Below, one piece after another: positions 1 through 64,000 of a stretch of 64,000 bases of DNA. This DNA is from an uncultured Dokdonia sp. GTDB taxonomy: Bacteria > Bacteroidota > Bacteroidia > Flavobacteriales > Flavobacteriaceae. Position numbers and translations under genes: made by a program. Each line of letters opens with the position of its first letter. The stretch's first letter is position 1. The stretch spans positions 372,001 to 436,000 of the forward strand of contig NZ_CANMDS010000002.1 of NCBI RefSeq assembly GCF_947496725.1, in the 5' to 3' direction. Under the pieces are notes generated by a model. That model was not told the DNA's origin. It did not search any database and saw only the letters and a program-made list of their open reading frames with translations.

Positions 1-428
1 GGTGTTGAGCAAACCTCAACTTTTCCTCCTTCGTGCACACATAGCCAAGCCCATCCTGAACCAAACTGTCCTCCTGCTGCAGATGAGAACTTGTCTTTAA
101 AAGACTCAAAGTTTCCATAAGCGGCATTTATTGCATCTGCTAGTTCACCCGTAGGCTCTCCTCCACCGTCTGGAGACATTACTTCCCAAAAAAGTCTGTG
201 GTTATAAAAACCTCCACCGTTATTACGCACAGCAGTGTTAGACATATCTAGGTTAATAAGTATATTTTCTATAGTCTTACCGTCAAGGTCTGTTCCCTCT
301 ATGGCTTTGTTAAGTTTTGTAGTATATCCAGCGTGGTGTTTTCCGTGGTGGATCTCCATTGTCTTTGCATCAATGTTAGGCTCTAGAGCATCTTTTGCAT
401 ATGGTAATTCTGGTAAGGTAAATGACAT
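1..428 (-). CDS. Fe/Mn superoxide dismutase, partial (3' end outside window)
   Basis: Converts superoxide to oxygen and hydrogen peroxide, probably in the cytoplasm. Reading the minus strand from ATG at 428 gives a protein starting [17 protein letters not shown], the standard SodFM N-terminus. The two N-terminal metal histidines are visible: one in [12 protein letters not shown] and one in [11 protein letters not shown]. The FGSGWAWL block near residue 125 follows. About 142 residues are present; the Asp and His ligands in the DVWEHAYY region lie beyond the left edge. The choice between Fe and Mn cannot be made from this part. A -7 promoter box (TAACTTTG on the minus strand) sits at 469-476. 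Confidence 0.95.
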
Positions 429-468
429 TTCTCTTTCGTTTTTGGTTAAACTTCAATTCTGATTTTAA

Positions 469-476
469 CAAAGTTA
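469..476 (-). promoter_or_regulatory. -7 promoter element of the superoxide dismutase gene
   Basis: TAACTTTG on the minus strand fits the Bacteroidota -7 consensus TAnnTTTG, 40 nt before the sod ATG. No clear TTTG -33 box was found at the expected spacing. Confidence 0.45.
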
Positions 477-523
477 CATAAAGTAAGGTATTCTTTGTGT
501 TATAGAATTCTTATAAATGGGTG

Positions 524-543
524 TACGCTTTCGCGAAAGCGTA
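524..543. repeat. Iterated palindrome copy 1 (20 bp perfect)
   Basis: TACGCTTTCGCGAAAGCGTA, intergenic between divergent sod and addA, followed by ATAATAC. Confidence 0.97.
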
Positions 544-655
544 ATAATACTCAACAAATTAACGCAACTATTTAGAAAATAATGGTCTTACACATATAGA
601 CACTCATTTTAGGGGTATTATATGTGTCTATATTTTTATTAGTTTGATGTTTGAC

Positions 656-681
656 AAGGCCACCTTTTATGGGTGGCTTTT
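656..681 (+). other. Terminator/attenuator-like hairpin just before addA
   Basis: A 9-bp stem (arm 656-664, loop TTTTATG, arm 672-680, one G-T pair) followed by only one more T. It ends 15 nt before the addA ATG. No plus-strand gene upstream needs a terminator here, so an attenuator or leader structure for addA is possible. Confidence 0.4.
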
Positions 682-695
682 GCTATATTAGTGCT

Positions 696-3600
696 ATGAC
701 CGAAAAGAATAGCTTTATTGTTCTCAATGCTTCTGCAGGATCTGGTAAAACATACAGCCTTGTAAAGCAATATATCACTACACTTCTTAAAAGTAATGAC
801 CCTAACAAGTTTAGACATTTACTAGCCATCACTTTTACAAACAAGGCTGTGGCAGAGATGAAAAACAGGGTGCTAGATACTCTTAAAGCTATAGGTGATT
901 ATAATGGTGTTGACAAACCAGATATGCTAGAAGACCTAGCAGTAGCTAGTAATATGCCCGTAAATGTTGTGGTAAAAAAAGCTAAGGAAATCCTCAATAG
1001 GATTCTCCATAATTATGCGGCTTTTGATATTGTTACTATCGATACACTTACACATAGAATTATACGCACCTTTGCAAAAGATCTTAATATCTCTAGCAGT
1101 TTTGAAGTGTCTCTAGATCAAAAAACGCTTAGTGCGCAGGCCGTAGATGCTCTTGTGGCAAAGGTGGGTGTAGATGACACCATTACTAAGGTGCTCGTAG
1201 ATTTTGCTCTTGAAAAGGCAGATGATGATAAAAGCTGGGATATAAGCAGAGATTTACTAGAAATTGCCTCACTACTACATAATGAAAATGACCTTAAGGC
1301 GCTGGACCGACTTAAAAGCAAGTCGCTATCAGACTTTGATGCACTTGCTACATTTCTTAACACTCAAATTAAGTCCCTAGCTAGCAAGCAACAAGAAATG
1401 GGCAAAAACCTTATAGATTTTATACACGGGTTAGGTCTTGATCAAAAAAGTTTTGCCAGCGGCTACTATTATAAATTTATAGTCCAAGTGGCAAGTGGTG
1501 TAAGAGGTCTAAAATATTCTGGTTCTGGTTATAAAGACAATATTGAGGAATATGCGTTCTATACAAAAGGACAAAAAGATGATATAAAATCCATAATAGA
1601 TGCAAACAGGCAGCGCTTTGTAGATGACTTTTTAAAACTAAAATCTCTTGCCGGTAAGCAAAAAAAGTATGAGGCTTTTCGCTCTAAGCTTATACCCCTT
1701 TCTGTTTTACACCTTATTAAAAAGGAGCTCGACCTTATTAAAGAAGAAGAAAATGTATTGCTCATATCAGATTTTAATGCCCTTATCTCAAAATCGCTTA
1801 AAGATCAACCTGCTGCATTTTTATATGAGCGACTAGGTGAGCGTTATACAAACTACTTTATAGACGAGTTTCAAGACACCTCTGTGATGCAGTGGGATAA
1901 CCTTGTCCCACTTATAGATAATACCATAAGTAGTGCTTCTGGTGATGAAGTAAGTAATTCTCTACTACTAGTGGGTGATCCAAAACAAGCAATTTATAGA
2001 TGGCGTGGTGGAGAGGCAGAGCAATTTATAGCTCTCAGTCATCAGATTAATCCTTTTACCACAGAGGCTACTGTGGCTCGCTTAGATACTAACTATAGAA
2101 GTAATGAGTCTATTATTCATTTTAATAATAGCTTTTTTACGCACCTCTCCACTCATTTTGATAATGAGCTTTATGGTGAGATATATAAAGCAGATAACTC
2201 ACAGGGTACAAACAGCAAAAAAAATGGGTACGTATCTCTAGAGTTTATTGATTATGAAAATAATACCGAAGCAGATCTACTCTACCCTGAGCGTATTCTA
2301 GAAATCATAAAGAACGTCACTTCACAAGGCTATTTACACAGTGATATTTGTATACTTACCAGAAGTAATAAGCACGGCACTCATATAGCACAAGTTTTAC
2401 AAGAGGCGGGTACAGAGGTGGTATCTTCAGAGAGTTTACTTATCGAAAATTCTCCTACCGTGCAGTTTATACACAACTTTATCACAATGCTTTCTTTTCC
2501 AAAACAGTTAGAGTATAGACTTGCTGTACTTTACTTTTTGGGAGCACATTATAATATAAAAGACACCCATAATTTTTACAGTACTCATACGGCTAGCACA
2601 TTATCAGAATTTTTAGAGCAACTCAAAGCTTTTGATGTTTTTATACATCTTGATTACTTAAAAAACCTCTCTCTTTATGAGTATATAGAGTATATCATTC
2701 GCTCCTTTTACTTAGCCCCATTATCTGACGCCTATGTTGTGGCATATCTTGACCTAGCATATAATTATGCACAGGGTAATAGTGGCGGCATTCTAGGTTT
2801 TATAGACTACTGGGAAGAAAAAAGAGAGAAAGCAAGCATTGTAGCTCCAGCACAAGATAGCGCTGTACAGATTATGAGTATACATAAATCCAAAGGGCTA
2901 GAATTTCCAGTTGTAATTTATCCTTATGCAGACTCAGACTTATATCGTACTCGTGGTGAGCACCAGTGGTATCCTATGGAAAATGAAGATATAAGTGATT
3001 TTGAGACACTAATGGTTCCGCATAATAATGCACTTAATGATTTTGGAGAGGCGGGTACTACTCTTTTTGAAAAAAGAAATAATGAGCAACAATTCGACAC
3101 CATTAATGTTTTATATGTGGCTCTTACTAGAGCTTCTGAGCGGTTATATGTGTTATCACGCTTTCGCGAAAGCGTAAAAAAAATAGGTTCATACAGCGAC
3201 CTTTTTATCGAATACTTGCAGACACATAATATATGGAATAACGACCAGCGAGTTTACTCCTTTGGGACAGAAACCTCTGCTCATAAAAAAGACCAAGCAA
3301 GCGATTATACACCCTTTGTACCCACCATACGGTCTACAGCCAAAGAAGAGTTAGGTATACAGGTAATTACTCAGGCTAGTTTTTTATGGGATGAGAAAAA
3401 GCAAAATGCAATTACTTACGGTAATCTCATACACGAGTTAATGGCTGCTGTTACAGACCACAATACAATTACAGCCGTAGTAGACGATGCTGTGCGCCAC
3501 GGTATCATACCTCAAGAAAGCCGAAAGGTTATGACGGGCATAATGAATCAGGTTGTCTCACATCCAGACCTAAAGGTATGTTTTGAAGAAGAAAACACGG

Positions 3601-3833
3601 TTTATAATGAGCGTATGATACTGGCTAGCGATGGTCGTTTTCATATACCTGATCGTGTTGTAGTTACTCCAGACGGAAGCACTATAATTATAGACTATAA
3701 AACGGGTGTCCATAACGACTCTTATGCAAAACAACTTGCAACCTACGCCGGGTTATATCAAGAGATGGGTTATAAAGTAACTCACAAACTGCTTGTTTAT
3801 ATAGACAGCACGATAGAAGTAGTCGCGGTTTAA
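696..3833 (+). CDS. addA: AddA/RecB-like helicase-nuclease (UvrD superfamily 1A helicase with C-terminal nuclease)
   Basis: Predicted helicase-nuclease subunit that processes double-strand breaks for RecA-dependent repair. The start at ATG 696 places Walker A (NASAGSGKT) at residues 11-19; an in-frame TTG at 651 would overlap the upstream hairpin. Further SF1 motifs follow in order: DEFQDTS (Walker B), GDPKQAIYRWRGG, TNYRSN, MSIHKSKGLEFP and VALTRASERL. Near the C-terminus GNLIHELM and IPDRV...IIIDYKTG form a PD-(D/E)XK nuclease core. About 1045 residues, usual for flavobacterial AddA-like proteins. Its probable partner addB lies 2.8 kb downstream, separated by kbl and ompA. A palindrome copy (3158-3175) lies just after the ALTRASERL motif, encoding RFRES. 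Confidence 0.9.
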   Translation: MTEKNSFIVLNASAGSGKTYSLVKQYITTLLKSNDPNKFRHLLAITFTNKAVAEMKNRVLDTLKAIGDYNGVDKPDMLEDLAVASNMPVNVVVKKAKEILNRILHNYAAFDIVTIDTLTHRIIRTFAKDLNISSSFEVSLDQKTLSAQAVDALVAKVGVDDTITKVLVDFALEKADDDKSWDISRDLLEIASLLHNENDLKALDRLKSKSLSDFDALATFLNTQIKSLASKQQEMGKNLIDFIHGLGLDQKSFASGYYYKFIVQVASGVRGLKYSGSGYKDNIEEYAFYTKGQKDDIKSIIDANRQRFVDDFLKLKSLAGKQKKYEAFRSKLIPLSVLHLIKKELDLIKEEENVLLISDFNALISKSLKDQPAAFLYERLGERYTNYFIDEFQDTSVMQWDNLVPLIDNTISSASGDEVSNSLLLVGDPKQAIYRWRGGEAEQFIALSHQINPFTTEATVARLDTNYRSNESIIHFNNSFFTHLSTHFDNELYGEIYKADNSQGTNSKKNGYVSLEFIDYENNTEADLLYPERILEIIKNVTSQGYLHSDICILTRSNKHGTHIAQVLQEAGTEVVSSESLLIENSPTVQFIHNFITMLSFPKQLEYRLAVLYFLGAHYNIKDTHNFYSTHTASTLSEFLEQLKAFDVFIHLDYLKNLSLYEYIEYIIRSFYLAPLSDAYVVAYLDLAYNYAQGNSGGILGFIDYWEEKREKASIVAPAQDSAVQIMSIHKSKGLEFPVVIYPYADSDLYRTRGEHQWYPMENEDISDFETLMVPHNNALNDFGEAGTTLFEKRNNEQQFDTINVLYVALTRASERLYVLSRFRESVKKIGSYSDLFIEYLQTHNIWNNDQRVYSFGTETSAHKKDQASDYTPFVPTIRSTAKEELGIQVITQASFLWDEKKQNAITYGNLIHELMAAVTDHNTITAVVDDAVRHGIIPQESRKVMTGIMNQVVSHPDLKVCFEEENTVYNERMILASDGRFHIPDRVVVTPDGSTIIIDYKTGVHNDSYAKQLATYAGLYQEMGYKVTHKLLVYIDSTIEVVAV
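3158..3175. repeat. Iterated palindrome copy 2 (18 bp perfect, inside addA)
   Basis: ACGCTTTCGCGAAAGCGT, read as cgc-ttt-cgc-gaa-agc (RFRES) in addA; followed on the right by an A run. Confidence 0.97.
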
Positions 3834-3841
3834 TACCTTTG
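3834..3841 (+). promoter_or_regulatory. -7 promoter element of kbl
   Basis: TACCTTTG matches TAnnTTTG, begins at the addA stop codon, and ends 16 nt before the kbl ATG. It suggests that kbl has its own promoter. Confidence 0.5.
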
Positions 3842-3857
3842 TAAAAAACAAACACAT

Positions 3858-5051
3858 ATGTACGGTAGTATACAACAACATTTACAAAAAGAACTTGCAG
3901 AAATTAAAGATGCAGGGCTATATAAAAAAGAGCGCATTATCACATCTCCGCAAGATGCGGTAATCACAATTTCTACAGGAGAAGAGGTAATAAACTTTTG
4001 TGCAAATAACTATCTAGGGCTATCATCACATCCAGAAGTAATACAAGCTGCAAAGGATACAATGGATACTCACGGTTTTGGGATGAGTTCTGTACGTTTT
4101 ATTTGTGGTACACAAGACATACATAAAGAATTAGAGCAGCGTATTGCAAAATTTTATGGCACAGAAGACACTATATTATATGCTGCCGCATTTGATGCAA
4201 ATGGTGGTGTTTTTGAGCCGCTACTAGGTAAGGAAGATGCTATCATATCAGACTCGCTTAATCACGCTTCTATTATAGATGGTGTACGTCTTTGTAAAGC
4301 TGCTAGATATCGCTATGCAAATAACGATATGGCAGATCTAGAAGAACAGCTCAAAAAAGCAAATGCGGATGGCGCTCGTCACAAAATAATTGTAACAGAC
4401 GGTGTATTCTCAATGGATGGTCTTGTTGCTCCCCTAGATGAGATCTGTGATCTAGCAGATAAGTACGATGCCCTTGTAATGATAGATGAATGTCACGCTA
4501 CAGGTTTTATAGGTGAGCGCGGTATAGGCACACTAGAAGAAAAAGGTGTGCTAGGTCGTATAGATATAATAACTGGCACTTTAGGTAAAGCACTAGGTGG
4601 AGCTATGGGTGGATACACAACTGCAAAAAAAGAGGTGATAGAAATACTACGCCAGCGCAGTCGTCCATATTTGTTTTCAAATTCACTAGCCCCTGCCATT
4701 GTGGGTGCATCAATAAAAGTCTTAGATTTATTAGAAAAAGACACTTCTTTACGAGATAAGCTAGCAGAAAATACAGCATATTTCAAAAAAGGGATGAAAA
4801 AAGCAGGTTTTGATATTATAGATGGAGACTCAGCAATTGTTCCTGTAATGCTATATGATGCAAAGCTCTCTCAAGATATGGCAGATGCACTTTTGGAAGA
4901 AGGAATTTATGTTATAGGATTCTTCTTTCCCGTGGTACCAAAGGGAAAAGCCCGTATTCGCGTACAATTAAGTGCTGCACATTCTGTAGCACATCTTGAT
5001 GCCGCCATTGCAGCTTTTACAAAAGTTGGTAAAGATTTAAAGGTGATTTAG
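3858..5051 (+). CDS. kbl: Glycine C-acetyltransferase (2-amino-3-ketobutyrate CoA ligase)
   Basis: PLP-dependent alpha-oxoamine synthase that splits 2-amino-3-oxobutyrate with CoA into glycine and acetyl-CoA, the second step of threonine degradation, in the cytoplasm. 397 residues, the normal family length. Visible family blocks: [14 protein letters not shown] near residue 45, [14 protein letters not shown], the [13 protein letters not shown] segment holding the PLP-contacting Asp and His, and [14 protein letters not shown] holding the Schiff-base Lys (residue about 243). The C-terminal [10 protein letters not shown] block is also typical. Starts 24 nt after addA. AddA-kbl spacing suggests co-location more than co-function. 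Confidence 0.95.
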
Positions 5052-5106
5052 ACCCTGCTTACCCCCTGTCTATAAGGGCGGTTTGTAAAAATTTAGTACT
5101 TTTAGC

Positions 5107-5137
5107 TTTGTTGATTAATTTTAACAACTTACTTTTG
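5107..5137 (+). promoter_or_regulatory. Complete Bacteroidota promoter of ompA
   Basis: TTTG at 5107-5110, a 19-nt spacer and TACTTTTG at 5130-5137: an exact fit to the Bacteroidota TTTG-N19-TAnnTTTG promoter. The 5' UTR would be about 25-30 nt. It is the best promoter match seen in the window, as expected for an abundant outer membrane protein. Confidence 0.75.
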
Positions 5138-5171
5138 TCGGTAATTAACACTTAAAATTTAAGACTAAACA

Positions 5172-6581
5172 ATGAAACATCTTAGCAGATTTTTAGTTGC
5201 AGCACTTATGATTCTTGCTTTAGGATCAGTGAATGCACAAGACGCAAACAATCCTTGGGCTATCTCAGTCGGAGTAAACGCAATTGACACGTACCCAGTA
5301 GGTGACGCACTAGACGTATCTCCAGGAGCTGGTGAATTAAGAGGGAATCTTTTTGAAGAATTCTTTAATGTTGAAGATCACTGGAGCATTGTTCCTTCAG
5401 TTTCTTATGTAAACGTTTCTCGTTATTTAGGAGATGGTTTCACATTTGGAGTATCTGGTTCTTTAAACAGAATTGATAAATTAGGTGATGAAAGACCAAG
5501 AAACGAATTACAATACTACGGAGCTGATGGAGATTTCTCTTATAGCTTAAGAGATCTTATCAATGGTGAAGGTGGATGGTTTGATCCTTCTCTTTCTGTT
5601 GGTGCTGGTTATACGTGGGTTGAGAGTTCACTAGACGGTGAGTTAGGTGGTTTTGGAACTGCAAATGCTGCTGCTGGAGTTAAAATCTGGTTAGGAGAAA
5701 ACTTCAATGTTGGTGTACAATCTAAGTATAAGCACGCTTTTGAAGATGACGGAATCAAGCACTTTCAACACGTTGCTGCTGTAGGTATTGTTTTCGGAGG
5801 AAAAGATACAGATGGTGATGGTATATATGACAAAAATGACGCTTGTCCAGAAGTTGCAGGTCTTCCTGAATTTGACGGATGTCCAGATTCTGACGGTGAC
5901 GGTATCCAAGATTCTAAAGATGCTTGTCCTACTGTTGCTGGTTTAGCAGAGTTTGATGGTTGTCCAGATACAGACGGTGATGGTATCCCTGATCCTAAGG
6001 ATGCTTGTCCTACTGTTGCTGGTATCGCTGCCTTAGGTGGTTGTCCAGATGCAGATGGTGATGGTATCAAAGATGCTGATGATACTTGTCCAAACGAGGC
6101 AGGACCACGTGCTAACAACGGATGTCCTTACCAAGATAAAGATGGTGACGGTGTTTTAGATAAAGATGATGAGTGTCCAGACGTTGCAGGTACTGTAGCA
6201 AACAATGGATGTCCAGAAGTATCTGTTGAGGTACTTAATGACCTTAACGTACAGTTCAAAAACGTACTTTTTGATTACAACAAAGCTTCTTTACGTTCAG
6301 AGTCTTACTCTACGCTAGATAATGTTGCATCTATAATGATGGAATACCCAAAAACTCGTTTCCTTATTGAAGGTCACACAGATGATAGAGGTCGTGATTC
6401 TTACAACCTAAACCTTTCTGATCAGAGAGCTGCTTCAGTAAGAAGCTACTTAACAGGAAAAGGAATCCCAGCTGCTCGTTTAGAGTCTAAAGGATTTGGT
6501 GAAGCTAGACCAGTTGCTTCAAATAAAACTGCTGCAGGACGTCAAGAAAACAGACGTGTTGAGCTTTCTATTCTTAAGTAA
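5172..6581 (+). CDS. OmpA-family outer membrane protein with thrombospondin type 3 repeats
   Basis: Peptidoglycan-linked outer membrane protein. Signal peptide MKHLSRFLVAALMILALGSVNAQ cleaves before DANNP. Residues about 24-215 form a beta-barrel-like domain. Residues about 215-350 carry five calcium-binding TSP3-type repeats built on DTDGDGI...DACP...GCPD. Residues about 355-469 are an OmpA C-terminal domain with VLFDYNKASL, the peptidoglycan-binding IEGHTDDRG and NLSDQRAASV. 469 residues. It has a full promoter upstream and a strong terminator directly downstream, so it is probably transcribed alone at high level. Codon use looks smoother (fewer rare-looking codons) than neighbours, consistent with high expression; that is an impression, not a measurement. 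Confidence 0.93.
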   Translation: MKHLSRFLVAALMILALGSVNAQDANNPWAISVGVNAIDTYPVGDALDVSPGAGELRGNLFEEFFNVEDHWSIVPSVSYVNVSRYLGDGFTFGVSGSLNRIDKLGDERPRNELQYYGADGDFSYSLRDLINGEGGWFDPSLSVGAGYTWVESSLDGELGGFGTANAAAGVKIWLGENFNVGVQSKYKHAFEDDGIKHFQHVAAVGIVFGGKDTDGDGIYDKNDACPEVAGLPEFDGCPDSDGDGIQDSKDACPTVAGLAEFDGCPDTDGDGIPDPKDACPTVAGIAALGGCPDADGDGIKDADDTCPNEAGPRANNGCPYQDKDGDGVLDKDDECPDVAGTVANNGCPEVSVEVLNDLNVQFKNVLFDYNKASLRSESYSTLDNVASIMMEYPKTRFLIEGHTDDRGRDSYNLNLSDQRAASVRSYLTGKGIPAARLESKGFGEARPVASNKTAAGRQENRRVELSILK

Positions 6582-6604
6582 TAGAAAAAAGATTTTATAA
6601 TCTT

Positions 6605-6634
6605 AAAAACGCCTCGCAATTGCGAGGCGTTTTT
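6605..6634. terminator. Intrinsic terminator after ompA
   Basis: A perfect inverted repeat AAAAACGCCTCGCAA / TTGCGAGGCGTTTTT with A and T tails, so it could act on both strands. It ends 11 nt before the addB ATG. Confidence 0.9.
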
Positions 6635-6645
6635 TATTTTAGACT

Positions 6646-9336
6646 ATGCAAAGTTTTATAGACGTAGTACTAAATAAAGAACAGAACATTGAGGGTGCTA
6701 ACCTTATATTTATTGTTCCCAGTAGAAGAGCAGGTAATACACTTAGAAAGAAGGTTGCTGTACGTGCAAGTAAGACTTCATTTGCACCACAAATATTTTC
6801 TATAGAAGAATTTATATCCCATATTACTGGATTAAAGTCTGCGAGCAATGTAGATCTAATTTTTAATCTTTACGAAAGCTATACAGAAGTTGTAGAAAAA
6901 GAGAAATTAGTTCCTTTTCAAACTTTCTGTGGATGGGCGCAATCCATACTTAGTGATTTTAATGAAGTAGATAGATTTTTACTCGATCAAAAAGAAGTCT
7001 TTAATCATCTCAAAGATGTAAAAGAGTTATCAGAACACTGGTCTTCTTCTACAAATGAGATTGTTGTAAATTATATAGACTTCTGGAACAACTTGCTTAA
7101 GATTTATACAGTTTTTTGCGAGAAATCTCTGCGTACAGATGCTGTACATCAAGGTTATATTTATAGACAAGCTGTAGAAGTTATAGAACACTACATATCC
7201 TCATCTTTAGAAATACGTCACGTCTTTCTGGGTTTTAACGCTCTCAACACCGCAGAGCAACAAATTATACAAGCTATACTAGCCTCTGGAAATTCTGAGA
7301 TATATTGGGATACAGAAAAGTCATTTGTCAAAAACCCATATCACGAGACTAACCTCTTTATAAAAAAGTATAAGAAAGACTGGGCATATTATAGTACTAA
7401 AGACTTTTCTTGGAGTTTTGATAACTACAGCATACCAAAAGTAATTAATACATACGCTTGCTCTCAAGATATACTACAGGCTAAGACACTTGGGTCTATA
7501 TTAGAAAGTATACCTCAAAAAAGCTTGTCGAGTACTGCAATAGTTCTAGGTGATGAGGCCCTATTGTTACCAGTTCTTAATGCGTTGCCCACCCATATAC
7601 ATAAGGTGAACATTACAATGGGAATTCCGATAGGTAAAACACCCACGGCTTCATTCTTTGATCAATTACTTTCATTAAAGAAAAACCCACAAAAAAGCGG
7701 CTATTATTTTAAGGAGGTTTTAAAGATACTACGTAACCCTATAACACAATCACTGCTAGGTGATACGGCAACAGTACTTCAAGAAGAAATTATCACAAAA
7801 AATCTCATATATGTTTCACTAGAAGATATTCTTACTAAAGTGAAACCAACTGACCTACAGATCACAAAAACGCTCTTCTTAGATTGGGACAATCAGCCCA
7901 AAAGTGCAGTTACAAATTGCCTTAATATCATACAAGAATTAAGAACTAGTTATGATGAAAGCAAAGACGCACTGCAAGTAGAGTACTTGTATGGGTTTTA
8001 CGTAGCATTTAATAAGTTAAAAACGCTTATGGATGATAGAGACCATATAACAGATGTTGCTACATTTATTCTCTTCTATCGTGATATTATATCTTCAGAA
8101 ACGATAGACCTTAAAGGTGATCCAGATGAGGGGTTACAGATAATGGGGGTGCTAGAATCTCGTGTGCTAGACTATGAGCACGTAATACTCACCTCGGTTA
8201 ATGAGGGGATACTTCCTTCTGGAAAGAGTCAAAACTCTTACATACCCTATGATTTAAAAAAGTTATATGACCTGCCTACCTATTCAGAAAAAGATGCTGT
8301 ATATGCCTATCACTTCTATCATTTATTACATAGGGCGCGCACTGCAGATTTACTATATACCACTCACAGCACAGGGCTGGGTAGTAGTGAGCAAAGTAGA
8401 TTTATAAGACAGATAGAAGAAGAAGGAATACATACCATACATAAATATACAGTTACTCCCGCTTCACAACCCGCCACAATAACTGCACAAAAAATAGAAA
8501 AAACGCCAGAGGTAATCACAAAATTATCTCGCCTTTTTAAGAAAGGTATATCTCCCTCTGCACTCACCACCTACTTACGTAATCCAGTAGTATTTTATGA
8601 ACGATACATCCTGGGCATAGATAATAGTGATGAGGTAGAAGAAACTGTAGCGGCAAATACAATGGGAACCATTGTACATAATACGCTAGAGGAGCTTTAT
8701 AAACCGCACATAGGTATTGTGCTTACAGAAGATATTTTGAAAAATCTCATAAAAGGTATCGAACCAGAGGTGCGTAATCAATTTAAACTAGAGTATGGCC
8801 TCACTCATATACAAGAAGGTAAAAATAAGATCATCTACGCGGTGATATGTCGCTACGTTCACAATTACCTAAAAAGAGAGATATCCCTGCTTAAAAAGGG
8901 TGATGTGGTCATAATACAGGCGGTAGAAGATGATTTGCGAGACATACCCCTCACAGACACTGTTTCCCTAAGAGGTAAAGTAGATCTTGTAGAGCAACGC
9001 AATGGAAATCTCAACATAGTAGATTATAAAACTGGTAAAGTAGCACAGACAGATCTCAACCTAAAATCATATGAAGACTTACTCCTCCCAGAAGGTAAGT
9101 TTGAGAAAGCCTTTCAAGTCCTTATGTATGCTTATATGCTCAATAAGAAAAAGCCCCTAAGCTTCCCTGTAAGTGCTGGGATTATTTCGTTTAAAAATCT
9201 ACAATCAGGTTTCTTAGCTTTCAAATACAATAAAAATCAAGAGATCACAGCAGAAACACTTTTGGAGTTTGAGGCCGTTTTAAAAAGATTGGTAAAAGAA
9301 ATATTAGACCCTTCTATTCCCTTTACAGAAAGGTAG
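6646..9336 (+). CDS. addB: AddB-like nuclease/inactivated-helicase subunit
   Basis: Predicted partner of the addA product in double-strand-break resection. 896 residues. The N-terminus LIFIVPSRRAGNTLRKK resembles the AddB/RecC helicase-like fold with a degenerate nucleotide site. The C-terminal third has a PD-(D/E)XK nuclease: SPSALTTYLRNPVVFYERYILG near residue 640, MGTIVHNTLEELY with the nuclease His, then LRGKVDLVEQ and IVDYKTGK near residue 785. AddB proteins often bind an iron-sulfur cluster; the four-Cys pattern is not evident here. ATG is only 11 nt after the ompA terminator, leaving no room for its own promoter, so expression probably depends on read-through. Confidence 0.85.
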   Translation: MQSFIDVVLNKEQNIEGANLIFIVPSRRAGNTLRKKVAVRASKTSFAPQIFSIEEFISHITGLKSASNVDLIFNLYESYTEVVEKEKLVPFQTFCGWAQSILSDFNEVDRFLLDQKEVFNHLKDVKELSEHWSSSTNEIVVNYIDFWNNLLKIYTVFCEKSLRTDAVHQGYIYRQAVEVIEHYISSSLEIRHVFLGFNALNTAEQQIIQAILASGNSEIYWDTEKSFVKNPYHETNLFIKKYKKDWAYYSTKDFSWSFDNYSIPKVINTYACSQDILQAKTLGSILESIPQKSLSSTAIVLGDEALLLPVLNALPTHIHKVNITMGIPIGKTPTASFFDQLLSLKKNPQKSGYYFKEVLKILRNPITQSLLGDTATVLQEEIITKNLIYVSLEDILTKVKPTDLQITKTLFLDWDNQPKSAVTNCLNIIQELRTSYDESKDALQVEYLYGFYVAFNKLKTLMDDRDHITDVATFILFYRDIISSETIDLKGDPDEGLQIMGVLESRVLDYEHVILTSVNEGILPSGKSQNSYIPYDLKKLYDLPTYSEKDAVYAYHFYHLLHRARTADLLYTTHSTGLGSSEQSRFIRQIEEEGIHTIHKYTVTPASQPATITAQKIEKTPEVITKLSRLFKKGISPSALTTYLRNPVVFYERYILGIDNSDEVEETVAANTMGTIVHNTLEELYKPHIGIVLTEDILKNLIKGIEPEVRNQFKLEYGLTHIQEGKNKIIYAVICRYVHNYLKREISLLKKGDVVIIQAVEDDLRDIPLTDTVSLRGKVDLVEQRNGNLNIVDYKTGKVAQTDLNLKSYEDLLLPEGKFEKAFQVLMYAYMLNKKKPLSFPVSAGIISFKNLQSGFLAFKYNKNQEITAETLLEFEAVLKRLVKEILDPSIPFTER

Positions 9337-9338
9337 TT

Positions 9339-9358
9339 TACGCTTTCGCGAAAGCGTA
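9339..9358. repeat. Iterated palindrome copy 3 (20 bp perfect)
   Basis: TACGCTTTCGCGAAAGCGTA directly after the addB stop codon, followed by CTAAAAAC, the same right flank as the copy at 12261. Confidence 0.97.
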
Positions 9359-9370
9359 CTAAAAACATAT

Positions 9371-9403
9371 AAAAACCCATCAATAGGAATTGATGGGTTT
9401 TTT
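9371..9403. terminator. Bidirectional terminator between addB and tRNA-Ala
   Basis: AAAAACCCATCAA, loop TAGGAA, TTGATGGGTTTTTT. Serves addB on plus and the tRNA on minus. Confidence 0.88.
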
Positions 9404-9417
9404 ATATGTTCTAAGGG

Positions 9418-9491
9418 TGGAGAATACCAGATTCGAACTGGTGGCCTTTTGACTGCCAGTCAAACGCTCTAGCCAACTGAGCTAATCCCCC
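9418..9491 (-). tRNA. tRNA-Ala (anticodon GGC)
   Basis: Minus strand, 74 nt, full cloverleaf. Acceptor GGGGGAT/ATTCTCC includes the G3-U70 wobble pair that identifies alanine tRNAs. D arm GCTCAGTTGGCTAGAGC; anticodon stem TTTGA/TCAAA with loop CTGGCAG, anticodon GGC; T arm with TTCGAAT loop. Discriminator A. The CCA tail is not encoded. Confidence 0.95.
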
Positions 9492-9501
9492 AAATTAAAA
9501 T

Positions 9502-10296
9502 TTACTCTTGAACTCTTAAAATGAGTAGTGGCTTAGATGTAAAAAACTCTTTCTTGAGCACTACATTTTTCTCCCAAAGCTTCTTAAAGAAACCTCTCTT
9601 TCTGCGCACTACACAAACCATATCTGGATTTACAGACTGAAAGTGCTCAAGAACACCTTGATATGTTGTTGCGTTTGAGGTGGTTTTATAAGATGCGCTT
9701 ATCTCCTTAAGATCTTCAGAGATTTGCTTCATCTTTTCATCACTTTCAGGAGTTTCTACGTGTAGCAGTTGAATCTCTGTACCAAAATGCTTCTGCATTT
9801 TTTTGAGCGGTTCTAAATGGCGTTTTTTATCAAAATTTCCATTTTTAAAAGCCATTAGTATTTGAGATGGCTGCTTAAAAGTTTCATTTTCTGGCACAAT
9901 AAGCGCTGGTATATTTGTACTTTTTACAAGCTTTCCGGTTGTATTACCAAGATAAACCTCATCACGCACAGAGTTACTGCGTGGAGACAAAACCATTAGG
10001 TCAACAGGTACGTGTTTATTAAAACGCTCTACACCATCTACCACTCCACCTTTTATAGGATGTGATACAACAGAGACTCCTTTATGATCAACAGTACTTA
10101 CCACTTTCTCTAGTGTGTTTTCTGTATCTTCTTTAAGAACGGTGTTTAACTTTGAGGCACTTCCTGCTTTAGAAAATTCTTGAAACACTGAGATAACGTA
10201 CACATTTGCATCTACCTCTTGGGCAAGATCTATTGCATATTGAAGTGTGTTAACCGCACTCTTTGATGAACCTATAGGAACAAGAATATTTTTCAT
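9502..10296 (-). CDS. Universal stress protein with two UspA domains
   Basis: Cytoplasmic stress-associated nucleotide-binding-fold protein; target unknown. ATG at 10296 gives MKNILVPIGSSKSAVNTLQYAIDLA, the typical UspA beta1-alpha1; the longer in-frame start lacks this logic. 264 residues hold two Usp domains: residues 1 to about 140 and a more divergent one from about 150. The ATP-binding G-2x-G-9x-G(S/T) motif in the first domain is only partly present (GNTTGKLVKSTNIPALIV). Lies 10 nt from tRNA-Ala on the same strand. A -7 element TATTTTTG is at 10326-10333. Confidence 0.88.
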   Translation of the reverse strand: MKNILVPIGSSKSAVNTLQYAIDLAQEVDANVYVISVFQEFSKAGSASKLNTVLKEDTENTLEKVVSTVDHKGVSVVSHPIKGGVVDGVERFNKHVPVDLMVLSPRSNSVRDEVYLGNTTGKLVKSTNIPALIVPENETFKQPSQILMAFKNGNFDKKRHLEPLKKMQKHFGTEIQLLHVETPESDEKMKQISEDLKEISASYKTTSNATTYQGVLEHFQSVNPDMVCVVRRKRGFFKKLWEKNVVLKKEFFTSKPLLILRVQE

Positions 10297-10325
10297 ACCG
10301 TAATTTGTAATTTTACATAAGATTA

Positions 10326-10333
10326 CAAAAATA
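10326..10333 (-). promoter_or_regulatory. -7 promoter element of the universal stress gene
   Basis: Minus-strand TATTTTTG fits TAnnTTTG, 29 nt before the ATG at 10296. Confidence 0.45.
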
Positions 10334-10343
10334 CTTTTAAACT

Positions 10344-10844
10344 GTGATTGTAAAGGCAAAAAAAATAGACATTCCAGAGATACTTGCGCTCACTAGAGCG
10401 TGCGCAAAATCTATGATTGATAAAGGCATATATCAATGGAATGAGCATTATCCTAGTGCCGCCGCTTTTGAGCAAGATATAGACCGTGAGGAACTCTGTG
10501 TTTTAAAAAAAGACGGAGCTATCATAGGGACCATCGTGGTGTCTACCATTATGGACAAGGAGTATGAAGATGTTGAATGGTTAACTCCATCTCAAGGCAA
10601 TATCTACGTACATAGACTAGCCGTACATCCAGATATGCAGGGTAAGGGTTATGCAACAAAGTTGATGAATTATGCTCTCTTTTCTGCACAATTTGGTGGG
10701 GCTCCATCTATAAGGCTTGACACATTCTCACAAAACAAGCGTAATCAACAATTTTATGAATCTCGCGGTTATAAAAGGTTAGGTAGTATCTATTTTCCAA
10801 AACAAAGTAATGATCCCTTCTATTGTTATGAGCGCATTTTATAA
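10344..10844 (+). CDS. GNAT-family N-acetyltransferase
   Basis: Acetyl-CoA-dependent acyltransferase of unknown substrate. GTG start gives MIVKAKKIDIPEILALTRACAKSM; no in-frame ATG lies near. 166 residues. Motif A, the acetyl-CoA pyrophosphate loop, is VHRLAVHPDMQGKGYATKL around residues 90-108 (Q-x-x-G-x-G/A form). Motif B is NQQFYESRGYKRLG with the usual Tyr. Divergent from the universal stress gene, with the two start regions only about 50 nt apart. Confidence 0.85.
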   Translation: MIVKAKKIDIPEILALTRACAKSMIDKGIYQWNEHYPSAAAFEQDIDREELCVLKKDGAIIGTIVVSTIMDKEYEDVEWLTPSQGNIYVHRLAVHPDMQGKGYATKLMNYALFSAQFGGAPSIRLDTFSQNKRNQQFYESRGYKRLGSIYFPKQSNDPFYCYERIL

Positions 10845-10904
10845 GGTGTATTTTTGCAACTCAATTATTCTAACATCTGAGTTATCACTATACTATCGCA
10901 CAAC

Positions 10905-12230
10905 ATAGATATTTCCTTTAAGCGCATACAGCAGCTGGCTGTTCCTGCGCTTATTGCTGGTATTGCAGAGCCTGTACTCTCTAGCACAGATGCTGCAGTA
11001 GTAGGCAACATTGCAGAAAATAGTGTCGAGGCGCTCGCCGCTGTAGGTATTGTGGGCTCTTTTCTATCTATGCTTATATGGATACTAGGGCAAACACGTA
11101 GTGCCATTTCTACTATAATATCTCAAAACCTGGGTGCTGGTAAGCTTGAAGATATTAAAGTCTTGCCTGCACAAGCTATTTACTTTAATATCATTCTATC
11201 TATTATAGTTTTAGGGAGTACATACTTCTTTGTAAAAGAGATTTTTATGCTTCTCAATGCAAAGGGGCTAGTGCTATCTTTAAGTATAGACTATTATAAT
11301 ATACGTGTGTGGGGTTTTCCACTTACACTGTTCACCTTTGCCGTGTTTGGAATTTTTAGAGGGTTACAAAATACCTTCTGGCCTATGATTGTGGCAATTA
11401 TAGGCGCCTCGCTTAACATAGGTCTTGACTTTATGCTTGTATACGGTATAGACGGTATTGTGGAGCCTATGGGAGTTAAGGGTGCTGCCTGGGCAAGTCT
11501 CGCAGCACAGGCTGTGATGGCTATACTAGCGCTTGTGCTTTTACTTATAAAGACAGACGTTTCTCTTAAGCTACGATTACCGCTGCACCCTGAGATTAAA
11601 AGACTTATCTCGATGAGTCTTAACCTCTTTATAAGATCATTTTCTCTCAATGTAGCTCTTGTGCTTGCTGTACGTGAGGCGACCGCAATAAGTGATGAGA
11701 CAGTAGCTGCCCACACCATTGCGGCAAATATATGGCTCTTTACAGCATTCTTTATAGATGGCTATGGAGCAGCTGGTAACCTATTAAGCGGTAGATTGCT
11801 AGGTGCAAAAGACTACCCTAACCTCTGGCTACTCACAAAACGAGTTGTAAAATATAACCTGGTTGTTGCTGTTTTCTTGATGATTATCTGCGCCATTCTA
11901 TATAAACCTATGGGCTTACTCTTTAGTAATGACGATGCAGTACTTACCGTATTTTATGGCGTATTTTTTATGGTGATTGTAATGCAACCTATCAACGCTA
12001 TTGCCTTTACTTTAGACTCAATTTTTAAGGGACTAGGAGAGATGGGCTGGTTACGTAACACGCTTCTTGTAGCTACATTTATAGGCTTTGTACCCGTGCT
12101 TTATATAAGTAAATATACGGGGTGGGGTATTTTGGGAATATGGTGTGCCTTTATAGTCTGGATGCTCTTTAGGGCAGGGATGCTCATTTACTTTTACAAG
12201 AAAAAATATTATCCACTCGCTATAAAGTAA
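10905..12230 (+). CDS. MATE-family multidrug/sodium antiporter (start codon unusual)
   Basis: Inner-membrane exporter of the MATE family (NorM/DinF-like), about 12 transmembrane segments. The in-frame sequence RIQQLAVPALIAGIAEPVLSSTDAAVVGN before the first standard start (GTG 11052) is clearly the conserved first helix and loop of the family, so the gene begins upstream. A stop lies at 10878-10880, and no ATG, GTG or TTG occurs between it and 11052. ATA at 10905 (giving MDISFKRIQQL) or ATT at 10911 is the best start. The alternatives are a sequence error or a start-codon mutation. About 441 residues with this start, normal for MATE. Follows the GNAT gene by 60 nt. Confidence 0.8.
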   Translation: MDISFKRIQQLAVPALIAGIAEPVLSSTDAAVVGNIAENSVEALAAVGIVGSFLSMLIWILGQTRSAISTIISQNLGAGKLEDIKVLPAQAIYFNIILSIIVLGSTYFFVKEIFMLLNAKGLVLSLSIDYYNIRVWGFPLTLFTFAVFGIFRGLQNTFWPMIVAIIGASLNIGLDFMLVYGIDGIVEPMGVKGAAWASLAAQAVMAILALVLLLIKTDVSLKLRLPLHPEIKRLISMSLNLFIRSFSLNVALVLAVREATAISDETVAAHTIAANIWLFTAFFIDGYGAAGNLLSGRLLGAKDYPNLWLLTKRVVKYNLVVAVFLMIICAILYKPMGLLFSNDDAVLTVFYGVFFMVIVMQPINAIAFTLDSIFKGLGEMGWLRNTLLVATFIGFVPVLYISKYTGWGILGIWCAFIVWMLFRAGMLIYFYKKKYYPLAIK

Positions 12231-12260
12231 CATTTTTATAAATATATAAGGGGTTGAGAG

Positions 12261-12276
12261 CGCTTTCGCGAAAGCG
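12261..12276. repeat. Iterated palindrome copy 4 (16 bp perfect)
   Basis: CGCTTTCGCGAAAGCG between convergent MATE and antiporter genes, followed by TACTAAAAAC as at 9339. Confidence 0.97.
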
Positions 12277-12286
12277 TACTAAAAAC

Positions 12287-14173
12287 CTATTCTTTTTCTA
12301 ATGGTTCCTCTACCTTTTTATCGCTCTCTTTTTGAGTGTCTAGCAATTCTTCATCAAAAGGTTTTCCTAAATAAACAATTTGACTCCCCTGGAAAGACTT
12401 AACATCTAGCTCTTGTGCAAAAGATCCTATAATGTGAATGGTTCCGTTTTTTTGTTTTACAAAAAGTGGAATCATCTCTTCATCATCTGTAATAATTTTT
12501 ACCGCTTTTGAGTACTCCTCTTTTGAAGAGATAGGCACTTCACTTATGGTAGGATACTGCCTTGTGACCTCTGTCATATTTATAAAATCATCTGTTGCAG
12601 AGAAGAGACCTTCTTTAGGTAACTGTGCTATGTTATCCATCTCTCTTTTTGAGATGAGACGGTACGCGCCGTTTTCGCCAAATTGTTTTCTAAAACGGTT
12701 TATCGCATACTTATTTATATCACTATTACCCGTAAGAGACATTAGGTATCCTATATCGCTTAGCTCTACGTCGTCTGTAAGATCGTCTGCATAAATATTT
12801 GCCTGCATTGCCTTAAGTCCAGCTTCTTTTGCAACTTGTATATGATTTGTATTACTGTCAAGTAGCACAACGTGGCGTCCATTTTTTTGAAGATACTTAG
12901 CAATAAGACGTGGCATTTCTGAGGCTCCTACTATAAGTATTCCTTCAGATTTTACTAAAAATACGCCCACCGCCTTTGCAAACAGTCTAGCCGTTGTCGC
13001 GTTAAGGAGTACTGTACCTAGTACAATCATAAATACAAGTGGTGTAATATACTCTGCACCCGGCTCTCCTTTAATAAGAAGTTTTGACCCAAAGAGAGAA
13101 GCAATACCTGCCGCTACAATACCGCGTGGACCCACCCAAGAGATAAAAAGCTTTGCGTTAGTCTGTAAATCTGAGCCCCAGGTACTCAAGAAAACCCCTA
13201 TGGGTCTTACTATAAATACCACAACAAGAAATAATGCTAGTGTCTCCCATCTGTATAGTAACTCAAGGTCTACAAGGTTCATATTTGCCGACAGTAAAAT
13301 AAACAGTACCGATATAAGTAGTACACTAAGTGACTCCTTGAAGTAAAGTAACTCCTTTATATTAGGCAAGTTTATATTACCTAATACCATCCCCATTACA
13401 ACTACGGCTAGCAGTCCAGACTCGTGAGCAAACTGGTCTGACATCACAAATACGCCTAGCACTGCCGCTAGTGTAAAGACATTCATCAAGTAGTGTGGTA
13501 CTAGCTTTCGTTTTACAATAAACGCAAGCGCGTGTGCAAACGTAAACCCAAAGGTGCTACCAAAAAGTACGATTTTTCCAAACTCAACCAGCGCTGTTTT
13601 GGTAAAAGCAGCGCCCTCCCCTACAGAGATAAACTCATACATAAGTACCGCCACAAGCGCGCCTATGGGATCTATAAGAATCCCTTCCCATTTAAGAACG
13701 GTAGAGATATCACGCTTTACAGGCACATTTCTTAATATAGGTGATATTACCGTAGGTCCGGTTACAATGATTAATCCAGAAAACAACAACGATATCTGTA
13801 AGCTTAGTCCAAAAATCCAGTAAGCAGCAAGACCAGCTCCTATAAAAGTCACGAGACTTCCTATAGAGATAAGCTTGGTAATTACCGGGCCTACATTTCT
13901 TATTTCGTCACGCTTTAAGGTAAGTCCGCCCTCAAAAAGTATAATAGATATCGCTAGCGAGACAAAGTAGTATAGGCTCTCTCCAGGAAATAATCCTTCT
14001 TCTCCATTCCAGATAGGTTCTATCCATTTTGTACCATCTTCAGATATAAGTGTAGATACGGGTCCCACAAAAAGACCTATGAGCAGTAGTGGTAAAATGG
14101 CAGGTAATTTTAAACGCCAAGCAGCCCATTGTGCAATGATCCCTAAAATTATGATTCCGGCTAGTTCTAACAT
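12287..14173 (-). CDS. CPA1-type cation:proton antiporter with C-terminal RCK/TrkA-N domain
   Basis: Inner-membrane Na+(K+)/H+ antiporter for pH and ion homeostasis. 628 residues. Residues 1 to about 400 contain 12-13 hydrophobic segments with the CPA1 hallmarks LILFEGGLTLK, GPTVISPIL and a charged helix including WVGPRGIVAAGIASLF. Residues about 405-530 form a Rossmann nucleotide-binding domain beginning ILIVGASEMPRLIAKYL, with an acidic VVLLDSN loop. The C-terminal tail is acidic and Lys-rich (EKE at the end). The start ATG is at 14173. Downstream gene ends converge on the MATE gene. Confidence 0.92.
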   Translation of the reverse strand: MLELAGIIILGIIAQWAAWRLKLPAILPLLLIGLFVGPVSTLISEDGTKWIEPIWNGEEGLFPGESLYYFVSLAISIILFEGGLTLKRDEIRNVGPVITKLISIGSLVTFIGAGLAAYWIFGLSLQISLLFSGLIIVTGPTVISPILRNVPVKRDISTVLKWEGILIDPIGALVAVLMYEFISVGEGAAFTKTALVEFGKIVLFGSTFGFTFAHALAFIVKRKLVPHYLMNVFTLAAVLGVFVMSDQFAHESGLLAVVVMGMVLGNINLPNIKELLYFKESLSVLLISVLFILLSANMNLVDLELLYRWETLALFLVVVFIVRPIGVFLSTWGSDLQTNAKLFISWVGPRGIVAAGIASLFGSKLLIKGEPGAEYITPLVFMIVLGTVLLNATTARLFAKAVGVFLVKSEGILIVGASEMPRLIAKYLQKNGRHVVLLDSNTNHIQVAKEAGLKAMQANIYADDLTDDVELSDIGYLMSLTGNSDINKYAINRFRKQFGENGAYRLISKREMDNIAQLPKEGLFSATDDFINMTEVTRQYPTISEVPISSKEEYSKAVKIITDDEEMIPLFVKQKNGTIHIIGSFAQELDVKSFQGSQIVYLGKPFDEELLDTQKESDKKVEEPLEKE

Positions 14174-14337
14174 ATGAATTCAGTTTTGATGCGATATTAA
14201 TGTTTTAAAGCTTTTGGCTCTCGTTGTGAAGTTACAATTCTTTGTTAAAAACTAGTGTGTATAAGGGTTTAAAAACTCTCTTTTTGGTATTTTGCAGAGA
14301 TTTGTGCGGTGGTTAACACGCTTTTTTTGAGGTGTAT

Positions 14338-14357
14338 TACGCTTTCGCGAAAGCGTA
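14338..14357. repeat. Iterated palindrome copy 5 (20 bp perfect)
   Basis: TACGCTTTCGCGAAAGCGTA with a following A run, 34 nt before the metallo-hydrolase ATG. Confidence 0.97.
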
Positions 14358-14391
14358 AAAAAACCATTATCATTCTTATTGACACGTTTTT

Positions 14392-15252
14392 ATGAAAATA
14401 TACCCTATTGAGGCAGGAAATTTTAAACTAGATGGCGGTGCGATGTTTGGCGTGGTACCTAAGTCCATATGGAGTCGTACTAACCCTGCAGATAGTAACA
14501 ACCTTATAGATATTGCAGCCCGCTGTCTCCTTATAGAAGATGGAAATAAGCTCATCCTTATTGATAATGGTATGGGTGACAAGCAGTCTGAGAAGTTTTA
14601 TGGATATTACTACAGATGGGGTGATCACTCTATAGATACATCACTAGCACAGTATGGTTTTCATAGAGATGATATTACAGATGTGTTTATGACGCACCTA
14701 CATTTTGACCACGTAGGTGGCGCCATACAGTGGAACAAAGATCATACGGGTTATGAGCCAGCTTTTAAAAATGCTAAGTTCTGGACTAATGAAAATCACT
14801 GGCAGTGGGCTATTGAGCCTAATAATAGAGAGAAGGCGAGTTTCTTAAAAGAAAACCTCATCCCTATGCAAGAAAGTGGCCATTTACACTTTATAGAGCG
14901 TGGTGAAAATGCCTTTAAGGAAACAAGCGAACTAGGTTTTGGTATTCTCTTTGCAGATGGTCATACAGAAAAGCAAATGTTACCACATATACAGTATCAA
15001 GATAAGACCATTGTTTTTATGGCAGATCTTGTACCCACATTAGGTCATTTACCCGTACCTTATGTGACTGGTTATGATACACGCCCACTTCTATCTATAG
15101 ATGAAAAAGAACGATTTTTAAAACAAGCGGCAGATAATAATTATTACCTCTGGCTAGAACACGACGCTCACAATGAGCTTGTTACTGTACAACATACCGA
15201 AAAAGGTGTGCGTGCAAAAGATATTTTTACCTTTAATGAACTATTTAATTAA
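14392..15252 (+). CDS. Metallo-beta-lactamase-fold hydrolase
   Basis: Di-zinc hydrolase of the MBL superfamily, probably cytoplasmic because no signal peptide is seen. 286 residues. The metal motif HLHFDHVGG (HxHxDH) is near residue 103; later ligands probably come from FADGHTEKQ and the Asp in VFMADLVPT. This arrangement resembles N-acyl-homoserine-lactonase-like and related esterases, but the substrate cannot be told. The four-nt gap to the downstream subtilisin-like gene suggests an operon. Confidence 0.85.
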   Translation: MKIYPIEAGNFKLDGGAMFGVVPKSIWSRTNPADSNNLIDIAARCLLIEDGNKLILIDNGMGDKQSEKFYGYYYRWGDHSIDTSLAQYGFHRDDITDVFMTHLHFDHVGGAIQWNKDHTGYEPAFKNAKFWTNENHWQWAIEPNNREKASFLKENLIPMQESGHLHFIERGENAFKETSELGFGILFADGHTEKQMLPHIQYQDKTIVFMADLVPTLGHLPVPYVTGYDTRPLLSIDEKERFLKQAADNNYYLWLEHDAHNELVTVQHTEKGVRAKDIFTFNELFN

Positions 15253-15256
15253 TAAT

Positions 15257-16930
15257 ATGAAGATTCAAACTACAAAATCCTTTCTTCTTGCAGCTACTGC
15301 TGCAGCTTTTCTAACAGCCTGTGACACGCCTAGCGCACTCGTTACAGTACCGGTAGAAAATGTAGATAGCAACCCTCTTAAAGTAGCTGCCCTTACAGAT
15401 GCTCAAGAAAAAGCGTGGAGCTATGCAGACCTTAAAACAGACACCATACCTGGTATGAGTGTAAATCGCACCTATGAAGAAATCATACCTAATAAAACTG
15501 GACAGCAAGTTATTGTTGCTGTTATAGATTCTGGTATAGACATAGAGCACGAAGATTTAAAAAATAAAATCTGGACAAACCCTAACGAGATACCGGGTAA
15601 TGGTAAGGATGATGATAACAACGGGTATGTAGATGATATACACGGATGGAATTTTCTAGGTGATGTAAATGCAGAGCAGCTAGAGTTTGTACGTATCATA
15701 AAAAGATACGAGAGCCAGTTTGAAGGTAAAACACTAGCCTCTATACCAGCAAATCAAAAAGAAGCTTTCCAGCAGTATCAAAAAGCAAAAAGTGAGTATG
15801 ATACAAAAGTAACAGAGGCACAAGCAAATAAAACACGCTATGAGCAAATTTTAGGGCAACTTAAAACATCGCACGCGGCTGTAAAAGCAAAGCTGGGTAA
15901 AGAAGATTATACTGCGGCAGATCTTAAAGCCATCGCAAATCCTACGGCAGAGATGCAGCAGCACGTTGCGTTCTTAACACAAATGTTGAGCTATGCAGAC
16001 TCAATACCTGAGTTTATTAAAAATATAAATGATGGTGTAGATTACTTTACAAATCAGCTAGAGGCAAACTACAACAAAACAGCAGATTTTAGAAAAGTAC
16101 TAGGTGATGATCCTTATGATATCACAGATACAAACTATGGTAATAACAACGTGTACGGGCCAGAACCAGACGGTGCAAAACACGGTACACACGTAGCAGG
16201 TATTATTGCTGCAGAGCGTGACAATGGTAAAGGTATGAATGGTGTTGCAAATAAAAACATCAAGATTATGGCACTACGCGCAGTACCAGATGGTGATGAG
16301 TATGATAAAGATATCGCACTAGCAATACGCTATGCGGTAGATAATGGTGCAAAGGTGATCAACACCTCTTTTGGTAAATACTACTCTCAAAATCCAGAGT
16401 GGGTTTATGACGCAATAAAATATGCGGCAAAGAAGGATGTACTTATTGTAAATGCTGCGGGTAACGAAGGGATAAGCCTTGATGATCCGGCAAATAGAGT
16501 ATACCCTAACGATCAGATAGATAATGTAAATGAGATGAGTGACACCTTCCTTACTGTAGGAGCACTTAACCTTAAGTATGGTGGAGAGCTTGTAGCAACC
16601 TTCTCAAACTATGGTAAGTCTCAAGTAGATGTATTTGCTCCTGGTGTACGTATATACAGTACCACTCCAGAAGATACGTATGAGTTTTTACAAGGTACAT
16701 CTATGGCATCGCCTAACACGGCTGGTGTTGCAGCAATGCTACGTAGCTATTATCCAAAGCTAAGCGCTACAAACATTAAAAACATCATAATGGCTAGTGG
16801 TCTTGCTACCGGTACTCAAGTTATCTTAGGAGGTGATGAGACTAAGAAAGCGCGTTTTAGCGATATTTCAAAATCTGGTGAGATGGTCAATATGTACAAT
16901 GCTTTTAAACTAGCAGAACTACAAAAATAA
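15257..16930 (+). CDS. Subtilisin-like (S8) serine protease lipoprotein with long insert
   Basis: Exported serine endopeptidase. ATG at 15257 gives a signal peptide with lipobox LTAC (Cys22), so it is probably membrane-anchored. The catalytic triad is visible: Asp91 in VIDSGID, His309 in HGTHVAGIIAA and Ser482 in GTSMASP; the oxyanion Asn is in NAAGNEG. About 218 residues separate Asp and His, far more than the usual few dozen; the insert (roughly 130-290) is Lys/Glu/Gln-rich and probably helical. 558 residues. No PorSS-type C-terminal sorting domain is seen. Confidence 0.92.
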   Translation: MKIQTTKSFLLAATAAAFLTACDTPSALVTVPVENVDSNPLKVAALTDAQEKAWSYADLKTDTIPGMSVNRTYEEIIPNKTGQQVIVAVIDSGIDIEHEDLKNKIWTNPNEIPGNGKDDDNNGYVDDIHGWNFLGDVNAEQLEFVRIIKRYESQFEGKTLASIPANQKEAFQQYQKAKSEYDTKVTEAQANKTRYEQILGQLKTSHAAVKAKLGKEDYTAADLKAIANPTAEMQQHVAFLTQMLSYADSIPEFIKNINDGVDYFTNQLEANYNKTADFRKVLGDDPYDITDTNYGNNNVYGPEPDGAKHGTHVAGIIAAERDNGKGMNGVANKNIKIMALRAVPDGDEYDKDIALAIRYAVDNGAKVINTSFGKYYSQNPEWVYDAIKYAAKKDVLIVNAAGNEGISLDDPANRVYPNDQIDNVNEMSDTFLTVGALNLKYGGELVATFSNYGKSQVDVFAPGVRIYSTTPEDTYEFLQGTSMASPNTAGVAAMLRSYYPKLSATNIKNIIMASGLATGTQVILGGDETKKARFSDISKSGEMVNMYNAFKLAELQK

Positions 16931-16944
16931 TTTTAGTAATTTCT

Positions 16945-16983
16945 AAAAATCCCAAGTTCCTCAATAGTGGAATTTGGGATTTT
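16945..16983. terminator. Terminator after the S8 protease gene
   Basis: Inverted repeat AAATCCCAAGTTCC / GGAATTTGGGATTT around an 8-nt loop, with A and T tails. Confidence 0.75.
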
Positions 16984-17002
16984 AACTTTAAATCAATCTA
17001 TA

Positions 17003-18850
17003 ATGAAAAACGCTTATAAATTACTGGTGATGGTATCGTTGTTCGCTTTCGCGAAAGCGTATGCACAAAACAACACCTCTTACTGGCAACAACACGTCGA
17101 CTACGAGATGGAGATCGATATGAATGTAAAAAACTATCAGTACGATGGTAAACAGAAGCTAGTGTATACAAACAACTCACCAGAGACGCTAGACCGTGTG
17201 TACTATCACCTTTACTTTAACGCATTTCAACCAGGTAGTGAGATGGATGTGCGCTCGCGCAACATTGCAGATCCAGATGGTCGTGTTAAAGATCGCATAA
17301 GCAAGCTAGGGCCAGATGAGATAGGTTTTATAAAAGTAAACAGCCTTACTCAAGATGGTAAAAAATTAAACTATGAGGTAGCCGGTACTGTGCTAGAAGT
17401 ACAACTCGCTGCACCTATCGCACCAGGAGCAAGTACAACCTTTAATATGGACTTTAAAGGACAAGTACCTGTACAGATACGCCGTAGTGGTCGTAACAAT
17501 AAAGAAGGTGTCGCACTATCTATGACACAGTGGTACCCAAAAATGGCCGAATATGATTTTGAAGGCTGGCACGCACATCCTTATATCGCTCGTGAGTTTC
17601 ACAGTGTATGGGGAGACTTTGATGTAAAAATCACAATAGATGAAAACTACACAGTAGGAGGTACAGGCTATTTACAAGATCCAGAAGATATGGGTCACGG
17701 GTATGCTGGCACTTCTATGAAGCCTGGTAAAAACGCAAAGCGTGGTAAATTACAATGGCACTTTAAAGCACCAAACGTACACGACTTTACCTGGGCTGCA
17801 GATCCTGAGTATGTACACGATGTAATTATGGGAGAAAATGATACAGAGCTACACTTCTTCTATAAAAACAAAGAGTCTATAAAGGCAAACTGGAAAAAAC
17901 TACAGCCTATGACGGCAGACTTACTTGCCTTTTATAACAAGCACGTAGGTACATATCCTTACAAGCAGTACTCTGTGATACAAGGTGGAGATGGTGGTAT
18001 GGAGTATGCAATGAGTACACTTATCACTGGTGAGCGCAAGTTTGGGAGCCTTTTTGGTGTGACTGCACACGAGATGGCACATACTTGGTTTCAATTCTTA
18101 CTGGCAAGTAATGAGGCAAAACACGAGTGGATGGATGAAGGATTTACCTCATATATCTCTGCTCTGGCCGAAAATGAACTTACAGGAGGTGATAACCCTA
18201 ATCCAGTTGCTGGGTCATACAGAGGGTACTATTACCTTGTAAAAAGCGGTAAAGAACAACCACAAACTACACACGCAGACCGTTACAACGAGAATATGCC
18301 TTACAGCATCGCTGCATACAGTAAAGGAGCTGTATTTCTTGCACAACTAGGATACGTTATAGGAGAAGATAATCTTAAAAAAACGCTCAAAAAATACTTT
18401 GATGATTTTGCTTTTAAGCACCCTACGCCTAACGATATTAAACGTACGGCAGAGAAGGTTTCTGGTATGGAGCTAGACTGGTATCTTACAGACTGGACAC
18501 AAACTACAAATACCATAGACTACGGTATCACAAGCGTTGAGGCAGATGGTAATAAAACAAAGGTTACGCTTACCCGAAAAGGGTTAATGCCTATGCCTAT
18601 AGATCTTTATGTAGATATGGCAGACGGTTCTCAAAAATCATACTATATGCCACTGCGTATGATGCGTGCCGAAAAACCAAACCCAACGCCAAACATTACT
18701 CGTGAGCAACTCGCAGACTGGCCTTGGACAAACCCTACATATACCTTTACAATAGACGCACCTATAAGTAAAGTAAAGATGATGAAGATTGATCCTACCT
18801 CAAAAATGGCAGATATTGATCAAACAGATAATGTGTGGGAAAACAAGTAA
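17003..18850 (+). CDS. M1-family metallopeptidase (aminopeptidase-like), secreted
   Basis: Zinc aminopeptidase of the gluzincin M1 family. ATG at 17003 gives MKNAYKLLVMVSLFAFAKAYAQ, a signal peptide; the longer in-frame reading from 16967 runs through a terminator. Zinc site: His356-Glu357-x-x-His360 (HEMAHTW) and Glu379 18 residues later (MDEGF). The substrate motif is a GGMEYAMSTLI (G-x-M-E-N type with Tyr). 615 residues. The N-terminal beta domain starts near residue 30. The signal peptide itself is partly encoded by a palindrome copy (17044-17059, AFAKA). Confidence 0.92.
   Translation: MKNAYKLLVMVSLFAFAKAYAQNNTSYWQQHVDYEMEIDMNVKNYQYDGKQKLVYTNNSPETLDRVYYHLYFNAFQPGSEMDVRSRNIADPDGRVKDRISKLGPDEIGFIKVNSLTQDGKKLNYEVAGTVLEVQLAAPIAPGASTTFNMDFKGQVPVQIRRSGRNNKEGVALSMTQWYPKMAEYDFEGWHAHPYIAREFHSVWGDFDVKITIDENYTVGGTGYLQDPEDMGHGYAGTSMKPGKNAKRGKLQWHFKAPNVHDFTWAADPEYVHDVIMGENDTELHFFYKNKESIKANWKKLQPMTADLLAFYNKHVGTYPYKQYSVIQGGDGGMEYAMSTLITGERKFGSLFGVTAHEMAHTWFQFLLASNEAKHEWMDEGFTSYISALAENELTGGDNPNPVAGSYRGYYYLVKSGKEQPQTTHADRYNENMPYSIAAYSKGAVFLAQLGYVIGEDNLKKTLKKYFDDFAFKHPTPNDIKRTAEKVSGMELDWYLTDWTQTTNTIDYGITSVEADGNKTKVTLTRKGLMPMPIDLYVDMADGSQKSYYMPLRMMRAEKPNPTPNITREQLADWPWTNPTYTFTIDAPISKVKMMKIDPTSKMADIDQTDNVWENK
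17044..17059. repeat. Iterated palindrome copy 6 (16 bp perfect, in signal-peptide codons)
   Basis: CGCTTTCGCGAAAGCG read as AFAKA within the M1 peptidase signal peptide. Confidence 0.97.
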
Positions 18851-18908
18851 GATAACCTCACATTACTAGCACTTAATTAAACCAGCTCATTACGAGCTGG
18901 TTTTTTTG
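18831..18908 (+). repeat. Repeat copy A: M1 gene tail plus terminator
   Basis: Contains the last codons of the M1 gene (WENK, stop), the 13-mer CTCACATTACTAG at 18857-18869 and the terminator hairpin ACCAGCTC-ATTAC-GAGCTGGT with a T7 tail. Imperfectly repeated at 19739-19814. Confidence 0.85.
18879..18908 (+). terminator. Terminator after the M1 peptidase gene
   Basis: AACCAGCTC, loop ATTAC, GAGCTGGTT then a T run. Confidence 0.9.
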
Positions 18909-18964
18909 TTTGAATGCTTTTTTGGATATATTGCAAGCTCACATCAATCAAATCATCAATTTTA

Positions 18965-19594
18965 ATGTCACTATTTAATTACAACCCTTCTGGGTTTACT
19001 ACAATCACAGGGCTTACTACGCCAAAAATTTACAAAACTACGCTTAGTTGTTTCTTACTACTTATCACCTTAGTAACAACGATAAACGCCCAAGAGACAG
19101 ATGCACTTCTCGAGAAAGGAATGGTAAAGGCAAACTTGCTTTTTGCCCCATCTATTAATTATGAGTATAATGTATATGATAACTTTACTTTAAAGGCAGA
19201 GGCGGGAATAACTCCTACTTACTTTGATATTTTCGGAAGTAAAAAAGTTGCCTTTTTTCAAAAATATGAGGCACAGGGCAAATATTATTACAACCTTAAA
19301 AAAAGAGTCTCAAAGGGTAAATCTGTAAGCGGTAATTCTGGAAACTTTGTGGCTGCAGTCTATAATTACCAAAATAAAGAAGCCTTGTTTAGTGAAGTAA
19401 GCAGGTCTACAGATTTCTCAACGCTAGGTGGTGTTTGGGGTTTTCAGCGTAGTTATAATTCTGGGCTCAGTTTACTGTTTGAAATAGGCTTTGGTTATGA
19501 CTTTGCATATCGATCTAATGGCAGAGATACTAACGGAAGACCATTTCCTCTCATAGGTTTTGAACTAGGGTGGGTAATTTTTAAACATAACTAA
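18965..19594 (+). CDS. Predicted outer membrane beta-barrel protein
   Basis: Family not recognised. ATG at 18965 gives a 209-residue protein; a hydrophobic segment YKTTLSCFLLLITLVTTINAQ at residues about 22-43 looks like a signal peptide, so the true start may be later or the peptide unusually long. The mature part alternates hydrophobic and polar residues (MVKANLLFAPSINYEYNVYDNFTLKAEAG), as in small outer membrane barrels. It sits between two copies of the same gene tail plus terminator, and a C-terminal remnant of another protein follows directly, so this locus has been rearranged. Confidence 0.6.
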   Translation: MSLFNYNPSGFTTITGLTTPKIYKTTLSCFLLLITLVTTINAQETDALLEKGMVKANLLFAPSINYEYNVYDNFTLKAEAGITPTYFDIFGSKKVAFFQKYEAQGKYYYNLKKRVSKGKSVSGNSGNFVAAVYNYQNKEALFSEVSRSTDFSTLGGVWGFQRSYNSGLSLLFEIGFGYDFAYRSNGRDTNGRPFPLIGFELGWVIFKHN

Positions 19595-19718
19595 TGAAGA
19601 AGCGGCTACTATCTTTGATAATTTTAAAGACTTAAAATTTGAAGATTCTGATACTAACCTAGCGCTCCCTAGCAATGGAGGTTTAGGATTGCGGTTTCTT
19701 ATTCGCTATCATTTGTGA
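19584..19718 (+). pseudogene. C-terminal remnant of an outer membrane protein gene
   Basis: An open frame without a start codon, shifted relative to the preceding gene, encodes about 44 residues ending GGLGLRFLIRYHL and a stop. The composition and aromatic end resemble the last strand of an outer membrane barrel. It could be a degraded paralogue or the former C-terminus of the preceding gene after a frameshift. Confidence 0.5.
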
Positions 19719-19738
19719 TAAACTGGTAGACATATAGA

Positions 19739-19814
19739 ATATGTGGGAGAACTAGTAATAATCTCACATTACTAGTATACTTATTTAAACCAGCTCATTA
19801 CGAGCTGGTTTTTT
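19739..19814 (+). repeat. Repeat copy B: degenerate M1 gene tail plus terminator
   Basis: Reads N-M-W-E-N-stop where the M1 gene reads N-V-W-E-N-K-stop, then the same 13-mer CTCACATTACTAG (19763-19775) and the same ACCAGCTCATTACGAGCTGG hairpin with T run. Functions as terminator for the preceding locus; origin by duplication of copy A or loss of an M1 paralogue. Confidence 0.85.
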
Positions 19815-19888
19815 TTATAAAGACTTTATGATTCATAATCTTCTGATACTATGATAGTTTTATATTTTTAAACGTGAGTAAAGCGTTT

Positions 19889-20644
19889 ATGAATTATAAG
19901 TTACTTTTTCTTTTTTGCTTGTTGGGGAGTTATACCTCAGCACAGACGCTCGAAGGGACTATTTATAATGCAACGCAAACACTACCTGGTGCAAGTGTAA
20001 AAAACCTGTCAAGAAATATACAAACCCAAAGCACTAGTAATGGGTCCTTTATAATTTCGGCGGCTGTAAATGATTCTATTTCTTTCTATCTCTTTCCATA
20101 TGCACCTCAACTTAAAGTGATCACCTCAAAAGATATGACCAGCCCCATAGTCATTGAGTTAAAAGAAGTAAACAATGAACTTGACGAGGTACTCTTACAT
20201 AATACACCTAAAAAAGAAACCACTTTTAGTGGGCCAGCTTATGAGCATACAATCCAGCAGTCTATACTAGGTGATATTGACAAAAATGGGCATCTCTACG
20301 TCCCACCAGCGTCTACTTTCGGAATTAACTTAGTTGCACTATTTAAAAAGGCACGTAAGCTATTTAAGAAAAAGGACGGACGGAGAAATGCAAAAACAAC
20401 TCCAGCCATTACTTCCTTACAATTAGAAAAACTCTTTAAAGAGGATCCTGTCTTTAATGATGACTTTTTATACAACGAGCTGGGCCTACCACAAAATAGT
20501 GCTTACTACTTTTTTGACTATTGTGAATCAAGGCTGTTAGATACAAACCTCCTCAAACCCAAAAACAGCTTCTTGCTTATAGATAAGCTTATCACCCTGA
20601 GTGAGGAATACAAAGAGTTACTTCGTAACCTCAATCAAAATTAA
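19889..20644 (+). CDS. Secreted protein with CarboxypepD_reg-like domain
   Basis: Function unknown. ATG at 19889 gives MNYKLLFLFCLLGSYTSAQ, a signal peptide. Residues about 20-100 (LEGTIYNATQTLPGASVKN...TSNGSFIISA) form a carboxypeptidase-regulatory-like beta sandwich of the kind found at the N-terminus of TonB-dependent receptors, but no barrel follows. The C-terminal half is Lys-rich and helical (ARKLFKKKDGRRN). 251 residues. An in-frame GTG at 19874 is possible but adds only five residues. No close neighbour on the same strand downstream. Confidence 0.7.
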   Translation: MNYKLLFLFCLLGSYTSAQTLEGTIYNATQTLPGASVKNLSRNIQTQSTSNGSFIISAAVNDSISFYLFPYAPQLKVITSKDMTSPIVIELKEVNNELDEVLLHNTPKKETTFSGPAYEHTIQQSILGDIDKNGHLYVPPASTFGINLVALFKKARKLFKKKDGRRNAKTTPAITSLQLEKLFKEDPVFNDDFLYNELGLPQNSAYYFFDYCESRLLDTNLLKPKNSFLLIDKLITLSEEYKELLRNLNQN

Positions 20645-20743
20645 TGAACCATTACTTATAGTTACATTCTATTTACTCAGCTTATAATTGTCTATTAATT
20701 TTTTTACAACAGAGTAAAGCCTGGCGTAGTTTTATGTTAAGAT

Positions 20744-22078
20744 CTATTTGGTTGGATAATACCAAAATGGAATCGTTCCAAGTGTATCGTTTACAATTGA
20801 ATCATTCCTATTTGTTGTTTTTGATATAATTTGAAATGTATGACGCCCACGCTCGAGGCTTTTCAAATCAAGAAAAGTTTCATAACCTCTCTGACCGTTT
20901 TCCAAAAAACTAGCTATAAAATTATCCGAATATGTAATGCTATCTATCTTAATGACCGCAATACTATTTAAAGTCTTCAAATATTCTTTGAAATTATTTG
21001 AGTCATAGTCTACATCATCTTTAAAGAGCTTTGAGAAAAATGTGTTTACACCGCGTTGATCGTTTTCTAAGGATAGTGAATCATTCAATTTCAATATAAT
21101 ATCTTCTAAACTTGCATTATGCGTGAGAAAAACACGTAAAGAGTTTTTTGAAACATTTTTTCTTTGAATTGCAAAGTCTCTAAAATAACGCTTTCTACTA
21201 TCCTCAACTCCTTCTAAGTACATTCCTCTAGAAGCAAAATTTTCACTTGCGGCATTTTGAGATCTGTGGAAATTAGATTGCTCATATCTTAATGTTGTTA
21301 ATGTAGCTATCGTAATATAAAATGGTATCATCCAAAAGAGAATCCTTTTACCTTTCCTATCATCTAAAAAATTATAGAGAATAGGACGATAAATAAATGA
21401 AAGAGACACATAACTCATAATCCAATAGATTGGAAAATAGAGCATTGCAATCGTTTCATTTTTCTTAAGTATACCTTGTCCTAAAAAATCAACAAGCATA
21501 ATTAATAGCACAATCGCAAAGCCTATTACCGCAAAGCCAACAAGCATAACAATAACTATTGAGTCTAAATTTGAAGCAGAAACTACAGCAAGTGCAAATA
21601 TGATGGCAAAGTATATAAGAAAAGACAACCCTATGAAAACAATTAAAAAACTCAAAGAGAAAATGATACTACAGTAATCCTCAAGCTTACCTATGTACTT
21701 ATCAAACGATACTATCTTCTTACTAAGGTATTTTGTGAATTTCTTAGAATAATTTAATTCTTCAAAAATTATATCTCCTGAGTAGTAACGTAAGCCAATA
21801 GCACCTATCCACAATCCTCTCAGGACAAGGTGCACAACCAGGTTAAATATTAGTATATAATTAATACTAAGTAAAACAAACCCAGCCCCAGCAACTAATC
21901 CACCTGTGCGTCTATCTACAGAGTTAACTATACTATCCACTTTAGCAATTAAGGGGTCTATGGATGAAAATAATCCTAAAATCACAAACCCAGACACAAG
22001 CAATTCTAATTGCCAGCTCTCTCGTTGTAATTTATCAAGCCACTTTCTAAATTTCTTAGATGTATAATCGTTTTGCAC
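20744..22078 (-). CDS. Unknown multi-pass membrane protein
   Basis: I do not recognise the family. 444 residues. A charged N-terminus (about 25 residues) is followed by hydrophobic segments near 26-42, 62-95, 140-165, 170-205, 215-240 and 248-268. Residues about 270-444 are hydrophilic and lack Cys, ending in a beta-rich stretch (RGRHTFQIISKT...GTIPFWYYP) that suggests an extracytoplasmic domain with a beta-sandwich end. No signal or transporter motif is visible. Codes alone, opposite to its left neighbour and 59 nt downstream of umuC on the same strand side, so weak context. Confidence 0.7.
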   Translation of the reverse strand: MQNDYTSKKFRKWLDKLQRESWQLELLVSGFVILGLFSSIDPLIAKVDSIVNSVDRRTGGLVAGAGFVLLSINYILIFNLVVHLVLRGLWIGAIGLRYYSGDIIFEELNYSKKFTKYLSKKIVSFDKYIGKLEDYCSIIFSLSFLIVFIGLSFLIYFAIIFALAVVSASNLDSIVIVMLVGFAVIGFAIVLLIMLVDFLGQGILKKNETIAMLYFPIYWIMSYVSLSFIYRPILYNFLDDRKGKRILFWMIPFYITIATLTTLRYEQSNFHRSQNAASENFASRGMYLEGVEDSRKRYFRDFAIQRKNVSKNSLRVFLTHNASLEDIILKLNDSLSLENDQRGVNTFFSKLFKDDVDYDSNNFKEYLKTLNSIAVIKIDSITYSDNFIASFLENGQRGYETFLDLKSLERGRHTFQIISKTTNRNDSIVNDTLGTIPFWYYPTK

Positions 22079-22137
22079 TGGGAAAAAATTTCAATAATTA
22101 CTTGTTAATACTCAGCAATATAAGTGCTATTTTTTAA

Positions 22138-23412
22138 TTACCCCTTCCCTATTTCCAGTAAACTATCCCACTGGGTTGTATATCGTGGGCTGCGCTCCTC
22201 TTTAATGAGTTCCCATTCCTTATTACTTTTTGAAGTGCCAGATAATCCTGCCGAAACTGTAGACTTCCCGTAGCGATTATTTATCGCGTCAAAGGCTTTT
22301 ATGAGGCGCTTATCTCCCGTCGCTTCGGGCATAAAGAGATTACCTTGTACTTGCTCCTCTGGTATGAGACCTAAAAGGTCTACGCCCACTTTTTTGTACT
22401 TAAATCCCGGCTTATAAATTCGCTTTAAGGCTTTCTTAGCTTCCACGATAAGCATAAATGTATCATTAGTAGGGACAGATAAGGTTACAATGGTCTTATC
22501 TGCGTGTTGCACATCATTTGTGCTGTGATAGTTTGTAGTGAGATATATACGCAACTGTGTACAACAACATTTTTGCGAGCGTAGCACCTCGCTTACTTCA
22601 CTTATATAGTAAGCGCAGGCTTCTTCTATTTGTGGTAGGTTATCCAGTTTTTTTCCAAAGGATTTTGCCGTTCCTATTGCTTTTTTCTTTCGCGGAAGCG
22701 TTTCAAAAGGAATACAAGATTCTCCATTAAGCTCCCTCCACAAGCGCTCCCCTACTACGGTCATTTCCTTACGTACCCACGCCAGTGGTACTTCTGTAAA
22801 TGCATAAGCTGTAAAGACACCTATGTGAGCGAGACGCTCCACGTGCTTTTTACCTAGCCCCCAGATGTCTTTTGTTTCTGCCCAGTTAAGTGCCTCTATG
22901 CGTCGCTCCTCGGTATCCATCACATACACGTGGTCAAAGTGTGCTACCTTTTTTGAAATACGGTTTGCAAGTTTTGCCAGTACCTTAGTAGGTGCAATGC
23001 CTACTCCTACGGGTATCCCAGTGCGCTGTACAATTGTATTTTTAATTTGATGACCGTAGGCATTAAGATCTACGTGAGTCATCCCAGAGAGATCTACAAA
23101 AGACTCATCTATACTGTACACCTCAACGGCAGGTGAGAACTCGCGCAGTACATTCATCACGCGGTCAGACATATCTCCATACAAGGTGTAATTTGATGAG
23201 AAGAGCGTGACATCGTTTTGTGCCAGCAACCCTTTTATTTTAAAAAGTGGGTCGCGATATGGGATATGTGTGAGTGCCTTTGCTTCTTTATTTTTTGCTA
23301 TGATACAGCCATCATTATTACTCAATACAGCGACAGGTCTACCCTTTAAGTCAGGTCTAAATACCTGCTCACAAGAGGCATAAAAACTATTACAATCTAC
23401 CATCGCAATCAT
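22138..23412 (-). CDS. umuC: Y-family DNA polymerase, UmuC subunit of Pol V
   Basis: Translesion DNA polymerase. 424 residues. The polymerase core shows MVDCNSFYASCEQVF (first catalytic Asp) and SIDESFVDLSG (Asp-Glu pair near residue 100), PVGVGIAPTKVLAKLAN, and the HhH segment DIWGLGKKHVERL. A little-finger domain and the UmuC-type C-terminal tail follow (about residue 350 on). Overlaps the end of umuD by 4 nt, so the two are translated as an operon. A degenerate palindrome copy is at 22687-22701. Confidence 0.94.
   Translation of the reverse strand: MIAMVDCNSFYASCEQVFRPDLKGRPVAVLSNNDGCIIAKNKEAKALTHIPYRDPLFKIKGLLAQNDVTLFSSNYTLYGDMSDRVMNVLREFSPAVEVYSIDESFVDLSGMTHVDLNAYGHQIKNTIVQRTGIPVGVGIAPTKVLAKLANRISKKVAHFDHVYVMDTEERRIEALNWAETKDIWGLGKKHVERLAHIGVFTAYAFTEVPLAWVRKEMTVVGERLWRELNGESCIPFETLPRKKKAIGTAKSFGKKLDNLPQIEEACAYYISEVSEVLRSQKCCCTQLRIYLTTNYHSTNDVQHADKTIVTLSVPTNDTFMLIVEAKKALKRIYKPGFKYKKVGVDLLGLIPEEQVQGNLFMPEATGDKRLIKAFDAINNRYGKSTVSAGLSGTSKSNKEWELIKEERSPRYTTQWDSLLEIGKG
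22687..22701. repeat. Degenerate palindrome copy in umuC
   Basis: CTTTCGCGGAAGCGT, one change from the core. Confidence 0.6.
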
Positions 23413-23765
23413 ACCGCCTTGTGTATTATGTAGCTTATCATTCCCCAGAGTTCTATAGGTTTTGAAGCATTTATTCTTTGCACATCAAAACCCTCTTCTG
23501 TAATAACTAGTGCCAGTTTACCCTCTTGTGCTACTTGTGCGCGGTCTATTATCAAAACATCTTTATCAAGAATGTTATGTGACTTCCAGCTATCACCCTT
23601 TACACGTACAAAAAAGGTCGCATCACGAGAAGAACTAAGCTCCTTGTTGAGGTCTATCATAGGCTCACGGTAATGTGTCGCAGGACTGGGGAAACCTGTT
23701 TGTACAGACCGGTTACCCGAGTAGTCTGTCACAGCACGTTTTACTTTTTGAGGTTCTGTCTTCAT
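23409..23765 (-). CDS. umuD: UmuD-like S24 peptidase, predicted cleavage-defective
   Basis: Partner of UmuC in Pol V. ATG at 23765 gives 118 residues aligned with E. coli UmuD from its start; a longer frame to 23870 merely reads through the palindrome. Conserved blocks: GFPSPATHYREPMIDLN and VKGDSW with catalytic Ser59. The self-cleavage Cys-Gly is Thr23-Gly24, and the catalytic Lys97 of E. coli (FTVKKL) is Gln96 (FDVQRI). With both changed, RecA-stimulated autocleavage looks unlikely. The C-terminal part is also shorter than in E. coli. A -7 box TAATTTTG ends 6 nt before the ATG, which suggests a leaderless message. Confidence 0.85.
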   Translation of the reverse strand: MKTEPQKVKRAVTDYSGNRSVQTGFPSPATHYREPMIDLNKELSSSRDATFFVRVKGDSWKSHNILDKDVLIIDRAQVAQEGKLALVITEEGFDVQRINASKPIELWGMISYIIHKAV

Positions 23766-23771
23766 AGCTGA

Positions 23772-23779
23772 CAAAATTA
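23772..23779 (-). promoter_or_regulatory. -7 promoter element of umuDC
   Basis: Minus-strand TAATTTTG, 6 nt before the umuD ATG. The nearby imperfect inverted repeat TGGAAAATATCCA (minus strand, just upstream) could be an operator. Confidence 0.45.
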
Positions 23780-23841
23780 TGGATATTTTCCAATAAAATG
23801 TATTTTTTCCATTATTTGATGTGCTGTATTGTGATTTTTTT

Positions 23842-23855
23842 GCTTTCGCGAAAGC
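23842..23855. repeat. Iterated palindrome copy 7 (14 bp perfect)
   Basis: GCTTTCGCGAAAGC between divergent umuD and rnpA; T run on the left, that is, the A-rich flank points to the minus strand. Confidence 0.95.
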
Positions 23856-23888
23856 GTATATCTCCTCCATTACCTACCTCAATTCTAC

Positions 23889-23896
23889 TATCTTTG
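23889..23896 (+). promoter_or_regulatory. -7 promoter element of rnpA
   Basis: TATCTTTG matches TAnnTTTG and ends 6 nt before the rnpA ATG, so the transcript is probably leaderless. Confidence 0.5.
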
Positions 23897-23902
23897 CCAG
23901 CA

Positions 23903-24283
23903 ATGGCATACACGTACCCAAGAAAAGAAAAGCTAAAATCTAAGAAGCTCATAGAATCGCTTTTTATAGAGGGAAGGTCTGTCAAGTCTTTTCCGCTGCG
24001 GCTCATATATATAAAGACACCGCTCAAAGAAGAAGGCATATCACATCAAGTGAGCGTTTCTGTATCTAAGCGCAATTTTAAACTAGCCGTATCTCGCAAT
24101 CGTATAAAACGCTTGATGCGGGAGTCATATCGTTTACACAAAGACCAGATTTGTATAAAAGGCACGACCTTTGTGATGCTTATTATCTATACAGGTCGAG
24201 AAGAAGTCTCTCAACAACAGCTGCATAAGGCTATGGTCAAACTTATAAAACGATTTAATGATGCGATATCTACTACTACTTAG
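23903..24283 (+). CDS. rnpA: Ribonuclease P protein component
   Basis: Protein subunit of RNase P, which trims tRNA 5' ends together with the RNA subunit. 126 residues from ATG 23903. The start TYPRKEKLKSKKLIESLF is typical, and the RNR signature is VSRNRIKRLMRESYR near residues 55-70. Basic overall. rpmH, its usual upstream partner, is absent; instead divergent umuDC is upstream and a DUF4349 lipoprotein gene overlaps the end by 26 nt. Confidence 0.93.
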   Translation: MAYTYPRKEKLKSKKLIESLFIEGRSVKSFPLRLIYIKTPLKEEGISHQVSVSVSKRNFKLAVSRNRIKRLMRESYRLHKDQICIKGTTFVMLIIYTGREEVSQQQLHKAMVKLIKRFNDAISTTT

Positions 24284-25073
24284 TTTTCTACTTATAATCG
24301 GTTGTGATAAAAATACTGATGGGCTTAATAATGATCTCATAGCGGCAGATGCTGGATATGCACCAGAAATGCTAGAAGAAATGGTTATTACGGAGGTTAA
24401 TAGCCCTCAAAAATCTACACCTTCTAAAATAATTAAAACAGCGTCCATACGTTTTGAAACTAATGATCTCACCACCACTCACAAACGTATTCTTAAAGCT
24501 ATCAAAGAGGCACAAGGCTATGTACAAAATGATAATGCTGGCACCCATAGCTATGGTCGTACATATCAAAACCTAACCGTACGTATACCTACTCGCAACT
24601 TTGATATGGCGCTAGAACGCATATCTGAGGGAGTTGCATATTTTGATGAGCGCACAATCTCACAAGAAGATGTAACTGCAGAGTTTATAGACATAGATGC
24701 ACGCCTTAAAGCAAAGCGTGCGCTAGAAGACCGTTATTTAAATCTCCTTTCAAAAGCAAAAAACGTGAAGGAAATGCTCGAGATAGAACGCGAGCTGGCA
24801 CAAATACGTGAAGAAATAGAAGCAAAACAAGGAAGACTTAAGTACCTACAGAGTCAAGTCTCACTTAGTACGCTTGAGATTGAGTTTTATAAGGATGAAG
24901 TAACTACACAGGTTACAAACTCTTATGGTAGTAAGATAATTAATGCACTTAAAAGCGGTTGGAACGGAGTTTCGGTTTTCTTTTTAGGTTTGTTGCATCT
25001 CTGGCCTTTTCTTATCTTGTTAGGTATAGGCGCATTTTTTATGCGCAGATGGATTAAAAAAAATAAAAAGTAG
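24258..25073 (+). CDS. DUF4349 lipoprotein
   Basis: Function unknown; DUF4349 proteins are predicted envelope proteins. Signal peptide with lipobox IIGC (Cys16). The middle holds an alpha/beta part (IIKTASIRFETNDL...YGRTYQNLTVRIPTRNFD) and a coiled coil about residues 150-210 (KEMLEIERELAQIREEIEAK). A transmembrane helix near 238-260 (FFLGLLHLWPFLILLGIGAFF) and a basic tail end the protein. 271 residues; a second ATG follows immediately (24261). Overlaps rnpA by 26 nt, so translational coupling is likely. Confidence 0.85.
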   Translation: MMRYLLLLSFLLIIGCDKNTDGLNNDLIAADAGYAPEMLEEMVITEVNSPQKSTPSKIIKTASIRFETNDLTTTHKRILKAIKEAQGYVQNDNAGTHSYGRTYQNLTVRIPTRNFDMALERISEGVAYFDERTISQEDVTAEFIDIDARLKAKRALEDRYLNLLSKAKNVKEMLEIERELAQIREEIEAKQGRLKYLQSQVSLSTLEIEFYKDEVTTQVTNSYGSKIINALKSGWNGVSVFFLGLLHLWPFLILLGIGAFFMRRWIKKNKK

Positions 25074-25079
25074 ATGATT

Positions 25080-25097
25080 ACGCTTTCGCGAAAGCGT
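25080..25097. repeat. Iterated palindrome copy 8 (18 bp perfect)
   Basis: ACGCTTTCGCGAAAGCGT in the short gap between the DUF4349 gene and the protease gene. Confidence 0.97.
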
Positions 25098-25136
25098 TAT
25101 ACGCACAACTATAGTCTCCTAGAGACATCTTGTATT

Positions 25137-26762
25137 ATGAAAAAGAAAATATTCATTCCCGTTATTGCTGTTGTCATAGGTATCAGTACGGTTAGTTTTA
25201 AAAGCGACTTTTTTGAAATCGCAAAGCAAATCGAAATTTTTACAGAGCTCTTTAAGGAGCTTAATATGAATTATGTAGATGAGACAAACCCTGCAGAGCT
25301 TATGGATAGTGCCATAGAGGGTATGCTTGCAGATCTTGACCCCTATACAAAGTACTGGACCGAGCAAGAGGTAGAAGATGCAAAAATTAACCGCTCTGGA
25401 GACTACTCTGGTATAGGTGCCACCGTGCGCAATCAAGACGGAAAGATGACCATTACAGAACCGCGCAAAGGCTACCCGGCAGATAAAGCAGGTCTTAAAG
25501 CAGGTGATGAGATTATAAAAATAGGTGACATTACCGTAGCAGATGTAGATGGTGATGCTGGAGATTTACTTAAAGGAGCTCCAAACAGTGAGGTGGTAAT
25601 CACCTACAAGCGCCAAGGAAAAACAGATAAAGCAACTATAAAACGCTCTGCGGTAGAGATAGATGCAGTCCCGTTTTCAAAACTCATAAATGGTGATACT
25701 GGGTACATAGTGCTTACAAAGTTTAATAAAAAAGCATCTAGCCAGGTAAAAGAGGCACTTGTGAGTCTTAAAACAGATGGTGCTACAAAGATTATACTTG
25801 ACCTACGTGGTAACGGTGGTGGCTTACTAAGTGAGGCTATAAATATTTGTAATCTCTTTTTACCTAAAGGGTCTCTCATTACAACCACAAAGTCTGTAGT
25901 AAAAAAATACAATAAGACCTATACAACTTCGCAAGAACCTGTAGATACAGAGATACCTCTTGTGGTGCTTGTAAATGGTAGATCTGCCTCTGCCTCAGAG
26001 ATTGTTTCTGGAGGTTTACAAGATTATGATAGAGCTGTGGTGGTAGGCGCTAGAACCTTTGGTAAAGGTCTTGTACAACGCCCTAAACCGCTCACTTACG
26101 GTACTTCTGTAAAAATCACGATATCTCGCTACTACACGCCTTCTGGTCGCTGTATACAAGCCCTAGATTACTGGAATCGTGATGAAAACGGAAATGCTGT
26201 ACGCACCGATGCTGCAGATTATAATGAGTTTAAAACTAAAAACGGTCGTAAGGTATTAGACGGTGGTGGTGTATTACCAGATATACAAGTGAGCTCTGCA
26301 AAGTTGAGCCCAGTAACTACTGCCCTTCTCAAGGATAATGCGATTTTTGAATATGCTACAGATTACTATTATAATCATCAGTATAGCGATATGAGTGAGT
26401 TCTCGTGGTCACAAACAGATTTTGCAGACTTTAAATCATTTTTAAATCGTACAGGTTTTAAGTATGAAACCGGTACAGAAAAAGCATTTGCAAAGGCACT
26501 AGAACAAGCAGATAAGGATGATCTTAAAACAGAAGTATCGGCGGCTTACAATCAACTTAATAATGCGATAACCCTAGCAAAAGAAAAATCTATAGATGAG
26601 CGTCAAGATGAGATTGAAAACCTACTCATAGATGAGATTGTAAAGAGATACTTTTATCGAGATGGTCTTTATGAGTACCAGATTATAAATAATGTAGAGG
26701 TTAAGGAAGCGCTAGCAGTACTAGCAGATAAAAATCGCTACAATAAGATTTTAAATAATTAA
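25137..26762 (+). CDS. Carboxy-terminal processing protease, S41 family
   Basis: Periplasmic serine protease of the Tsp/CtpA type. ATG at 25137 gives MKKKIFIPVIAVVIGISTVSF, a signal or anchor segment. Residues about 80-165 form a PDZ domain (GIGATVRNQDGKMTI...ADKAGLKAGDEIIKIG). The S41 core carries LDLRGNGGGLL, the catalytic Ser in GRSASASEIVSGGLQDY and the Lys in GARTFGKGLVQ. The C-terminal 130 residues are a helical extension (KEKSIDERQDEIENLLIDE). 541 residues. The next gene starts inside its stop codon. Confidence 0.93.
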   Translation: MKKKIFIPVIAVVIGISTVSFKSDFFEIAKQIEIFTELFKELNMNYVDETNPAELMDSAIEGMLADLDPYTKYWTEQEVEDAKINRSGDYSGIGATVRNQDGKMTITEPRKGYPADKAGLKAGDEIIKIGDITVADVDGDAGDLLKGAPNSEVVITYKRQGKTDKATIKRSAVEIDAVPFSKLINGDTGYIVLTKFNKKASSQVKEALVSLKTDGATKIILDLRGNGGGLLSEAINICNLFLPKGSLITTTKSVVKKYNKTYTTSQEPVDTEIPLVVLVNGRSASASEIVSGGLQDYDRAVVVGARTFGKGLVQRPKPLTYGTSVKITISRYYTPSGRCIQALDYWNRDENGNAVRTDAADYNEFKTKNGRKVLDGGGVLPDIQVSSAKLSPVTTALLKDNAIFEYATDYYYNHQYSDMSEFSWSQTDFADFKSFLNRTGFKYETGTEKAFAKALEQADKDDLKTEVSAAYNQLNNAITLAKEKSIDERQDEIENLLIDEIVKRYFYRDGLYEYQIINNVEVKEALAVLADKNRYNKILNN

Positions 26763-27636
26763 AAGGACTGCGCTACATATAGCCCTGCTCCTATTATCTG
26801 TACAAGCTTTTGCTCAGGTAGATAAAACACACGAAACCTTTTTTGAGACAGATAAATCTAATCTCGTTGCTATAGAAAATGCAAAGCTAGAACGCTTTAT
26901 TACCTCTTTACCTCTAGATAAAATAGAAGATATCTCTATTTATGGCTATTGTGATGACCGTGGCACAGATGCCTATAATAACTGGCTCTCACAAGAGCGC
27001 GCAAATACTATTAAACAAAAGTTTGTAGATAGAGGTATTGCAGATAGTATCATAAAAAACTCAGACGGAAAAGGAGAGCTACTACTCACTAGACTAGATG
27101 ATGTAGGTAGTGAGGTGCAACGCACCCTTAATCGTAAAGTAGAGATTATCGTTTCTTTATTACAACCTCGCGTAGTTCCAAAAGAAGCCGTTGCCGAAGA
27201 AAAAGAACTAGAAGAGACAAAGGATAGATATAAAACCTTTGAAGATGAGCCTATTGTAAAGGGAGACCGTATCCTTTTAAAAAACATCCTTTTTAAAACT
27301 AACTACAGCTATATACACGGAAAATCACGCAAGGACCTTAATAAGCTAGCCAAATATCTTGCTGCACATCCTGAGATTATTTTTAAGATACAGGGTCACG
27401 TGTGTTGTGTGGACCACGGCCGTGATGGTATTAATCTAAAAACTGGAAAACGTAATCTCTCTGAGGCGAGAGCAAAATTTATATACGATTATCTTGCAGA
27501 TCACGGTGTAGCAAAAAAACGAATGCGCTATCAAGGTTTTGGTAGTAGGTTTCCACTAGGTGGTGACCCTAAAGATGATAAGCGTGTAGAGATTCTCGTT
27601 ACTTATGTGAAGAAAGTAAAGCCGAAGAAAAAATGA
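26758..27636 (+). CDS. Secreted protein with two OmpA-like domains (ATT start)
   Basis: Peptidoglycan-binding type protein. The open frame begins after a stop at 26752 with ATA-ATT-AAA-AGG; ATT at 26758 gives MKRTALHIALLLLSVQAFAQ, a clear signal peptide with cleavage after AFAQ. No ATG, GTG or TTG occurs until inside the mature protein. ATT overlaps the protease stop codon (ATTAA), so coupling is likely. Two OmpA C-terminal-like modules: residues about 26-120 (FFETDKSNL...GYCDDRGTDAY...SQERANTIK) and about 175-285 (ILFKTNYSY...IQGHVCC...SEARAKFIYDYL...YQGFGSRFPLG). 292 residues. Confidence 0.8.
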   Translation: MKRTALHIALLLLSVQAFAQVDKTHETFFETDKSNLVAIENAKLERFITSLPLDKIEDISIYGYCDDRGTDAYNNWLSQERANTIKQKFVDRGIADSIIKNSDGKGELLLTRLDDVGSEVQRTLNRKVEIIVSLLQPRVVPKEAVAEEKELEETKDRYKTFEDEPIVKGDRILLKNILFKTNYSYIHGKSRKDLNKLAKYLAAHPEIIFKIQGHVCCVDHGRDGINLKTGKRNLSEARAKFIYDYLADHGVAKKRMRYQGFGSRFPLGGDPKDDKRVEILVTYVKKVKPKKK

Positions 27637-27655
27637 AATTAATTTGAAATGACTT

Positions 27656-28075
27656 ATCCTTTTTTTACTCCTTGTTAATGTTACAATAGTTATATCACAA
27701 AATAGTGACACTCATACTTCATTTCGACAAATAACAGGTGTTCTCATAGATGAAAACGAAATGCCTTTTCCTAGACAAAATGTAATTATATTAGGTACTA
27801 CAGTTGGTACTCAAACTGATTTTGATGGGAAATTTTGTCTTACAATTCCCAATGATATTTTGGTCTTTATTTCCTTACCATTTTGTTTTGAACAAATTAC
27901 TCGTCAAGTTAAAAATGATGATACTCATTTGATTTTACAAATTGGGAAAAAGAAAAGAAAATCAGAAAGAGCAATGATTAAATGGAGCTTAGTGAGTGAT
28001 AAACAGAAGCAAGATTTTCAATTAATATATAGGGGTAATGCTTATCTAAAAGCTCAAAAATCTTATTGCCAGTAA
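27656..28075 (+). pseudogene. Disrupted secreted CarboxypepD_reg-like protein gene
   Basis: The frame open from 27653 encodes a hydrophobic leader FLLLVNVTIVISQ and then RQITGVLIDENEMPFPRQNVIILGTTVGT, a short carboxypeptidase-regulatory-like domain (TQTDFDGKFCL), ending at 28075; about 140 residues. It has no standard start codon. Two ATGs lie just upstream in other frames: 27633 (overlapping the preceding stop codon, ATGA) and 27649. Removing one T from the T7 tract at 27660-27666 would join ATG 27649 to the leader; removing 8 nt (27645-27652) would join ATG 27633. Either the gene is broken, or phase-variable, or the sequence has an error. Confidence 0.6.
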
Positions 28076-28100
28076 TTAATTAGCTAAAATTGCTTGAAGC

Positions 28101-28118
28101 ACGCTTTCGCGAAAGCGT
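28101..28118. repeat. Iterated palindrome copy 9 (18 bp perfect)
   Basis: ACGCTTTCGCGAAAGCGT between convergent genes, followed by AAAAATTC. Confidence 0.97.
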
Positions 28119-28132
28119 AAAAATTCTCACTA

Positions 28133-28588
28133 TTATTTTTTCAGCATCCCAATATGAGGAATACCATCTTCTAGATAGCCCTCACCTACTTCTTTAAAAC
28201 CAAGATTGTTGTAAAAACGTTTGAGATACGTTTGAGCAGATATTTTTATGGTTGTCTCATCATAATACCGCTCTACAGCTTCTATAGATGTGTTCATTAA
28301 ATCATAACCGTAAGTGTGAGCGCGTTCATTTTCTTGCACTACTACCCTACCTATACTGGCATTTTCAAAATAGGCTCCTGGTCCAAAAATTCTGGTATAT
28401 GCGACTAGCTTTTCGTTTTTATAACCCATCACGTGTACGGCATCTTGATCTTTACCATCTACATCTTGATACACGCAGTCTTGCTCTACTACAAAAACCT
28501 CAGCTCTAAGTTGTAGTATATCGTACAACTCGCTCGTATTAAGAAATTCAAACTTTTTGATTTTAAAATCAAGGGCTACTTTGTCCAT
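28133..28588 (-). CDS. ElaA-like GNAT acetyltransferase
   Basis: GNAT-fold protein of the ElaA group, cytoplasmic; substrate unknown. 151 residues. Typical ElaA blocks: ELYDILQLRAEVFVVEQDCVYQDVDGKD near residues 19-46, and the acetyl-CoA site region GRVVVQENERAHTYGYDLM around residue 85. The usual GxGxG/A loop is partly changed (ENERAHTYGYDL). The C-terminal FYNNLGFKEVGEGYLEDGIPHIGM is conserved in the group. Likely co-transcribed with rpiB on the minus strand, 34 nt apart. Confidence 0.88.
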   Translation of the reverse strand: MDKVALDFKIKKFEFLNTSELYDILQLRAEVFVVEQDCVYQDVDGKDQDAVHVMGYKNEKLVAYTRIFGPGAYFENASIGRVVVQENERAHTYGYDLMNTSIEAVERYYDETTIKISAQTYLKRFYNNLGFKEVGEGYLEDGIPHIGMLKK

Positions 28589-28621
28589 AAGTAATACCCG
28601 CGTAGCGGGATTTTTATAAGG

Positions 28622-29053
28622 CTAGTTACAAGCTATTTTGTCTACACGTCTCTGGTGGCGACCTCCTTCAAACTCTGTAGTAATAAATGCTTTTACCATC
28701 TCAAGCGCCTGCATTTCTGAAGTGTAGCGTGCTGGTATCGCTATTACATTTGCATTATTATGCTCACGTGCAAGAATGGCAATCTCTTTTATCCAGCATA
28801 GTGCCGCACGTACACCTTGATGCTTATTAACAGTCATTGCAATACCGTTACCACTACCACATATAACGATACCAAAATCTGCCTTACCCTCCTCTACATC
28901 TGTCGCAACAGGATGTCCAAAGTCTGGATAGTCTACACTATCTGGTGTGTCTGTACCATAATTACTAACAGTATGTCCAGCTTCTTTTAAAAACTTGACA
29001 ATAACATTCTTATAACTAGGTCCTGCGTGATCGTTTCCTATAGAGATTTTCAT
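28622..29053 (-). CDS. rpiB: Ribose-5-phosphate isomerase B
   Basis: Interconverts ribose-5-phosphate and ribulose-5-phosphate in the pentose phosphate pathway, in the cytoplasm. 143 residues, normal for RpiB/LacAB. Motifs: IGNDHAGPSYK at the start, DYPDFGHPVA near residue 43, the catalytic-Cys loop IVICGSGNGIAM near residue 66 and NKHQGVRAALCW. The final REHNNANVIAIPAR holds the conserved HNDAN-like block. A -7 element TAACTTTG is at 29073-29080. The gene borders the candidate replication origin. Confidence 0.95.
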   Translation of the reverse strand: MKISIGNDHAGPSYKNVIVKFLKEAGHTVSNYGTDTPDSVDYPDFGHPVATDVEEGKADFGIVICGSGNGIAMTVNKHQGVRAALCWIKEIAILAREHNNANVIAIPARYTSEMQALEMVKAFITTEFEGGRHQRRVDKIACN

Positions 29054-29072
29054 AGTACGTTTGTTTGAGTAA

Positions 29073-29080
29073 CAAAGTTA
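29073..29080 (-). promoter_or_regulatory. -7 promoter element of rpiB
   Basis: Minus-strand TAACTTTG, 19 nt before the rpiB ATG. Confidence 0.45.
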
Positions 29081-29219
29081 GTAAATAGCGGTATTGTTTT
29101 ATCGTTTTACTTAAGCGGTAATTTAATACTGACTATAATTTTCTGCTCTTTTTGTTCTTTGATAAAGTTACACGCTTAATATGCTGTCTATCATAACTTT
29201 AATAGGTGTATGTGTATAA

Positions 29220-29760
29220 ACCTCTTGCTTTGTTTACAATTGTTGATAACCGTGAAAAACCTGTTAATAGCAATTGTCAATAACTTTTAAGCAATACTGA
29301 TAACTCTATTTGTGATTATAAAATAAAAATACAATACAGGACTTAGGGTATATAAACCTAATTTTTCTATCCCAAATAATGATCAAAATTATGAGCACTA
29401 AAAGGAGCTATTTTTAATAAGTTAATAACTCAAGTTATAAGCAATTATATGTGAAGTGTGGTTATCAACATTTGTTAACTACCTAACGTAACATACAGAT
29501 TTACAAGCCTATTTAACTGTAATAACTCGTAGATAAGATGTCAATAACTATCAAAAAGTCACTTTTACAAAGAACAGCTCAAAAAGTTATACCGCTATTC
29601 ACACTATATAATAAGCATCAATTTTTTTTTAAATTTTTAAAGAAAAGAAATATATATAATATTATATGTGAATAACATCTAGAAGTAACTAGAAGAAAAA
29701 AGGAAAAGAAGACTGTTTTTAAAAGTGTTGACAAGGAGATTTGTTTCACTTACGTGAAAA
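29220..29760. other. Candidate chromosomal replication origin (oriC)
   Basis: Gene-free AT-rich DNA between rpiB and a small gene. DnaA-box-like 9-mers related to TTATCCACA/TGTGGATAA: TGTTGATAA 29241-29249, TGTTAATAG 29262-29270, TGTCAATAA 29275-29283, AGTTAATAA 29420-29428, TTATCAACA 29462-29470, TGTCAATAA 29539-29547, CTATTCACA 29595-29603, TGTGAATAA 29667-29675. A T9-AAA-T5-AA stretch and an ATATATAATATTATAT tract (29622-29667) could be the unwinding element. parS-like sites lie 19 kb away. No strand switch of genes is evident here, which counts against the call. Confidence 0.55.
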
Positions 29761-29792
29761 AGGAAACTGAAAAGAAAAATAAAGTTGTTAGG

Positions 29793-29957
29793 TTATGAGT
29801 GATAACTCACTCGCTCTTGAGAAAACGGTGTCGAGGTGTGATTAGAGTTTTCTTCCTCAAAGGTTGCGTTTATATATATCGCAAAGCCTATGATTCCAAT
29901 AATGAAGATTATTAGAAATAGTAAGGTGTTTTTATGAAAAAGCTTTGATGTATTCAT
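29793..29957 (-). CDS. Small single-pass membrane protein, unknown
   Basis: 54 residues from ATG 29957 (MNTSKLFHKN). One hydrophobic segment, LLFLIIFIIGIIGFAIYI, spans residues about 12-29, with a basic N-terminus (Lys, His, Lys) and an acidic polar tail (ATFEEENSNHT). This fits a type II or III membrane peptide. No family recognised, and short frames can arise by chance in AT-rich DNA, so it needs homologues to be accepted. Confidence 0.45.
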   Translation of the reverse strand: MNTSKLFHKNTLLFLIIFIIGIIGFAIYINATFEEENSNHTSTPFSQERVSYHS

Positions 29958-30357
29958 AGTGCTCGTCTCTATAAAGACGCTACAAAAATACAATTGTTAC
30001 ACTAATTTTAAGATTTTTTTAAGAAAAATAGAAATAAGTGTTAATTTTAAAGTTTTGATTTTTAAAATGTTACCTTAAAAGGGATGTTTTAAGTAATATG
30101 AGATTAAGATTTACTGTTTCCGTAATTTTGAGAATGACTGTTATAAAATGTTTTAAGGCATAGCTTTTGCACAGTACTCTTTACATATCAAAATGTCTTG
30201 ACTTAAAGAGTATAAAATTTTAATGCTCTTGCTACATACTCTTATAAGTAGCTCGTTTCATCTTTTCGCGAAAGCGTAATAATCACAAACCCTGTTTCTA
30301 AAAGGTTATAAAAACTTAAAATTTTAACAGAAATACTGAAGTTGAACATTTTAAGAC
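29958..30357. other. Gene-free AT-rich stretch before rnr
   Basis: About 400 nt with no plausible coding frame. It contains a degenerate palindrome copy at 30263-30278 and leads into the rnr promoter. Nothing else recognised. Confidence 0.6.
30263..30278. repeat. Degenerate palindrome copy
   Basis: TTTTCGCGAAAGCGTA, followed by ATAATCAC, the same right flank type as copy 1. Confidence 0.75.
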
Positions 30358-30365
30358 TAATTTTG
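30358..30365 (+). promoter_or_regulatory. -7 promoter element of rnr
   Basis: TAATTTTG, 17 nt before the rnr ATG. Confidence 0.5.
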
Positions 30366-30382
30366 TACCAGATATAAAATAA

Positions 30383-32587
30383 ATGAATAAGAAGAAGAGA
30401 AGGAGAGGACCAGGAAAAATAACAAACCTCTCAGAAAGAATACTAAAAATTCTAAAAGCAGATCATCACAAAACTTACAATTACAAACAAATAGCGGCAA
30501 AACTTGATGTAGATGATCCATCTAGCCGTAACCAAATAATCAAAAACTTACAGCAACTTAAAGCCAAAGAACAAATCGTAGAAGAGGGACGTGGCCAGTT
30601 TAAGATTGCAGCAAATAAAAATTACCACACTGGGATACTAGATGTTTCTGGTAAAGGTGGCGGTTATGTGATGGTAGATGATCTTGAACAAGATATTTAT
30701 GTACCACCACATCACTTAAATAAAGCACTTAATGGTGACGAGGTTGAGGTATACATATACCGCCAGCGCCGTAGTAAGAAACACGAAGGTGAGATTACAA
30801 AAATCATCAAGCGTAAAACTGAAGAATTTGTAGGGGTTGTAAAACTCCAAAAAAAGTTTGCCTTTGTACTTACATCGGAGTCTAACAAGATGTATACAGA
30901 CATCTTTGTACCACTTAAAAAAATAGGTGATGCTCAAGATGGTGATAAAGTAGTGGTTACCATAGAAGACTGGCCAGAAAAAGCAGACTCTCCTTATGGT
31001 AAAATCAAAAAAGTACTAGGTAAACCTGGTGAGCATAACACAGAGATACACTCTATACTTGCACAATATGGATTGCCATATGAGTTTCCAAAAGAGGTAG
31101 AAGAGTATGCAAATAAGATAGATACTTCTATAAAAGAAGAGGAGATTGCAAAGCGTCGTGATATGCGTGATGTACTCACATATACCATAGATCCAAAGGA
31201 TGCAAAAGACTTTGACGATGCATTAAGTTTCCAAAAACTAGAGAATGGTAATTATGAAGTAGGAGTGCATATTGCAGATGTAAGCCACTACCTCGTACCA
31301 GGTACCATACTAGATGATGAGGCTTATGAGCGTGCAACCTCTGTATATCTTGTAGATAGAGTAGTACCTATGTTACCAGAAATATTGAGTAACGGTGCGT
31401 GTTCTCTACGTCCCAATGAAGAAAAATATACCTTCTCTGCTGTATTTGAGATGGTACCAGAAACTTCAAAAATTGTAAACTCTTGGTTTGGACGTACAGT
31501 TACTTACAGTGATGCGCGTTTTGCTTATGAAGAAGCACAAGCCATTATAGAGAGTAGATCTAATATTATTCCAGCGGCAGTATCACTTACTGGTGAAGAA
31601 TATACAGTTACAGATGAGCTTGTAGAAGCAACTTTAGAGCTAGATAGACTCGCAAAAATTATGCGCCGCCAGCGTATGAAGGATGGAGCTATCTCTTTTG
31701 ATAAAGTAGAGGTAAAGTTTAACCTTGATGATGATGCAAACCCTACGGGAGTTTTCTTTAAAACATCAAAAGATGCAAATAAACTCATAGAAGAGTTTAT
31801 GCTACTTGCAAACAGAAAAGTATCTGAGTTTATAGGTAAACAACGACCTAAAAAGACCTTTGTATACCGTATACACGACGAGCCTAATGATGAGAAGCTT
31901 GCCTCTCTTGAGAAGGTGGTAGGTAAATTTGGTTATAAAATGAACCTCACAGATCGTAAAAGTGTAACCTCTTCTCTTAACCAGTTACTCGTAGATGTAC
32001 AAGGTAAGAAAGAGCAAAATATGGTAGACACACTTGCCATACGTACTATGAGTAAAGCTGTTTACAGTACAGAAAACATAGGTCACTACGGTCTTGCTTT
32101 TGAGTATTACAGCCACTTTACCTCACCTATACGTCGTTATCCAGATGTAATGGTGCATCGTTTATTACAACATTATCTAGATGGCGGAAAATCTGCTAGT
32201 GAAGAAGAGTATGAACAAAAATGTAAGCACTCATCTCATATGGAGCAGCTTGCTACAAGTTCAGAACGTGATAGCATAAAGTATATGCAAGTCAAGTTTA
32301 TGCAAGACCATCAAGATGAAGAGTTTGTGGGTGTTATCTCTGGAGTTACAGAGTGGGGAATCTACGTAGAAATCATCTCAAATAAGTGTGAAGGTATGGT
32401 GCGTTTGCGTGACATAAAAGGAGATCACTATGAGTTTGATCAAGATAGCTACTCGGTCATAGGGCAGAAGTCTGGTAACCAGATTACCCTAGGAGACGAG
32501 GTAGTAGTAAAAGTAAAAGAAGCAGATCTTGTTAAGAAACATCTTGACTTTACACTTGTAGGTGTTAAGGAAGGGCTGCATCAATAA
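30383..32587 (+). CDS. rnr: Ribonuclease R
   Basis: 3'-to-5' exoribonuclease (RNB family) acting in RNA turnover and rRNA quality control. 734 residues. Order: basic N-terminus MNKKKRRRGPGK, helix-turn-helix-like region to about residue 70, cold-shock domains (about 75-215), the RNB catalytic domain with TIDPKDAKDFDDALSF holding the metal-binding Asp residues near 270, then VHIADVSHYL, HFTSPIRRYPDVMVHRLL near 595, and a C-terminal S1 domain (EFVGVISGVTEWGIYVEI...). No C-terminal Lys-rich tail. ATG at 30383. Bordered upstream by the candidate origin. Confidence 0.96.
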   Translation: MNKKKRRRGPGKITNLSERILKILKADHHKTYNYKQIAAKLDVDDPSSRNQIIKNLQQLKAKEQIVEEGRGQFKIAANKNYHTGILDVSGKGGGYVMVDDLEQDIYVPPHHLNKALNGDEVEVYIYRQRRSKKHEGEITKIIKRKTEEFVGVVKLQKKFAFVLTSESNKMYTDIFVPLKKIGDAQDGDKVVVTIEDWPEKADSPYGKIKKVLGKPGEHNTEIHSILAQYGLPYEFPKEVEEYANKIDTSIKEEEIAKRRDMRDVLTYTIDPKDAKDFDDALSFQKLENGNYEVGVHIADVSHYLVPGTILDDEAYERATSVYLVDRVVPMLPEILSNGACSLRPNEEKYTFSAVFEMVPETSKIVNSWFGRTVTYSDARFAYEEAQAIIESRSNIIPAAVSLTGEEYTVTDELVEATLELDRLAKIMRRQRMKDGAISFDKVEVKFNLDDDANPTGVFFKTSKDANKLIEEFMLLANRKVSEFIGKQRPKKTFVYRIHDEPNDEKLASLEKVVGKFGYKMNLTDRKSVTSSLNQLLVDVQGKKEQNMVDTLAIRTMSKAVYSTENIGHYGLAFEYYSHFTSPIRRYPDVMVHRLLQHYLDGGKSASEEEYEQKCKHSSHMEQLATSSERDSIKYMQVKFMQDHQDEEFVGVISGVTEWGIYVEIISNKCEGMVRLRDIKGDHYEFDQDSYSVIGQKSGNQITLGDEVVVKVKEADLVKKHLDFTLVGVKEGLHQ

Positions 32588-32594
32588 TAAATAC

Positions 32595-32608
32595 GCTTTC
32601 GCGAAAGC
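32595..32608. repeat. Iterated palindrome copy 10 (14 bp core)
   Basis: TAC-GCTTTCGCGAAAGC-AAAAAA, 7 nt after the rnr stop. Confidence 0.95.
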
Positions 32609-32615
32609 AAAAAAA

Positions 32616-32648
32616 TAAGCCACTTTATAAAATTTATAAGGTGGCTTT
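32616..32648 (+). terminator. Terminator after rnr
   Basis: AAGCCAC...GTGGCTT stem extended by TTATAAA pairs with one mismatch; short T tail. Confidence 0.75.
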
Positions 32649-32653
32649 ATTGT

Positions 32654-32821
32654 ATGAAAACAAAACAATGCCATACCTGTAATACACAAACTGAAGTTGC
32701 CTTTAGAGTACGACTTCACAGTAAAAAGCAATGGGTTTTTATTTGTGAAGACTGTTGCAATCTTCATAAAGATAGTGCTGGTTATACGTATGGCGGTACT
32801 TGGAAAGGGAAACGTCATTAA
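32654..32821 (+). CDS. Small Cys-rich (zinc-ribbon-like) protein
   Basis: 55 residues starting MKTKQCHTCNTQTEVAFRVR. Two CxxC pairs, Cys6-Cys9 and Cys31-Cys34 (with Cys35 adjacent), spaced as in a small zinc ribbon; the tail is Gly/Lys/His-rich (YGGTWKGKRH). No family recognised. It begins 6 nt after the rnr terminator hairpin. Coding potential rests on the paired CxxC pattern and sensible composition only. Confidence 0.6.
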   Translation: MKTKQCHTCNTQTEVAFRVRLHSKKQWVFICEDCCNLHKDSAGYTYGGTWKGKRH

Positions 32822-32881
32822 TTGTAAGACTGTAACAATAAGGAAGACCGCCTGTCTCTATAACAAACAAAGACAATTATT

Positions 32882-33553
32882 ATGAAAACAATAGTAACAT
32901 TTATAGCCATACTTATAACGAGTATTTCTTTTGCTCAAAGTCCTATCACAAAAAATGTAGGAGATTTTACAGAAGTAAAAGTATATGATCGTATTGTTGT
33001 AAACCTTGTAAAGTCTACCGAGAATAAGGTGGTGATTACTGGTGAAGACGTCAGCCAGGTTAATGTTGTAAACAAAGATGGAACACTTAAGATTAAAATG
33101 GATCTAGATCTCATTTTTGATGGTAACAAGACCTTTGTATATGTACATTATAATAATCTAGAAGTTATAGATGGTAATGAAGGAGCTGTTATTACCTCAA
33201 ACGAGCTTATAGAACAAGACAAGATTGAGATTAAGATGCAAGAAGGAGCTCGCGTTAAAGTAGGTTTACAAGTGCGAGAAGCCCTTTTAAGAGCAGTTAC
33301 AGGAGGTATTATAGAAGCGAGTGGTCAAGCAACGGTACAGAGAGTAAAAGTAAATACAGGTGGTATCTATGAGGGTCGTAACCTAGAGACAGAAACTGCA
33401 GAGATATTTGTACAAGCTGGAGGAGAGGTAGAGGCTTATGCGAGTAAAATGGCAGACCTTACTATACGTGCCGGTGGTGACATTGTGATTTACGGTAATC
33501 CTGCAGAGGTAAAGAAGCATCGCACCTTTGGAGGGCGTATAAAGATTATGTAA
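32882..33553 (+). CDS. Secreted GIN-domain (DUF2807) protein
   Basis: Putative auto-transporter adhesin head (GIN) domain protein, exported; function uncertain. 223 residues. Signal peptide MKTIVTFIAILITSISFAQ. The rest is a right-handed beta-helix-like series with alternating V/I and Gly turns: FTEVKVYDRIVVNLVKS, LEVIDGNEGAVITSNE, and VQAGGEVEAYASKMADLTIRAGGDIVIYG, ending VKKHRTFGGRIKI. This head-GIN pattern is common in Bacteroidota. Followed by its own terminator. Confidence 0.85.
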   Translation: MKTIVTFIAILITSISFAQSPITKNVGDFTEVKVYDRIVVNLVKSTENKVVITGEDVSQVNVVNKDGTLKIKMDLDLIFDGNKTFVYVHYNNLEVIDGNEGAVITSNELIEQDKIEIKMQEGARVKVGLQVREALLRAVTGGIIEASGQATVQRVKVNTGGIYEGRNLETETAEIFVQAGGEVEAYASKMADLTIRAGGDIVIYGNPAEVKKHRTFGGRIKIM

Positions 33554-33576
33554 CCATAATGTATTCTTAAATTATA

Positions 33577-33607
33577 GAGGGATGTTCATAACCAGTGAGC
33601 ATCCCTT
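33577..33607 (+). terminator. Terminator after the GIN-domain gene
   Basis: AGGGATG stem with CATCCCT, loop in between, then TTTTC-TTTT. Confidence 0.65.
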
Positions 33608-33629
33608 TTCTTTTGTAAATCCCTTTACC

Positions 33630-33637
33630 TAACTTTG
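33630..33637 (+). promoter_or_regulatory. -7 promoter element of the LysE-type gene
   Basis: TAACTTTG, 19 nt before the ATG at 33657. Confidence 0.45.
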
Positions 33638-33656
33638 TGTAAAGCACTATACTTTT

Positions 33657-34358
33657 ATGTTTGAAGATCTACACACGGCCATACCCCTAGGATTTTTCCT
33701 AGCGTTCTTAATAGGGCCTGTGTTTTTTGTGTTACTTGAGACAGCCGCTACAAAAGGTTTTAGAGCTGCTCTAAGTTTTGATATAGGTGTTATCATAGCA
33801 GACATTATTTTTATAATGGTTGCTTACTTAAGCAGTTATCAACTGCTAGAAAATTTAAGTAACCAGCCAGGTCTCTACGTTTTTGGTGGCGCTATATTGA
33901 TAGTGTACGGCCTTACTATTTATCTTAAAAAACCTACGCGTGATGCATTAGATCCTAATAGAGCAAAGGTGAAAAAAGGAGGCTACCTACAACTTTTTAT
34001 AAAAGGATTCTTACTTAATTTTATAAATATAGGGGTGCTAGTTTTCTGGCTAGGTATCTTAATAATTATAGGCCCTACTGTAGAAAATGATGGAGAGCGC
34101 CTTCTTGGGTTTTTTATCGGGATGATAGGTGCTTACTTTATTACAGACTTAGGTAAGATTATTCTAGCAAAACAACTTAAAAGATATCTTACTCCACGTA
34201 GAATTTTTAAACTAAAAAAGGTTTTAGGCCTTGTTCTTATAGTTTGTGGTCTTGTACTAGTTACTAAGGGTTTTGTACCCTCAGACGAGTTTAATATACA
34301 GCAGGAGATGGAGCGTTTTCAAGAAATCCCAGAGATTACGCCAGATAGTATTACCTAG
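33657..34358 (+). CDS. LysE-family transporter
   Basis: Inner-membrane exporter of the LysE/RhtB superfamily, which exports amino acids or related small molecules; the substrate is not determinable. 233 residues. First helix AIPLGFFLAFLIGPVFFVLLETAATKGFRAAL carries the family's Gly-Pro and the long cytoplasmic turn. Five or six further hydrophobic segments, including NFINIGVLVFWLGILIII, end near residue 210; the tail is acidic. Sits alone between terminators. Confidence 0.87.
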   Translation: MFEDLHTAIPLGFFLAFLIGPVFFVLLETAATKGFRAALSFDIGVIIADIIFIMVAYLSSYQLLENLSNQPGLYVFGGAILIVYGLTIYLKKPTRDALDPNRAKVKKGGYLQLFIKGFLLNFINIGVLVFWLGILIIIGPTVENDGERLLGFFIGMIGAYFITDLGKIILAKQLKRYLTPRRIFKLKKVLGLVLIVCGLVLVTKGFVPSDEFNIQQEMERFQEIPEITPDSIT

Positions 34359-34375
34359 AAAATAATATTGCATAA

Positions 34376-34405
34376 AAAAAGGAACTCCGTATGAAGTTCC
34401 TTTTT
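34376..34405. terminator. Bidirectional terminator beside tRNA-Cys
   Basis: AAAAAGGAACT/AGTTCCTTTTT, serving the LysE-type gene on plus and the tRNA on minus. Confidence 0.88.
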
Positions 34406-34406
34406 G

Positions 34407-34477
34407 AGGTATCGAGCGGATTCGAACCGCTGTAGATGGTGTTGCAGACCACTGCCTAGCCACTCGGCCACGATACC
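34407..34477 (-). tRNA. tRNA-Cys (anticodon GCA)
   Basis: Minus strand, 71 nt. Acceptor GGTATCG/CGATACC, D arm GGCCGAGTGGCTAGGC, anticodon loop CTGCAAC (anticodon GCA), T loop TTCGAAT. Discriminator is U73, the cysteine identity base. CCA not encoded. Confidence 0.96.
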
Positions 34478-34630
34478 AGTTGTGCGTGCAAATATAGGAA
34501 TAGATTTGTGATATAACTTATGAGAATCACTACTTTTTTACATCCTCCTAGTTGCAATTATGCATTATCAAGAAGAGATATAAAAACCTTGTCCTTTTTT
34601 TACAGCATTTATATTGTTTAAAATTAGTAC

Positions 34631-34987
34631 TTAACGGGTTTTAGTACGCTCTACTGTAACCATTTCTACATCGCCACCTATAGGAGGATTTACCTTAGAT
34701 ACTGCGACTGTTGCTACTTGTATGAGTGCTTCCTCATTAAAAAATCGTACCAGTATACGCTCGCAAACGGTCTCAAGTAGGGCAGAGGGTATTGCCATTT
34801 CTTCCTTAACAATACGGTTAAGTAACACATAATCTACCGTGTGAGATAGCGTGTCTGTTTGAGCACTTTTAGATAAATCTGCCTCAATTTCTACATCTAC
34901 TCTATAATCAGATCCTATGGCTGTCTCTTCAGAGAGGCAACCGTGATATGCATAGGCACGTATATTTGTTACTCTTATTTTTCCCAT
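34631..34987 (-). CDS. folB: Dihydroneopterin aldolase
   Basis: Folate pathway enzyme that splits 7,8-dihydroneopterin to 6-hydroxymethyl-dihydropterin and glycolaldehyde. ATG at 34987 gives MGKIRVTNIRAYAYHGCLSEET (catalytic-region YHG), the family's standard start; longer in-frame starts are less typical. 118 residues. The Glu in GDYR/SDYRVDVEI and the Lys/Pro near the C-terminus (SKVNPPIGGDVEMVTVE) match the family. -7 element TAACTTTG at 35012-35019 with a CTTG near the -33 position. Confidence 0.93.
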   Translation of the reverse strand: MGKIRVTNIRAYAYHGCLSEETAIGSDYRVDVEIEADLSKSAQTDTLSHTVDYVLLNRIVKEEMAIPSALLETVCERILVRFFNEEALIQVATVAVSKVNPPIGGDVEMVTVERTKTR

Positions 34988-35011
34988 ATAGCGGTATTGT
35001 TTATAAGTAGT

Positions 35012-35019
35012 CAAAGTTA
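35012..35019 (-). promoter_or_regulatory. -7 promoter element of folB
   Basis: Minus-strand TAACTTTG with CTTG (minus strand) 19 nt upstream at 35039-35042, close to the TTTG -33 box. Confidence 0.55.
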
Positions 35020-35046
35020 CAATACGTAAAATGTATTACAAGAGTA

Positions 35047-35256
35047 CTATGCTCCAAAGAGATCAAAAATATTACTCAGCGCACTAGTTTTTGCTTTATA
35101 GAACTCCGTATATGAGCAGTTTTTGCAAGTAACCGTACTGTATTTTTCGGTTTGCATATTAAGTAATTTAGTAAGAAAGCTACCAGTAGCTCTCATTTGC
35201 CCTATGCTATAAGTTGTATTTGCACATTTTGGACAGGTATAGTTGAGTGTTTTCAT
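35047..35256 (-). CDS. Zn-ribbon nucleic-acid-binding protein (COG3478 type)
   Basis: Small predicted nucleic-acid-binding protein. 69 residues. Two Cys pairs in zinc-ribbon spacing: CPKCANTTYSIGQMRATG and VTCKNCSYTEFYK, followed by an AKTSALSNIFDLFG tail. The block order CPKC...ATG...TVTC..C.YTEFYK is characteristic of the COG3478 family, whose role is unknown. Lies 32 nt upstream of folB's promoter region on the same strand. Confidence 0.85.
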   Translation of the reverse strand: MKTLNYTCPKCANTTYSIGQMRATGSFLTKLLNMQTEKYSTVTCKNCSYTEFYKAKTSALSNIFDLFGA

Positions 35257-35355
35257 AAAGGTATTTTGATTACTATATGAGTATGGGTTTACCTTGTTTT
35301 GTTACAATATGTAGAAAGTGTTGAGTTATATATATATGATTTATAGAGGTTGTAC

Positions 35356-35375
35356 TACGCTTTCGCGAAAGCGTA
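35356..35375. repeat. Iterated palindrome copy 11 (20 bp perfect)
   Basis: TACGCTTTCGCGAAAGCGTA followed by AAAAAATAC, 71 nt before glnS. Confidence 0.97.
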
Positions 35376-35446
35376 AAAAATACCCGTCAAAACACCTGCA
35401 CAACCCATCGTCAAAATGATTAATTTTACCACAAGAATTATAGGTT

Positions 35447-37480
35447 ATGACAGAAGAACATAAATCATTAAATTTTTTAGAGCAAATCGTCGAAGAAGAT
35501 CTTAAAGGGTCTTATTCTAAAGAAGATTTACGCTTTAGATTTCCACCAGAGCCTAATGGGTATTTACACATAGGGCACTGTAAGGCTATATGTATAAGTT
35601 TTGGACTAGGGGAGAAGTATGGTGCTCCGGTAAACTTACGTTTTGACGATACAAACCCAGCCAAAGAAGAGCAGGAGTATGTAGATGCCATTAAGGAAGA
35701 TGTCTCGTGGTTAGGATACCAGTGGGATAAAGTATGTTTTTCTAGTGATTACTTCCAGCAATTATACGACTGGACTATCCAGCTCATTAAAGATGGAAAA
35801 GCCTATGTAGACTCACAATCTAGTGAGGCAATGGCAGAGCAAAAGGGCACACCTACACAACCTGGTGTACCTGGACCTTATCGTGATCGCACAGTAGAAG
35901 AAAACTTAGACCTCTTTGCAAGAATGAAGGCAGGAGAGTTTAAAGAAGGAGAACACATACTACGTGCTAAGATTGATATGGCACACGTAAATATGTTAAT
36001 GCGTGACCCTATTATCTATAGAGTTTTACATAAAGATCACCACCGTACAGGTAGTGACTGGTGTATCTACCCTATGTATGACTGGACGCACGGAGAGAGC
36101 GATTATATAGAGCAAATATCACATAGTTTATGCTCACTTGAATTTAAGCCTCATAGAGAGCTATATGACTGGTTTCTTGACCAAGTTTATACAGGTGAAG
36201 ATTTACGTCCAAAACAAAGAGAGTTTGCACGACTTAACCTCAACTTTACCATTATGAGTAAGCGCAAGCTTCTTAAACTGGTAGAAGAAGGTGTTGTATC
36301 TGGCTGGGATGACCCACGTATGCCTACTATCTCTGGTTTACGTCGTCGTGGGTATACTCCTGCTTCTATACGTAACTTTATAGATGCAGTTGGTGTTGCA
36401 AAGCGTGAGAATGTGATAGATGTAGCGCTATTAGAATTTCATATACGTCAAGATTTAAATCGTACTGCACCAAGAGTAATGGCAGTTCTTGATCCTGTAA
36501 AGCTGGTGATTACAAATTATCCAGAAGGAAAAGAAGAGTGGCTAGATGCAGAAAATAATCCAGAAGATGAGAGTGCAGGTGAGCGTAAAGTTCCTTTTAG
36601 TAAAGAGCTGTACATAGAGCGTGAAGATTTTAAAGAAAATGCTGGTAGTAAATACTTTAGACTTACTACGGGTAAAGAAGTACGTCTCAAAAATGCATAT
36701 ATCATAAAGGGTGAAGAAGTCATAAAAGATGCAGATGGAAACATCACAGAGATACATTGTACCTATGACCCAGAGAGTAGATCTGGAAGCGGTACAGAAG
36801 CTTCTAAGCGCAATGTAAAGGGAACACTTCATTGGGTATCTATACAACACGCTATTAAGGCAGAGGTGCGCTTATTTGATAGACTTTTTAGTGATGAAAA
36901 TCCAGATGGTCACGAAGACAAGGATTTTATGGAATTTATAAATCCTAACAGTTTAACAACCATTACAGGCTACCTTGAGCCTAGTCTCAAAGATGTTGAG
37001 GTAGGTGACTTATTTCAGTTTCAGCGCAAGGGATATTTTAATGTAGATAAGGACAGTACCCCATCACATCTTGTTTTTAATAGAACGGTAGGTTTACGTG
37101 ACTCTTGGGCAAAAATTAAGCCTAAGCAAGCCTCACAAAAAAATCAAAATGCACCAAAACCTCAGCAGCAACAAGCATCTGCATTGAGTACCATAAATAA
37201 ACTAGGTAAGAAGCTAGCAAATCTTCCAGAGGAGAAGCGTCTTACTACAGTAGCAGATATTCAAAAACTAGCAGCCCAGCTTACAGAAGAAGAGGTAAAA
37301 GGATTCTTTAACACTGCGGCAAAAAAGGTAGGAACTCGTCTTGCGGGTATGGAGAGTTTATACGCTTTCGCGAAAGCGCAAAACAAAACCATTAAAGATA
37401 TAGAAGGTGCAGAAGCATTTGTCGAAAAAGCAAGAGAAGATAAGAATGAGTTGCTGCAAGAAGCGGCTAGTAGATTTTAA
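35447..37480 (+). CDS. glnS: Glutamine--tRNA ligase with C-terminal extension
   Basis: Charges tRNA-Gln with glutamine in the cytoplasm. 677 residues. Class I motifs: FPPEPNGYLHIGHCKA near residue 32 and the KMSKS-equivalent IMSKRKL near 270; AARS signature DWCIYPMYDWTHG. The anticodon-binding beta-barrel ends near 565 (LRDSWAKIK). The remaining 110 residues are a Gln-rich linker (QQQQA) and a helical domain (INKLGKKLANLPEEKR...). In some genomes a YqeY-like domain is fused at this place; this one is shorter and I cannot confirm it. A palindrome copy lies in the extension (37363-37378). Confidence 0.95.
   Translation: MTEEHKSLNFLEQIVEEDLKGSYSKEDLRFRFPPEPNGYLHIGHCKAICISFGLGEKYGAPVNLRFDDTNPAKEEQEYVDAIKEDVSWLGYQWDKVCFSSDYFQQLYDWTIQLIKDGKAYVDSQSSEAMAEQKGTPTQPGVPGPYRDRTVEENLDLFARMKAGEFKEGEHILRAKIDMAHVNMLMRDPIIYRVLHKDHHRTGSDWCIYPMYDWTHGESDYIEQISHSLCSLEFKPHRELYDWFLDQVYTGEDLRPKQREFARLNLNFTIMSKRKLLKLVEEGVVSGWDDPRMPTISGLRRRGYTPASIRNFIDAVGVAKRENVIDVALLEFHIRQDLNRTAPRVMAVLDPVKLVITNYPEGKEEWLDAENNPEDESAGERKVPFSKELYIEREDFKENAGSKYFRLTTGKEVRLKNAYIIKGEEVIKDADGNITEIHCTYDPESRSGSGTEASKRNVKGTLHWVSIQHAIKAEVRLFDRLFSDENPDGHEDKDFMEFINPNSLTTITGYLEPSLKDVEVGDLFQFQRKGYFNVDKDSTPSHLVFNRTVGLRDSWAKIKPKQASQKNQNAPKPQQQQASALSTINKLGKKLANLPEEKRLTTVADIQKLAAQLTEEEVKGFFNTAAKKVGTRLAGMESLYAFAKAQNKTIKDIEGAEAFVEKAREDKNELLQEAASRF
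37363..37378. repeat. Iterated palindrome copy 12 (16 bp perfect, in glnS)
   Basis: CGCTTTCGCGAAAGCG read as AFAKA in the glnS C-terminal extension. Confidence 0.96.
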
Positions 37481-37515
37481 GATATGTAGACCATATCTTT
37501 AACTAAAATTGGCAT

Positions 37516-37551
37516 AAAAACCCGTTATCTAGATAGATAGCGGGTTTTTTT
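37516..37551 (+). terminator. Terminator after glnS
   Basis: AAAAACCCGTTATCTA / TAGATAGCGGGTTTTTT hairpin. Confidence 0.9.
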
Positions 37552-37662
37552 AACATTTATTGTGAGCTGGTGTTGTGGATATTAACCGGTTATTAACGGA
37601 GAATAATGGGCTATCAAAATATCTTTACAAAACAACAATTACTAATCAAAAAAAGCAGAGAT

Positions 37663-38037
37663 ATGAGTAAGTCAAGTAATACATTATTAGCATTAGTTCT
37701 AGGTGGTGCAATAGGTGCAGCAGCAGGAATTCTTTATGCTCCAGAAAAAGGAACTAAGACTAGAAAAGACCTTTCTAAAAAGGCTAAGAAAGAACAAGAA
37801 AAGCTGGTAAAACAACTTAAAGAGACTAGAGAGTCACTTACAGATAATGCACAACAGGCAAAATTATCTTTTGAAGAAAAATTAAATAACACTATCTCAA
37901 CTGCAAGTCATAAGGCAGATGATGTAATTTCTACACTAGAAACAAAGCTTGCAGAACTGAGACTTCAGAACGCAAAATTGCAAAAGGAAGCAACAGTCGA
38001 AAAAGCAAAGGTAAAAACAGAAAAAGCATTATCATAA
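37663..38037 (+). CDS. YtxH-domain general stress protein
   Basis: Membrane-anchored protein of the YtxH family, linked to envelope or osmotic stress in other bacteria. ATG at 37663 gives 124 residues. A Gly/Ala-rich helix, TLLALVLGGAIGAAAGILYAPEKGTKTR, spans about 8-35; the rest is a charged coiled coil with many Lys/Glu (KLVKQLKETRESL...AKVKTEKALS). An in-frame ATG at 37606 adds a less typical leader. First gene of a three-gene operon with 38059 and 38465. Confidence 0.85.
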   Translation: MSKSSNTLLALVLGGAIGAAAGILYAPEKGTKTRKDLSKKAKKEQEKLVKQLKETRESLTDNAQQAKLSFEEKLNNTISTASHKADDVISTLETKLAELRLQNAKLQKEATVEKAKVKTEKALS

Positions 38038-38058
38038 GCCTACCTAAACCAATCAAAT

Positions 38059-38478
38059 ATGGCTTTTGAAAAGTTAACAGATAACCTAAAAGGACTTACA
38101 GATAACGGGCAACAGTATGCAAAGGTTACTGCAGAGTACTATAAACTCTCATTGTTTAAAAACGGGATGAGAGGCTTAGTAAGTGCTGCAAATATGGCTT
38201 TACGAGCTACTTTTGGTCTACTTGCTCTACTATTTTTATCTATTGGACTTGCTATTGTAATAGGTGATGCATTAGATAGTCCAAGCAAGGGCTATTTTAT
38301 AGTGGGCGGTATATACTTTCTTATTTTCTTGTTAGTATTCTTATTTGCAGGAAAACCACTTGAGCGTATGTTACTTACAAAGTATAGTAAAATGGCTTTT
38401 AGCGATGATAGCTTTAAGGAAACGCCCTCTGCAGGAGCTCCTATGCCTATAAAAAATAAGATAGATGAGAGTATATAA
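38059..38478 (+). CDS. Holin_X-like (phage holin family PF07332 type) membrane protein
   Basis: Membrane protein of the 'phage holin superfamily III' style that is usually chromosomal and not a phage gene. 139 residues. Two transmembrane segments (ATFGLLALLFLSIGLAIVIG about 60-80 and YFIVGGIYFLIFLLVFLFAG about 90-112) follow an N-terminal amphipathic part. Follows the YtxH gene by 21 nt and overlaps the next gene by 14 nt. Confidence 0.8.
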   Translation: MAFEKLTDNLKGLTDNGQQYAKVTAEYYKLSLFKNGMRGLVSAANMALRATFGLLALLFLSIGLAIVIGDALDSPSKGYFIVGGIYFLIFLLVFLFAGKPLERMLLTKYSKMAFSDDSFKETPSAGAPMPIKNKIDESI

Positions 38479-38725
38479 TAACTTTGACCAGATAGAACAC
38501 GATCTTAAAATCCTTAAACTTAAGAGACAAATAAGTGAGGAGGAGGTAAGACTTAATGTAAATGGCGCAAAGACTGGAATGAGCTCTGGCCTATCTCCAG
38601 TTTCTTCTATAGGTAATCTTGTAGGCTCACTGGTACAAAAGGCAGTAGTAGCAAAATTACTTAGTGCAATCTTTGGCTACAAGCGCGTTAAGGAAGTAGA
38701 TAAAAAAGGAGAATATAAAGCGTAG
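38465..38725 (+). CDS. Small protein of the YtxH/holin operon, unknown
   Basis: 86 residues, starting MRVYNNFDQIEHDLKILKLKRQISEEEVRL. A coiled-coil first half and a Gly/Ser-rich middle (SSGLSPVSSIGNLVG) are followed by a basic tail. No name known to me. Its ATG lies 14 nt inside the preceding gene, so translation is coupled. Together with the YtxH and holin-like genes it probably acts on the envelope. Confidence 0.75.
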   Translation: MRVYNNFDQIEHDLKILKLKRQISEEEVRLNVNGAKTGMSSGLSPVSSIGNLVGSLVQKAVVAKLLSAIFGYKRVKEVDKKGEYKA

Positions 38726-38743
38726 TATCGCATTATTATTTAC

Positions 38744-38777
38744 AAAAAAAAGCCCCAAGATTTCTTGGGGCTTTTTT
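38744..38777. terminator. Terminator after the YtxH operon
   Basis: AAAAAAAGCCCCAAGA / TCTTGGGGCTTTTTT. Also serves the SPFH gene on minus. Confidence 0.92.
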
Positions 38778-38792
38778 AATATTAAAAAGATT

Positions 38793-39752
38793 TTAATCTT
38801 CCTGAGAATCTCTATTTTTCTTATTTATGATTCCTTTTGCTTCATTTTCTTTTTTCATTTGCTCACCTATTTGATTTGAAGCTACAAATGAGGTAATCAT
38901 ATCATTAAGCATATTGCTACCCGCCTGTGGTGAGTTAGGCATAAGTATAAGGTTTGAGTTAGTTTGCTCACCCATAGATTGCAACGTATCATAGTGTTGT
39001 GTTACAACAATAAGAGCAGATGCCTCCTGAGAGTTAATCCCCACATTATTTAATACATCTACAGACTCCTCAAGACCACGAGCGATCTCTCTACGCTGGT
39101 CTGCAATACCTTGTCCTTGTAAACGCTTAGATTCTGCTTCTGCACGTGCTTTTGCTACAATTTTAATACGGTCTGCCTCTGCTTCAAACTCTGCAGCCAC
39201 TTTCTCGCGTTCTGCTGCATTAATTCTGTTCATAGCTGCCTTTACCTGTAAATCTGGATCAATGTCTGTTACGAGTGTCTTAATGATGTCAAAACCGTAG
39301 TTAGACATTGCTTCGTTAAGCTCACGTTTTACTGCAATGGCAATATCATCTTTACGCTCAAAAACGTCATCTAGTTTCATTTTAGGCACTTCTGCACGTA
39401 CTACGTCAAAAACGTATGAAGTAATTTGATCTCCTGGGTTTTCTAGTTTGTAAAAAGCATCATATACTTGATCTTTTACTACTTGAAATTGTACAGAGAT
39501 TTTAAGTCTTACAAAAACGTCATCTTTTGTTTTTGTTTCTACCACAACATCTAGTTGTTGAATTTTTAGATTGATGCGCCCCGCAATTTTATCTATTAGA
39601 GGGATTTTAAATTGTAATCCAGAATTACGTACCCCTACAAATTTCCCAAAACGCTCGACTACAGCAGCGGTTTGTTGTTTTACCATAAAGAAAGCAGAGA
39701 TTAATACAAATAGTGTAAACACTATTAGTACAGGAAGAATAACTTGACTCAT
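38793..39752 (-). CDS. SPFH/Band 7 (stomatin-like) membrane protein
   Basis: Membrane-organising SPFH protein (QmcA/stomatin type). 319 residues. N-terminal helix VILPVLIVFTLFVLISAFFMV, then the Band 7 core QTAAVVERFGKFVGV...GLQFKIPLIDKI...LKIQQLDVVVETKTKD to about residue 180, then a long coiled coil rich in Ala/Glu (AAEFEAEADRIKIVAKARAEAESKRLQGQG) and a tail. No NfeD partner is nearby, so the usual SPFH-NfeD operon is not present here. Confidence 0.92.
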   Translation of the reverse strand: MSQVILPVLIVFTLFVLISAFFMVKQQTAAVVERFGKFVGVRNSGLQFKIPLIDKIAGRINLKIQQLDVVVETKTKDDVFVRLKISVQFQVVKDQVYDAFYKLENPGDQITSYVFDVVRAEVPKMKLDDVFERKDDIAIAVKRELNEAMSNYGFDIIKTLVTDIDPDLQVKAAMNRINAAEREKVAAEFEAEADRIKIVAKARAEAESKRLQGQGIADQRREIARGLEESVDVLNNVGINSQEASALIVVTQHYDTLQSMGEQTNSNLILMPNSPQAGSNMLNDMITSFVASNQIGEQMKKENEAKGIINKKNRDSQED

Positions 39753-39920
39753 AATTATTGTTTTTGATGGTTTATTGAACCCTTTACAAAGGTTCTCATA
39801 AAGATAAGTAGCTATTATCGAGAAAAAGTAACACTTAAGCTAAAAGTTTCTGAAACGAAATAAACTTGCTCTATATTACAAACTGATTAATCAAAGTCGT
39901 TCTAGTCTGAAGCTCAATAT

Positions 39921-40595
39921 ATGAGATACATAGTTTTTTTAATATTCTTTGTTATAGGTATGGTTACCGTAACAGCACAGTCTTATTATAGTCCAGGTAA
40001 CTATAATAGATTAGGGCTGCAGGCAAAACTCTCTGTACTAGATATAGATACCCAAAACTTTAATCTAGCAGGAGAAACGGGATTTCTAGGTGGTCTTACC
40101 ACAAGGGGTAGATTATACAATGATTTTGGAATTGTTTATGGGATTGATTTTTTAAGTGCTAATATAAATTTACAAAGTCGTCCACTAGGAGAATCGCGTC
40201 TAGAAGAAACAAGATATACAGTAATAGGAGCACAGCTTAATCTATTATTTAGTTATAATCTTATAGAAAAACATCTTGCAATAGATTTTGGTCCCGCCTT
40301 ACTTGTTAATGGTAAAATGAATTTAAGACAGACGGGCCAGAGGGATAATATAGTAGAAGGCTACACAGCATTAAGAGCAGAAGATATTGAAGAAATATCA
40401 CGTATAAATGGTTTCGGAATTATAGGTATCACCGCTGGTTTTGAGCACGTGAGATTTATTATACAATATCAATATGGATTTACAAATATGTTTAATAATC
40501 TTAATGACCGAGATCTATTAGATGTAGATCCTAATGCAAATAATTTTAAAGGATCTCCATCCTTACTAGCTGGAGGTATTGTTCTTTATCTTTAA
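39921..40595 (+). CDS. Outer membrane beta-barrel protein
   Basis: Predicted outer membrane protein, function unknown. 224 residues. Signal peptide MRYIVFLIFFVIGMVTVTAQ. The mature part has alternating strands and ends in GGIVLYL, with Leu at the C-terminus rather than Phe. A PorT- or OMP_b-brl-like fold is plausible. Alone between the divergent SPFH gene and a terminator. Confidence 0.8.
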   Translation: MRYIVFLIFFVIGMVTVTAQSYYSPGNYNRLGLQAKLSVLDIDTQNFNLAGETGFLGGLTTRGRLYNDFGIVYGIDFLSANINLQSRPLGESRLEETRYTVIGAQLNLLFSYNLIEKHLAIDFGPALLVNGKMNLRQTGQRDNIVEGYTALRAEDIEEISRINGFGIIGITAGFEHVRFIIQYQYGFTNMFNNLNDRDLLDVDPNANNFKGSPSLLAGGIVLYL

Positions 40596-40603
40596 AGCAC
40601 AAA

Positions 40604-40634
40604 AAAAGAGGAAGCTATAAACTCCCTCTTTTTT
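40604..40634. terminator. Terminator between convergent OMP gene and gltX
   Basis: AAAAAAAGAGG...CTCCCTCTTTTTT inverted repeat. Confidence 0.8.
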
Positions 40635-40651
40635 AGAATATCAAGTAATAA

Positions 40652-42169
40652 TTATCCTAGCGTAGCGATAGCATAATCTATACGTCGCAGTGTTTCTTCT
40701 TTACCTATAGTAGTTGCAATATCAAAAACATCTGGTCCCTGCATAGCTCCCACTAGCGAAAGCCTAAAAGGTTGCATTACTTTACCAAATCCTAGTTCAC
40801 TATCTACTATCCAAGCTTTAAGAGCCGTTTGTGACTCTATAGTTGTAAAGTTATCTACACCATTAAGTATGATTTTTACTTCTTCCATAATAGCGTTAGT
40901 ACCTTCTTTCCAGGCTTTTTTTGACGCTTTTTCATCAAAGGTAGTAGGAGCTGTAAAGAAGTAGCTACCTAAGGTCCAAAGATCTTCTACAAATACAGCA
41001 CGCTCTTTTATAAGTGTTACAACCTGTGTAGTATATCCTTCTGTAGTCTCAATACCTTTCTCAGTTAACAATGAAGAGAAAGCTGTTGCAATAGTTGCTA
41101 CGGGTGTTTCTTGCATATACTGCTGCTGGAACCATTTTGTTTTTTCTGGATCAAATTTGGCTCCGCCTTTATTAACACGTTTTAGGTCAAAGGCAGCAAT
41201 AAGCTCTTCAAGACTAAATATTTCTTGCTCTGTACCTGGATTCCATCCTAAAAAGGCAAGCATATTTACTACAGCCTCTGCAAAGTATCCATCTTCTCTG
41301 TAACCAGAAGAGATCTCATTACTCTTAGGATCCTGCCATTGTAGCGGAAATACTGGAAAACCTAGTTTATCTCCATCACGCTTACTTAACTTTCCTTTAC
41401 CCACTGGTTTAAGGATAAGCGGTAAGTGTGCAAATTTTGGAGCTGTCCACCCTAATGCTCTGTATAGCAATACGTGTAAAGCAAGAGATGGTAACCACTC
41501 CTCACCTCGTATTACGTGAGAGATTTCCATAAGGTGGTCATCTACAATATTTGCTAGGTGATAGGTAGGCATACCATCAGACTTAAATAAAATCTTATCA
41601 TCTAGTATGTTTGTATCTATCTCCATATCACCACGTATCTCATCTTGAAGTTTTAAAACTTCATCTTGAGGAGATTTAAAGCGTATCACATAGTTATCAC
41701 CAGCTGCGATGCGTTGTTTAGTTTCTTCTTGAGAGAGTACAAGTGAGTTATCTAGTTTAAGACGGTTATGCCAGTTATATATAAAAGTTTTACCGTTTGC
41801 CTCGTGATCTTTTCGGTGAGCATCTAGGCTCTCTGCCGTGTCAAAAGCATAGTAAGCATTACCAGAATCTATAAGCTTCTGTGCATAGGTATGATACATA
41901 TCCTTGCGCTCGCTTTGTCTATATGGTCCATATCCACCATCTTTAGTAGGTCCCTCATCATAAGAGATACCGCACCAGTCTAGACTCTCACGTATGTAAT
42001 CTTCGGCACCAGCTACATAGCGATTTTGATCTGTATCTTCTATACGTAAGATAAAAGTACCTCCGTGTTTCTTTGCAAATAAGTAATTAAAAAGCGCCGT
42101 GCGCACACCACCGATGTGCAATGGCCCAGTAGGTGAAGGTGCAAATCGCACTCTAACATTTTGAGACAT
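40652..42169 (-). CDS. gltX: Glutamate--tRNA ligase
   Basis: Charges tRNA-Glu. 505 residues. Motifs: RFAPSPTGPLHIGGVRTALF (HIGH-like) at residues 6-26 and KLSKRDG (KMSKS-like) near 262. The GluRS-specific EDTDQNR is at about 44-50. The C-terminal domain to 505 includes the anticodon-binding helical region. ATG at 42169. -7 element TATCTTTG at 42186-42193 and a palindrome copy at 42238. Confidence 0.96.
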   Translation of the reverse strand: MSQNVRVRFAPSPTGPLHIGGVRTALFNYLFAKKHGGTFILRIEDTDQNRYVAGAEDYIRESLDWCGISYDEGPTKDGGYGPYRQSERKDMYHTYAQKLIDSGNAYYAFDTAESLDAHRKDHEANGKTFIYNWHNRLKLDNSLVLSQEETKQRIAAGDNYVIRFKSPQDEVLKLQDEIRGDMEIDTNILDDKILFKSDGMPTYHLANIVDDHLMEISHVIRGEEWLPSLALHVLLYRALGWTAPKFAHLPLILKPVGKGKLSKRDGDKLGFPVFPLQWQDPKSNEISSGYREDGYFAEAVVNMLAFLGWNPGTEQEIFSLEELIAAFDLKRVNKGGAKFDPEKTKWFQQQYMQETPVATIATAFSSLLTEKGIETTEGYTTQVVTLIKERAVFVEDLWTLGSYFFTAPTTFDEKASKKAWKEGTNAIMEEVKIILNGVDNFTTIESQTALKAWIVDSELGFGKVMQPFRLSLVGAMQGPDVFDIATTIGKEETLRRIDYAIATLG

Positions 42170-42185
42170 AGTCTTAGATTTTGTG

Positions 42186-42193
42186 CAAAGATA
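42186..42193 (-). promoter_or_regulatory. -7 promoter element of gltX
   Basis: Minus-strand TATCTTTG, 16 nt before the gltX ATG. Confidence 0.5.
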
Positions 42194-42237
42194 CTTTTAA
42201 GAAGAGTAAAATTTTGAGATTTGGGGTTTAAAGTTTT

Positions 42238-42257
42238 TACGCTTTCGCGAAAGCGTA
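42238..42257. repeat. Iterated palindrome copy 13 (20 bp perfect)
   Basis: TACGCTTTCGCGAAAGCGTA with T run on the left, upstream of gltX (minus). Confidence 0.97.
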
Positions 42258-42342
42258 TTTCTTAAAAAATCGTAGCTAATGATTATCGGAATTTACTTTC
42301 CCGATAATAGATGTGATTACATTTATTTCAAAATAGAAAATT

Positions 42343-43305
42343 ATGAGACAAATTATTCTTTGTGTAATGCTTGGTTTACTTGTAGGTTGTGAAACAGATG
42401 AAAAGGCAATAACAACCGTCTTAGAAGAGGTAGAAAGAGGTGCAATTATACGTACTGTATCTTATAATAATGGTGAAGTATATGTAGGAGATGAAAACTC
42501 GATGTTTAGTTTAAATATTGAAGAACAAGATATTCTGGATGGCGATCTTTTAGAATCTTTATTGATTTATGTTTCATTTATTGATCGTACACCAGATAAT
42601 GGCAGTAATAATATAGAACGTATAGAGCTAGAGACACTACTCGCTTCAGATTTTAATGAAGGTCCCTCTGGTTTACCTGTAAAAACACTAGAATACTCAT
42701 ATGCAGAGCTTCTAGCTGCCACTGGTTTATCTATTGACCAAACAATGTGTAGGGATCAATTTAGATTGGACTTAGAATTAAATCTTACGGATGGAAGAAT
42801 ATTTAGAACCACAAATTCTGCAGGAACCGTGGTAAATAATTCAGGCTTTTTTAAATCACCTTTTACCTATCTTATTAATATCGTATCACCTATACAGGAA
42901 GCAGAATTTACTGGGATATATTTTATGGAGCAAATAGAAGAGGGACCTCTAGGCAAAACTTTTCCACTTATTCCTACAATTGTAAGATTGGATAGAGGAC
43001 ATTCAAATAATGTTAGAACAATTACTCTTTTAGATATAGGAACAGATGATTCGCCAGATATTGAGTTTAGTATTGCTTGTGACTATGCAGAAATCACGAG
43101 GTATCAGAAGACAAAATTACCTATTTGTTTACACGGTCCTGATCCCACAGATCGTATTTTAATGGGTCCAGATAATCCTCCGGGATTAGTAGACGAAATA
43201 GATGATACCGTTTTTGAATTATATATTTTAGAAGGTTTTGAAGGTTATAATACAGAGTGTGACTTAGTTGATTCTCCAGCAAAGTTTAGGTTAACTAAGC
43301 AATAG
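42343..43305 (+). CDS. Predicted lipoprotein, unknown function
   Basis: 320 residues. Signal peptide with lipobox LVGC (Cys15), so probably a membrane lipoprotein. The rest is a beta-rich mature chain with Asp/Glu-rich loops and no recognised domain. Two Cys pairs in the C-terminal half (ACDY...ICLHG, ECDL). It starts 174 nt from the divergent gltX start and ends 5 nt from the convergent alkB-like gene. I do not recognise the family. Confidence 0.65.
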   Translation: MRQIILCVMLGLLVGCETDEKAITTVLEEVERGAIIRTVSYNNGEVYVGDENSMFSLNIEEQDILDGDLLESLLIYVSFIDRTPDNGSNNIERIELETLLASDFNEGPSGLPVKTLEYSYAELLAATGLSIDQTMCRDQFRLDLELNLTDGRIFRTTNSAGTVVNNSGFFKSPFTYLINIVSPIQEAEFTGIYFMEQIEEGPLGKTFPLIPTIVRLDRGHSNNVRTITLLDIGTDDSPDIEFSIACDYAEITRYQKTKLPICLHGPDPTDRILMGPDNPPGLVDEIDDTVFELYILEGFEGYNTECDLVDSPAKFRLTKQ

Positions 43306-43310
43306 ATTTA

Positions 43311-44366
43311 TTATGACTTATGGGATTCAATGCGCTGATCTGATGGGACTCGCTTGTTCATAATCTTAAACCATAAGGGTGGTAATAGCGATAGCACCAT
43401 ACTGGTAGGATATCCATATGGTAGTTGCGGGCTTATGTCGTGATAATCTAGTAATTGATATTTCTTATTTGCACGATAGTGGTGATCACTGTGACGGGTA
43501 AGTTCATAGAGCATTATGCGTCCAAAAACGTGGTTACTATTCCACGAGTGTACTTCTCTTACACGCTCGTAACGGCCACTAGGAAGTTTTTTACGTCTCA
43601 ACCCATAATGTTCTATATAATTAATTGTCTCAAGGAGTAAAAAACCTGCGATTGCTGCAAAAATTACAACCATAAGACCTAAAGAGCCAAAAAACCAATA
43701 GGCAACAAACAAATAACTAGCTTGAAAAATGTGATACCAGAAGATATCATTTTTAAAAGATAAAAAAGAGTTATTTGCTCTTTTTAATAGGTCCATTTGT
43801 ATCCTCCAGGAGTTTGTATACTGCTTGTAAATAGAAGATACCCAAAAAGAATAAAGCGATTGATTATACTTTGCTGTGGCCGGATCTTCTGGAGTGGCAG
43901 CTTTAAGATGGTGGCCATAGTTATGCTCTATATAAAAGTGCATATAGAGTGCTGGCATTAGGAGGAGTTTACCTAGAGTTCGCTCAATTTTACTTTTACG
44001 ATGACCCAGCTCGTGAGCTACGTTTATTCCATTAGAGCCTATTACAATACCGGCAGAAAATATGAGACCTACAAGCTCTGCAAGGCTAGTTTCTTGAGTA
44101 GTTACTGTGGACAATGTAAGTAATAATATACCGTACACAATCACAATGTTTAGATACAATAAGAAATCTGTCCAGTGTAATGATTGCTTATCTTCCTTTT
44201 CTTGAGAGTCTATATTAACCTCATTTACAGGTAAAATTGATTCAATGATAGGTACAAGAACAAAGGCATAAATTGGGGTTAACCACACCCAGACATCTTG
44301 ATAAGTAAGACCTATAAAAGCACATAGTGGAGTAGAGTAGGCAGTAAGATATTTGAGATCTTTCAT
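43311..44366 (-). CDS. alkB: AlkB-type alkane 1-monooxygenase
   Basis: Integral-membrane diiron hydroxylase that oxidises alkanes or fatty-chain termini; partner is usually rubredoxin. 351 residues with several membrane segments. Four His motifs of the family are visible in order: HELGHR, EHNYGHH, NYIEHYG and LTRHSDHHYR. The spacing fits AlkB rather than fatty-acid desaturases. Rubredoxin and rubredoxin reductase genes are not nearby. ATG at 44366 begins MKDLKYLTAYSTPL. Confidence 0.92.
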   Translation of the reverse strand: MKDLKYLTAYSTPLCAFIGLTYQDVWVWLTPIYAFVLVPIIESILPVNEVNIDSQEKEDKQSLHWTDFLLYLNIVIVYGILLLTLSTVTTQETSLAELVGLIFSAGIVIGSNGINVAHELGHRKSKIERTLGKLLLMPALYMHFYIEHNYGHHLKAATPEDPATAKYNQSLYSFWVSSIYKQYTNSWRIQMDLLKRANNSFLSFKNDIFWYHIFQASYLFVAYWFFGSLGLMVVIFAAIAGFLLLETINYIEHYGLRRKKLPSGRYERVREVHSWNSNHVFGRIMLYELTRHSDHHYRANKKYQLLDYHDISPQLPYGYPTSMVLSLLPPLWFKIMNKRVPSDQRIESHKS

Positions 44367-44521
44367 AGGGTAAAAGTGCTGTGTTTAATATATTGTTAGA
44401 AAGGACAAAGCAATAATCTTGCATAAAGTGTTGATAGGCAAGATTATTGTATACAAAATAGAACATTCTTAAAACATAATAAAATAGTACTTTAGAGGTT
44501 GCTATAAAGAGAATACCTATA

Positions 44522-47500
44522 ATGATGAACAGGTTTGAAAAGATAGAGAGGAAGTTAGAAGGTTTTATTAAGAAGTATTACACAAATGAGTTGCTTAAAG
44601 GCGTGATTTTGTTTTTTGCTTTTGGGGTCTTATATTTTTTACTCACCCTCTTAATTGAATATTTCTTTTGGCTCAGTCCTGCAGGTCGTACCGTTTTATT
44701 TTGGGTTTTTATTCTTGTAGAAATAGCACTTCTCGCCAAATTCATTTTACTACCACTATCTAGACTTTTTAAACTCTCAAAGGGAATTAACTACAAAGAT
44801 GCTGCGAGTATAATAGGTAATTATTTTCCAGAGGTAAGTGACAAACTTATAAACACATTACAGTTACACAAAGATGCTGGAGACTCAGAACTTATGCTGG
44901 CGAGCATAGCACAAAAAAGTGAAGAGCTAGAGCCGGTACCTTTTAAGCTAGCCATAGATTTCAAGAAAAATAGTAAGTACTTAAAGTATGCTGCCATCCC
45001 GATTGTGGTATTTCTTATCGCAAACTATGCAGGTAAGGAAAAGGTATTTTCTTCTAGCTATGAGCGTGTTGTAAACTATAATGAAGCTTATGAGCCACCA
45101 GCTCCTTTTTCTTTTTATGTGGTAAATGAAGATTTACAAGCTATAGAGAATAAAGATTTTGAACTTAGAGTACGTACCGTGGGGGATGTAGTTCCAGAGG
45201 AGGCAAGTATACGCTTTAACGATGAGGTCTATTTTTTACAACAAACAGCTCCAGGAGAGTATAGTTATGTTTTTGAGCAACCTACAGAAGATGTGACCTT
45301 TAGCCTTCAAGGTAATAAGGTGGTTTCTCAACCTTATGATCTTGAGATACTTAGAGTTCCGGTACTACTTGATTTTGAGATGGTTATAGATTATCCTAAT
45401 CACACTAATAAGCGCACAGAACGTATTAAAAATACTGGAAATGCAATTATTCCAGAAGGCTCAAACGTGAGCTGGGAGTTACGTACAAGACAAACTGATA
45501 ATGTAGATCTTGTGCTTAAGGATACGATTATTTCTTTCGCTTTAAGCGAAAATAAAAACAACAGCACATCTTACAGCACCTCTAAGCGTATTTATAATAA
45601 TACGAGCTACGAGGTAAGTACGAGCAATGCAAGATTAAAAAATTATGAAAGCCTTGCCTATAACTTACAAGTTATAAAAGATCAATACCCTCAACTATTA
45701 CTAGAGGCAAAAAGAGATACAGTAAACGAACAACAAAACTATTTTTACGGTAAAGTAAGTGATGACTATGGATTAACTAAGTTGCAAATCGTGTATTACC
45801 CGTCTGAAACTGAAGTAAAGCAGTATAAGACTATTGCTATATCAAACGGTAATGTAGATCAATTTGTTTATGCCTTTCCTGATAATCTTGACTTGCAGGA
45901 GGGTGTAAATTATGAGTATTATTTTGAGGTTTTTGATAATGATGCTGTTCATAATTACAAGAGCACAAAGAGTACAATTTTTAGCTACACAAAACTCACA
46001 GAGGATGAACTCAAAAACAAACAACTAGAGCAACAACAAAAATCAATTAGTAATCTAGACAAGTCTTTACAAAAGATGAAGGAACGAGAGGAGGAGCTCA
46101 AAGAAATCTCTCGTACTCAAAAAGAGAAAAAGGAACTTACCTTTAATGATCAAAAAAAGCTGGACAATTTCTTAAAGCGACAACAGCAGCAAGAAGAAAT
46201 GATGAAAGACTTTTCTAAACAACTTAAAGAAAATCTGGATGAGTTTCAAAAGGAAGAAGAACAAACAGATGAGGACAAAGAGAAATTAAAGGAACGCCTC
46301 GAACGTCAAGAAAAAAAGGCGAAGGAAAATGAAAAACTTCTCAAAGAGTTACAAGAGCTGCGAGAAAAAATGCCAAAAGAAGAGCTCTCAGAAAAACTAG
46401 AGGAATTAGAAAAACAGAATAAAAATAATAAGCGCAACCTTGAGCAAATGGTTGAACTTACAAAGAGATATTACGTTCAAAAAAAGGCCGAGCAAATTGC
46501 AAATGATTTACAAAAGCTTGCAGAAAAACAAGAGGCATTAAGTAAAAAGGAAGGAGCAGAAAATACCAGTGAGCAACAGCAACAACTTAATGAAGAATTT
46601 AAAAATCTAGAAGAAGCGCTTAAGGATCTTGAAAAAGAAAATCAAGAACTTAAAAAGCCAATGGATATTCCGGGGGATGAGCAAAAGCAAGAAGAAATTA
46701 AAGAAGAGCAACAAGGGGCTTCACAAGAATTAGAAAATCAAGAACAGCAACAACAACAAAGTGGGCAGCCTCAAGACACATCTGCAGCACAGAAAAAACA
46801 AAAAAAGGCAGCAGATAAAATGAAGCAAATGAGCCAGTCTATGCAGTCACAAATGCAAATGTCTGGTGAGGAAGCTTTAGAAGAAGATGCAGAGATGCTT
46901 AGGCAGATACTTGATAATCTATTAGTTTTTAGTTTTGAAGAAGAAGTCGTGATGATGAACTTTAGAAGTATGGACGATAAAAATCCTAACTATGCTAAAA
47001 AGCTAAGACGCCAGAATGTTTTAAAACAGAATTTTGAGCATATAGATGATAGCTTATATGCATTATCATTACGTCAACCTAAGCTTGATGAGGTAATAAA
47101 CGAGTCACTAGTAGACATAGATTATAATATGAATAAGGCGTTAGAGCGTCTTGCAGAAAATCAAATTATACAAGGAGTAAGCAGCCAGCAATATGTTATT
47201 ACTGGAGCAAATGAACTTGCAGATCTTTTGAGCCAATCTCTTGATGATATGCAAAATGCTATGATGTCTAGCAAGGGCTCTGGAAAAGGCAAAGGTGCTG
47301 GTGTAGGTTCTGGCGGTGGTGGCGGTGAGCAATTGCCAGACATCATACAAAGTCAGGAAGAGCTCAACAAAAAAATGGGAGAGGGAAAAAAACCTGGTGA
47401 AGGTAAAGATGGTAAGGATGGTGAAGGCAAGGAAGGAGGAGAAAAGGCAGGTGGCGATAAACCAGGTGGTGAAGAAGGTGAAGGAAAAGGAGGGGAGCAA

Positions 47501-48058
47501 CCTGGATCTAATGGAGAAGGCGGAAAAGAAGGTGAAGGAAAAGGTGGTAAAGGAGGCAGTAAAGAATCAAGTAATGGAGATAAAGATGGTGAAGGAGAAG
47601 GTTCTGGTAATGGCGAAGGTGAAAATAGTGGGGATGAGTATGAGCAAGGATTGCTTTATGAAATTTACAAGGAACAGTCTAAATTACGACAGCAGTTACA
47701 AGATGCAATTGAGCGTGAAGGTCTAGGTGATGACGCAAAAAAACTTGTAAAGGATATGCAGAAAGTTGAGGAGCAATTATTAGACAAAGGATTTAGTAAT
47801 GAGACTATGCAGAATATGACTAAACTTAAGCACGAATTATTGAAGCTCAAGGAAGCCACTTTTCAGCTAGGTCAAGAGGAAAAACGTGAGGCAAATACAA
47901 ACCTTAAGAGTTTTTCAAATCCCGTAAATAGTGCTTTAGAAAAAGCAAAAAAATATTTTAACACAACAGAGATTCTTAACCGTAACGCACTTCCTCTTAA
48001 AGAAGAATATAAGCGTAAGGTGCAAGATTATTTTCAGAAGAGCGATGATAGAATTTAA
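44522..48058 (+). CDS. DUF4175-family protein with coiled coil and Gly/Lys-rich region
   Basis: Large envelope protein, function unknown. 1178 residues. Two transmembrane helices at the N-terminus (ELLKGVILFFAFGVLYFLLTLLIEYF about 20-45 and TVLFWVFILVEIALLAKFILL about 58-78), one more near 155-165, then an exported part. Residues about 495-770 are a long Glu/Lys/Gln coiled coil. Residues about 920-1040 are Gly/Lys/Glu-rich low complexity. A C-terminal segment ends FFQKSDDRI-like. An antisense open frame over the Gly-rich part is a compositional artefact. ybeY starts 14 nt before its stop. Confidence 0.85.
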   Translation: MMNRFEKIERKLEGFIKKYYTNELLKGVILFFAFGVLYFLLTLLIEYFFWLSPAGRTVLFWVFILVEIALLAKFILLPLSRLFKLSKGINYKDAASIIGNYFPEVSDKLINTLQLHKDAGDSELMLASIAQKSEELEPVPFKLAIDFKKNSKYLKYAAIPIVVFLIANYAGKEKVFSSSYERVVNYNEAYEPPAPFSFYVVNEDLQAIENKDFELRVRTVGDVVPEEASIRFNDEVYFLQQTAPGEYSYVFEQPTEDVTFSLQGNKVVSQPYDLEILRVPVLLDFEMVIDYPNHTNKRTERIKNTGNAIIPEGSNVSWELRTRQTDNVDLVLKDTIISFALSENKNNSTSYSTSKRIYNNTSYEVSTSNARLKNYESLAYNLQVIKDQYPQLLLEAKRDTVNEQQNYFYGKVSDDYGLTKLQIVYYPSETEVKQYKTIAISNGNVDQFVYAFPDNLDLQEGVNYEYYFEVFDNDAVHNYKSTKSTIFSYTKLTEDELKNKQLEQQQKSISNLDKSLQKMKEREEELKEISRTQKEKKELTFNDQKKLDNFLKRQQQQEEMMKDFSKQLKENLDEFQKEEEQTDEDKEKLKERLERQEKKAKENEKLLKELQELREKMPKEELSEKLEELEKQNKNNKRNLEQMVELTKRYYVQKKAEQIANDLQKLAEKQEALSKKEGAENTSEQQQQLNEEFKNLEEALKDLEKENQELKKPMDIPGDEQKQEEIKEEQQGASQELENQEQQQQQSGQPQDTSAAQKKQKKAADKMKQMSQSMQSQMQMSGEEALEEDAEMLRQILDNLLVFSFEEEVVMMNFRSMDDKNPNYAKKLRRQNVLKQNFEHIDDSLYALSLRQPKLDEVINESLVDIDYNMNKALERLAENQIIQGVSSQQYVITGANELADLLSQSLDDMQNAMMSSKGSGKGKGAGVGSGGGGGEQLPDIIQSQEELNKKMGEGKKPGEGKDGKDGEGKEGGEKAGGDKPGGEEGEGKGGEQPGSNGEGGKEGEGKGGKGGSKESSNGDKDGEGEGSGNGEGENSGDEYEQGLLYEIYKEQSKLRQQLQDAIEREGLGDDAKKLVKDMQKVEEQLLDKGFSNETMQNMTKLKHELLKLKEATFQLGQEEKREANTNLKSFSNPVNSALEKAKKYFNTTEILNRNALPLKEEYKRKVQDYFQKSDDRI

Positions 48059-48452
48059 TAGTACAAATGATTTTGAGTTAGTTAATCCAGAACAAATCAT
48101 TACTTGGTTAGAAGGAGTTATCAGTGCAGAAAAGATGATTGTCGGTGAGCTTAATTACATCTTTTGTGATGACGCTTATTTACATAAAATCAATGTAGAC
48201 TTTCTTGACCACGATACATTTACAGACATCATCAGTTTTGATTATACTCAGGGCAATGTAGTAAGCGGAGATATGTATATCTCTGTAGAGCGAGTAGAGG
48301 AGAATGCTCAAGATTTTAATTGCTCTTTTAGAGACGAATTAAGCCGTGTTATGGTACACGGTATACTTCACTATTGTGGTTATAAAGATAAGAGTACAGA
48401 GGAGGCAAAGCTTATGCGTAGTAAGGAGAATACCTATTTAGCATTGCGTTAA
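48045..48452 (+). CDS. ybeY: Endoribonuclease YbeY (rRNA maturation factor)
   Basis: Zinc-dependent single-strand RNase for 16S rRNA 3' maturation and ribosome quality control. 135 residues. The metal motif HGILHYCGYKDKS lacks the third His of the canonical HGxLHLxGYDH. This variant may be normal in Bacteroidota. Other features: TDIISFDYTQG and RDELSRVMVHG. Overlaps the DUF4175 gene by 14 nt. Confidence 0.92.
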   Translation: MIEFNSTNDFELVNPEQIITWLEGVISAEKMIVGELNYIFCDDAYLHKINVDFLDHDTFTDIISFDYTQGNVVSGDMYISVERVEENAQDFNCSFRDELSRVMVHGILHYCGYKDKSTEEAKLMRSKENTYLALR

Positions 48453-48531
48453 GTAGTAATTTTCTTACAACTACTAGTTTCAATAGTTTTGGCTTCTTAT
48501 AACCTTAACTCTTTAAGTGATTAAAACTATT

Positions 48532-48539
48532 TATCTTTG
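48532..48539 (+). promoter_or_regulatory. -7 promoter element of mnmG
   Basis: TATCTTTG, so transcription would start about 85 nt before the mnmG ATG; palindrome copy 14 and the parS-like site would lie in the 5' UTR. Confidence 0.5.
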
Positions 48540-48562
48540 CACGATTTTCTGTTAGGGTAATC

Positions 48563-48580
48563 ACGCTTTCGCGAAAGCGT
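48563..48580. repeat. Iterated palindrome copy 14 (18 bp perfect)
   Basis: ACGCTTTCGCGAAAGCGT followed by AATATAAAG, in the mnmG leader. Confidence 0.97.
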
Positions 48581-48612
48581 AATATAAAGTGTTCAATAAA
48601 GGGCACGTTTAA

Positions 48613-48628
48613 TGTTCCACGTGAAACA
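48613..48628. other. parS-like site 1
   Basis: TGTTCCACGTGAAACA, one change from the parS consensus TGTTTCACGTGAAACA. It directly abuts the mnmG ATG at 48629, so ParB binding would cover the translation start. Confidence 0.85.
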
Positions 48629-50506
48629 ATGAGTTTATTTCAAGATACATATGATGTAATTGTAGTTGGTGCAGGCCACGCAGGTTGTGAAGCTGCTGCT
48701 GCTGCTGCAAATATGGGAAGTTCTACGCTTCTTGTAACAATGAATCTACAAACCATCGCCCAGATGAGTTGTAACCCAGCTATGGGTGGTATTGCAAAAG
48801 GGCAGATTGTAAGAGAGATTGATGCATTAGGAGGATATAGTGGTATTGTGTCAGACAAGACAGCAATACAATTTAAGATGCTCAACAAATCAAAAGGTCC
48901 TGCTATGTGGTCACCACGAGTGCAAAGCGATCGAATGCGATTTGCAGAGGAGTGGAGATTGCATTTAGAAGGAACACCTAATCTTGATTTTTATCAAGAG
49001 ATGGTGAGCGGACTTCTAGTAGAAAATAACAAGGTAGTTGGTGTAACCACTTCTTTAGGTATTAAAGTAAGAGGTAGATCTGTAGTGCTCACAAATGGTA
49101 CTTTTTTAAATGGACTTATCCATATAGGTGAGAAACAATTTGGAGGAGGTAGAGCGGGTGAAAGAGCAGCTACTGGTATCACAGAACAACTACTGGATTT
49201 TGGTTTTGATTCTGGTAGAATGAAGACAGGAACACCACCTCGTGTGGATGGTAGATCATTAGATTTTTCTAAAATGATTATCCAGCCAGGAGATGACGTT
49301 CCAGAGAAGTTTAGTTATAGTAAAGAGACAAGCCCGCTTACTAATCAGCGTCCTTGTCATATGAGTTATACTTCGCCAGAGGTACACGATTTATTGCGTG
49401 AAGGTTTTGATCGTTCTCCTATGTTTAATGGTAGAATCAAATCTCTCGGACCAAGGTATTGTCCGTCTATAGAAGATAAAATTAACCGCTTTGCAGATAA
49501 GGATAGACATCAGTTATTTGTTGAGCCAGAAGGTTGGGATACCTGTGAGATTTACGTAAATGGGTTTTCAACATCTCTTCCAGAAGATGTACAATTTAAA
49601 GCTTTGCGTAGTGTAGCTGGTTTTGAAAACGTAAAATTTTTCCGCCCAGGTTATGCGATAGAGTATGATTATTTCCCTCCTACACAGCTTAAGCATACCT
49701 TAGAAACGAAGCTTGTGAGTGGGCTATATTTCGCTGGTCAAATTAATGGAACCACGGGATATGAAGAAGCCGCTTCTCAAGGTCTTATGGCGGGTATGAA
49801 TGCACACTTAAAAGTACACGATCAAGAGCCTTTTACGTTACAACGTGACGAGGCTTATATAGGTGTTCTTATAGATGATCTTATTACAAAAGGTACAGAA
49901 GAGCCATATAGAATGTTTACTTCTCGTGCAGAGTATAGAACTTTGTTAAGACAAGATAATGCAGACGAGCGTCTCACTCCACGATCACATAAAGTAGGTC
50001 TAGCGTCTGAGGAGCGTCTTGTGACTATGGAAAAAAAGCGCGAGCAATCTGACAATTTAGTTAAGTTTTTTGAGGATACAAGTATACTTCCAGAGGAGGT
50101 GAATGAGATATTAGAAGAACGAGGATCTTCTCCTATGCGACAATCTGATAAGATGTTTAAGGTTTTCTCAAGACCTCAAATACATCTAGAGGATATGAAG
50201 CAGTTTAAAAAGGTTGCAGCATATATTGACGAGCATAGTCTTGAGCGTGATGTGTTAGAACAAGCAGAAATTAAAGTAAAGTATGCTGGTTATATTGCAA
50301 AGGAAAAAGCAAATGCAGATAAGCTTCAACGTCTAGAGAATATCAAAATTCCAGATAATTTTGATTACTCAAAGCTTAAATCATTATCATTTGAAGCTAG
50401 AGAAAAGTTATCTAAAATTAGACCTACTACAATTTCTCAAGCATCACGAGTGAGTGGAGTTTCTCCTTCAGATATAAGTGTGATGTTAGTTTATATGGGA
50501 AGGTAA
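48629..50506 (+). CDS. mnmG: tRNA uridine-5-carboxymethylaminomethyl modification enzyme MnmG (GidA)
   Basis: FAD-dependent half of the MnmE-MnmG complex that modifies wobble U34 of tRNAs. 625 residues, the standard length. FAD-binding [19 protein letters not shown] near 12-30, GidA signatures [12 protein letters not shown] near residue 277 and [20 protein letters not shown] near 370, and a C-terminal helical domain ([18 protein letters not shown]). mnmG is often near oriC in bacteria, in line with the parS-like sites on both sides of it. Confidence 0.97.
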
Positions 50507-50520
50507 TTTTAGTTTTCTTT

Positions 50521-50536
50521 TCGTTCCACGTGAAAC
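50521..50536. other. parS-like site 2
   Basis: CGTTCCACGTGAAACA, two changes from consensus. It lies just before the methyltransferase gene, in the same orientation as site 1. Confidence 0.7.
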
Positions 50537-50543
50537 AATTTTA

Positions 50544-51377
50544 ATGAAAAAGGATTTTAAAGTTAAAGATCATTCTGTAACAGGAGAAGAATTTGTGCTT
50601 ACATATGATGAGAAATTACATATGTATTACACGATGCCAAAACCTACTTTGGGAAGTTTACCTTCATATTATGAAAGTGATGATTATATATCTCATACAG
50701 ATGGTAAACGTTCTTTATTTGAAATTGCTTATCAAACCGTAAAAGGAATTACGCTTTCGCGAAAGCGTAAACTCCTCAACAAATATCATCCATCTCTGGG
50801 TCGTATTTTAGATATTGGCGCCGGAACTGGAGATTTTTTAGAACATCTCTCTAAACATAACTGGAATACTTCTGGAATTGAACCTAGCATAAAAGCCAAA
50901 TCATTAGCTCAAAAAAAAGGACTCAATTTAAAATCTACTATTGAAGAAGTAGGGGAGGAGCAATTTGATGTGATTACAATGTGGCACGTTTTAGAACACG
51001 TTTATGATCTACAAGGACAAATAGATTGGCTTAAAACACATCTCACTAAAAATGGAACCGTGTTTATAGCTGTCCCAAATTATGAATCTTATGATGCATT
51101 TCATTATAAAGAATTTTGGGCTGCATATGATGTACCTCGTCATTTATATCATTTTTCTGAGCAATCTATAAAAATGTTATTTCAATTAAGTGATTTAAAA
51201 CTGGTAGAGGTTTTACCTATGAAGTTTGATGCTTTTTACGTGAGCCTACTTTCTGAAAAATATACAACTGGTAAGATGAATTATTTTAAGGCTCTTACTA
51301 CTGGTCTACGCTCAAACAGGAGAGCAAAAGCAAATGGAGGTTACTCTTCTCAAATTTATGTCTTAAAACACGCTTAA
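50544..51377 (+). CDS. Class I SAM-dependent methyltransferase
   Basis: Methyltransferase of unknown substrate, Methyltransf_23-like. 277 residues. SAM-binding motif I LDIGAGTGDFLEHL near residue 88, post-I GIEPS, and motif IV FDVITMWHVLEHVYD near 140; then FIAVPNYESYD. The N-terminal 80 residues carry a small beta-rich part (GEEFVLTYDEKLHMYYTMPKP). A palindrome copy at 50750-50769 reads TLSRKR. It starts 37 nt after mnmG, with a parS-like site between. Confidence 0.85.
   Translation: MKKDFKVKDHSVTGEEFVLTYDEKLHMYYTMPKPTLGSLPSYYESDDYISHTDGKRSLFEIAYQTVKGITLSRKRKLLNKYHPSLGRILDIGAGTGDFLEHLSKHNWNTSGIEPSIKAKSLAQKKGLNLKSTIEEVGEEQFDVITMWHVLEHVYDLQGQIDWLKTHLTKNGTVFIAVPNYESYDAFHYKEFWAAYDVPRHLYHFSEQSIKMLFQLSDLKLVEVLPMKFDAFYVSLLSEKYTTGKMNYFKALTTGLRSNRRAKANGGYSSQIYVLKHA
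50750..50769. repeat. Iterated palindrome copy 15 (20 bp perfect, in methyltransferase)
   Basis: TACGCTTTCGCGAAAGCGTA read as acg-ctt-tcg-cga-aag-cgt (TLSRKR), before the SAM motif. Confidence 0.97.
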
Positions 51378-51454
51378 AATTAAAATAAGCCGTTTTAAGA
51401 GCGTTTTGTTGATTTGGTCTTGTCTGTGTATGTAATTATTGTAAAAACTAACTT

Positions 51455-51481
51455 AAGGCACCTTTTAAGAGGTGCTTTTTA
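51455..51481 (+). terminator. Terminator after the methyltransferase gene
   Basis: AAGGCACC / GGTGCTTTT hairpin with T tail. Confidence 0.65.
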
Positions 51482-51684
51482 ATAGGGATTTCTTATTGAT
51501 AATTATTTTATTGATTGTTTTTTATTATTGTCTCGTTTTTTGACGAATTTATAGCGTGCAATGTTCCACGTGAAATAAAATAAGAGGATTTGAAAATTTA
51601 TGCATCCATATAACTTGTAGATTTTAAAATGTTAGAATGTTATGGATTCTCAGTATTTTCGCCGCAATTAATTAATAACACACA
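51482..51684. other. Gene-free stretch with parS-like site 3
   Basis: AT-rich DNA between the terminator and the next gene. It holds the parS-like site (51562) and a TATTTTCG near-match to the -7 box at about 51653. No reading frame is convincing. Confidence 0.6.
51562..51577. other. parS-like site 3
   Basis: TGTTCCACGTGAAATA, two changes from consensus; intergenic. All three sites share GTTCCACGTGAAA in the same orientation. Confidence 0.7.
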
Positions 51685-52200
51685 ATGAAAAAAATAGGAG
51701 TATTACTAGTTGCAGCAATGATGGCTGTTGCGTGTCAAACAGAGAAGACTGGTTTTGTAGATACTGAAGAGCTACTTACAGAATATGCAGAGCTTAAAGA
51801 AGCAAAAGAGCGTTTTACAAAAGAAAACGACGAGATTATGGCAGATCTTGAACTTAAGATCAAAGCTTATCAAATCAAAGAAGATCTTTTTAGAAAAAAC
51901 GGACCTTCTATGTCTCGTAAGAAGCAAGAGCAACAATACAATGAGTTAGGAGCCGAAGCACAACAGTTACAACAAGAACGCCAGGCAAGAATAGGAAAGC
52001 TACAAGTAGAGAGCCAAGAGGTAATAGACTCTCTTATTACTAAGGTTAAAACTAAAGTTAAGGATTACGGTAAGGCAAATGGATACTCATACATTTATGG
52101 GTCTAATGATGCTGGAAGTGTTCTTTTTGGGAAAGAAGAATTAGATCTTACAAAGACTATTCTTAAAGAAATGAATGACAATTACACCACAAAGGAGTAA
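51685..52200 (+). CDS. OmpH/Skp-like lipoprotein
   Basis: Periplasmic chaperone-like protein of the OmpH/Skp family. 171 residues. Signal peptide MKKIGVLLVAAMMAVAC with a lipobox ending at Cys17. The body is the Skp type: FVDTEELLTEYAELKEAKERFTKE, a long charged coiled coil, then DYGKANGYSYIYGS and VLFGKEELDLT. Skp normally has no lipid anchor, so this is a variant; Bacteroidota often have several OmpH-like genes. Confidence 0.85.
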   Translation: MKKIGVLLVAAMMAVACQTEKTGFVDTEELLTEYAELKEAKERFTKENDEIMADLELKIKAYQIKEDLFRKNGPSMSRKKQEQQYNELGAEAQQLQQERQARIGKLQVESQEVIDSLITKVKTKVKDYGKANGYSYIYGSNDAGSVLFGKEELDLTKTILKEMNDNYTTKE

Positions 52201-52222
52201 ATAAAGTCTATTTAGTATACTT

Positions 52223-52250
52223 AAAGCGGTGAGAAATCACCGCTTTTTTT
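52223..52250 (+). terminator. Terminator after the OmpH-like gene
   Basis: AAAGCGGTGA-GAAA-TCACCGCTTT with T7 tail. Confidence 0.92.
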
Positions 52251-52252
52251 AT

Positions 52253-52837
52253 GCTCAAAAATTATTAATAATAGATTATCACATTCGTTTCAGTCTAAAT
52301 TACTGCGTGAGTAAAATTGAATATCAGTATTTCTCTTTAAGATTGTGGCATTAGAGACATAATATTTTACTTGTAAAATATGAAGAAGTAGGCTTCAGAT
52401 ATTAATTTATTAGGGATTTTTTTAGAAATATTATAAGCTAATTTTTCAGGTGTTTAATTGAATTTAGACCTCAATGTAAGCTATGAATTATCTTAAATTA
52501 TTGATTGTTTTGTAACCTATTTTAAATCATAATTAGAGTGTATAATACTCGTTATTTTATGAAGCATTATCACTGTAATATAATCTACTTTTAACTAACA
52601 AAATTGATCCTTAATGAGAGTGTGTTTTGTGTGTAAATATATCTGAGGGCTAGTCATATTTTTAGCTTGTGAATGTTGTTATGCTATGTTCAATTTAGTT
52701 GAACCGGTGTGATGGAGTATACCAGGCTATGCCTTTTTAAGTATCGTGGTGAGTAATCGCCCAAAATGGAATTAATTTCCAAAGAATTTAGACTAAATAT
52801 TATTTTAGTTTCATCTAAAAATATGTAATAAATTGAT
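52253..52837. other. Gene-free AT-rich stretch
   Basis: About 585 nt of AT-rich DNA between convergent genes. I find no convincing frame, palindrome copy, DnaA-box cluster or repeat here. One short minus-strand frame is not supported. Confidence 0.6.
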
Positions 52838-53989
52838 TTATTGACTCTTGCGATGTAGTAATCTAGTGAGTTTAATAGAGAGATCTGTAAGGATAATCTT
52901 TGCATTACCGTTGCGCTCTATGTGATATTCGGCGTCTTGTATGGCTTCTACAATAGGAAGTATATTGTTATTATGCACAAATGGAGCAAACTTAGAAAGA
53001 TCAAATCCCGTCTCTGGTTCCATAAAAACAAGGTCATTTGCGTTGTAGTTTTTAAGCAAAGCCTGGCGGAAAAACTGGACACAATATTCAAGGAAATTTT
53101 TCTGTGTCTCACGACCAGATTTTGCTATCTCCTCGCTCCAAGATATAAGGCCTAAAACAGCTTCTTTTTTACCCTTTGCTTGGAAGGCTGTGCGTACCCA
53201 AGTAACAAACCATTTTTCAAATTGTATATCATCTCCATCGTGATGTAAAAGATGCAATGCTTGTTGATAATCACCTTGTGCTTGATGTGCAATTTTATTT
53301 GCTTCGGCTTCTGGTGTATTGTGTTTTGTAATTAGTGCCTGTGCAATTTGAGGTTCACTTAGTTTCGGAAACGTGAGAACTTGACATCTTGACTTTATAG
53401 TGTCTATGATACTGTCTTCATTTTCGGCAATGAGGATAAATAAGGTTTGGGCAGGTGGCTCTTCAAGAAGCTTGAGTAATTTATTTGAAGCGGCGGTGTT
53501 CATTTTATCTACAGACCAAATGATCATTACCTTATACCCACCTTCATAAGCTTTAAGTGCAAGGGACTTATTAATATCTGCAGCTTCATTTACACCTATT
53601 TGACCTTGCTTTTTTTCAATACCTAGGTGCTGATGCCATTCAAAAAGGTCTCCATACGGGTTCTCTTTTATAAAAGAGCGCCACTGTTTCATAAAATGAC
53701 TAGATACGGGATGGCTTTTTACTTCTGGTGTAGTAGCAACTGGAAAGGCAAAATGTAAATCTGGATGAGATAAATTTTCAAATTTTAGATTGCAATCTGG
53801 CGCGCCAGAGTTGTTTTCGCCTTGAGCGTTATTACATAAAATATATTGGGCATAAGCAATGGCCATAGGTAAGACACCTGTGCCAGCAAGGCCTACAAAT
53901 AGTTGAGCGTGAGCAATACGACCTGCATCTACACTTGTAGTGAGGTGATTTTTAATAAAATCTTGCCCTATAACGTTTGAGAACAGCAT
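52838..53989 (-). CDS. holB: DNA polymerase III delta-prime-like clamp loader subunit
   Basis: Clamp-loader ATPase-fold subunit that helps load the beta clamp. ATG at 53989 gives MLFSNVIGQDFIKNHLTTSV, the standard start; the longer frame is not conserved in style. 383 residues. The Walker A loop is degenerate (LFVGLAGTGVLPMAIAYAQ, no GKT), as in delta-prime. NKLLKLLEEPPAQTLFILI and the SRC motif IKSRCQVLTFP are typical. The four zinc Cys are partly present (CNN...CNLKF). It is divergent from pgk, with 74 nt between start codons. Confidence 0.9.
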   Translation of the reverse strand: MLFSNVIGQDFIKNHLTTSVDAGRIAHAQLFVGLAGTGVLPMAIAYAQYILCNNAQGENNSGAPDCNLKFENLSHPDLHFAFPVATTPEVKSHPVSSHFMKQWRSFIKENPYGDLFEWHQHLGIEKKQGQIGVNEAADINKSLALKAYEGGYKVMIIWSVDKMNTAASNKLLKLLEEPPAQTLFILIAENEDSIIDTIKSRCQVLTFPKLSEPQIAQALITKHNTPEAEANKIAHQAQGDYQQALHLLHHDGDDIQFEKWFVTWVRTAFQAKGKKEAVLGLISWSEEIAKSGRETQKNFLEYCVQFFRQALLKNYNANDLVFMEPETGFDLSKFAPFVHNNNILPIVEAIQDAEYHIERNGNAKIILTDLSIKLTRLLHRKSQ

Positions 53990-54037
53990 AGCGCCAAATA
54001 TAAAGGAATCACCGCATTTATTATCCTCTGTATCCAT

Positions 54038-54045
54038 TATATTTG
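54038..54045 (+). promoter_or_regulatory. -7 promoter element of pgk
   Basis: TATATTTG, 18 nt before the pgk ATG. Confidence 0.5.
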
Positions 54046-54063
54046 CTAGTAAAACCAACGGAT

Positions 54064-55251
54064 ATGATCACAGTAGACGACTTTAATTTTGAGAATAAGA
54101 AAGCACTTATACGTGTAGATTTTAATGTACCTCTTGATGAGGAAGGTAATATCACAGATACTACCAGAATAGAGGCTGCAAAACCTACTATTTTAAAAAT
54201 TCTTGAGGATGGCGGTTCGGCTATTTTAATGTCGCACTTGGGACGCCCTAAAAATGAAGAAGAGGAGTTCTCACTATCTCAAATATGTAGTACTGTCTCT
54301 GAGATTATAGGGGTAGAGGTAAACTTTGTAGATAATTGTGTGGGTGATAAAGTAACGCAGGCAGCTCAAGACCTTGAGATGGGTAAGATTTTACTATTAG
54401 AAAATCTACGCTATCACAGTGAGGAAACTGCAGGTGATGAAGAGTTTGCAAAGCAATTAAGCACTCTAGGAGATATTTATGTAAATGACGCCTTTGGTAC
54501 TGCGCACCGTGCACACGCATCTACAACAGTAGTTGCTCAATTTTTTCCAGATGCAAAGTGTTATGGATATTTACTAGCAAAAGAAATAGAGAGTCTTGAT
54601 CGCGTGCTTAACAATAGCGAGAAGCCAGTACTTGCTATACTAGGAGGATCTAAGGTATCTTCAAAAATTACCGTAATCGAAAACATACTTGATAAAGTAG
54701 ATGAGATGATTATAGGTGGTGGTATGGCATTTACGTTTATTAAGGCACAGGGTGGCCAGATAGGAAACTCTATTTGTGAGGATGATAAAATGGATCTTGC
54801 GCTTGACATACTTAAACAAGCAAAAGAAAAAGGTGTACAGATACATATACCTGTAGATGTTATTGCTGCAGATGATTTTGCAAACGATGCAAATACAAAA
54901 GTGAGTGACATCACAGCTATAGAAGATGGATGGCAAGGATTAGATGCGGGACCCGCTTCTCGCGAAAATTTTGATGCCGTAGTAAAAAGAGCAAAAACCA
55001 TACTTTGGAACGGACCTCTAGGCGTTTTTGAGATGGAAACTTTTGCAGGAGGTACTATTGCACTAGGCCATAGTATTGCAGAGTCTACTCAAAACGGAGC
55101 GTTCTCACTTGTAGGTGGTGGTGATAGTGTTGCTGCTGTAAAGCAATTTGGTTTTGATTCAAAAGTAAGTTATGTCTCTACCGGAGGAGGAGCAATGCTA
55201 GAAATGCTAGAAGGTAAAACACTACCAGGTATAGCAGCGATTAAAGCATAA
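54064..55251 (+). CDS. pgk: Phosphoglycerate kinase
   Basis: Glycolytic/gluconeogenic kinase transferring phosphate between 1,3-bisphosphoglycerate and ADP. 395 residues. ATG at 54064 gives [26 protein letters not shown], the conserved start; the earlier in-frame start is not conserved. Other signatures: [50 protein letters not shown] and GGGDSVAAV. Monocistronic with its own promoter and a terminator at 55270. Confidence 0.97.
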
Positions 55252-55269
55252 TGACGATACATAAATTTT

Positions 55270-55297
55270 TAAAAGCCACCCTAAGCGGTGGCTTTTT
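55270..55297. terminator. Terminator after pgk
   Basis: AAAAGCCACC / GGTGGCTTTTTT hairpin, T tail. Same GCCACC stem family as the hairpins at 656 and 32616. Confidence 0.92.
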
Positions 55298-55456
55298 TAA
55301 TGACTTATAGTGAGTAATTGCTATAATATGCACAAGTGAATTCTTTAATAAATATTCCTTGTTCTCATAATATATTTCCTTAAACCGTTAAGGTCTTCCC
55401 TTATTTTTAAAACCATACGATTTTCTCGTATCTTTCGTTTCTTGACTATGACCCAA

Positions 55457-57070
55457 ATGAACATAAAAAATAATCTTTTCTTGCTTTGCTCTCTAGCGCT
55501 AGGTGCACTATCGTTACAAGCACAAGACACATTATCATACGAGGCTTACAAGCGCAAGCAACCGGCTAGTAATCAAGTAAAGACTCAGGTATTGCAACCG
55601 GATACCATTACTATAATAAATGAGGTGAAGGCAAATGTAGTATCTCAAGACCTACCTCAAACAGTTATTGCTACTCAGGTAAAAGATTCAATAACATTTA
55701 GGCTAGAAGATGAACCACAGGCAGCACTCATAGATATGCGCTGGCGTCAAGAACTTGCCAGAATGGATCTTTATGACTCTATAAATGCTATAAGAAACAG
55801 CCAGACCTACCTACCAGAGGTAAGGCTTGAGTTACCCACAGATACCTTAAAAAAGCGACTCGCAGCTATAAATGCGCGCACACCCTTTAACGTCGAGTAT
55901 AATCCCTCACTAGAGAGCGTGATAAACCGTTATTTAAAACGCCATAAACCTACTATGGAGAAGTTAATGGCTGTGAGCCAGTTTTACTTCCCTATGTTTG
56001 AAGAACGACTAGACAGGTATGACATTCCTCTTGAGATGAAATATCTCGCTATTGTAGAGAGTGCATTAAGACCTAGAGCAAAATCTAGAGTTGGAGCAAC
56101 AGGACTCTGGCAATTTATGTTTGCAACTGGTAAAATGTTTGATCTAGAGGTAAACAGTTATGTAGATGACCGTATGGATCCTATCGCTGCAACAGAGGCG
56201 GCTTGTGCCTACTTATCGCAACTATATAATATACACGGCGACTGGGACCTTGCCCTAGCATCTTACAACTCTGGCCCTGGTAATGTTTCTAAAGCCATAA
56301 GACGCTCTGGAGGTTATAAAAATTACTGGAATATACGTCAGAATTTACCTAGAGAAACCGCAGGATACGTACCAGCATTTCTAGCAACAATGTACCTTTT
56401 TGAATATGCAGATGAGCACGGCTACACTCCAGAAAAAGCACCTGTAAATTACTTTGCGACAGACACGATACACGTGAAACAAACTATTGCGCTAGACCAA
56501 GTATCTAGCATTGTGGGCGTACCTCTTGAGATTGTACAGTTCTTAAACCCGCAATACAAGTTGGACATCATTCCTGTGATAGAAAATAAGAAGTATTATG
56601 TGAGACTACCTATAGAGAGCGTAGGTAAGTTTGTACAAAATGAGGCAGCTATTTACGCTTTCGCCAAAGCGGAATTAGACAAAAGAGAAAAGCCTTTACC
56701 AGAGGTACTAGCGGCGAGCTCGCAAGTAAGATACCGCGTGCGTAGTGGTGATTACCTAGGTAAAATTGCAAATAAATATGGCGTGCGTGTAAGCCAGATC
56801 AAAAAGTGGAACAACCTGCGATCTAACGCACTTAAAATAGGGCAGCGACTCACAATATACCCTAGAAAACCAGTGACTAATAATGCTGTTGCGAGCAAGA
56901 AGAAAAGTGTCTCTCTTAAAGGGAAAAAGACCTATACCGTTCAAAATGGAGATTCCCTCTGGAAGATTGCAAATAAATTTCCAGGAGTAAGTGTTGAGAA
57001 TATTAAAGTTTGGAACGATATTAGTAGCTCTAAACTCAAACCAGGAATGAAATTGCGTGTGTCAAAATAA
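55457..57070 (+). CDS. LysM-containing lytic transglycosylase (MltD-like)
   Basis: Envelope murein lytic transglycosylase. ATG at 55457 gives MNIKNNLFLLCSLALGALSLQAQD, a signal peptide; TTG 55442 and ATG 55448 are alternatives. 537 residues. SLT domain at about residues 165-300: ESALRPRAKSRVGATGLWQFMFATGK with the catalytic Glu, and LASYNSGPGNVSKAI. Two LysM domains end the protein: RVRSGDYLGKIANKYGVRVSQIK and YTVQNGDSLWKIANKFP. A degenerate palindrome copy (56654-56673) encodes YAFAKA in the linker. Confidence 0.93.
   Translation: MNIKNNLFLLCSLALGALSLQAQDTLSYEAYKRKQPASNQVKTQVLQPDTITIINEVKANVVSQDLPQTVIATQVKDSITFRLEDEPQAALIDMRWRQELARMDLYDSINAIRNSQTYLPEVRLELPTDTLKKRLAAINARTPFNVEYNPSLESVINRYLKRHKPTMEKLMAVSQFYFPMFEERLDRYDIPLEMKYLAIVESALRPRAKSRVGATGLWQFMFATGKMFDLEVNSYVDDRMDPIAATEAACAYLSQLYNIHGDWDLALASYNSGPGNVSKAIRRSGGYKNYWNIRQNLPRETAGYVPAFLATMYLFEYADEHGYTPEKAPVNYFATDTIHVKQTIALDQVSSIVGVPLEIVQFLNPQYKLDIIPVIENKKYYVRLPIESVGKFVQNEAAIYAFAKAELDKREKPLPEVLAASSQVRYRVRSGDYLGKIANKYGVRVSQIKKWNNLRSNALKIGQRLTIYPRKPVTNNAVASKKKSVSLKGKKTYTVQNGDSLWKIANKFPGVSVENIKVWNDISSSKLKPGMKLRVSK
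56654..56673. repeat. Degenerate palindrome copy in the lytic transglycosylase gene
   Basis: TACGCTTTCGCCAAAGCGGA, still reads YAFAKA. Confidence 0.7.
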
Positions 57071-57076
57071 CTAGTT

Positions 57077-57544
57077 ATGAAAACTCTTCTGTACGTCTTA
57101 TGTTTTTGTATTGTGAGTGTGAGTATCGCTCAAGAGACTATACTTGAACCTGTAGATGTAGAGAACATTTCAAAAAAAGATCCGGTATACGAGTATCTAT
57201 TACAACACTATAAACCTATTTCTGATAAAGAACCCATCCCGTCAGACGGTGTGGTAGATTGTGGTTTTACACAAATATTTGAAAACGGGTTGAGCTATGA
57301 GAAGCGCAACTGTGCAGATGCATACCTTGCTAGTGGTGAAGTGCTTACCGTTACAAATCCAGACAGAACATCAATAGTAAAATGGGTTGAGTCTCTCAAT
57401 GCTATTTTTACAGAGCATAAAGGACACAACGGCTGGAATTTTGATCAGTCAGAATACAGGCCACTGTCTAATGTACCAGGCGCATTTTTTGAAATTTATA
57501 GATATAAAAACAGTACCAGCATCTTAGTAATGTCAGGATGTTAG
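57077..57544 (+). CDS. Predicted secreted protein, unknown
   Basis: 155 residues. Signal peptide MKTLLYVLCFCIVSVSIAQ. The mature part has four Cys (DCGF, RNCADA, SGC at the C-terminus), suggesting disulfides, and conserved-looking VKWVESLNAIF. No family recognised. Sits 6 nt after the transglycosylase stop and 15 nt before the DUF4837 gene, so all three may form an operon. Confidence 0.75.
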   Translation: MKTLLYVLCFCIVSVSIAQETILEPVDVENISKKDPVYEYLLQHYKPISDKEPIPSDGVVDCGFTQIFENGLSYEKRNCADAYLASGEVLTVTNPDRTSIVKWVESLNAIFTEHKGHNGWNFDQSEYRPLSNVPGAFFEIYRYKNSTSILVMSGC

Positions 57545-57559
57545 AAAAAATTAAATAAA

Positions 57560-58531
57560 ATGATTAAAAAAGTATTTTTAAGCTTAGTAACAGCAACTAT
57601 TCTATTTTCTTGTTCTAATGGAGACGGTAAGAGAATCTTAACAGAGTCTGTAGGTAACATAAATAACGTAAAAGTAGTACTTACTAAAGATCAATGGCAG
57701 GGCACTATAGGAGACGCGCTAAGAGACGTTCTTGCAGATCCGGTATATGGATTACCTAGAGAAGAACCTAAGTTCTCTATAGACCAGATACCGCCAGAAG
57801 CTTTTGGTGACTTTTTACTTAAGAATAGAATCTTTGTACAGATTAAACCGGCAGACAGCGCGACTGTAACTATTGTAAATGATAAGTATGCGCGCCCACA
57901 AACAGGTATTATTATTACAGGTAAGAGCGAGACACAAATTGCAAACCTTATCATAGATAATGAAGAGAAGATTGTAACAGCGCTTAAAAATCAAGAACTG
58001 GTAGCAAACCAGCGCCGTATTAAAAAAGCACTTAAGAGTACAGACTCTTTGCGCAAGACCTTTGGTGTACGATTCAATTTTCCAAATGCATATCGTTATG
58101 CAGAGCAAAAGCCAGATATCTTCTGGATACGTAAGGATTTAAAACGTAGCGGTAATATGAACATAACGGTATACGAAGTACCCCTTCAAGCCATAGATAA
58201 GGATACACTTACCATAAAAAACATCATACGTATGCGTGACTCTATAGGTGGTAAAAAAATACCTGTAGATGATGGCCGTTTTATAACAGAGAGAGCCTTC
58301 TCGCCATACTTACAAGAGACAGAGATAGATGGCAAGTTTGCTTACGAGACTAAAGGAACGTGGGAGGTAGATGGTCGTTATATGGCTGGGCCCTTTGTAA
58401 ATTATGCAATACGTGATGAAGAAAACGGGCGATACCTCATACTAGAAGGTTTTATATTCTCACCTTCGCAAGACCAGCGTGATAATATGTTTGAGCTAGA
58501 GAGTATATTAAAAACGGCTAAGTTGAAGTAG
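57560..58531 (+). CDS. DUF4837 lipoprotein
   Basis: Bacteroidota-specific envelope lipoprotein, function unknown. 323 residues. Signal peptide with lipobox LFSC (Cys18). Body matches the DUF4837 layout: GNINNVKVVLTKDQWQG near residue 32, GDALRDVLADPVYGLPREEPKF, FLLKNRIFVQI, then MNITVYEVPL and the C-terminal YLILEGFIFSPSQDQRD. Last gene of the transglycosylase cluster. Confidence 0.88.
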   Translation: MIKKVFLSLVTATILFSCSNGDGKRILTESVGNINNVKVVLTKDQWQGTIGDALRDVLADPVYGLPREEPKFSIDQIPPEAFGDFLLKNRIFVQIKPADSATVTIVNDKYARPQTGIIITGKSETQIANLIIDNEEKIVTALKNQELVANQRRIKKALKSTDSLRKTFGVRFNFPNAYRYAEQKPDIFWIRKDLKRSGNMNITVYEVPLQAIDKDTLTIKNIIRMRDSIGGKKIPVDDGRFITERAFSPYLQETEIDGKFAYETKGTWEVDGRYMAGPFVNYAIRDEENGRYLILEGFIFSPSQDQRDNMFELESILKTAKLK

Positions 58532-58541
58532 GTTTTTAATC

Positions 58542-58556
58542 ACGCTTTCGCGAAAG
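58542..58556. repeat. Degenerate palindrome copy (12-bp core intact)
   Basis: ACGCTTTCGCGAAAG after the DUF4837 gene; right arm lost. Confidence 0.8.
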
Positions 58557-58570
58557 AAAAGTGATACACA

Positions 58571-58607
58571 CAAAAAACCGCATAACTCAAGGAGCTATGC
58601 GGTTTTT
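58571..58607. terminator. Terminator between DUF4837 gene and tatA
   Basis: CAAAAAACCGCATA / TATGCGGTTTTTTG inverted repeat. Confidence 0.9.
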
Positions 58608-58628
58608 TGTATAGTATAAAACTAGATT

Positions 58629-58820
58629 TTATTTTTTCTCTTCTATAAGATCGTCATCTTCATCTTTTGATGCCTTCTTAAATTCTTTAATACCGCCTCC
58701 TAAGCCGCGCATCATTTCAGGGATTTTTTTACCTCCAAAAAGTAGTAAAACCACTAATACAATAAGTCCTATTTGCCAAGGGCCTACCATTCCTAAAAGT
58801 ATACTTAATGTGTTCATCAT
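58629..58820 (-). CDS. tatA: Sec-independent protein translocase TatA/E
   Basis: Pore-forming subunit of the twin-arginine pathway. 63 residues. One transmembrane helix, [18 protein letters not shown] (about 13-30), an FGGKKIPEM motif and an amphipathic helix ([16 protein letters not shown]), then an acidic tail. A second Met follows the first. The neighbouring tatC is not in the window. Confidence 0.93.
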
Positions 58821-58919
58821 CTTCTGTTTTAGAAAAACAAAGATAGTAAGAAAACAAACATATGAACGTTAAAGTCATAAAAAGGACATAATAAGGAGCT
58901 TTGTAGTGTGTGATGGCAA

Positions 58920-58935
58920 TTTTCGCGTAAGCGTA
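58920..58935. repeat. Degenerate palindrome copy
   Basis: TTTTCGCGTAAGCGTA followed by ATAATAGG, the same flank type as copies 1 and 30263. Confidence 0.6.
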
Positions 58936-58969
58936 ATAATAGGTCTACACTATATCACATCTAAAAAAG

Positions 58970-58977
58970 TATATTTG
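58970..58977 (+). promoter_or_regulatory. -7 promoter element of the M23 peptidase gene
   Basis: TATATTTG, 8 nt before the ATG at 58986, so the message may be leaderless. Confidence 0.5.
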
Positions 58978-58985
58978 TAAATCAG

Positions 58986-59852
58986 ATGGCAGAAAAGAAA
59001 ACTAAAAAGAAGAAAATAGCAAAAAAGCTACTACATAAGTACCGCTTAGTGATACTTAATGAAGATACTTTTGAGGAGCGTATTTCTTTTAAACTCACAC
59101 GGCTTAACGTGTTTATACTAGTGGGAGTATCTGCTATTGTACTTATAGCATTAACCACATTACTCATTGCGTTTACACCACTTAGAGAGTATATCCCGGG
59201 TTACTCAAGTACAAAGCTTAAACGCAACGCAACCTTACTAGTCGCAAAGACAGACTCGCTAGAAAATGCGATACGAGTAAACGAGCAGTACTACTCATCC
59301 ATACGCAGAGTACTAAGTGGCGATGTAGCGGCGCTAGAGTTTGATAGAGATTCTATACGAGATGCGGTTTTTAATGAAGAAGATATTTATGTGCTACCTA
59401 GCAAGGAAGATAGCTTGCTTAGACAAACGGTAGAGCAAGAAGATAAATACAATGTATTTGATAAAGCTGTAGAGGATACAGATTTCTCATTATTTCCGCC
59501 AGTGCAAGGGACCATTACATCTACTTATAATGCTGCCTTAAAGCATTATGCGATAGATATTGTAACAGAAAAAGATGCCCCTGTAAAAGCAGCGGCCGAT
59601 GGTACGGTGATTTTTGCAGAGTGGACCGCAGAGACGGGTCACGTACTTATTATAGAGCACCCTAAAAACTTGATTACCGTTTATAAACACAATGCTTCTC
59701 TTAACAAGGAGCAAGGTGATCTTGTACAAGCGGGTGAAGTTGTGGCAACTGTAGGTAATACAGGAGAACTCACAACAGGACCACATTTACATTTTGAATT
59801 ATGGAGTAATGGATACCCCATTAACCCAGTTAATTTTATTGATTTTAACTAA
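58986..59852 (+). CDS. M23 (LytM) family metallopeptidase
   Basis: Envelope peptidoglycan endopeptidase or amidase activator. 288 residues. A very basic N-terminus (AEKKTKKKKIAKK) precedes a single transmembrane helix (FILVGVSAIVLIALTTLLIAF, about 37-57), then a coiled-coil-like stretch and the LytM domain from about residue 165. Zinc ligands HYAIDIV (HxxxD) near 186 and HLHFE near 268 are intact, with GNTGELTTGPHLHFE as the family block, so it is probably active. Its stop overlaps the next start by one base. Confidence 0.92.
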   Translation: MAEKKTKKKKIAKKLLHKYRLVILNEDTFEERISFKLTRLNVFILVGVSAIVLIALTTLLIAFTPLREYIPGYSSTKLKRNATLLVAKTDSLENAIRVNEQYYSSIRRVLSGDVAALEFDRDSIRDAVFNEEDIYVLPSKEDSLLRQTVEQEDKYNVFDKAVEDTDFSLFPPVQGTITSTYNAALKHYAIDIVTEKDAPVKAAADGTVIFAEWTAETGHVLIIEHPKNLITVYKHNASLNKEQGDLVQAGEVVATVGNTGELTTGPHLHFELWSNGYPINPVNFIDFN

Positions 59853-61345
59853 TGTCATTAAAGTCTTTTGGCGCAAAGATTTTTGCCTCTTACATCACGG
59901 GTAAAATTAAGAAGTGGGCAGATCACCCTATAGAAACTCAACAAAAGGTTTTTGAGAAGCTCATAGATGCTGCGCAGTATACAAACTTTGGTAACGATCA
60001 CCATTTTGATAAAATAAAAACCCATCAAGATTTTGTAAAACACGTACCTGTAAGAGATTATGAAGCGCTTAAGCCTTATGTAGATAAGATGGTTGCTGGT
60101 GAGGTAGATATTTTATGGCCTGGTAAGCCCTTGTACTTTGCAAAAACATCTGGTACCACATCTGGAGTAAAGTACATACCTCTCACAAAAGATAGTATGA
60201 AGACGCACCCTAACAGTGCGCGTAATGCCATATTATCATATATCGCAGAGACGGGTAATACTAGCTTTGTAGATGGTAAAATGATTTTTTTACAAGGAAG
60301 CCCCATAATGACCGAAAAAAACGGCATCAAGTTAGGGCGTCTATCTGGTATAGTAGCTCACTATGTGCCTAACTATCTTCAGAAAAATAGACTTCCTAGC
60401 CTAGAGACTAACTGTATAGAAGACTGGGAGCAAAAAGTCGATAAGATTGTAGAGGAGACTATAGATCAAGATATGACCCTTATAGGAGGGATTCCGCCGT
60501 GGGTACAGATGTATTATGAGCGTCTTATCCAGAAGAGTGGTAAAACTGTGGGAGAGCTCTTTAAAAACTATCAACTCTTTGTGTATGGTGGGGTAAATTA
60601 TGAGCCATACCGTCGCAAGCTAGAAGACCTTATAGGGAGAAGTGTAGACAGTATTGAGTTATATCCTGCAAGTGAAGGGTTTTTTGCCTTTCAAGACTCA
60701 CAGACTGAGAAAGGAATGCTCCTGCAGCTAGATAACGGAATTTTTTATGAGTTTATAAAAGCAGATGAGTTTTTTAACGAAAACCCTACAAGAATAACCC
60801 TCAAAGATGTACAGCTAGATGTAAACTATGTAATGATTATATCTACCACTGCTGGCCTGTGGGCTTATAACATAGGCGATACAGTAATATTTACCTGTCT
60901 CAAACCCTATCGTGTGATGGTCTCTGGTCGTATTAAGCACTTTATTTCGGCATTTGGGGAGCACGTGATAGGTAAAGAAGTAGAGCAGGCTATGCTTGAG
61001 GCATCTGCAGGTACAGATATCAAGGTGACCGAGTTTACCGTAGCACCACAAGTAGCACCACAATCTGGACTGCCTTATCACGAGTGGATGATAGAATTTG
61101 AAAATGAGGGGACGGGAGATTTAAACGCTTTCGCGAAAGCGCTAGACACCTCACTACAAGCTCAAAATTCTTACTACTATGATCTTATAGAGGGTAAAGT
61201 ACTACAACCTCTTAAAATCACGAGAGTCACTAAAGACGGCTTTAACGAGTATATGAAATCACAGGGAAAACTGGGGGGGCAAAACAAGATCCCGAGACTC
61301 TCTAATGATAGAAAAATAGCAGATCTTCTTACAGTAAAGCAGTAA
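59852..61345 (+). CDS. GH3-family acyl-acid-amido synthetase-like protein
   Basis: Adenylate-forming enzyme of the GH3 auxin-responsive family, named after plant enzymes that conjugate amino acids to acids such as auxin and jasmonate; the bacterial substrate is unknown. 497 residues. The ATP site FAKTSGTTSGVKYIPLTKDS lies at about residues 91-112; later YPASEGFFAFQD near 270 and the GRIKHFISAFGEHVIG region near 360 are family blocks. A palindrome copy at 61126-61141 reads AFAKA in a C-terminal loop. ATG overlaps the M23 stop codon, so translation is coupled. Confidence 0.88.
   Translation: MSLKSFGAKIFASYITGKIKKWADHPIETQQKVFEKLIDAAQYTNFGNDHHFDKIKTHQDFVKHVPVRDYEALKPYVDKMVAGEVDILWPGKPLYFAKTSGTTSGVKYIPLTKDSMKTHPNSARNAILSYIAETGNTSFVDGKMIFLQGSPIMTEKNGIKLGRLSGIVAHYVPNYLQKNRLPSLETNCIEDWEQKVDKIVEETIDQDMTLIGGIPPWVQMYYERLIQKSGKTVGELFKNYQLFVYGGVNYEPYRRKLEDLIGRSVDSIELYPASEGFFAFQDSQTEKGMLLQLDNGIFYEFIKADEFFNENPTRITLKDVQLDVNYVMIISTTAGLWAYNIGDTVIFTCLKPYRVMVSGRIKHFISAFGEHVIGKEVEQAMLEASAGTDIKVTEFTVAPQVAPQSGLPYHEWMIEFENEGTGDLNAFAKALDTSLQAQNSYYYDLIEGKVLQPLKITRVTKDGFNEYMKSQGKLGGQNKIPRLSNDRKIADLLTVKQ
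61126..61141. repeat. Iterated palindrome copy 16 (16 bp perfect, in GH3 gene)
   Basis: CGCTTTCGCGAAAGCG, read as AFAKA. Confidence 0.96.
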
Positions 61346-61409
61346 CTTGCTTGTACTGAGACTAAAATAGTCTACATCCCGCAAATAGTGAGATGTAAAT
61401 AGTAATCAT

Positions 61410-61417
61410 TACCTTTG
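61410..61417 (+). promoter_or_regulatory. -7 promoter element of the DUF6909-like gene
   Basis: TACCTTTG, 9 nt before the ATG at 61427; leaderless message possible. Confidence 0.45.
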
Positions 61418-61426
61418 ACCTTTAAT

Positions 61427-63112
61427 ATGAGTATATTAAAAAAACAAGGGCGTACAAGAGCACAAGAGAGTAGCAGCGCCATCGAAAGGATGTATATCAC
61501 AATGCGTCACCTCTTTAATAGAGGATTCTACAAACCAATGGGTGTTTCTGGAGAAACATTACGTGAAGCACTATTAATCTTAAGACCAGAAATTTACGGT
61601 ACTATAGCAGAAGAAAAAGTCGAGCTAGACGGACTTCTTTATGTAATAGATAGACTTCCAGAAGGTATAGAGGAGTGTAGATTTATTAATCTTACCAGCG
61701 ACGAGGGTTATAAAAATAGCCACTTTGAGCCTATTGTACCGGCTAAGCGCCGTCGTAATTGCTATCGTATAGATGAAGAACAAATGAACATAGAGATTAC
61801 TCGTGGTCGTTCTGAGATATATGATATCCTTACCCACATTACTTTTCTTTTTATAGAATCTCACAAAATAATGAAGCGTGTACTCATCAATGATGAGGGA
61901 GCGGTAATACGTGACTGGGAGAAATTAGAAAAAGCTGTTTTGGATAATGATGATCTTGACCAGAAGGGTTGGGAAATCGCTATGACCCACACAGCAAACA
62001 TTTTAGGAAGAACCTTTGCAGAGGTAAGTAGTATTGCTCCAGAGTTTAATACAAGAACAAATAACAAACGCTTTTTACAAATCATATACTGGCTAGGTAA
62101 ACTGGCTATTGCAGAGGTTTTAAAAGAAAACAAGCGTACGGTTACATTTAGCCCAGTGTTGCGTGAGCGACTAGGTCATCACATACACGGTGAGGTGTGG
62201 GCAAATGATATTAAGGCTACCTTAAAACAACACGGTTTAATACACAGACCGTTACACATTATAAGTGCAAATATGCACTCTGTAATGAATACGCTATATG
62301 CCCCACTTGCTCTTAAGTCTGAGCTTCGCAAGAAGTCTAAACTCGACATTTATGAGATGCTTAGTAATAGCGGCAACAGTGCATTACGTAATAAAGTGCA
62401 AAAAGTAGCGTTACAAAACGGAATGATATACCTTCCGGATGAAAGCGGAACGAATATTAACGTTCAGATTTTTGATATGTGTAAGCTTCCTGTGGCAGAA
62501 AATGATTTCTGTAAGAAGGAGATGAAAGATGAAGAACACCCCGTAATTATTGTGATGGACTATGCCTTTGGAGAGCAAGCTTACGAAACTATGGAGGAGC
62601 TACTCAAACCATATCAAGATGGTGAGGAGAAGATATATCTAGACGTAGATTCTATATCTATAATGGGTAAAGCCGGTATTCTTGAAGGAGGCAAGGGAGA
62701 TCTTATGATACCTAGCGCACACCTTTTTGAAGGGACTGCAGATAATTATCCTTTTGAAAATGAATTGTCTAAAGAAGACTTTGAAGATAACGGACTTCTC
62801 GTTTTTGAAGGAGCAATGGTTTCTGTACTAGGTACATCACTACAAAATAGGGATATCCTTAAATTCTTTCACGACAGTACGTGGAGCGTTATTGGACTAG
62901 AGATGGAAGGTGCTCATTATCAAAAAGCGATACAAGCCGCAGCAAAGTTGCGTAAAAGTATAAAGGAAACAGTAAAAGTGCGTTATGCATACTATGCTAG
63001 TGATAACCCCCTAGAAACGGGAAGTACACTGGCTTCTGGAGGATTAGGTACTACAGGTGTAAAGCCTACATACCTCATCACAGAAAAAATACTGGATCAA
63101 TTATTCAAGTAA
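61427..63112 (+). CDS. DUF6909-like protein (Bacteroidota, unknown function)
   Basis: 561 residues, no signal peptide, so cytoplasmic. N-terminal part starts MSILKKQGRTRAQESSSAIERM. The C-terminal half (about 380-560) shows PVIIVMDYAFGEQAYETMEELL, GKAGILEGGKGDLMIPSAH, and a GLEMEGAHYQKAIQAAA block that resembles the purine-nucleoside-phosphorylase/MTA-nucleosidase signature EMEGA. I therefore suggest a nucleoside-phosphorylase-related domain, which is unproved. I recall a DUF6909 name for this type of protein but cannot confirm it here. Confidence 0.75.
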   Translation: MSILKKQGRTRAQESSSAIERMYITMRHLFNRGFYKPMGVSGETLREALLILRPEIYGTIAEEKVELDGLLYVIDRLPEGIEECRFINLTSDEGYKNSHFEPIVPAKRRRNCYRIDEEQMNIEITRGRSEIYDILTHITFLFIESHKIMKRVLINDEGAVIRDWEKLEKAVLDNDDLDQKGWEIAMTHTANILGRTFAEVSSIAPEFNTRTNNKRFLQIIYWLGKLAIAEVLKENKRTVTFSPVLRERLGHHIHGEVWANDIKATLKQHGLIHRPLHIISANMHSVMNTLYAPLALKSELRKKSKLDIYEMLSNSGNSALRNKVQKVALQNGMIYLPDESGTNINVQIFDMCKLPVAENDFCKKEMKDEEHPVIIVMDYAFGEQAYETMEELLKPYQDGEEKIYLDVDSISIMGKAGILEGGKGDLMIPSAHLFEGTADNYPFENELSKEDFEDNGLLVFEGAMVSVLGTSLQNRDILKFFHDSTWSVIGLEMEGAHYQKAIQAAAKLRKSIKETVKVRYAYYASDNPLETGSTLASGGLGTTGVKPTYLITEKILDQLFK

Positions 63113-63189
63113 TTTAAGAGTCTAAATTATAAACTGTATTTTGGACCTTTAACGGCTTACAGACCACTAACGACCAAAATATAATACGT

Positions 63190-64000
63190 ATGAGCGATCA
63201 TTACAATCAACCTGCAACCCAGCAGGAGATGGACCTTTCTGATATATTCTCTCTCATAGGCAGATTTATAAAAAACTGTATCTACTTCATATTTAGAATA
63301 GTAGATTTTATAATTAGAAAATGGTGGATTATACTACTGCTTATAGTCGCAGGTATTGTCCTTGGCTACTTTACAAAGGGTGCAGCTTCATATGAGGCAA
63401 ATCTTTTACTTAAGACTAATTTTAAAAGTCAGTCGTACGTTTATACTGCTATTAACCAGTTTAATAATAATCTAGCCGAAGGGGATACAGACTTTGTTAT
63501 TTCTCTTGGTAAAGACCCATCTACCTTTGGCGTGGCTTCTGTAGAGGTCGCTCCCGTGGTAGAGGTACTTGATCTCATAGCGTATATAGGTGAGAATGAT
63601 AGAGCCCTAGGCGAGATGACTCGTGAGTTTAAACTAGAAGATGATAGGGAGCTTTTTGCTACAGATCGTTTTCTGTCTACTTATAAATATCACAAGCTCA
63701 CCGTAGGCCTCAAGAGTGAGCAGGGTAAAGAAGATATTGCAAGCCTTATGAGTTTCATTAATGATCAACCCTTTGCACGCGAGCTCAAGGAGAAAGGTCT
63801 TGTAACTCATACAGAATTTATTAAAAGCCAAGAGCAATCTATAGAACAGATTAATAGTCTTATCAATGCCTACAGTAAAGAAAACGGTCTCTTAAATAGC
63901 ACTAAGGAAGATGGTTTCTATTTTAATAATAGAAGTGATAATATCTCAGATTTATTTGATGTAAAAACACTCTTACAAAGGAATTTAGAAGAGCTTAAAA
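63190..64000 (+). CDS. Wzz-type chain-length determinant / polysaccharide co-polymerase, partial
   Basis: Inner-membrane protein controlling O-antigen or exopolysaccharide length. The first 270 residues are in the window and the gene runs off the right edge. One N-terminal transmembrane helix (WWIILLLIVAGIVLGYF, about 50-66) follows a polar leader (MSDHYNQPATQQEMDL); a beta-rich periplasmic part and a coiled coil (IEQINSLINAYSKENGLL) come next. The fold order is that of the Wzz/PCP family. It suggests a polysaccharide cluster beyond the window. Confidence 0.75.
   Translation, partial: MSDHYNQPATQQEMDLSDIFSLIGRFIKNCIYFIFRIVDFIIRKWWIILLLIVAGIVLGYFTKGAASYEANLLLKTNFKSQSYVYTAINQFNNNLAEGDTDFVISLGKDPSTFGVASVEVAPVVEVLDLIAYIGENDRALGEMTREFKLEDDRELFATDRFLSTYKYHKLTVGLKSEQGKEDIASLMSFINDQPFARELKEKGLVTHTEFIKSQEQSIEQINSLINAYSKENGLLNSTKEDGFYFNNRSDNISDLFDVKTLLQRNLEELK

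Follow-up and report, generated by a model that had tools for sequence, protein, structure and literature searches.

The window analysed here, a stretch of 64,000 nucleotides from a 3.29-Mb Dokdonia assembly (Flavobacteriaceae; G000), carries 16 perfect copies of the 14-bp palindrome GCTTTCGCGAAAGC (Table 1), and the question is what kind of word this is and what could read it. The sequence-only reading had also counted 16 copies, with coordinates that were 0-3 bases too low, and had judged the word too frequent for chance and similar in style to HIP1. As evident from the whole assembly, which contained 905 perfect copies compared with none of a reversed control word, the iteration is genome-wide, HIP1-like in style and far above Markov expectation. 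A total of 532 strand hits were observed in an 864-kb sample, where Markov models of order 2-4, trained with the motif masked, expected 0.0002-0.0021. The window itself gave 20 matches at up to two mismatches, compared with a mean of 0.14 and a maximum of 1 in 100 dinucleotide shuffles.

Table 1. Copies of the word and candidate reader genes in the window. G numbers denote genomes; gene contexts are from a simple gene caller.
Feature	Position	Strand	Context
AddA/RecB-like helicase-nuclease, UvrD-type helicase and PD-(D/E)XK	651..3833	+	candidate reader; start probably ATG 696
AddB-like protein with PD-(D/E)XK nuclease domain	6646..9336	+	candidate reader subunit
Palindrome	527..540	.	divergent intergenic, upstream of AddA-like gene
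Palindrome	3160..3173	.	within AddA-like gene
Palindrome	9342..9355	.	convergent; 5 bp past AddB-like stop codon; then tRNA-Ala (-) at 9415
Palindrome	12262..12275	.	convergent intergenic; missing in G005 and G007, whose alignments have gaps there
Palindrome	14341..14354	.	divergent intergenic
Palindrome	17045..17058	.	tandem intergenic
Palindrome	23842..23855	.	divergent intergenic; retained despite diverged flanks
Palindrome	25082..25095	.	tandem intergenic; reduced to a single unit (one-sided) in G005
Palindrome	28103..28116	.	convergent intergenic
Palindrome	32595..32608	.	tandem intergenic
Palindrome	35359..35372	.	divergent intergenic
Palindrome	37364..37377	.	coding, frame 0 (AFAKA); changed in G009
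Palindrome	42241..42254	.	divergent intergenic
Palindrome	48565..48578	.	tandem intergenic; one-sided in G008, G009
Palindrome	50753..50766	.	coding; one-sided in G008, absent in G003
Palindrome	61127..61140	.	coding, frame 0
Single directional unit TTTCGCGGAAGC	22688..22699	+	
Single directional unit TTTCGCGAAAGC	30264..30275	+	
Single directional unit (GCTTTCGCGAAA on + strand)	58544..58555	-	
Single directional unit TTTCGCGTAAGC	58921..58932	+	
Broken copy GCTTTCGCCAAAGC, neither unit intact	56657..56670	.	perfect in G016, G002

The true unit of the word is the asymmetric 5'-TTTCGCGNAAGC-3', mostly followed by G (474 of 532 palindrome flanks, with another base in 58). The palindrome consists of two overlapping opposite units, and the 14-bp site serves both directions, which would be an unusual way of serving two directions within so short a stretch. 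The 587 strand hits of TTTCGCGNAAGC in the 864-kb sample comprised two in each of 266 palindromes and 55 singles, and of 36 copies of the 14-mer with two mismatches, 34 retained an intact 12-mer. The bidirectional form is maintained: where the variable base N was A, the opposite unit was also present at 266 of 293 loci, and 905 of the 1145 loci of G000 (~80%) were bidirectional genome-wide. Where N was not A, GC was found on the other side in 2 of 28 units, which disfavours a symmetric dimer operator in which one half is degenerate. Four of the five copies previously described as degenerate proved to be intact single directional units, and only the fifth (56657) was broken, in both units, by a single change; directional singles had been missed as such in the sequence-only reading.

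One-mismatch copies of TTTCGCGNAAGC occurred at about background level, with 17 compared with 12 for a control word and 587 perfect hits. The 864-kb sample combined 464 kb of G000 with 400 kb of G016, which are ~97% identical, 96 kb of G016 being near-identical to G000. Taken separately, the two genomes showed the same picture: G000 had 137 palindromes, 27 singles and 10 near misses versus 5 for the control word, and G016 had 129 palindromes, 28 singles and 7 near misses versus 7. Part-words outside the motif were fewer than an order-2 model expects and showed no deficit against a maximal-order model, and avoidance of part-words was dropped because the deficit was limited to the order-2 comparison. 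Eleven fixed bases at about 1000 places, almost without near misses, would imply that each place is under strong, continuing selection or biased conversion, and the reader of such a word would have to be both stringent and important.

The sites were evenly spaced, with a coefficient of variation (CV) of 0.466 compared with 0.986 ± 0.10 for random placement (0 of 5000 as even), a regularity that had escaped notice before. Twenty samples around a closed chromosome held 3-9 sites each, with no trend with position. Single units occupied the gaps that palindromes left: across 300 kb, the median distance from a single to the nearest palindrome was 1566 bp (18 singles) versus 860 ± 216 bp at random (0 of 1000), and the six singles in 84 kb (the window and the next 20 kb) gave 2396 versus 1163 bp (P 0.019). 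We found no replication polarity, as G016 singles with N other than A split 52/57 by strand, and the best polarity split among 100 of 109 such singles listed was similar to permuted data (P 0.41). A replication-polar, KOPS-like word was rejected for this lack of polarity, and polarity would in any case be senseless for a palindrome. Twelve of the 16 window copies were intergenic (5 divergent, 3 convergent and 4 tandem) and four lay in genes; the intergenic enrichment reported earlier stood, while its count of 11 of 16 was revised.

On each strand, the ~20 nt lying 3' of the palindrome were G-poor whatever the gene context, alike for coding sense, coding antisense, tandem, divergent and convergent sites, and the 5' side of each strand was G/T-rich and C-poor. 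These arms had not been described in the sequence-only reading. There was no covariation between the two arms and there were no position-specific bases within them. Because covariation was lacking and all contexts were alike, the arms represent strand composition, a DNA-level feature, and a longer inverted repeat was rejected. A transcript-level element or terminator was also rejected, since the arms were alike in all gene contexts; the earlier exclusion of a terminator holds, as divergent and coding sites exist and A rather than T prevailed after the palindrome. The arms of single units were weaker than those of palindromes and not restricted to one side, those of G230 were weak, and arm sequence was not conserved (71% versus 79% for farther flanks).

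Alignments show that the sites are conserved at orthologous places. Among 39 site copies aligned in more distant Dokdonia, both units were kept in 32, one in four and none in three. Most of the informative gains and losses were in-place substitutions, many of them in gapless alignments and some with short gaps nearby. Mobile insertion is disfavoured because most differing sites differed by substitutions only, the exception being the intergenic site at 12262, where alignment gaps covered the site in G005 and G007. The sequence-only reading had named a chance-level frequency, or an origin as fragments of one mobile element, as what could overturn it; instead, the frequency was far above Markov expectation and most informative changes were substitutions rather than insertions.

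Abundance of the word is confined to three genera. All 17 Dokdonia congeners searched carried GCTTTCGCGAAAGC in 369-903 copies each, and two further Flavobacteriaceae genera were rich in it; the other Flavobacteriaceae genomes sampled (n=391) contained 0-19 copies each, and no sampled genome outside the family had more than one. Two word-poor genomes revealed no alternative iterated palindromes in 60 kb each, and searches of open-licence PMC papers found no comparable word in Bacteroidota. We are somewhat inclined to regard the word as a self-complementary, all-or-none, orientation-read address at about 1000 places per genome, with a putative reader specific to the three genera, and as the first Chi-type signal that works in both directions or, alternatively, the first uptake word known in Bacteroidota. 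If it is a Chi or an uptake signal, it would open end-processing or self-DNA recognition in this phylum.

Since the tested carriers had no RecC match and possessed an AddAB-type helicase-nuclease, AddAB is the candidate reader; none of the 32 genomes tested had a match to the RecC family. Tentatively, as a possibility that falls short of being probable, we read the word as a Chi-like signal recognised directionally by a translocating enzyme, for which the AddAB-type pair in the window is the candidate, and we infer that AddAB recognises it. The enzyme would move along the DNA, read one strand and recognise the word in the right orientation only, and the sites would act as stop or switch signals, as Chi does for RecBCD. 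Whichever side a double-strand end came from, it would reach a word in the correct orientation within a few kb, and there nuclease action would be turned down and RecA loaded. RecA has a GT preference, and the G/T-rich, C-poor 5' arms would suit its loading. The directional unit, the maintained bidirectional form, the singles in gaps, the even coverage and the DNA-level arms are consistent with the Chi-like reading, and the word shares with the Chi sites of RecBCD and AddAB its directional, DNA-level and chromosome-wide character at about one per few kb, with a helicase-nuclease of the right class encoded here. In contrast, known Chi words have 5-8 nt, whereas the Dokdonia word is longer, with 11 fixed positions, and is self-complementary. 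It is also abundant in just three genera, whereas an AddB-like match was found in 390 of 397 genomes of the family, and its single units have no replication polarity, unlike E. coli Chi, whose replication-coupled polarity is not known to be general. The weaker, two-sided arms of singles, the weak arms of G230 and the unconserved arm sequence also argue against it, as do the scores of the window's AddA and AddB proteins, which were under the NCBIfam equivalog cut-offs, and the finding of 0 carrier-specific AddB columns (4 carriers versus 30 other AddBs, a low-power test in which random sets average 0.05). Sequence searches gave no solved relatives of AddB, and the long branches of carrier AddBs were unusable, as the Dokdonia protein had 28 of the 30 comparison sequences as its best hits.

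The close rival of the Chi-like reading is a DNA uptake sequence, doubtful in our view, in which word-bearing DNA would be taken up preferentially and biased transformation would have spread and purified the word. Uptake words (DUS and USS) are known in Neisseriaceae and Pasteurellaceae, and the Dokdonia word resembles them as a long, directional, clade-limited word with hundreds of evenly spaced copies, few near misses and in-place gain, also within genes. Uptake is compatible with how long and how dense the word is, with its even spacing and clade restriction and with its preference for intergenic DNA, and the ComEC family was found in 9 of 9 carriers, though also in 22 of 23 non-carriers. 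The scarcity of near misses (17 versus 12 for the control word) fits as well; for the kingDUS of K. oralis, allowing one mismatch is reported to add 21% (PMC3630211). In competition tests, R. columbina, which belongs to the same bacterial group as Dokdonia, favoured its own DNA, and no motif was identified (PMC7965970). Unlike in DUS and USS, the Dokdonia word occurs mostly as overlapping opposite pairs, which uptake has no evident reason to favour. Moreover, the type IV pilus/T2S ATPase family PF00437, the sole pilus component looked at, is missing in most carriers tested, being over cut-off in 3 of 9, the window's genome not among them, and in 6 of 23 non-carriers, with weak sub-cut-off matches in nearly all. 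The consulted sections of PMC7965970 do not state whether Riemerella has a pilus, and a missing ATPase is therefore no decisive argument against uptake.

The remaining explanations concern the duplex, the single strand or a methylase. A chromosome-organising protein, such as a nucleoid or SMC-type loader, could bind the sites and form even chromosome domains, in line with the even spacing, the intergenic preference and the lack of a positional trend in 20 samples of the closed chromosome; it is unlikely, since such a binder is expected to tolerate near misses, which were at about background, the unit is asymmetric, and strand-skewed arms without position-specific bases are unexpected for a duplex binder. 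The word might instead form a small single-stranded hairpin, CGC-GNAA-GCG with a GNRA-type loop, as a possible priming or ssDNA-processing signal. The variable N would then be loop position 2 above a 3-bp stem, the 13th base (G in 474 of 532 flanks) would be the outer stem partner, the fold predicted in silico agrees and the G-poor arms would keep the hairpin unobstructed. We nevertheless consider this improbable: palindromes are predicted to favour a longer hairpin (-6.3 versus -2.9 kcal/mol as DNA), the small hairpin beat shuffles by a modest margin only (33 and 15 of 200 equally good), the third loop base, A, was replaced by C in 10 of the 40 near-miss copies of G230, and the outer stem base varied (58 of 532 not G) opposite a partner that the motif keeps constant. 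A methylase-driven word made by methylation-directed mismatch repair, as in the HIP1 model, would suit a highly iterated, clade-specific palindrome, but it is highly improbable with an asymmetric unit and with the internal palindromes, which a methylation site inside the word might have enriched, not clearly raised outside the motif (TCGCGA, 110 observed versus 83-96 expected; CGCG, 1418 observed versus 1957 expected). HIP1 of cyanobacteria (GCGATCGC), whose function is unsettled, is likewise a palindrome iterated far above expectation across a clade; the Dokdonia word differs in its greater length, asymmetric unit, G-poor arms and unrelated hosts, and no internal methylase word is evident in it.

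The sequence-only reading had noted GAAA/TTTC halves flanking the palindrome, as in parS and Noc boxes. The likeness stands, while a symmetric operator of this type was not supported, as the unit is read asymmetrically, near misses were at about background, and hundreds of copies showed no clustering and no trend in the 20 chromosome samples. REP/BIME elements are short intergenic palindromes in hundreds of copies, similar to the Dokdonia sites, which differ in lying also inside genes and in being mostly gained and lost by substitution without insertion. The directional unit, the substitution origin and the context-independent arms together disfavour REP/MITE, terminator, parS/Noc and dimer operator explanations. 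A scan of viral contigs gave at least 120 stretches, of which four multi-copy ones were examined. The word may tag DNA derived from the carrier genera, as in metal-resistance islands in other genera.

The perfect 14-mer GCTTTCGCGAAAGC was counted 16 times in the window, and the genome-wide excess over Markov expectation implied by the sequence-only reading was borne out, with 532 strand hits in an 864-kb sample (464 kb of the window's assembly, G000, and 400 kb of a second Dokdonia genome, G016) compared with 0.0002-0.0021 expected at orders 2-4. The G000 assembly (3.29 Mb, 121 contigs) contained 905 copies and none of the reversed control, and 369-903 copies were present in each of the same-genus genomes searched (17/17). 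No description of the word was found in the open-licence PMC literature searched.

Upon inspection of the 14-mers in the 864-kb sample, we found 266 perfect copies, while those with one, two or three mismatches numbered 10, 36 and 36, respectively; an intact TTTCGCGNAAGC, an asymmetric 12-mer with one free position (N), or its complement was present in 34 of the 36 two-mismatch copies. This 12-mer gave 587 strand hits, 532 within palindromes and 55 as single units, in which N was A in 27, T in 12, G in 10 and C in 6. The opposite unit is impossible when N is not A, and of the 28 such cases only 2 had GC as the would-be flanking bases. The intact 12-mer in near-miss 14-mers and the rarity of GC in these cases show that reading of the word is asymmetric, the palindrome being a pair of overlapping units in opposite orientation. 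Bidirectional loci made up 266 of the 293 with N = A. Counting every locus, the share was 266 of 321 in the sample and 905 of 1145 across G000. One-mismatch 12-mers numbered 17 in the sample, compared with 12 for the control word. The unit results were alike in each Dokdonia sample on its own. Copies were looser in G230, a genome of a carrier (word-rich) genus (stretches L074-L076 and L324-L343), where 460 kb held 55 perfect and 27 one-mismatch 14-mers; its one-mismatch 12-mers numbered 40 versus 22 for the control, and two changes recurred among the 40, A9 to C (10 copies) and T1 to A (9 copies). Part-words such as TTCGCG occurred outside the motif 40 times in the 864-kb sample, against 106 expected at order 2 and 35 at maximal order. 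In the motif TTTCGC-GNAA-GCG, the free N occupies the second loop position of a GNRA-type mini-hairpin, whose G+C stem is 3 bp long.

Word-rich genomes were 6 of the 397 sampled in the Flavobacteriaceae, namely G000 and G011 of Dokdonia, three genomes of genus g11 (578, 664 and 609 copies) and one of genus g210 (408); the remaining 391 had 0-19 copies each, and of 395 genomes sampled across the phylum, those outside the family never exceeded one copy. The directional form was abundant in the same three genera as the palindrome (1030 and 1020 per strand in G000; control, 1 and 1). Seven genomes from five other genera (g62, g71, g96, g147 and g164) were intermediate, at about 18-38 directional hits on each strand; some of these genera also include members with lower directional counts. 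Among the matches listed, copies in low-copy genomes were clustered in several and unclustered in others. A 27-base site-plus-context pattern matched five stretches, including D. pacifica and D. sinensis. Four viral contigs (L214, L183, L197 and L237; 36-42% G+C), which may be phages or prophages from carrier genera, carried 2-3 palindromes each in the stretch examined.

The sites were evenly spaced: 92 sites over 300 kb (mean 3.2 kb, range 522-7322 bp; 91 when counted in separate pieces, as one spans a piece border) showed a CV of 0.466 compared with 0.986±0.10 for random placement, and 0 of 5000 random sets were as even. On the closed G016 chromosome, twenty 20-kb samples contained 3-9 sites each (variance/mean 0.29) with no visible positional trend; they totalled 129 sites where the whole-genome count predicts 109, which indicates site-poorer regions outside the sampled stretches. 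Single units lay far from palindromes, within the gaps between them. Palindrome density per kb was 0.17 in coding, 0.95 in tandem, 1.33 in divergent and 1.70 in convergent regions (from 263 sites, leaving aside 3 that lay at the edges of samples), and coding-region sites favoured the frame AFAKA (71/124). Of the singles inside coding genes, 15 lay in the sense orientation and 27 in the antisense (P 0.09); G016 singles with N not A were 52 forward and 57 reverse, and no replication polarity was seen among the 100 G016 singles listed.

The 20-bp palindrome is TAC-core-GTA, and outside it, at positions 4-19 to the 3' side on both strands, G fell to 3-9% compared with a background of about 19%. 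These G-poor arms were mostly C-rich, and the effect faded by about 25 nt. The skew was alike in coding sense, coding antisense, tandem, divergent and convergent contexts, equally strong in g11 (100 kb, 20 sites), weak in G230 (54 sites), and weaker, on both sides, at single units; no covariation between the two arms was found. We infer that the skew is a single-strand composition effect.

In comparison with G016 and another Dokdonia genome, G002, 238/238 core bases were kept at 17 aligned site copies (flanks 92%). In more distant Dokdonia, 525/546 core bases were kept, with flanks (21-60 nt) 79% and arms 71% identical; both units were kept in 32 of 39 copies, one in 4 and none in 3, a set neither complete nor independent, as unaligned sites were dropped and relatives share history. 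For sites carried by only one of two compared genomes, the alignments mostly revealed substitutions, many being gapless and some within genes, and some had short gaps near the site. The kept cores and substitution-type differences show that the sites are old and maintained and, so far as the alignments reveal, mostly made in place.

On this analysis, it is possible, if doubtful, that the word works most like a Chi signal, as a likeness and not a membership. This likeness, and that to an uptake word, rest on a directional word, valued both ways, with even intervals, all-or-none reading and strand-skewed arms. An AddA/AddB-like pair, a candidate reader of the word, is encoded within the window among palindromes (see the table), and their proximity proves nothing because of the site density. 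Among protein families, the pair gave helicase and PD-(D/E)XK matches, and its matches to the AddA/AddB models fell below equivalog cut-offs; an AddB match was found in 390/397 family genomes, and no RecC-family match in 32 genomes. Against a Chi-like role stand the word length, the narrow distribution and the lack of an AddB signature; no AddB column was common to four carriers and absent from 30 others, a weak test (random sets average 0.05). That the word instead works most like an uptake word, again in likeness only, is a slightly less probable reading. ComEC was found in 9/9 carriers and 22/23 non-carriers, and the T2SSE/pilus ATPase family exceeded its cut-off in 3/9 and 6/23, respectively. 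Two points tilt us towards Chi over uptake: the window's genome lacks the pilus ATPase, and opposite units stay together, which is of consequence if orientation matters. The nearest word in style is HIP1 (Elhai 2015, PMC4390886), for which Chi-like and uptake roles are considered in the paper.

Features of the window discussed in the text
Feature	Position	Observation
Palindrome	527	Just upstream of the AddA/AddB-like pair
Palindrome	3160	Inside the pair
AddB-like protein	6646-9336	Only about 52% identity between Dokdonia species G000 and G011
Palindrome	9342	Just after the pair
Site	12262	Gaps across the site in alignment with genomes G005 and G007

A palindrome pair spaced exactly 933 bp was found in five genomes. 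One such stretch, L064, was read in detail and resembles a copper/heavy-metal resistance island, with an efflux pump, P-type ATPases and a multicopper oxidase (translations judged by eye). Related stretches from other family genera (L059-L062, L065-L068 and L070-L072) contained perfect palindromes at corresponding positions, several of them paired at a distance of 933 bp. The word may therefore mark DNA originating in carrier genera.
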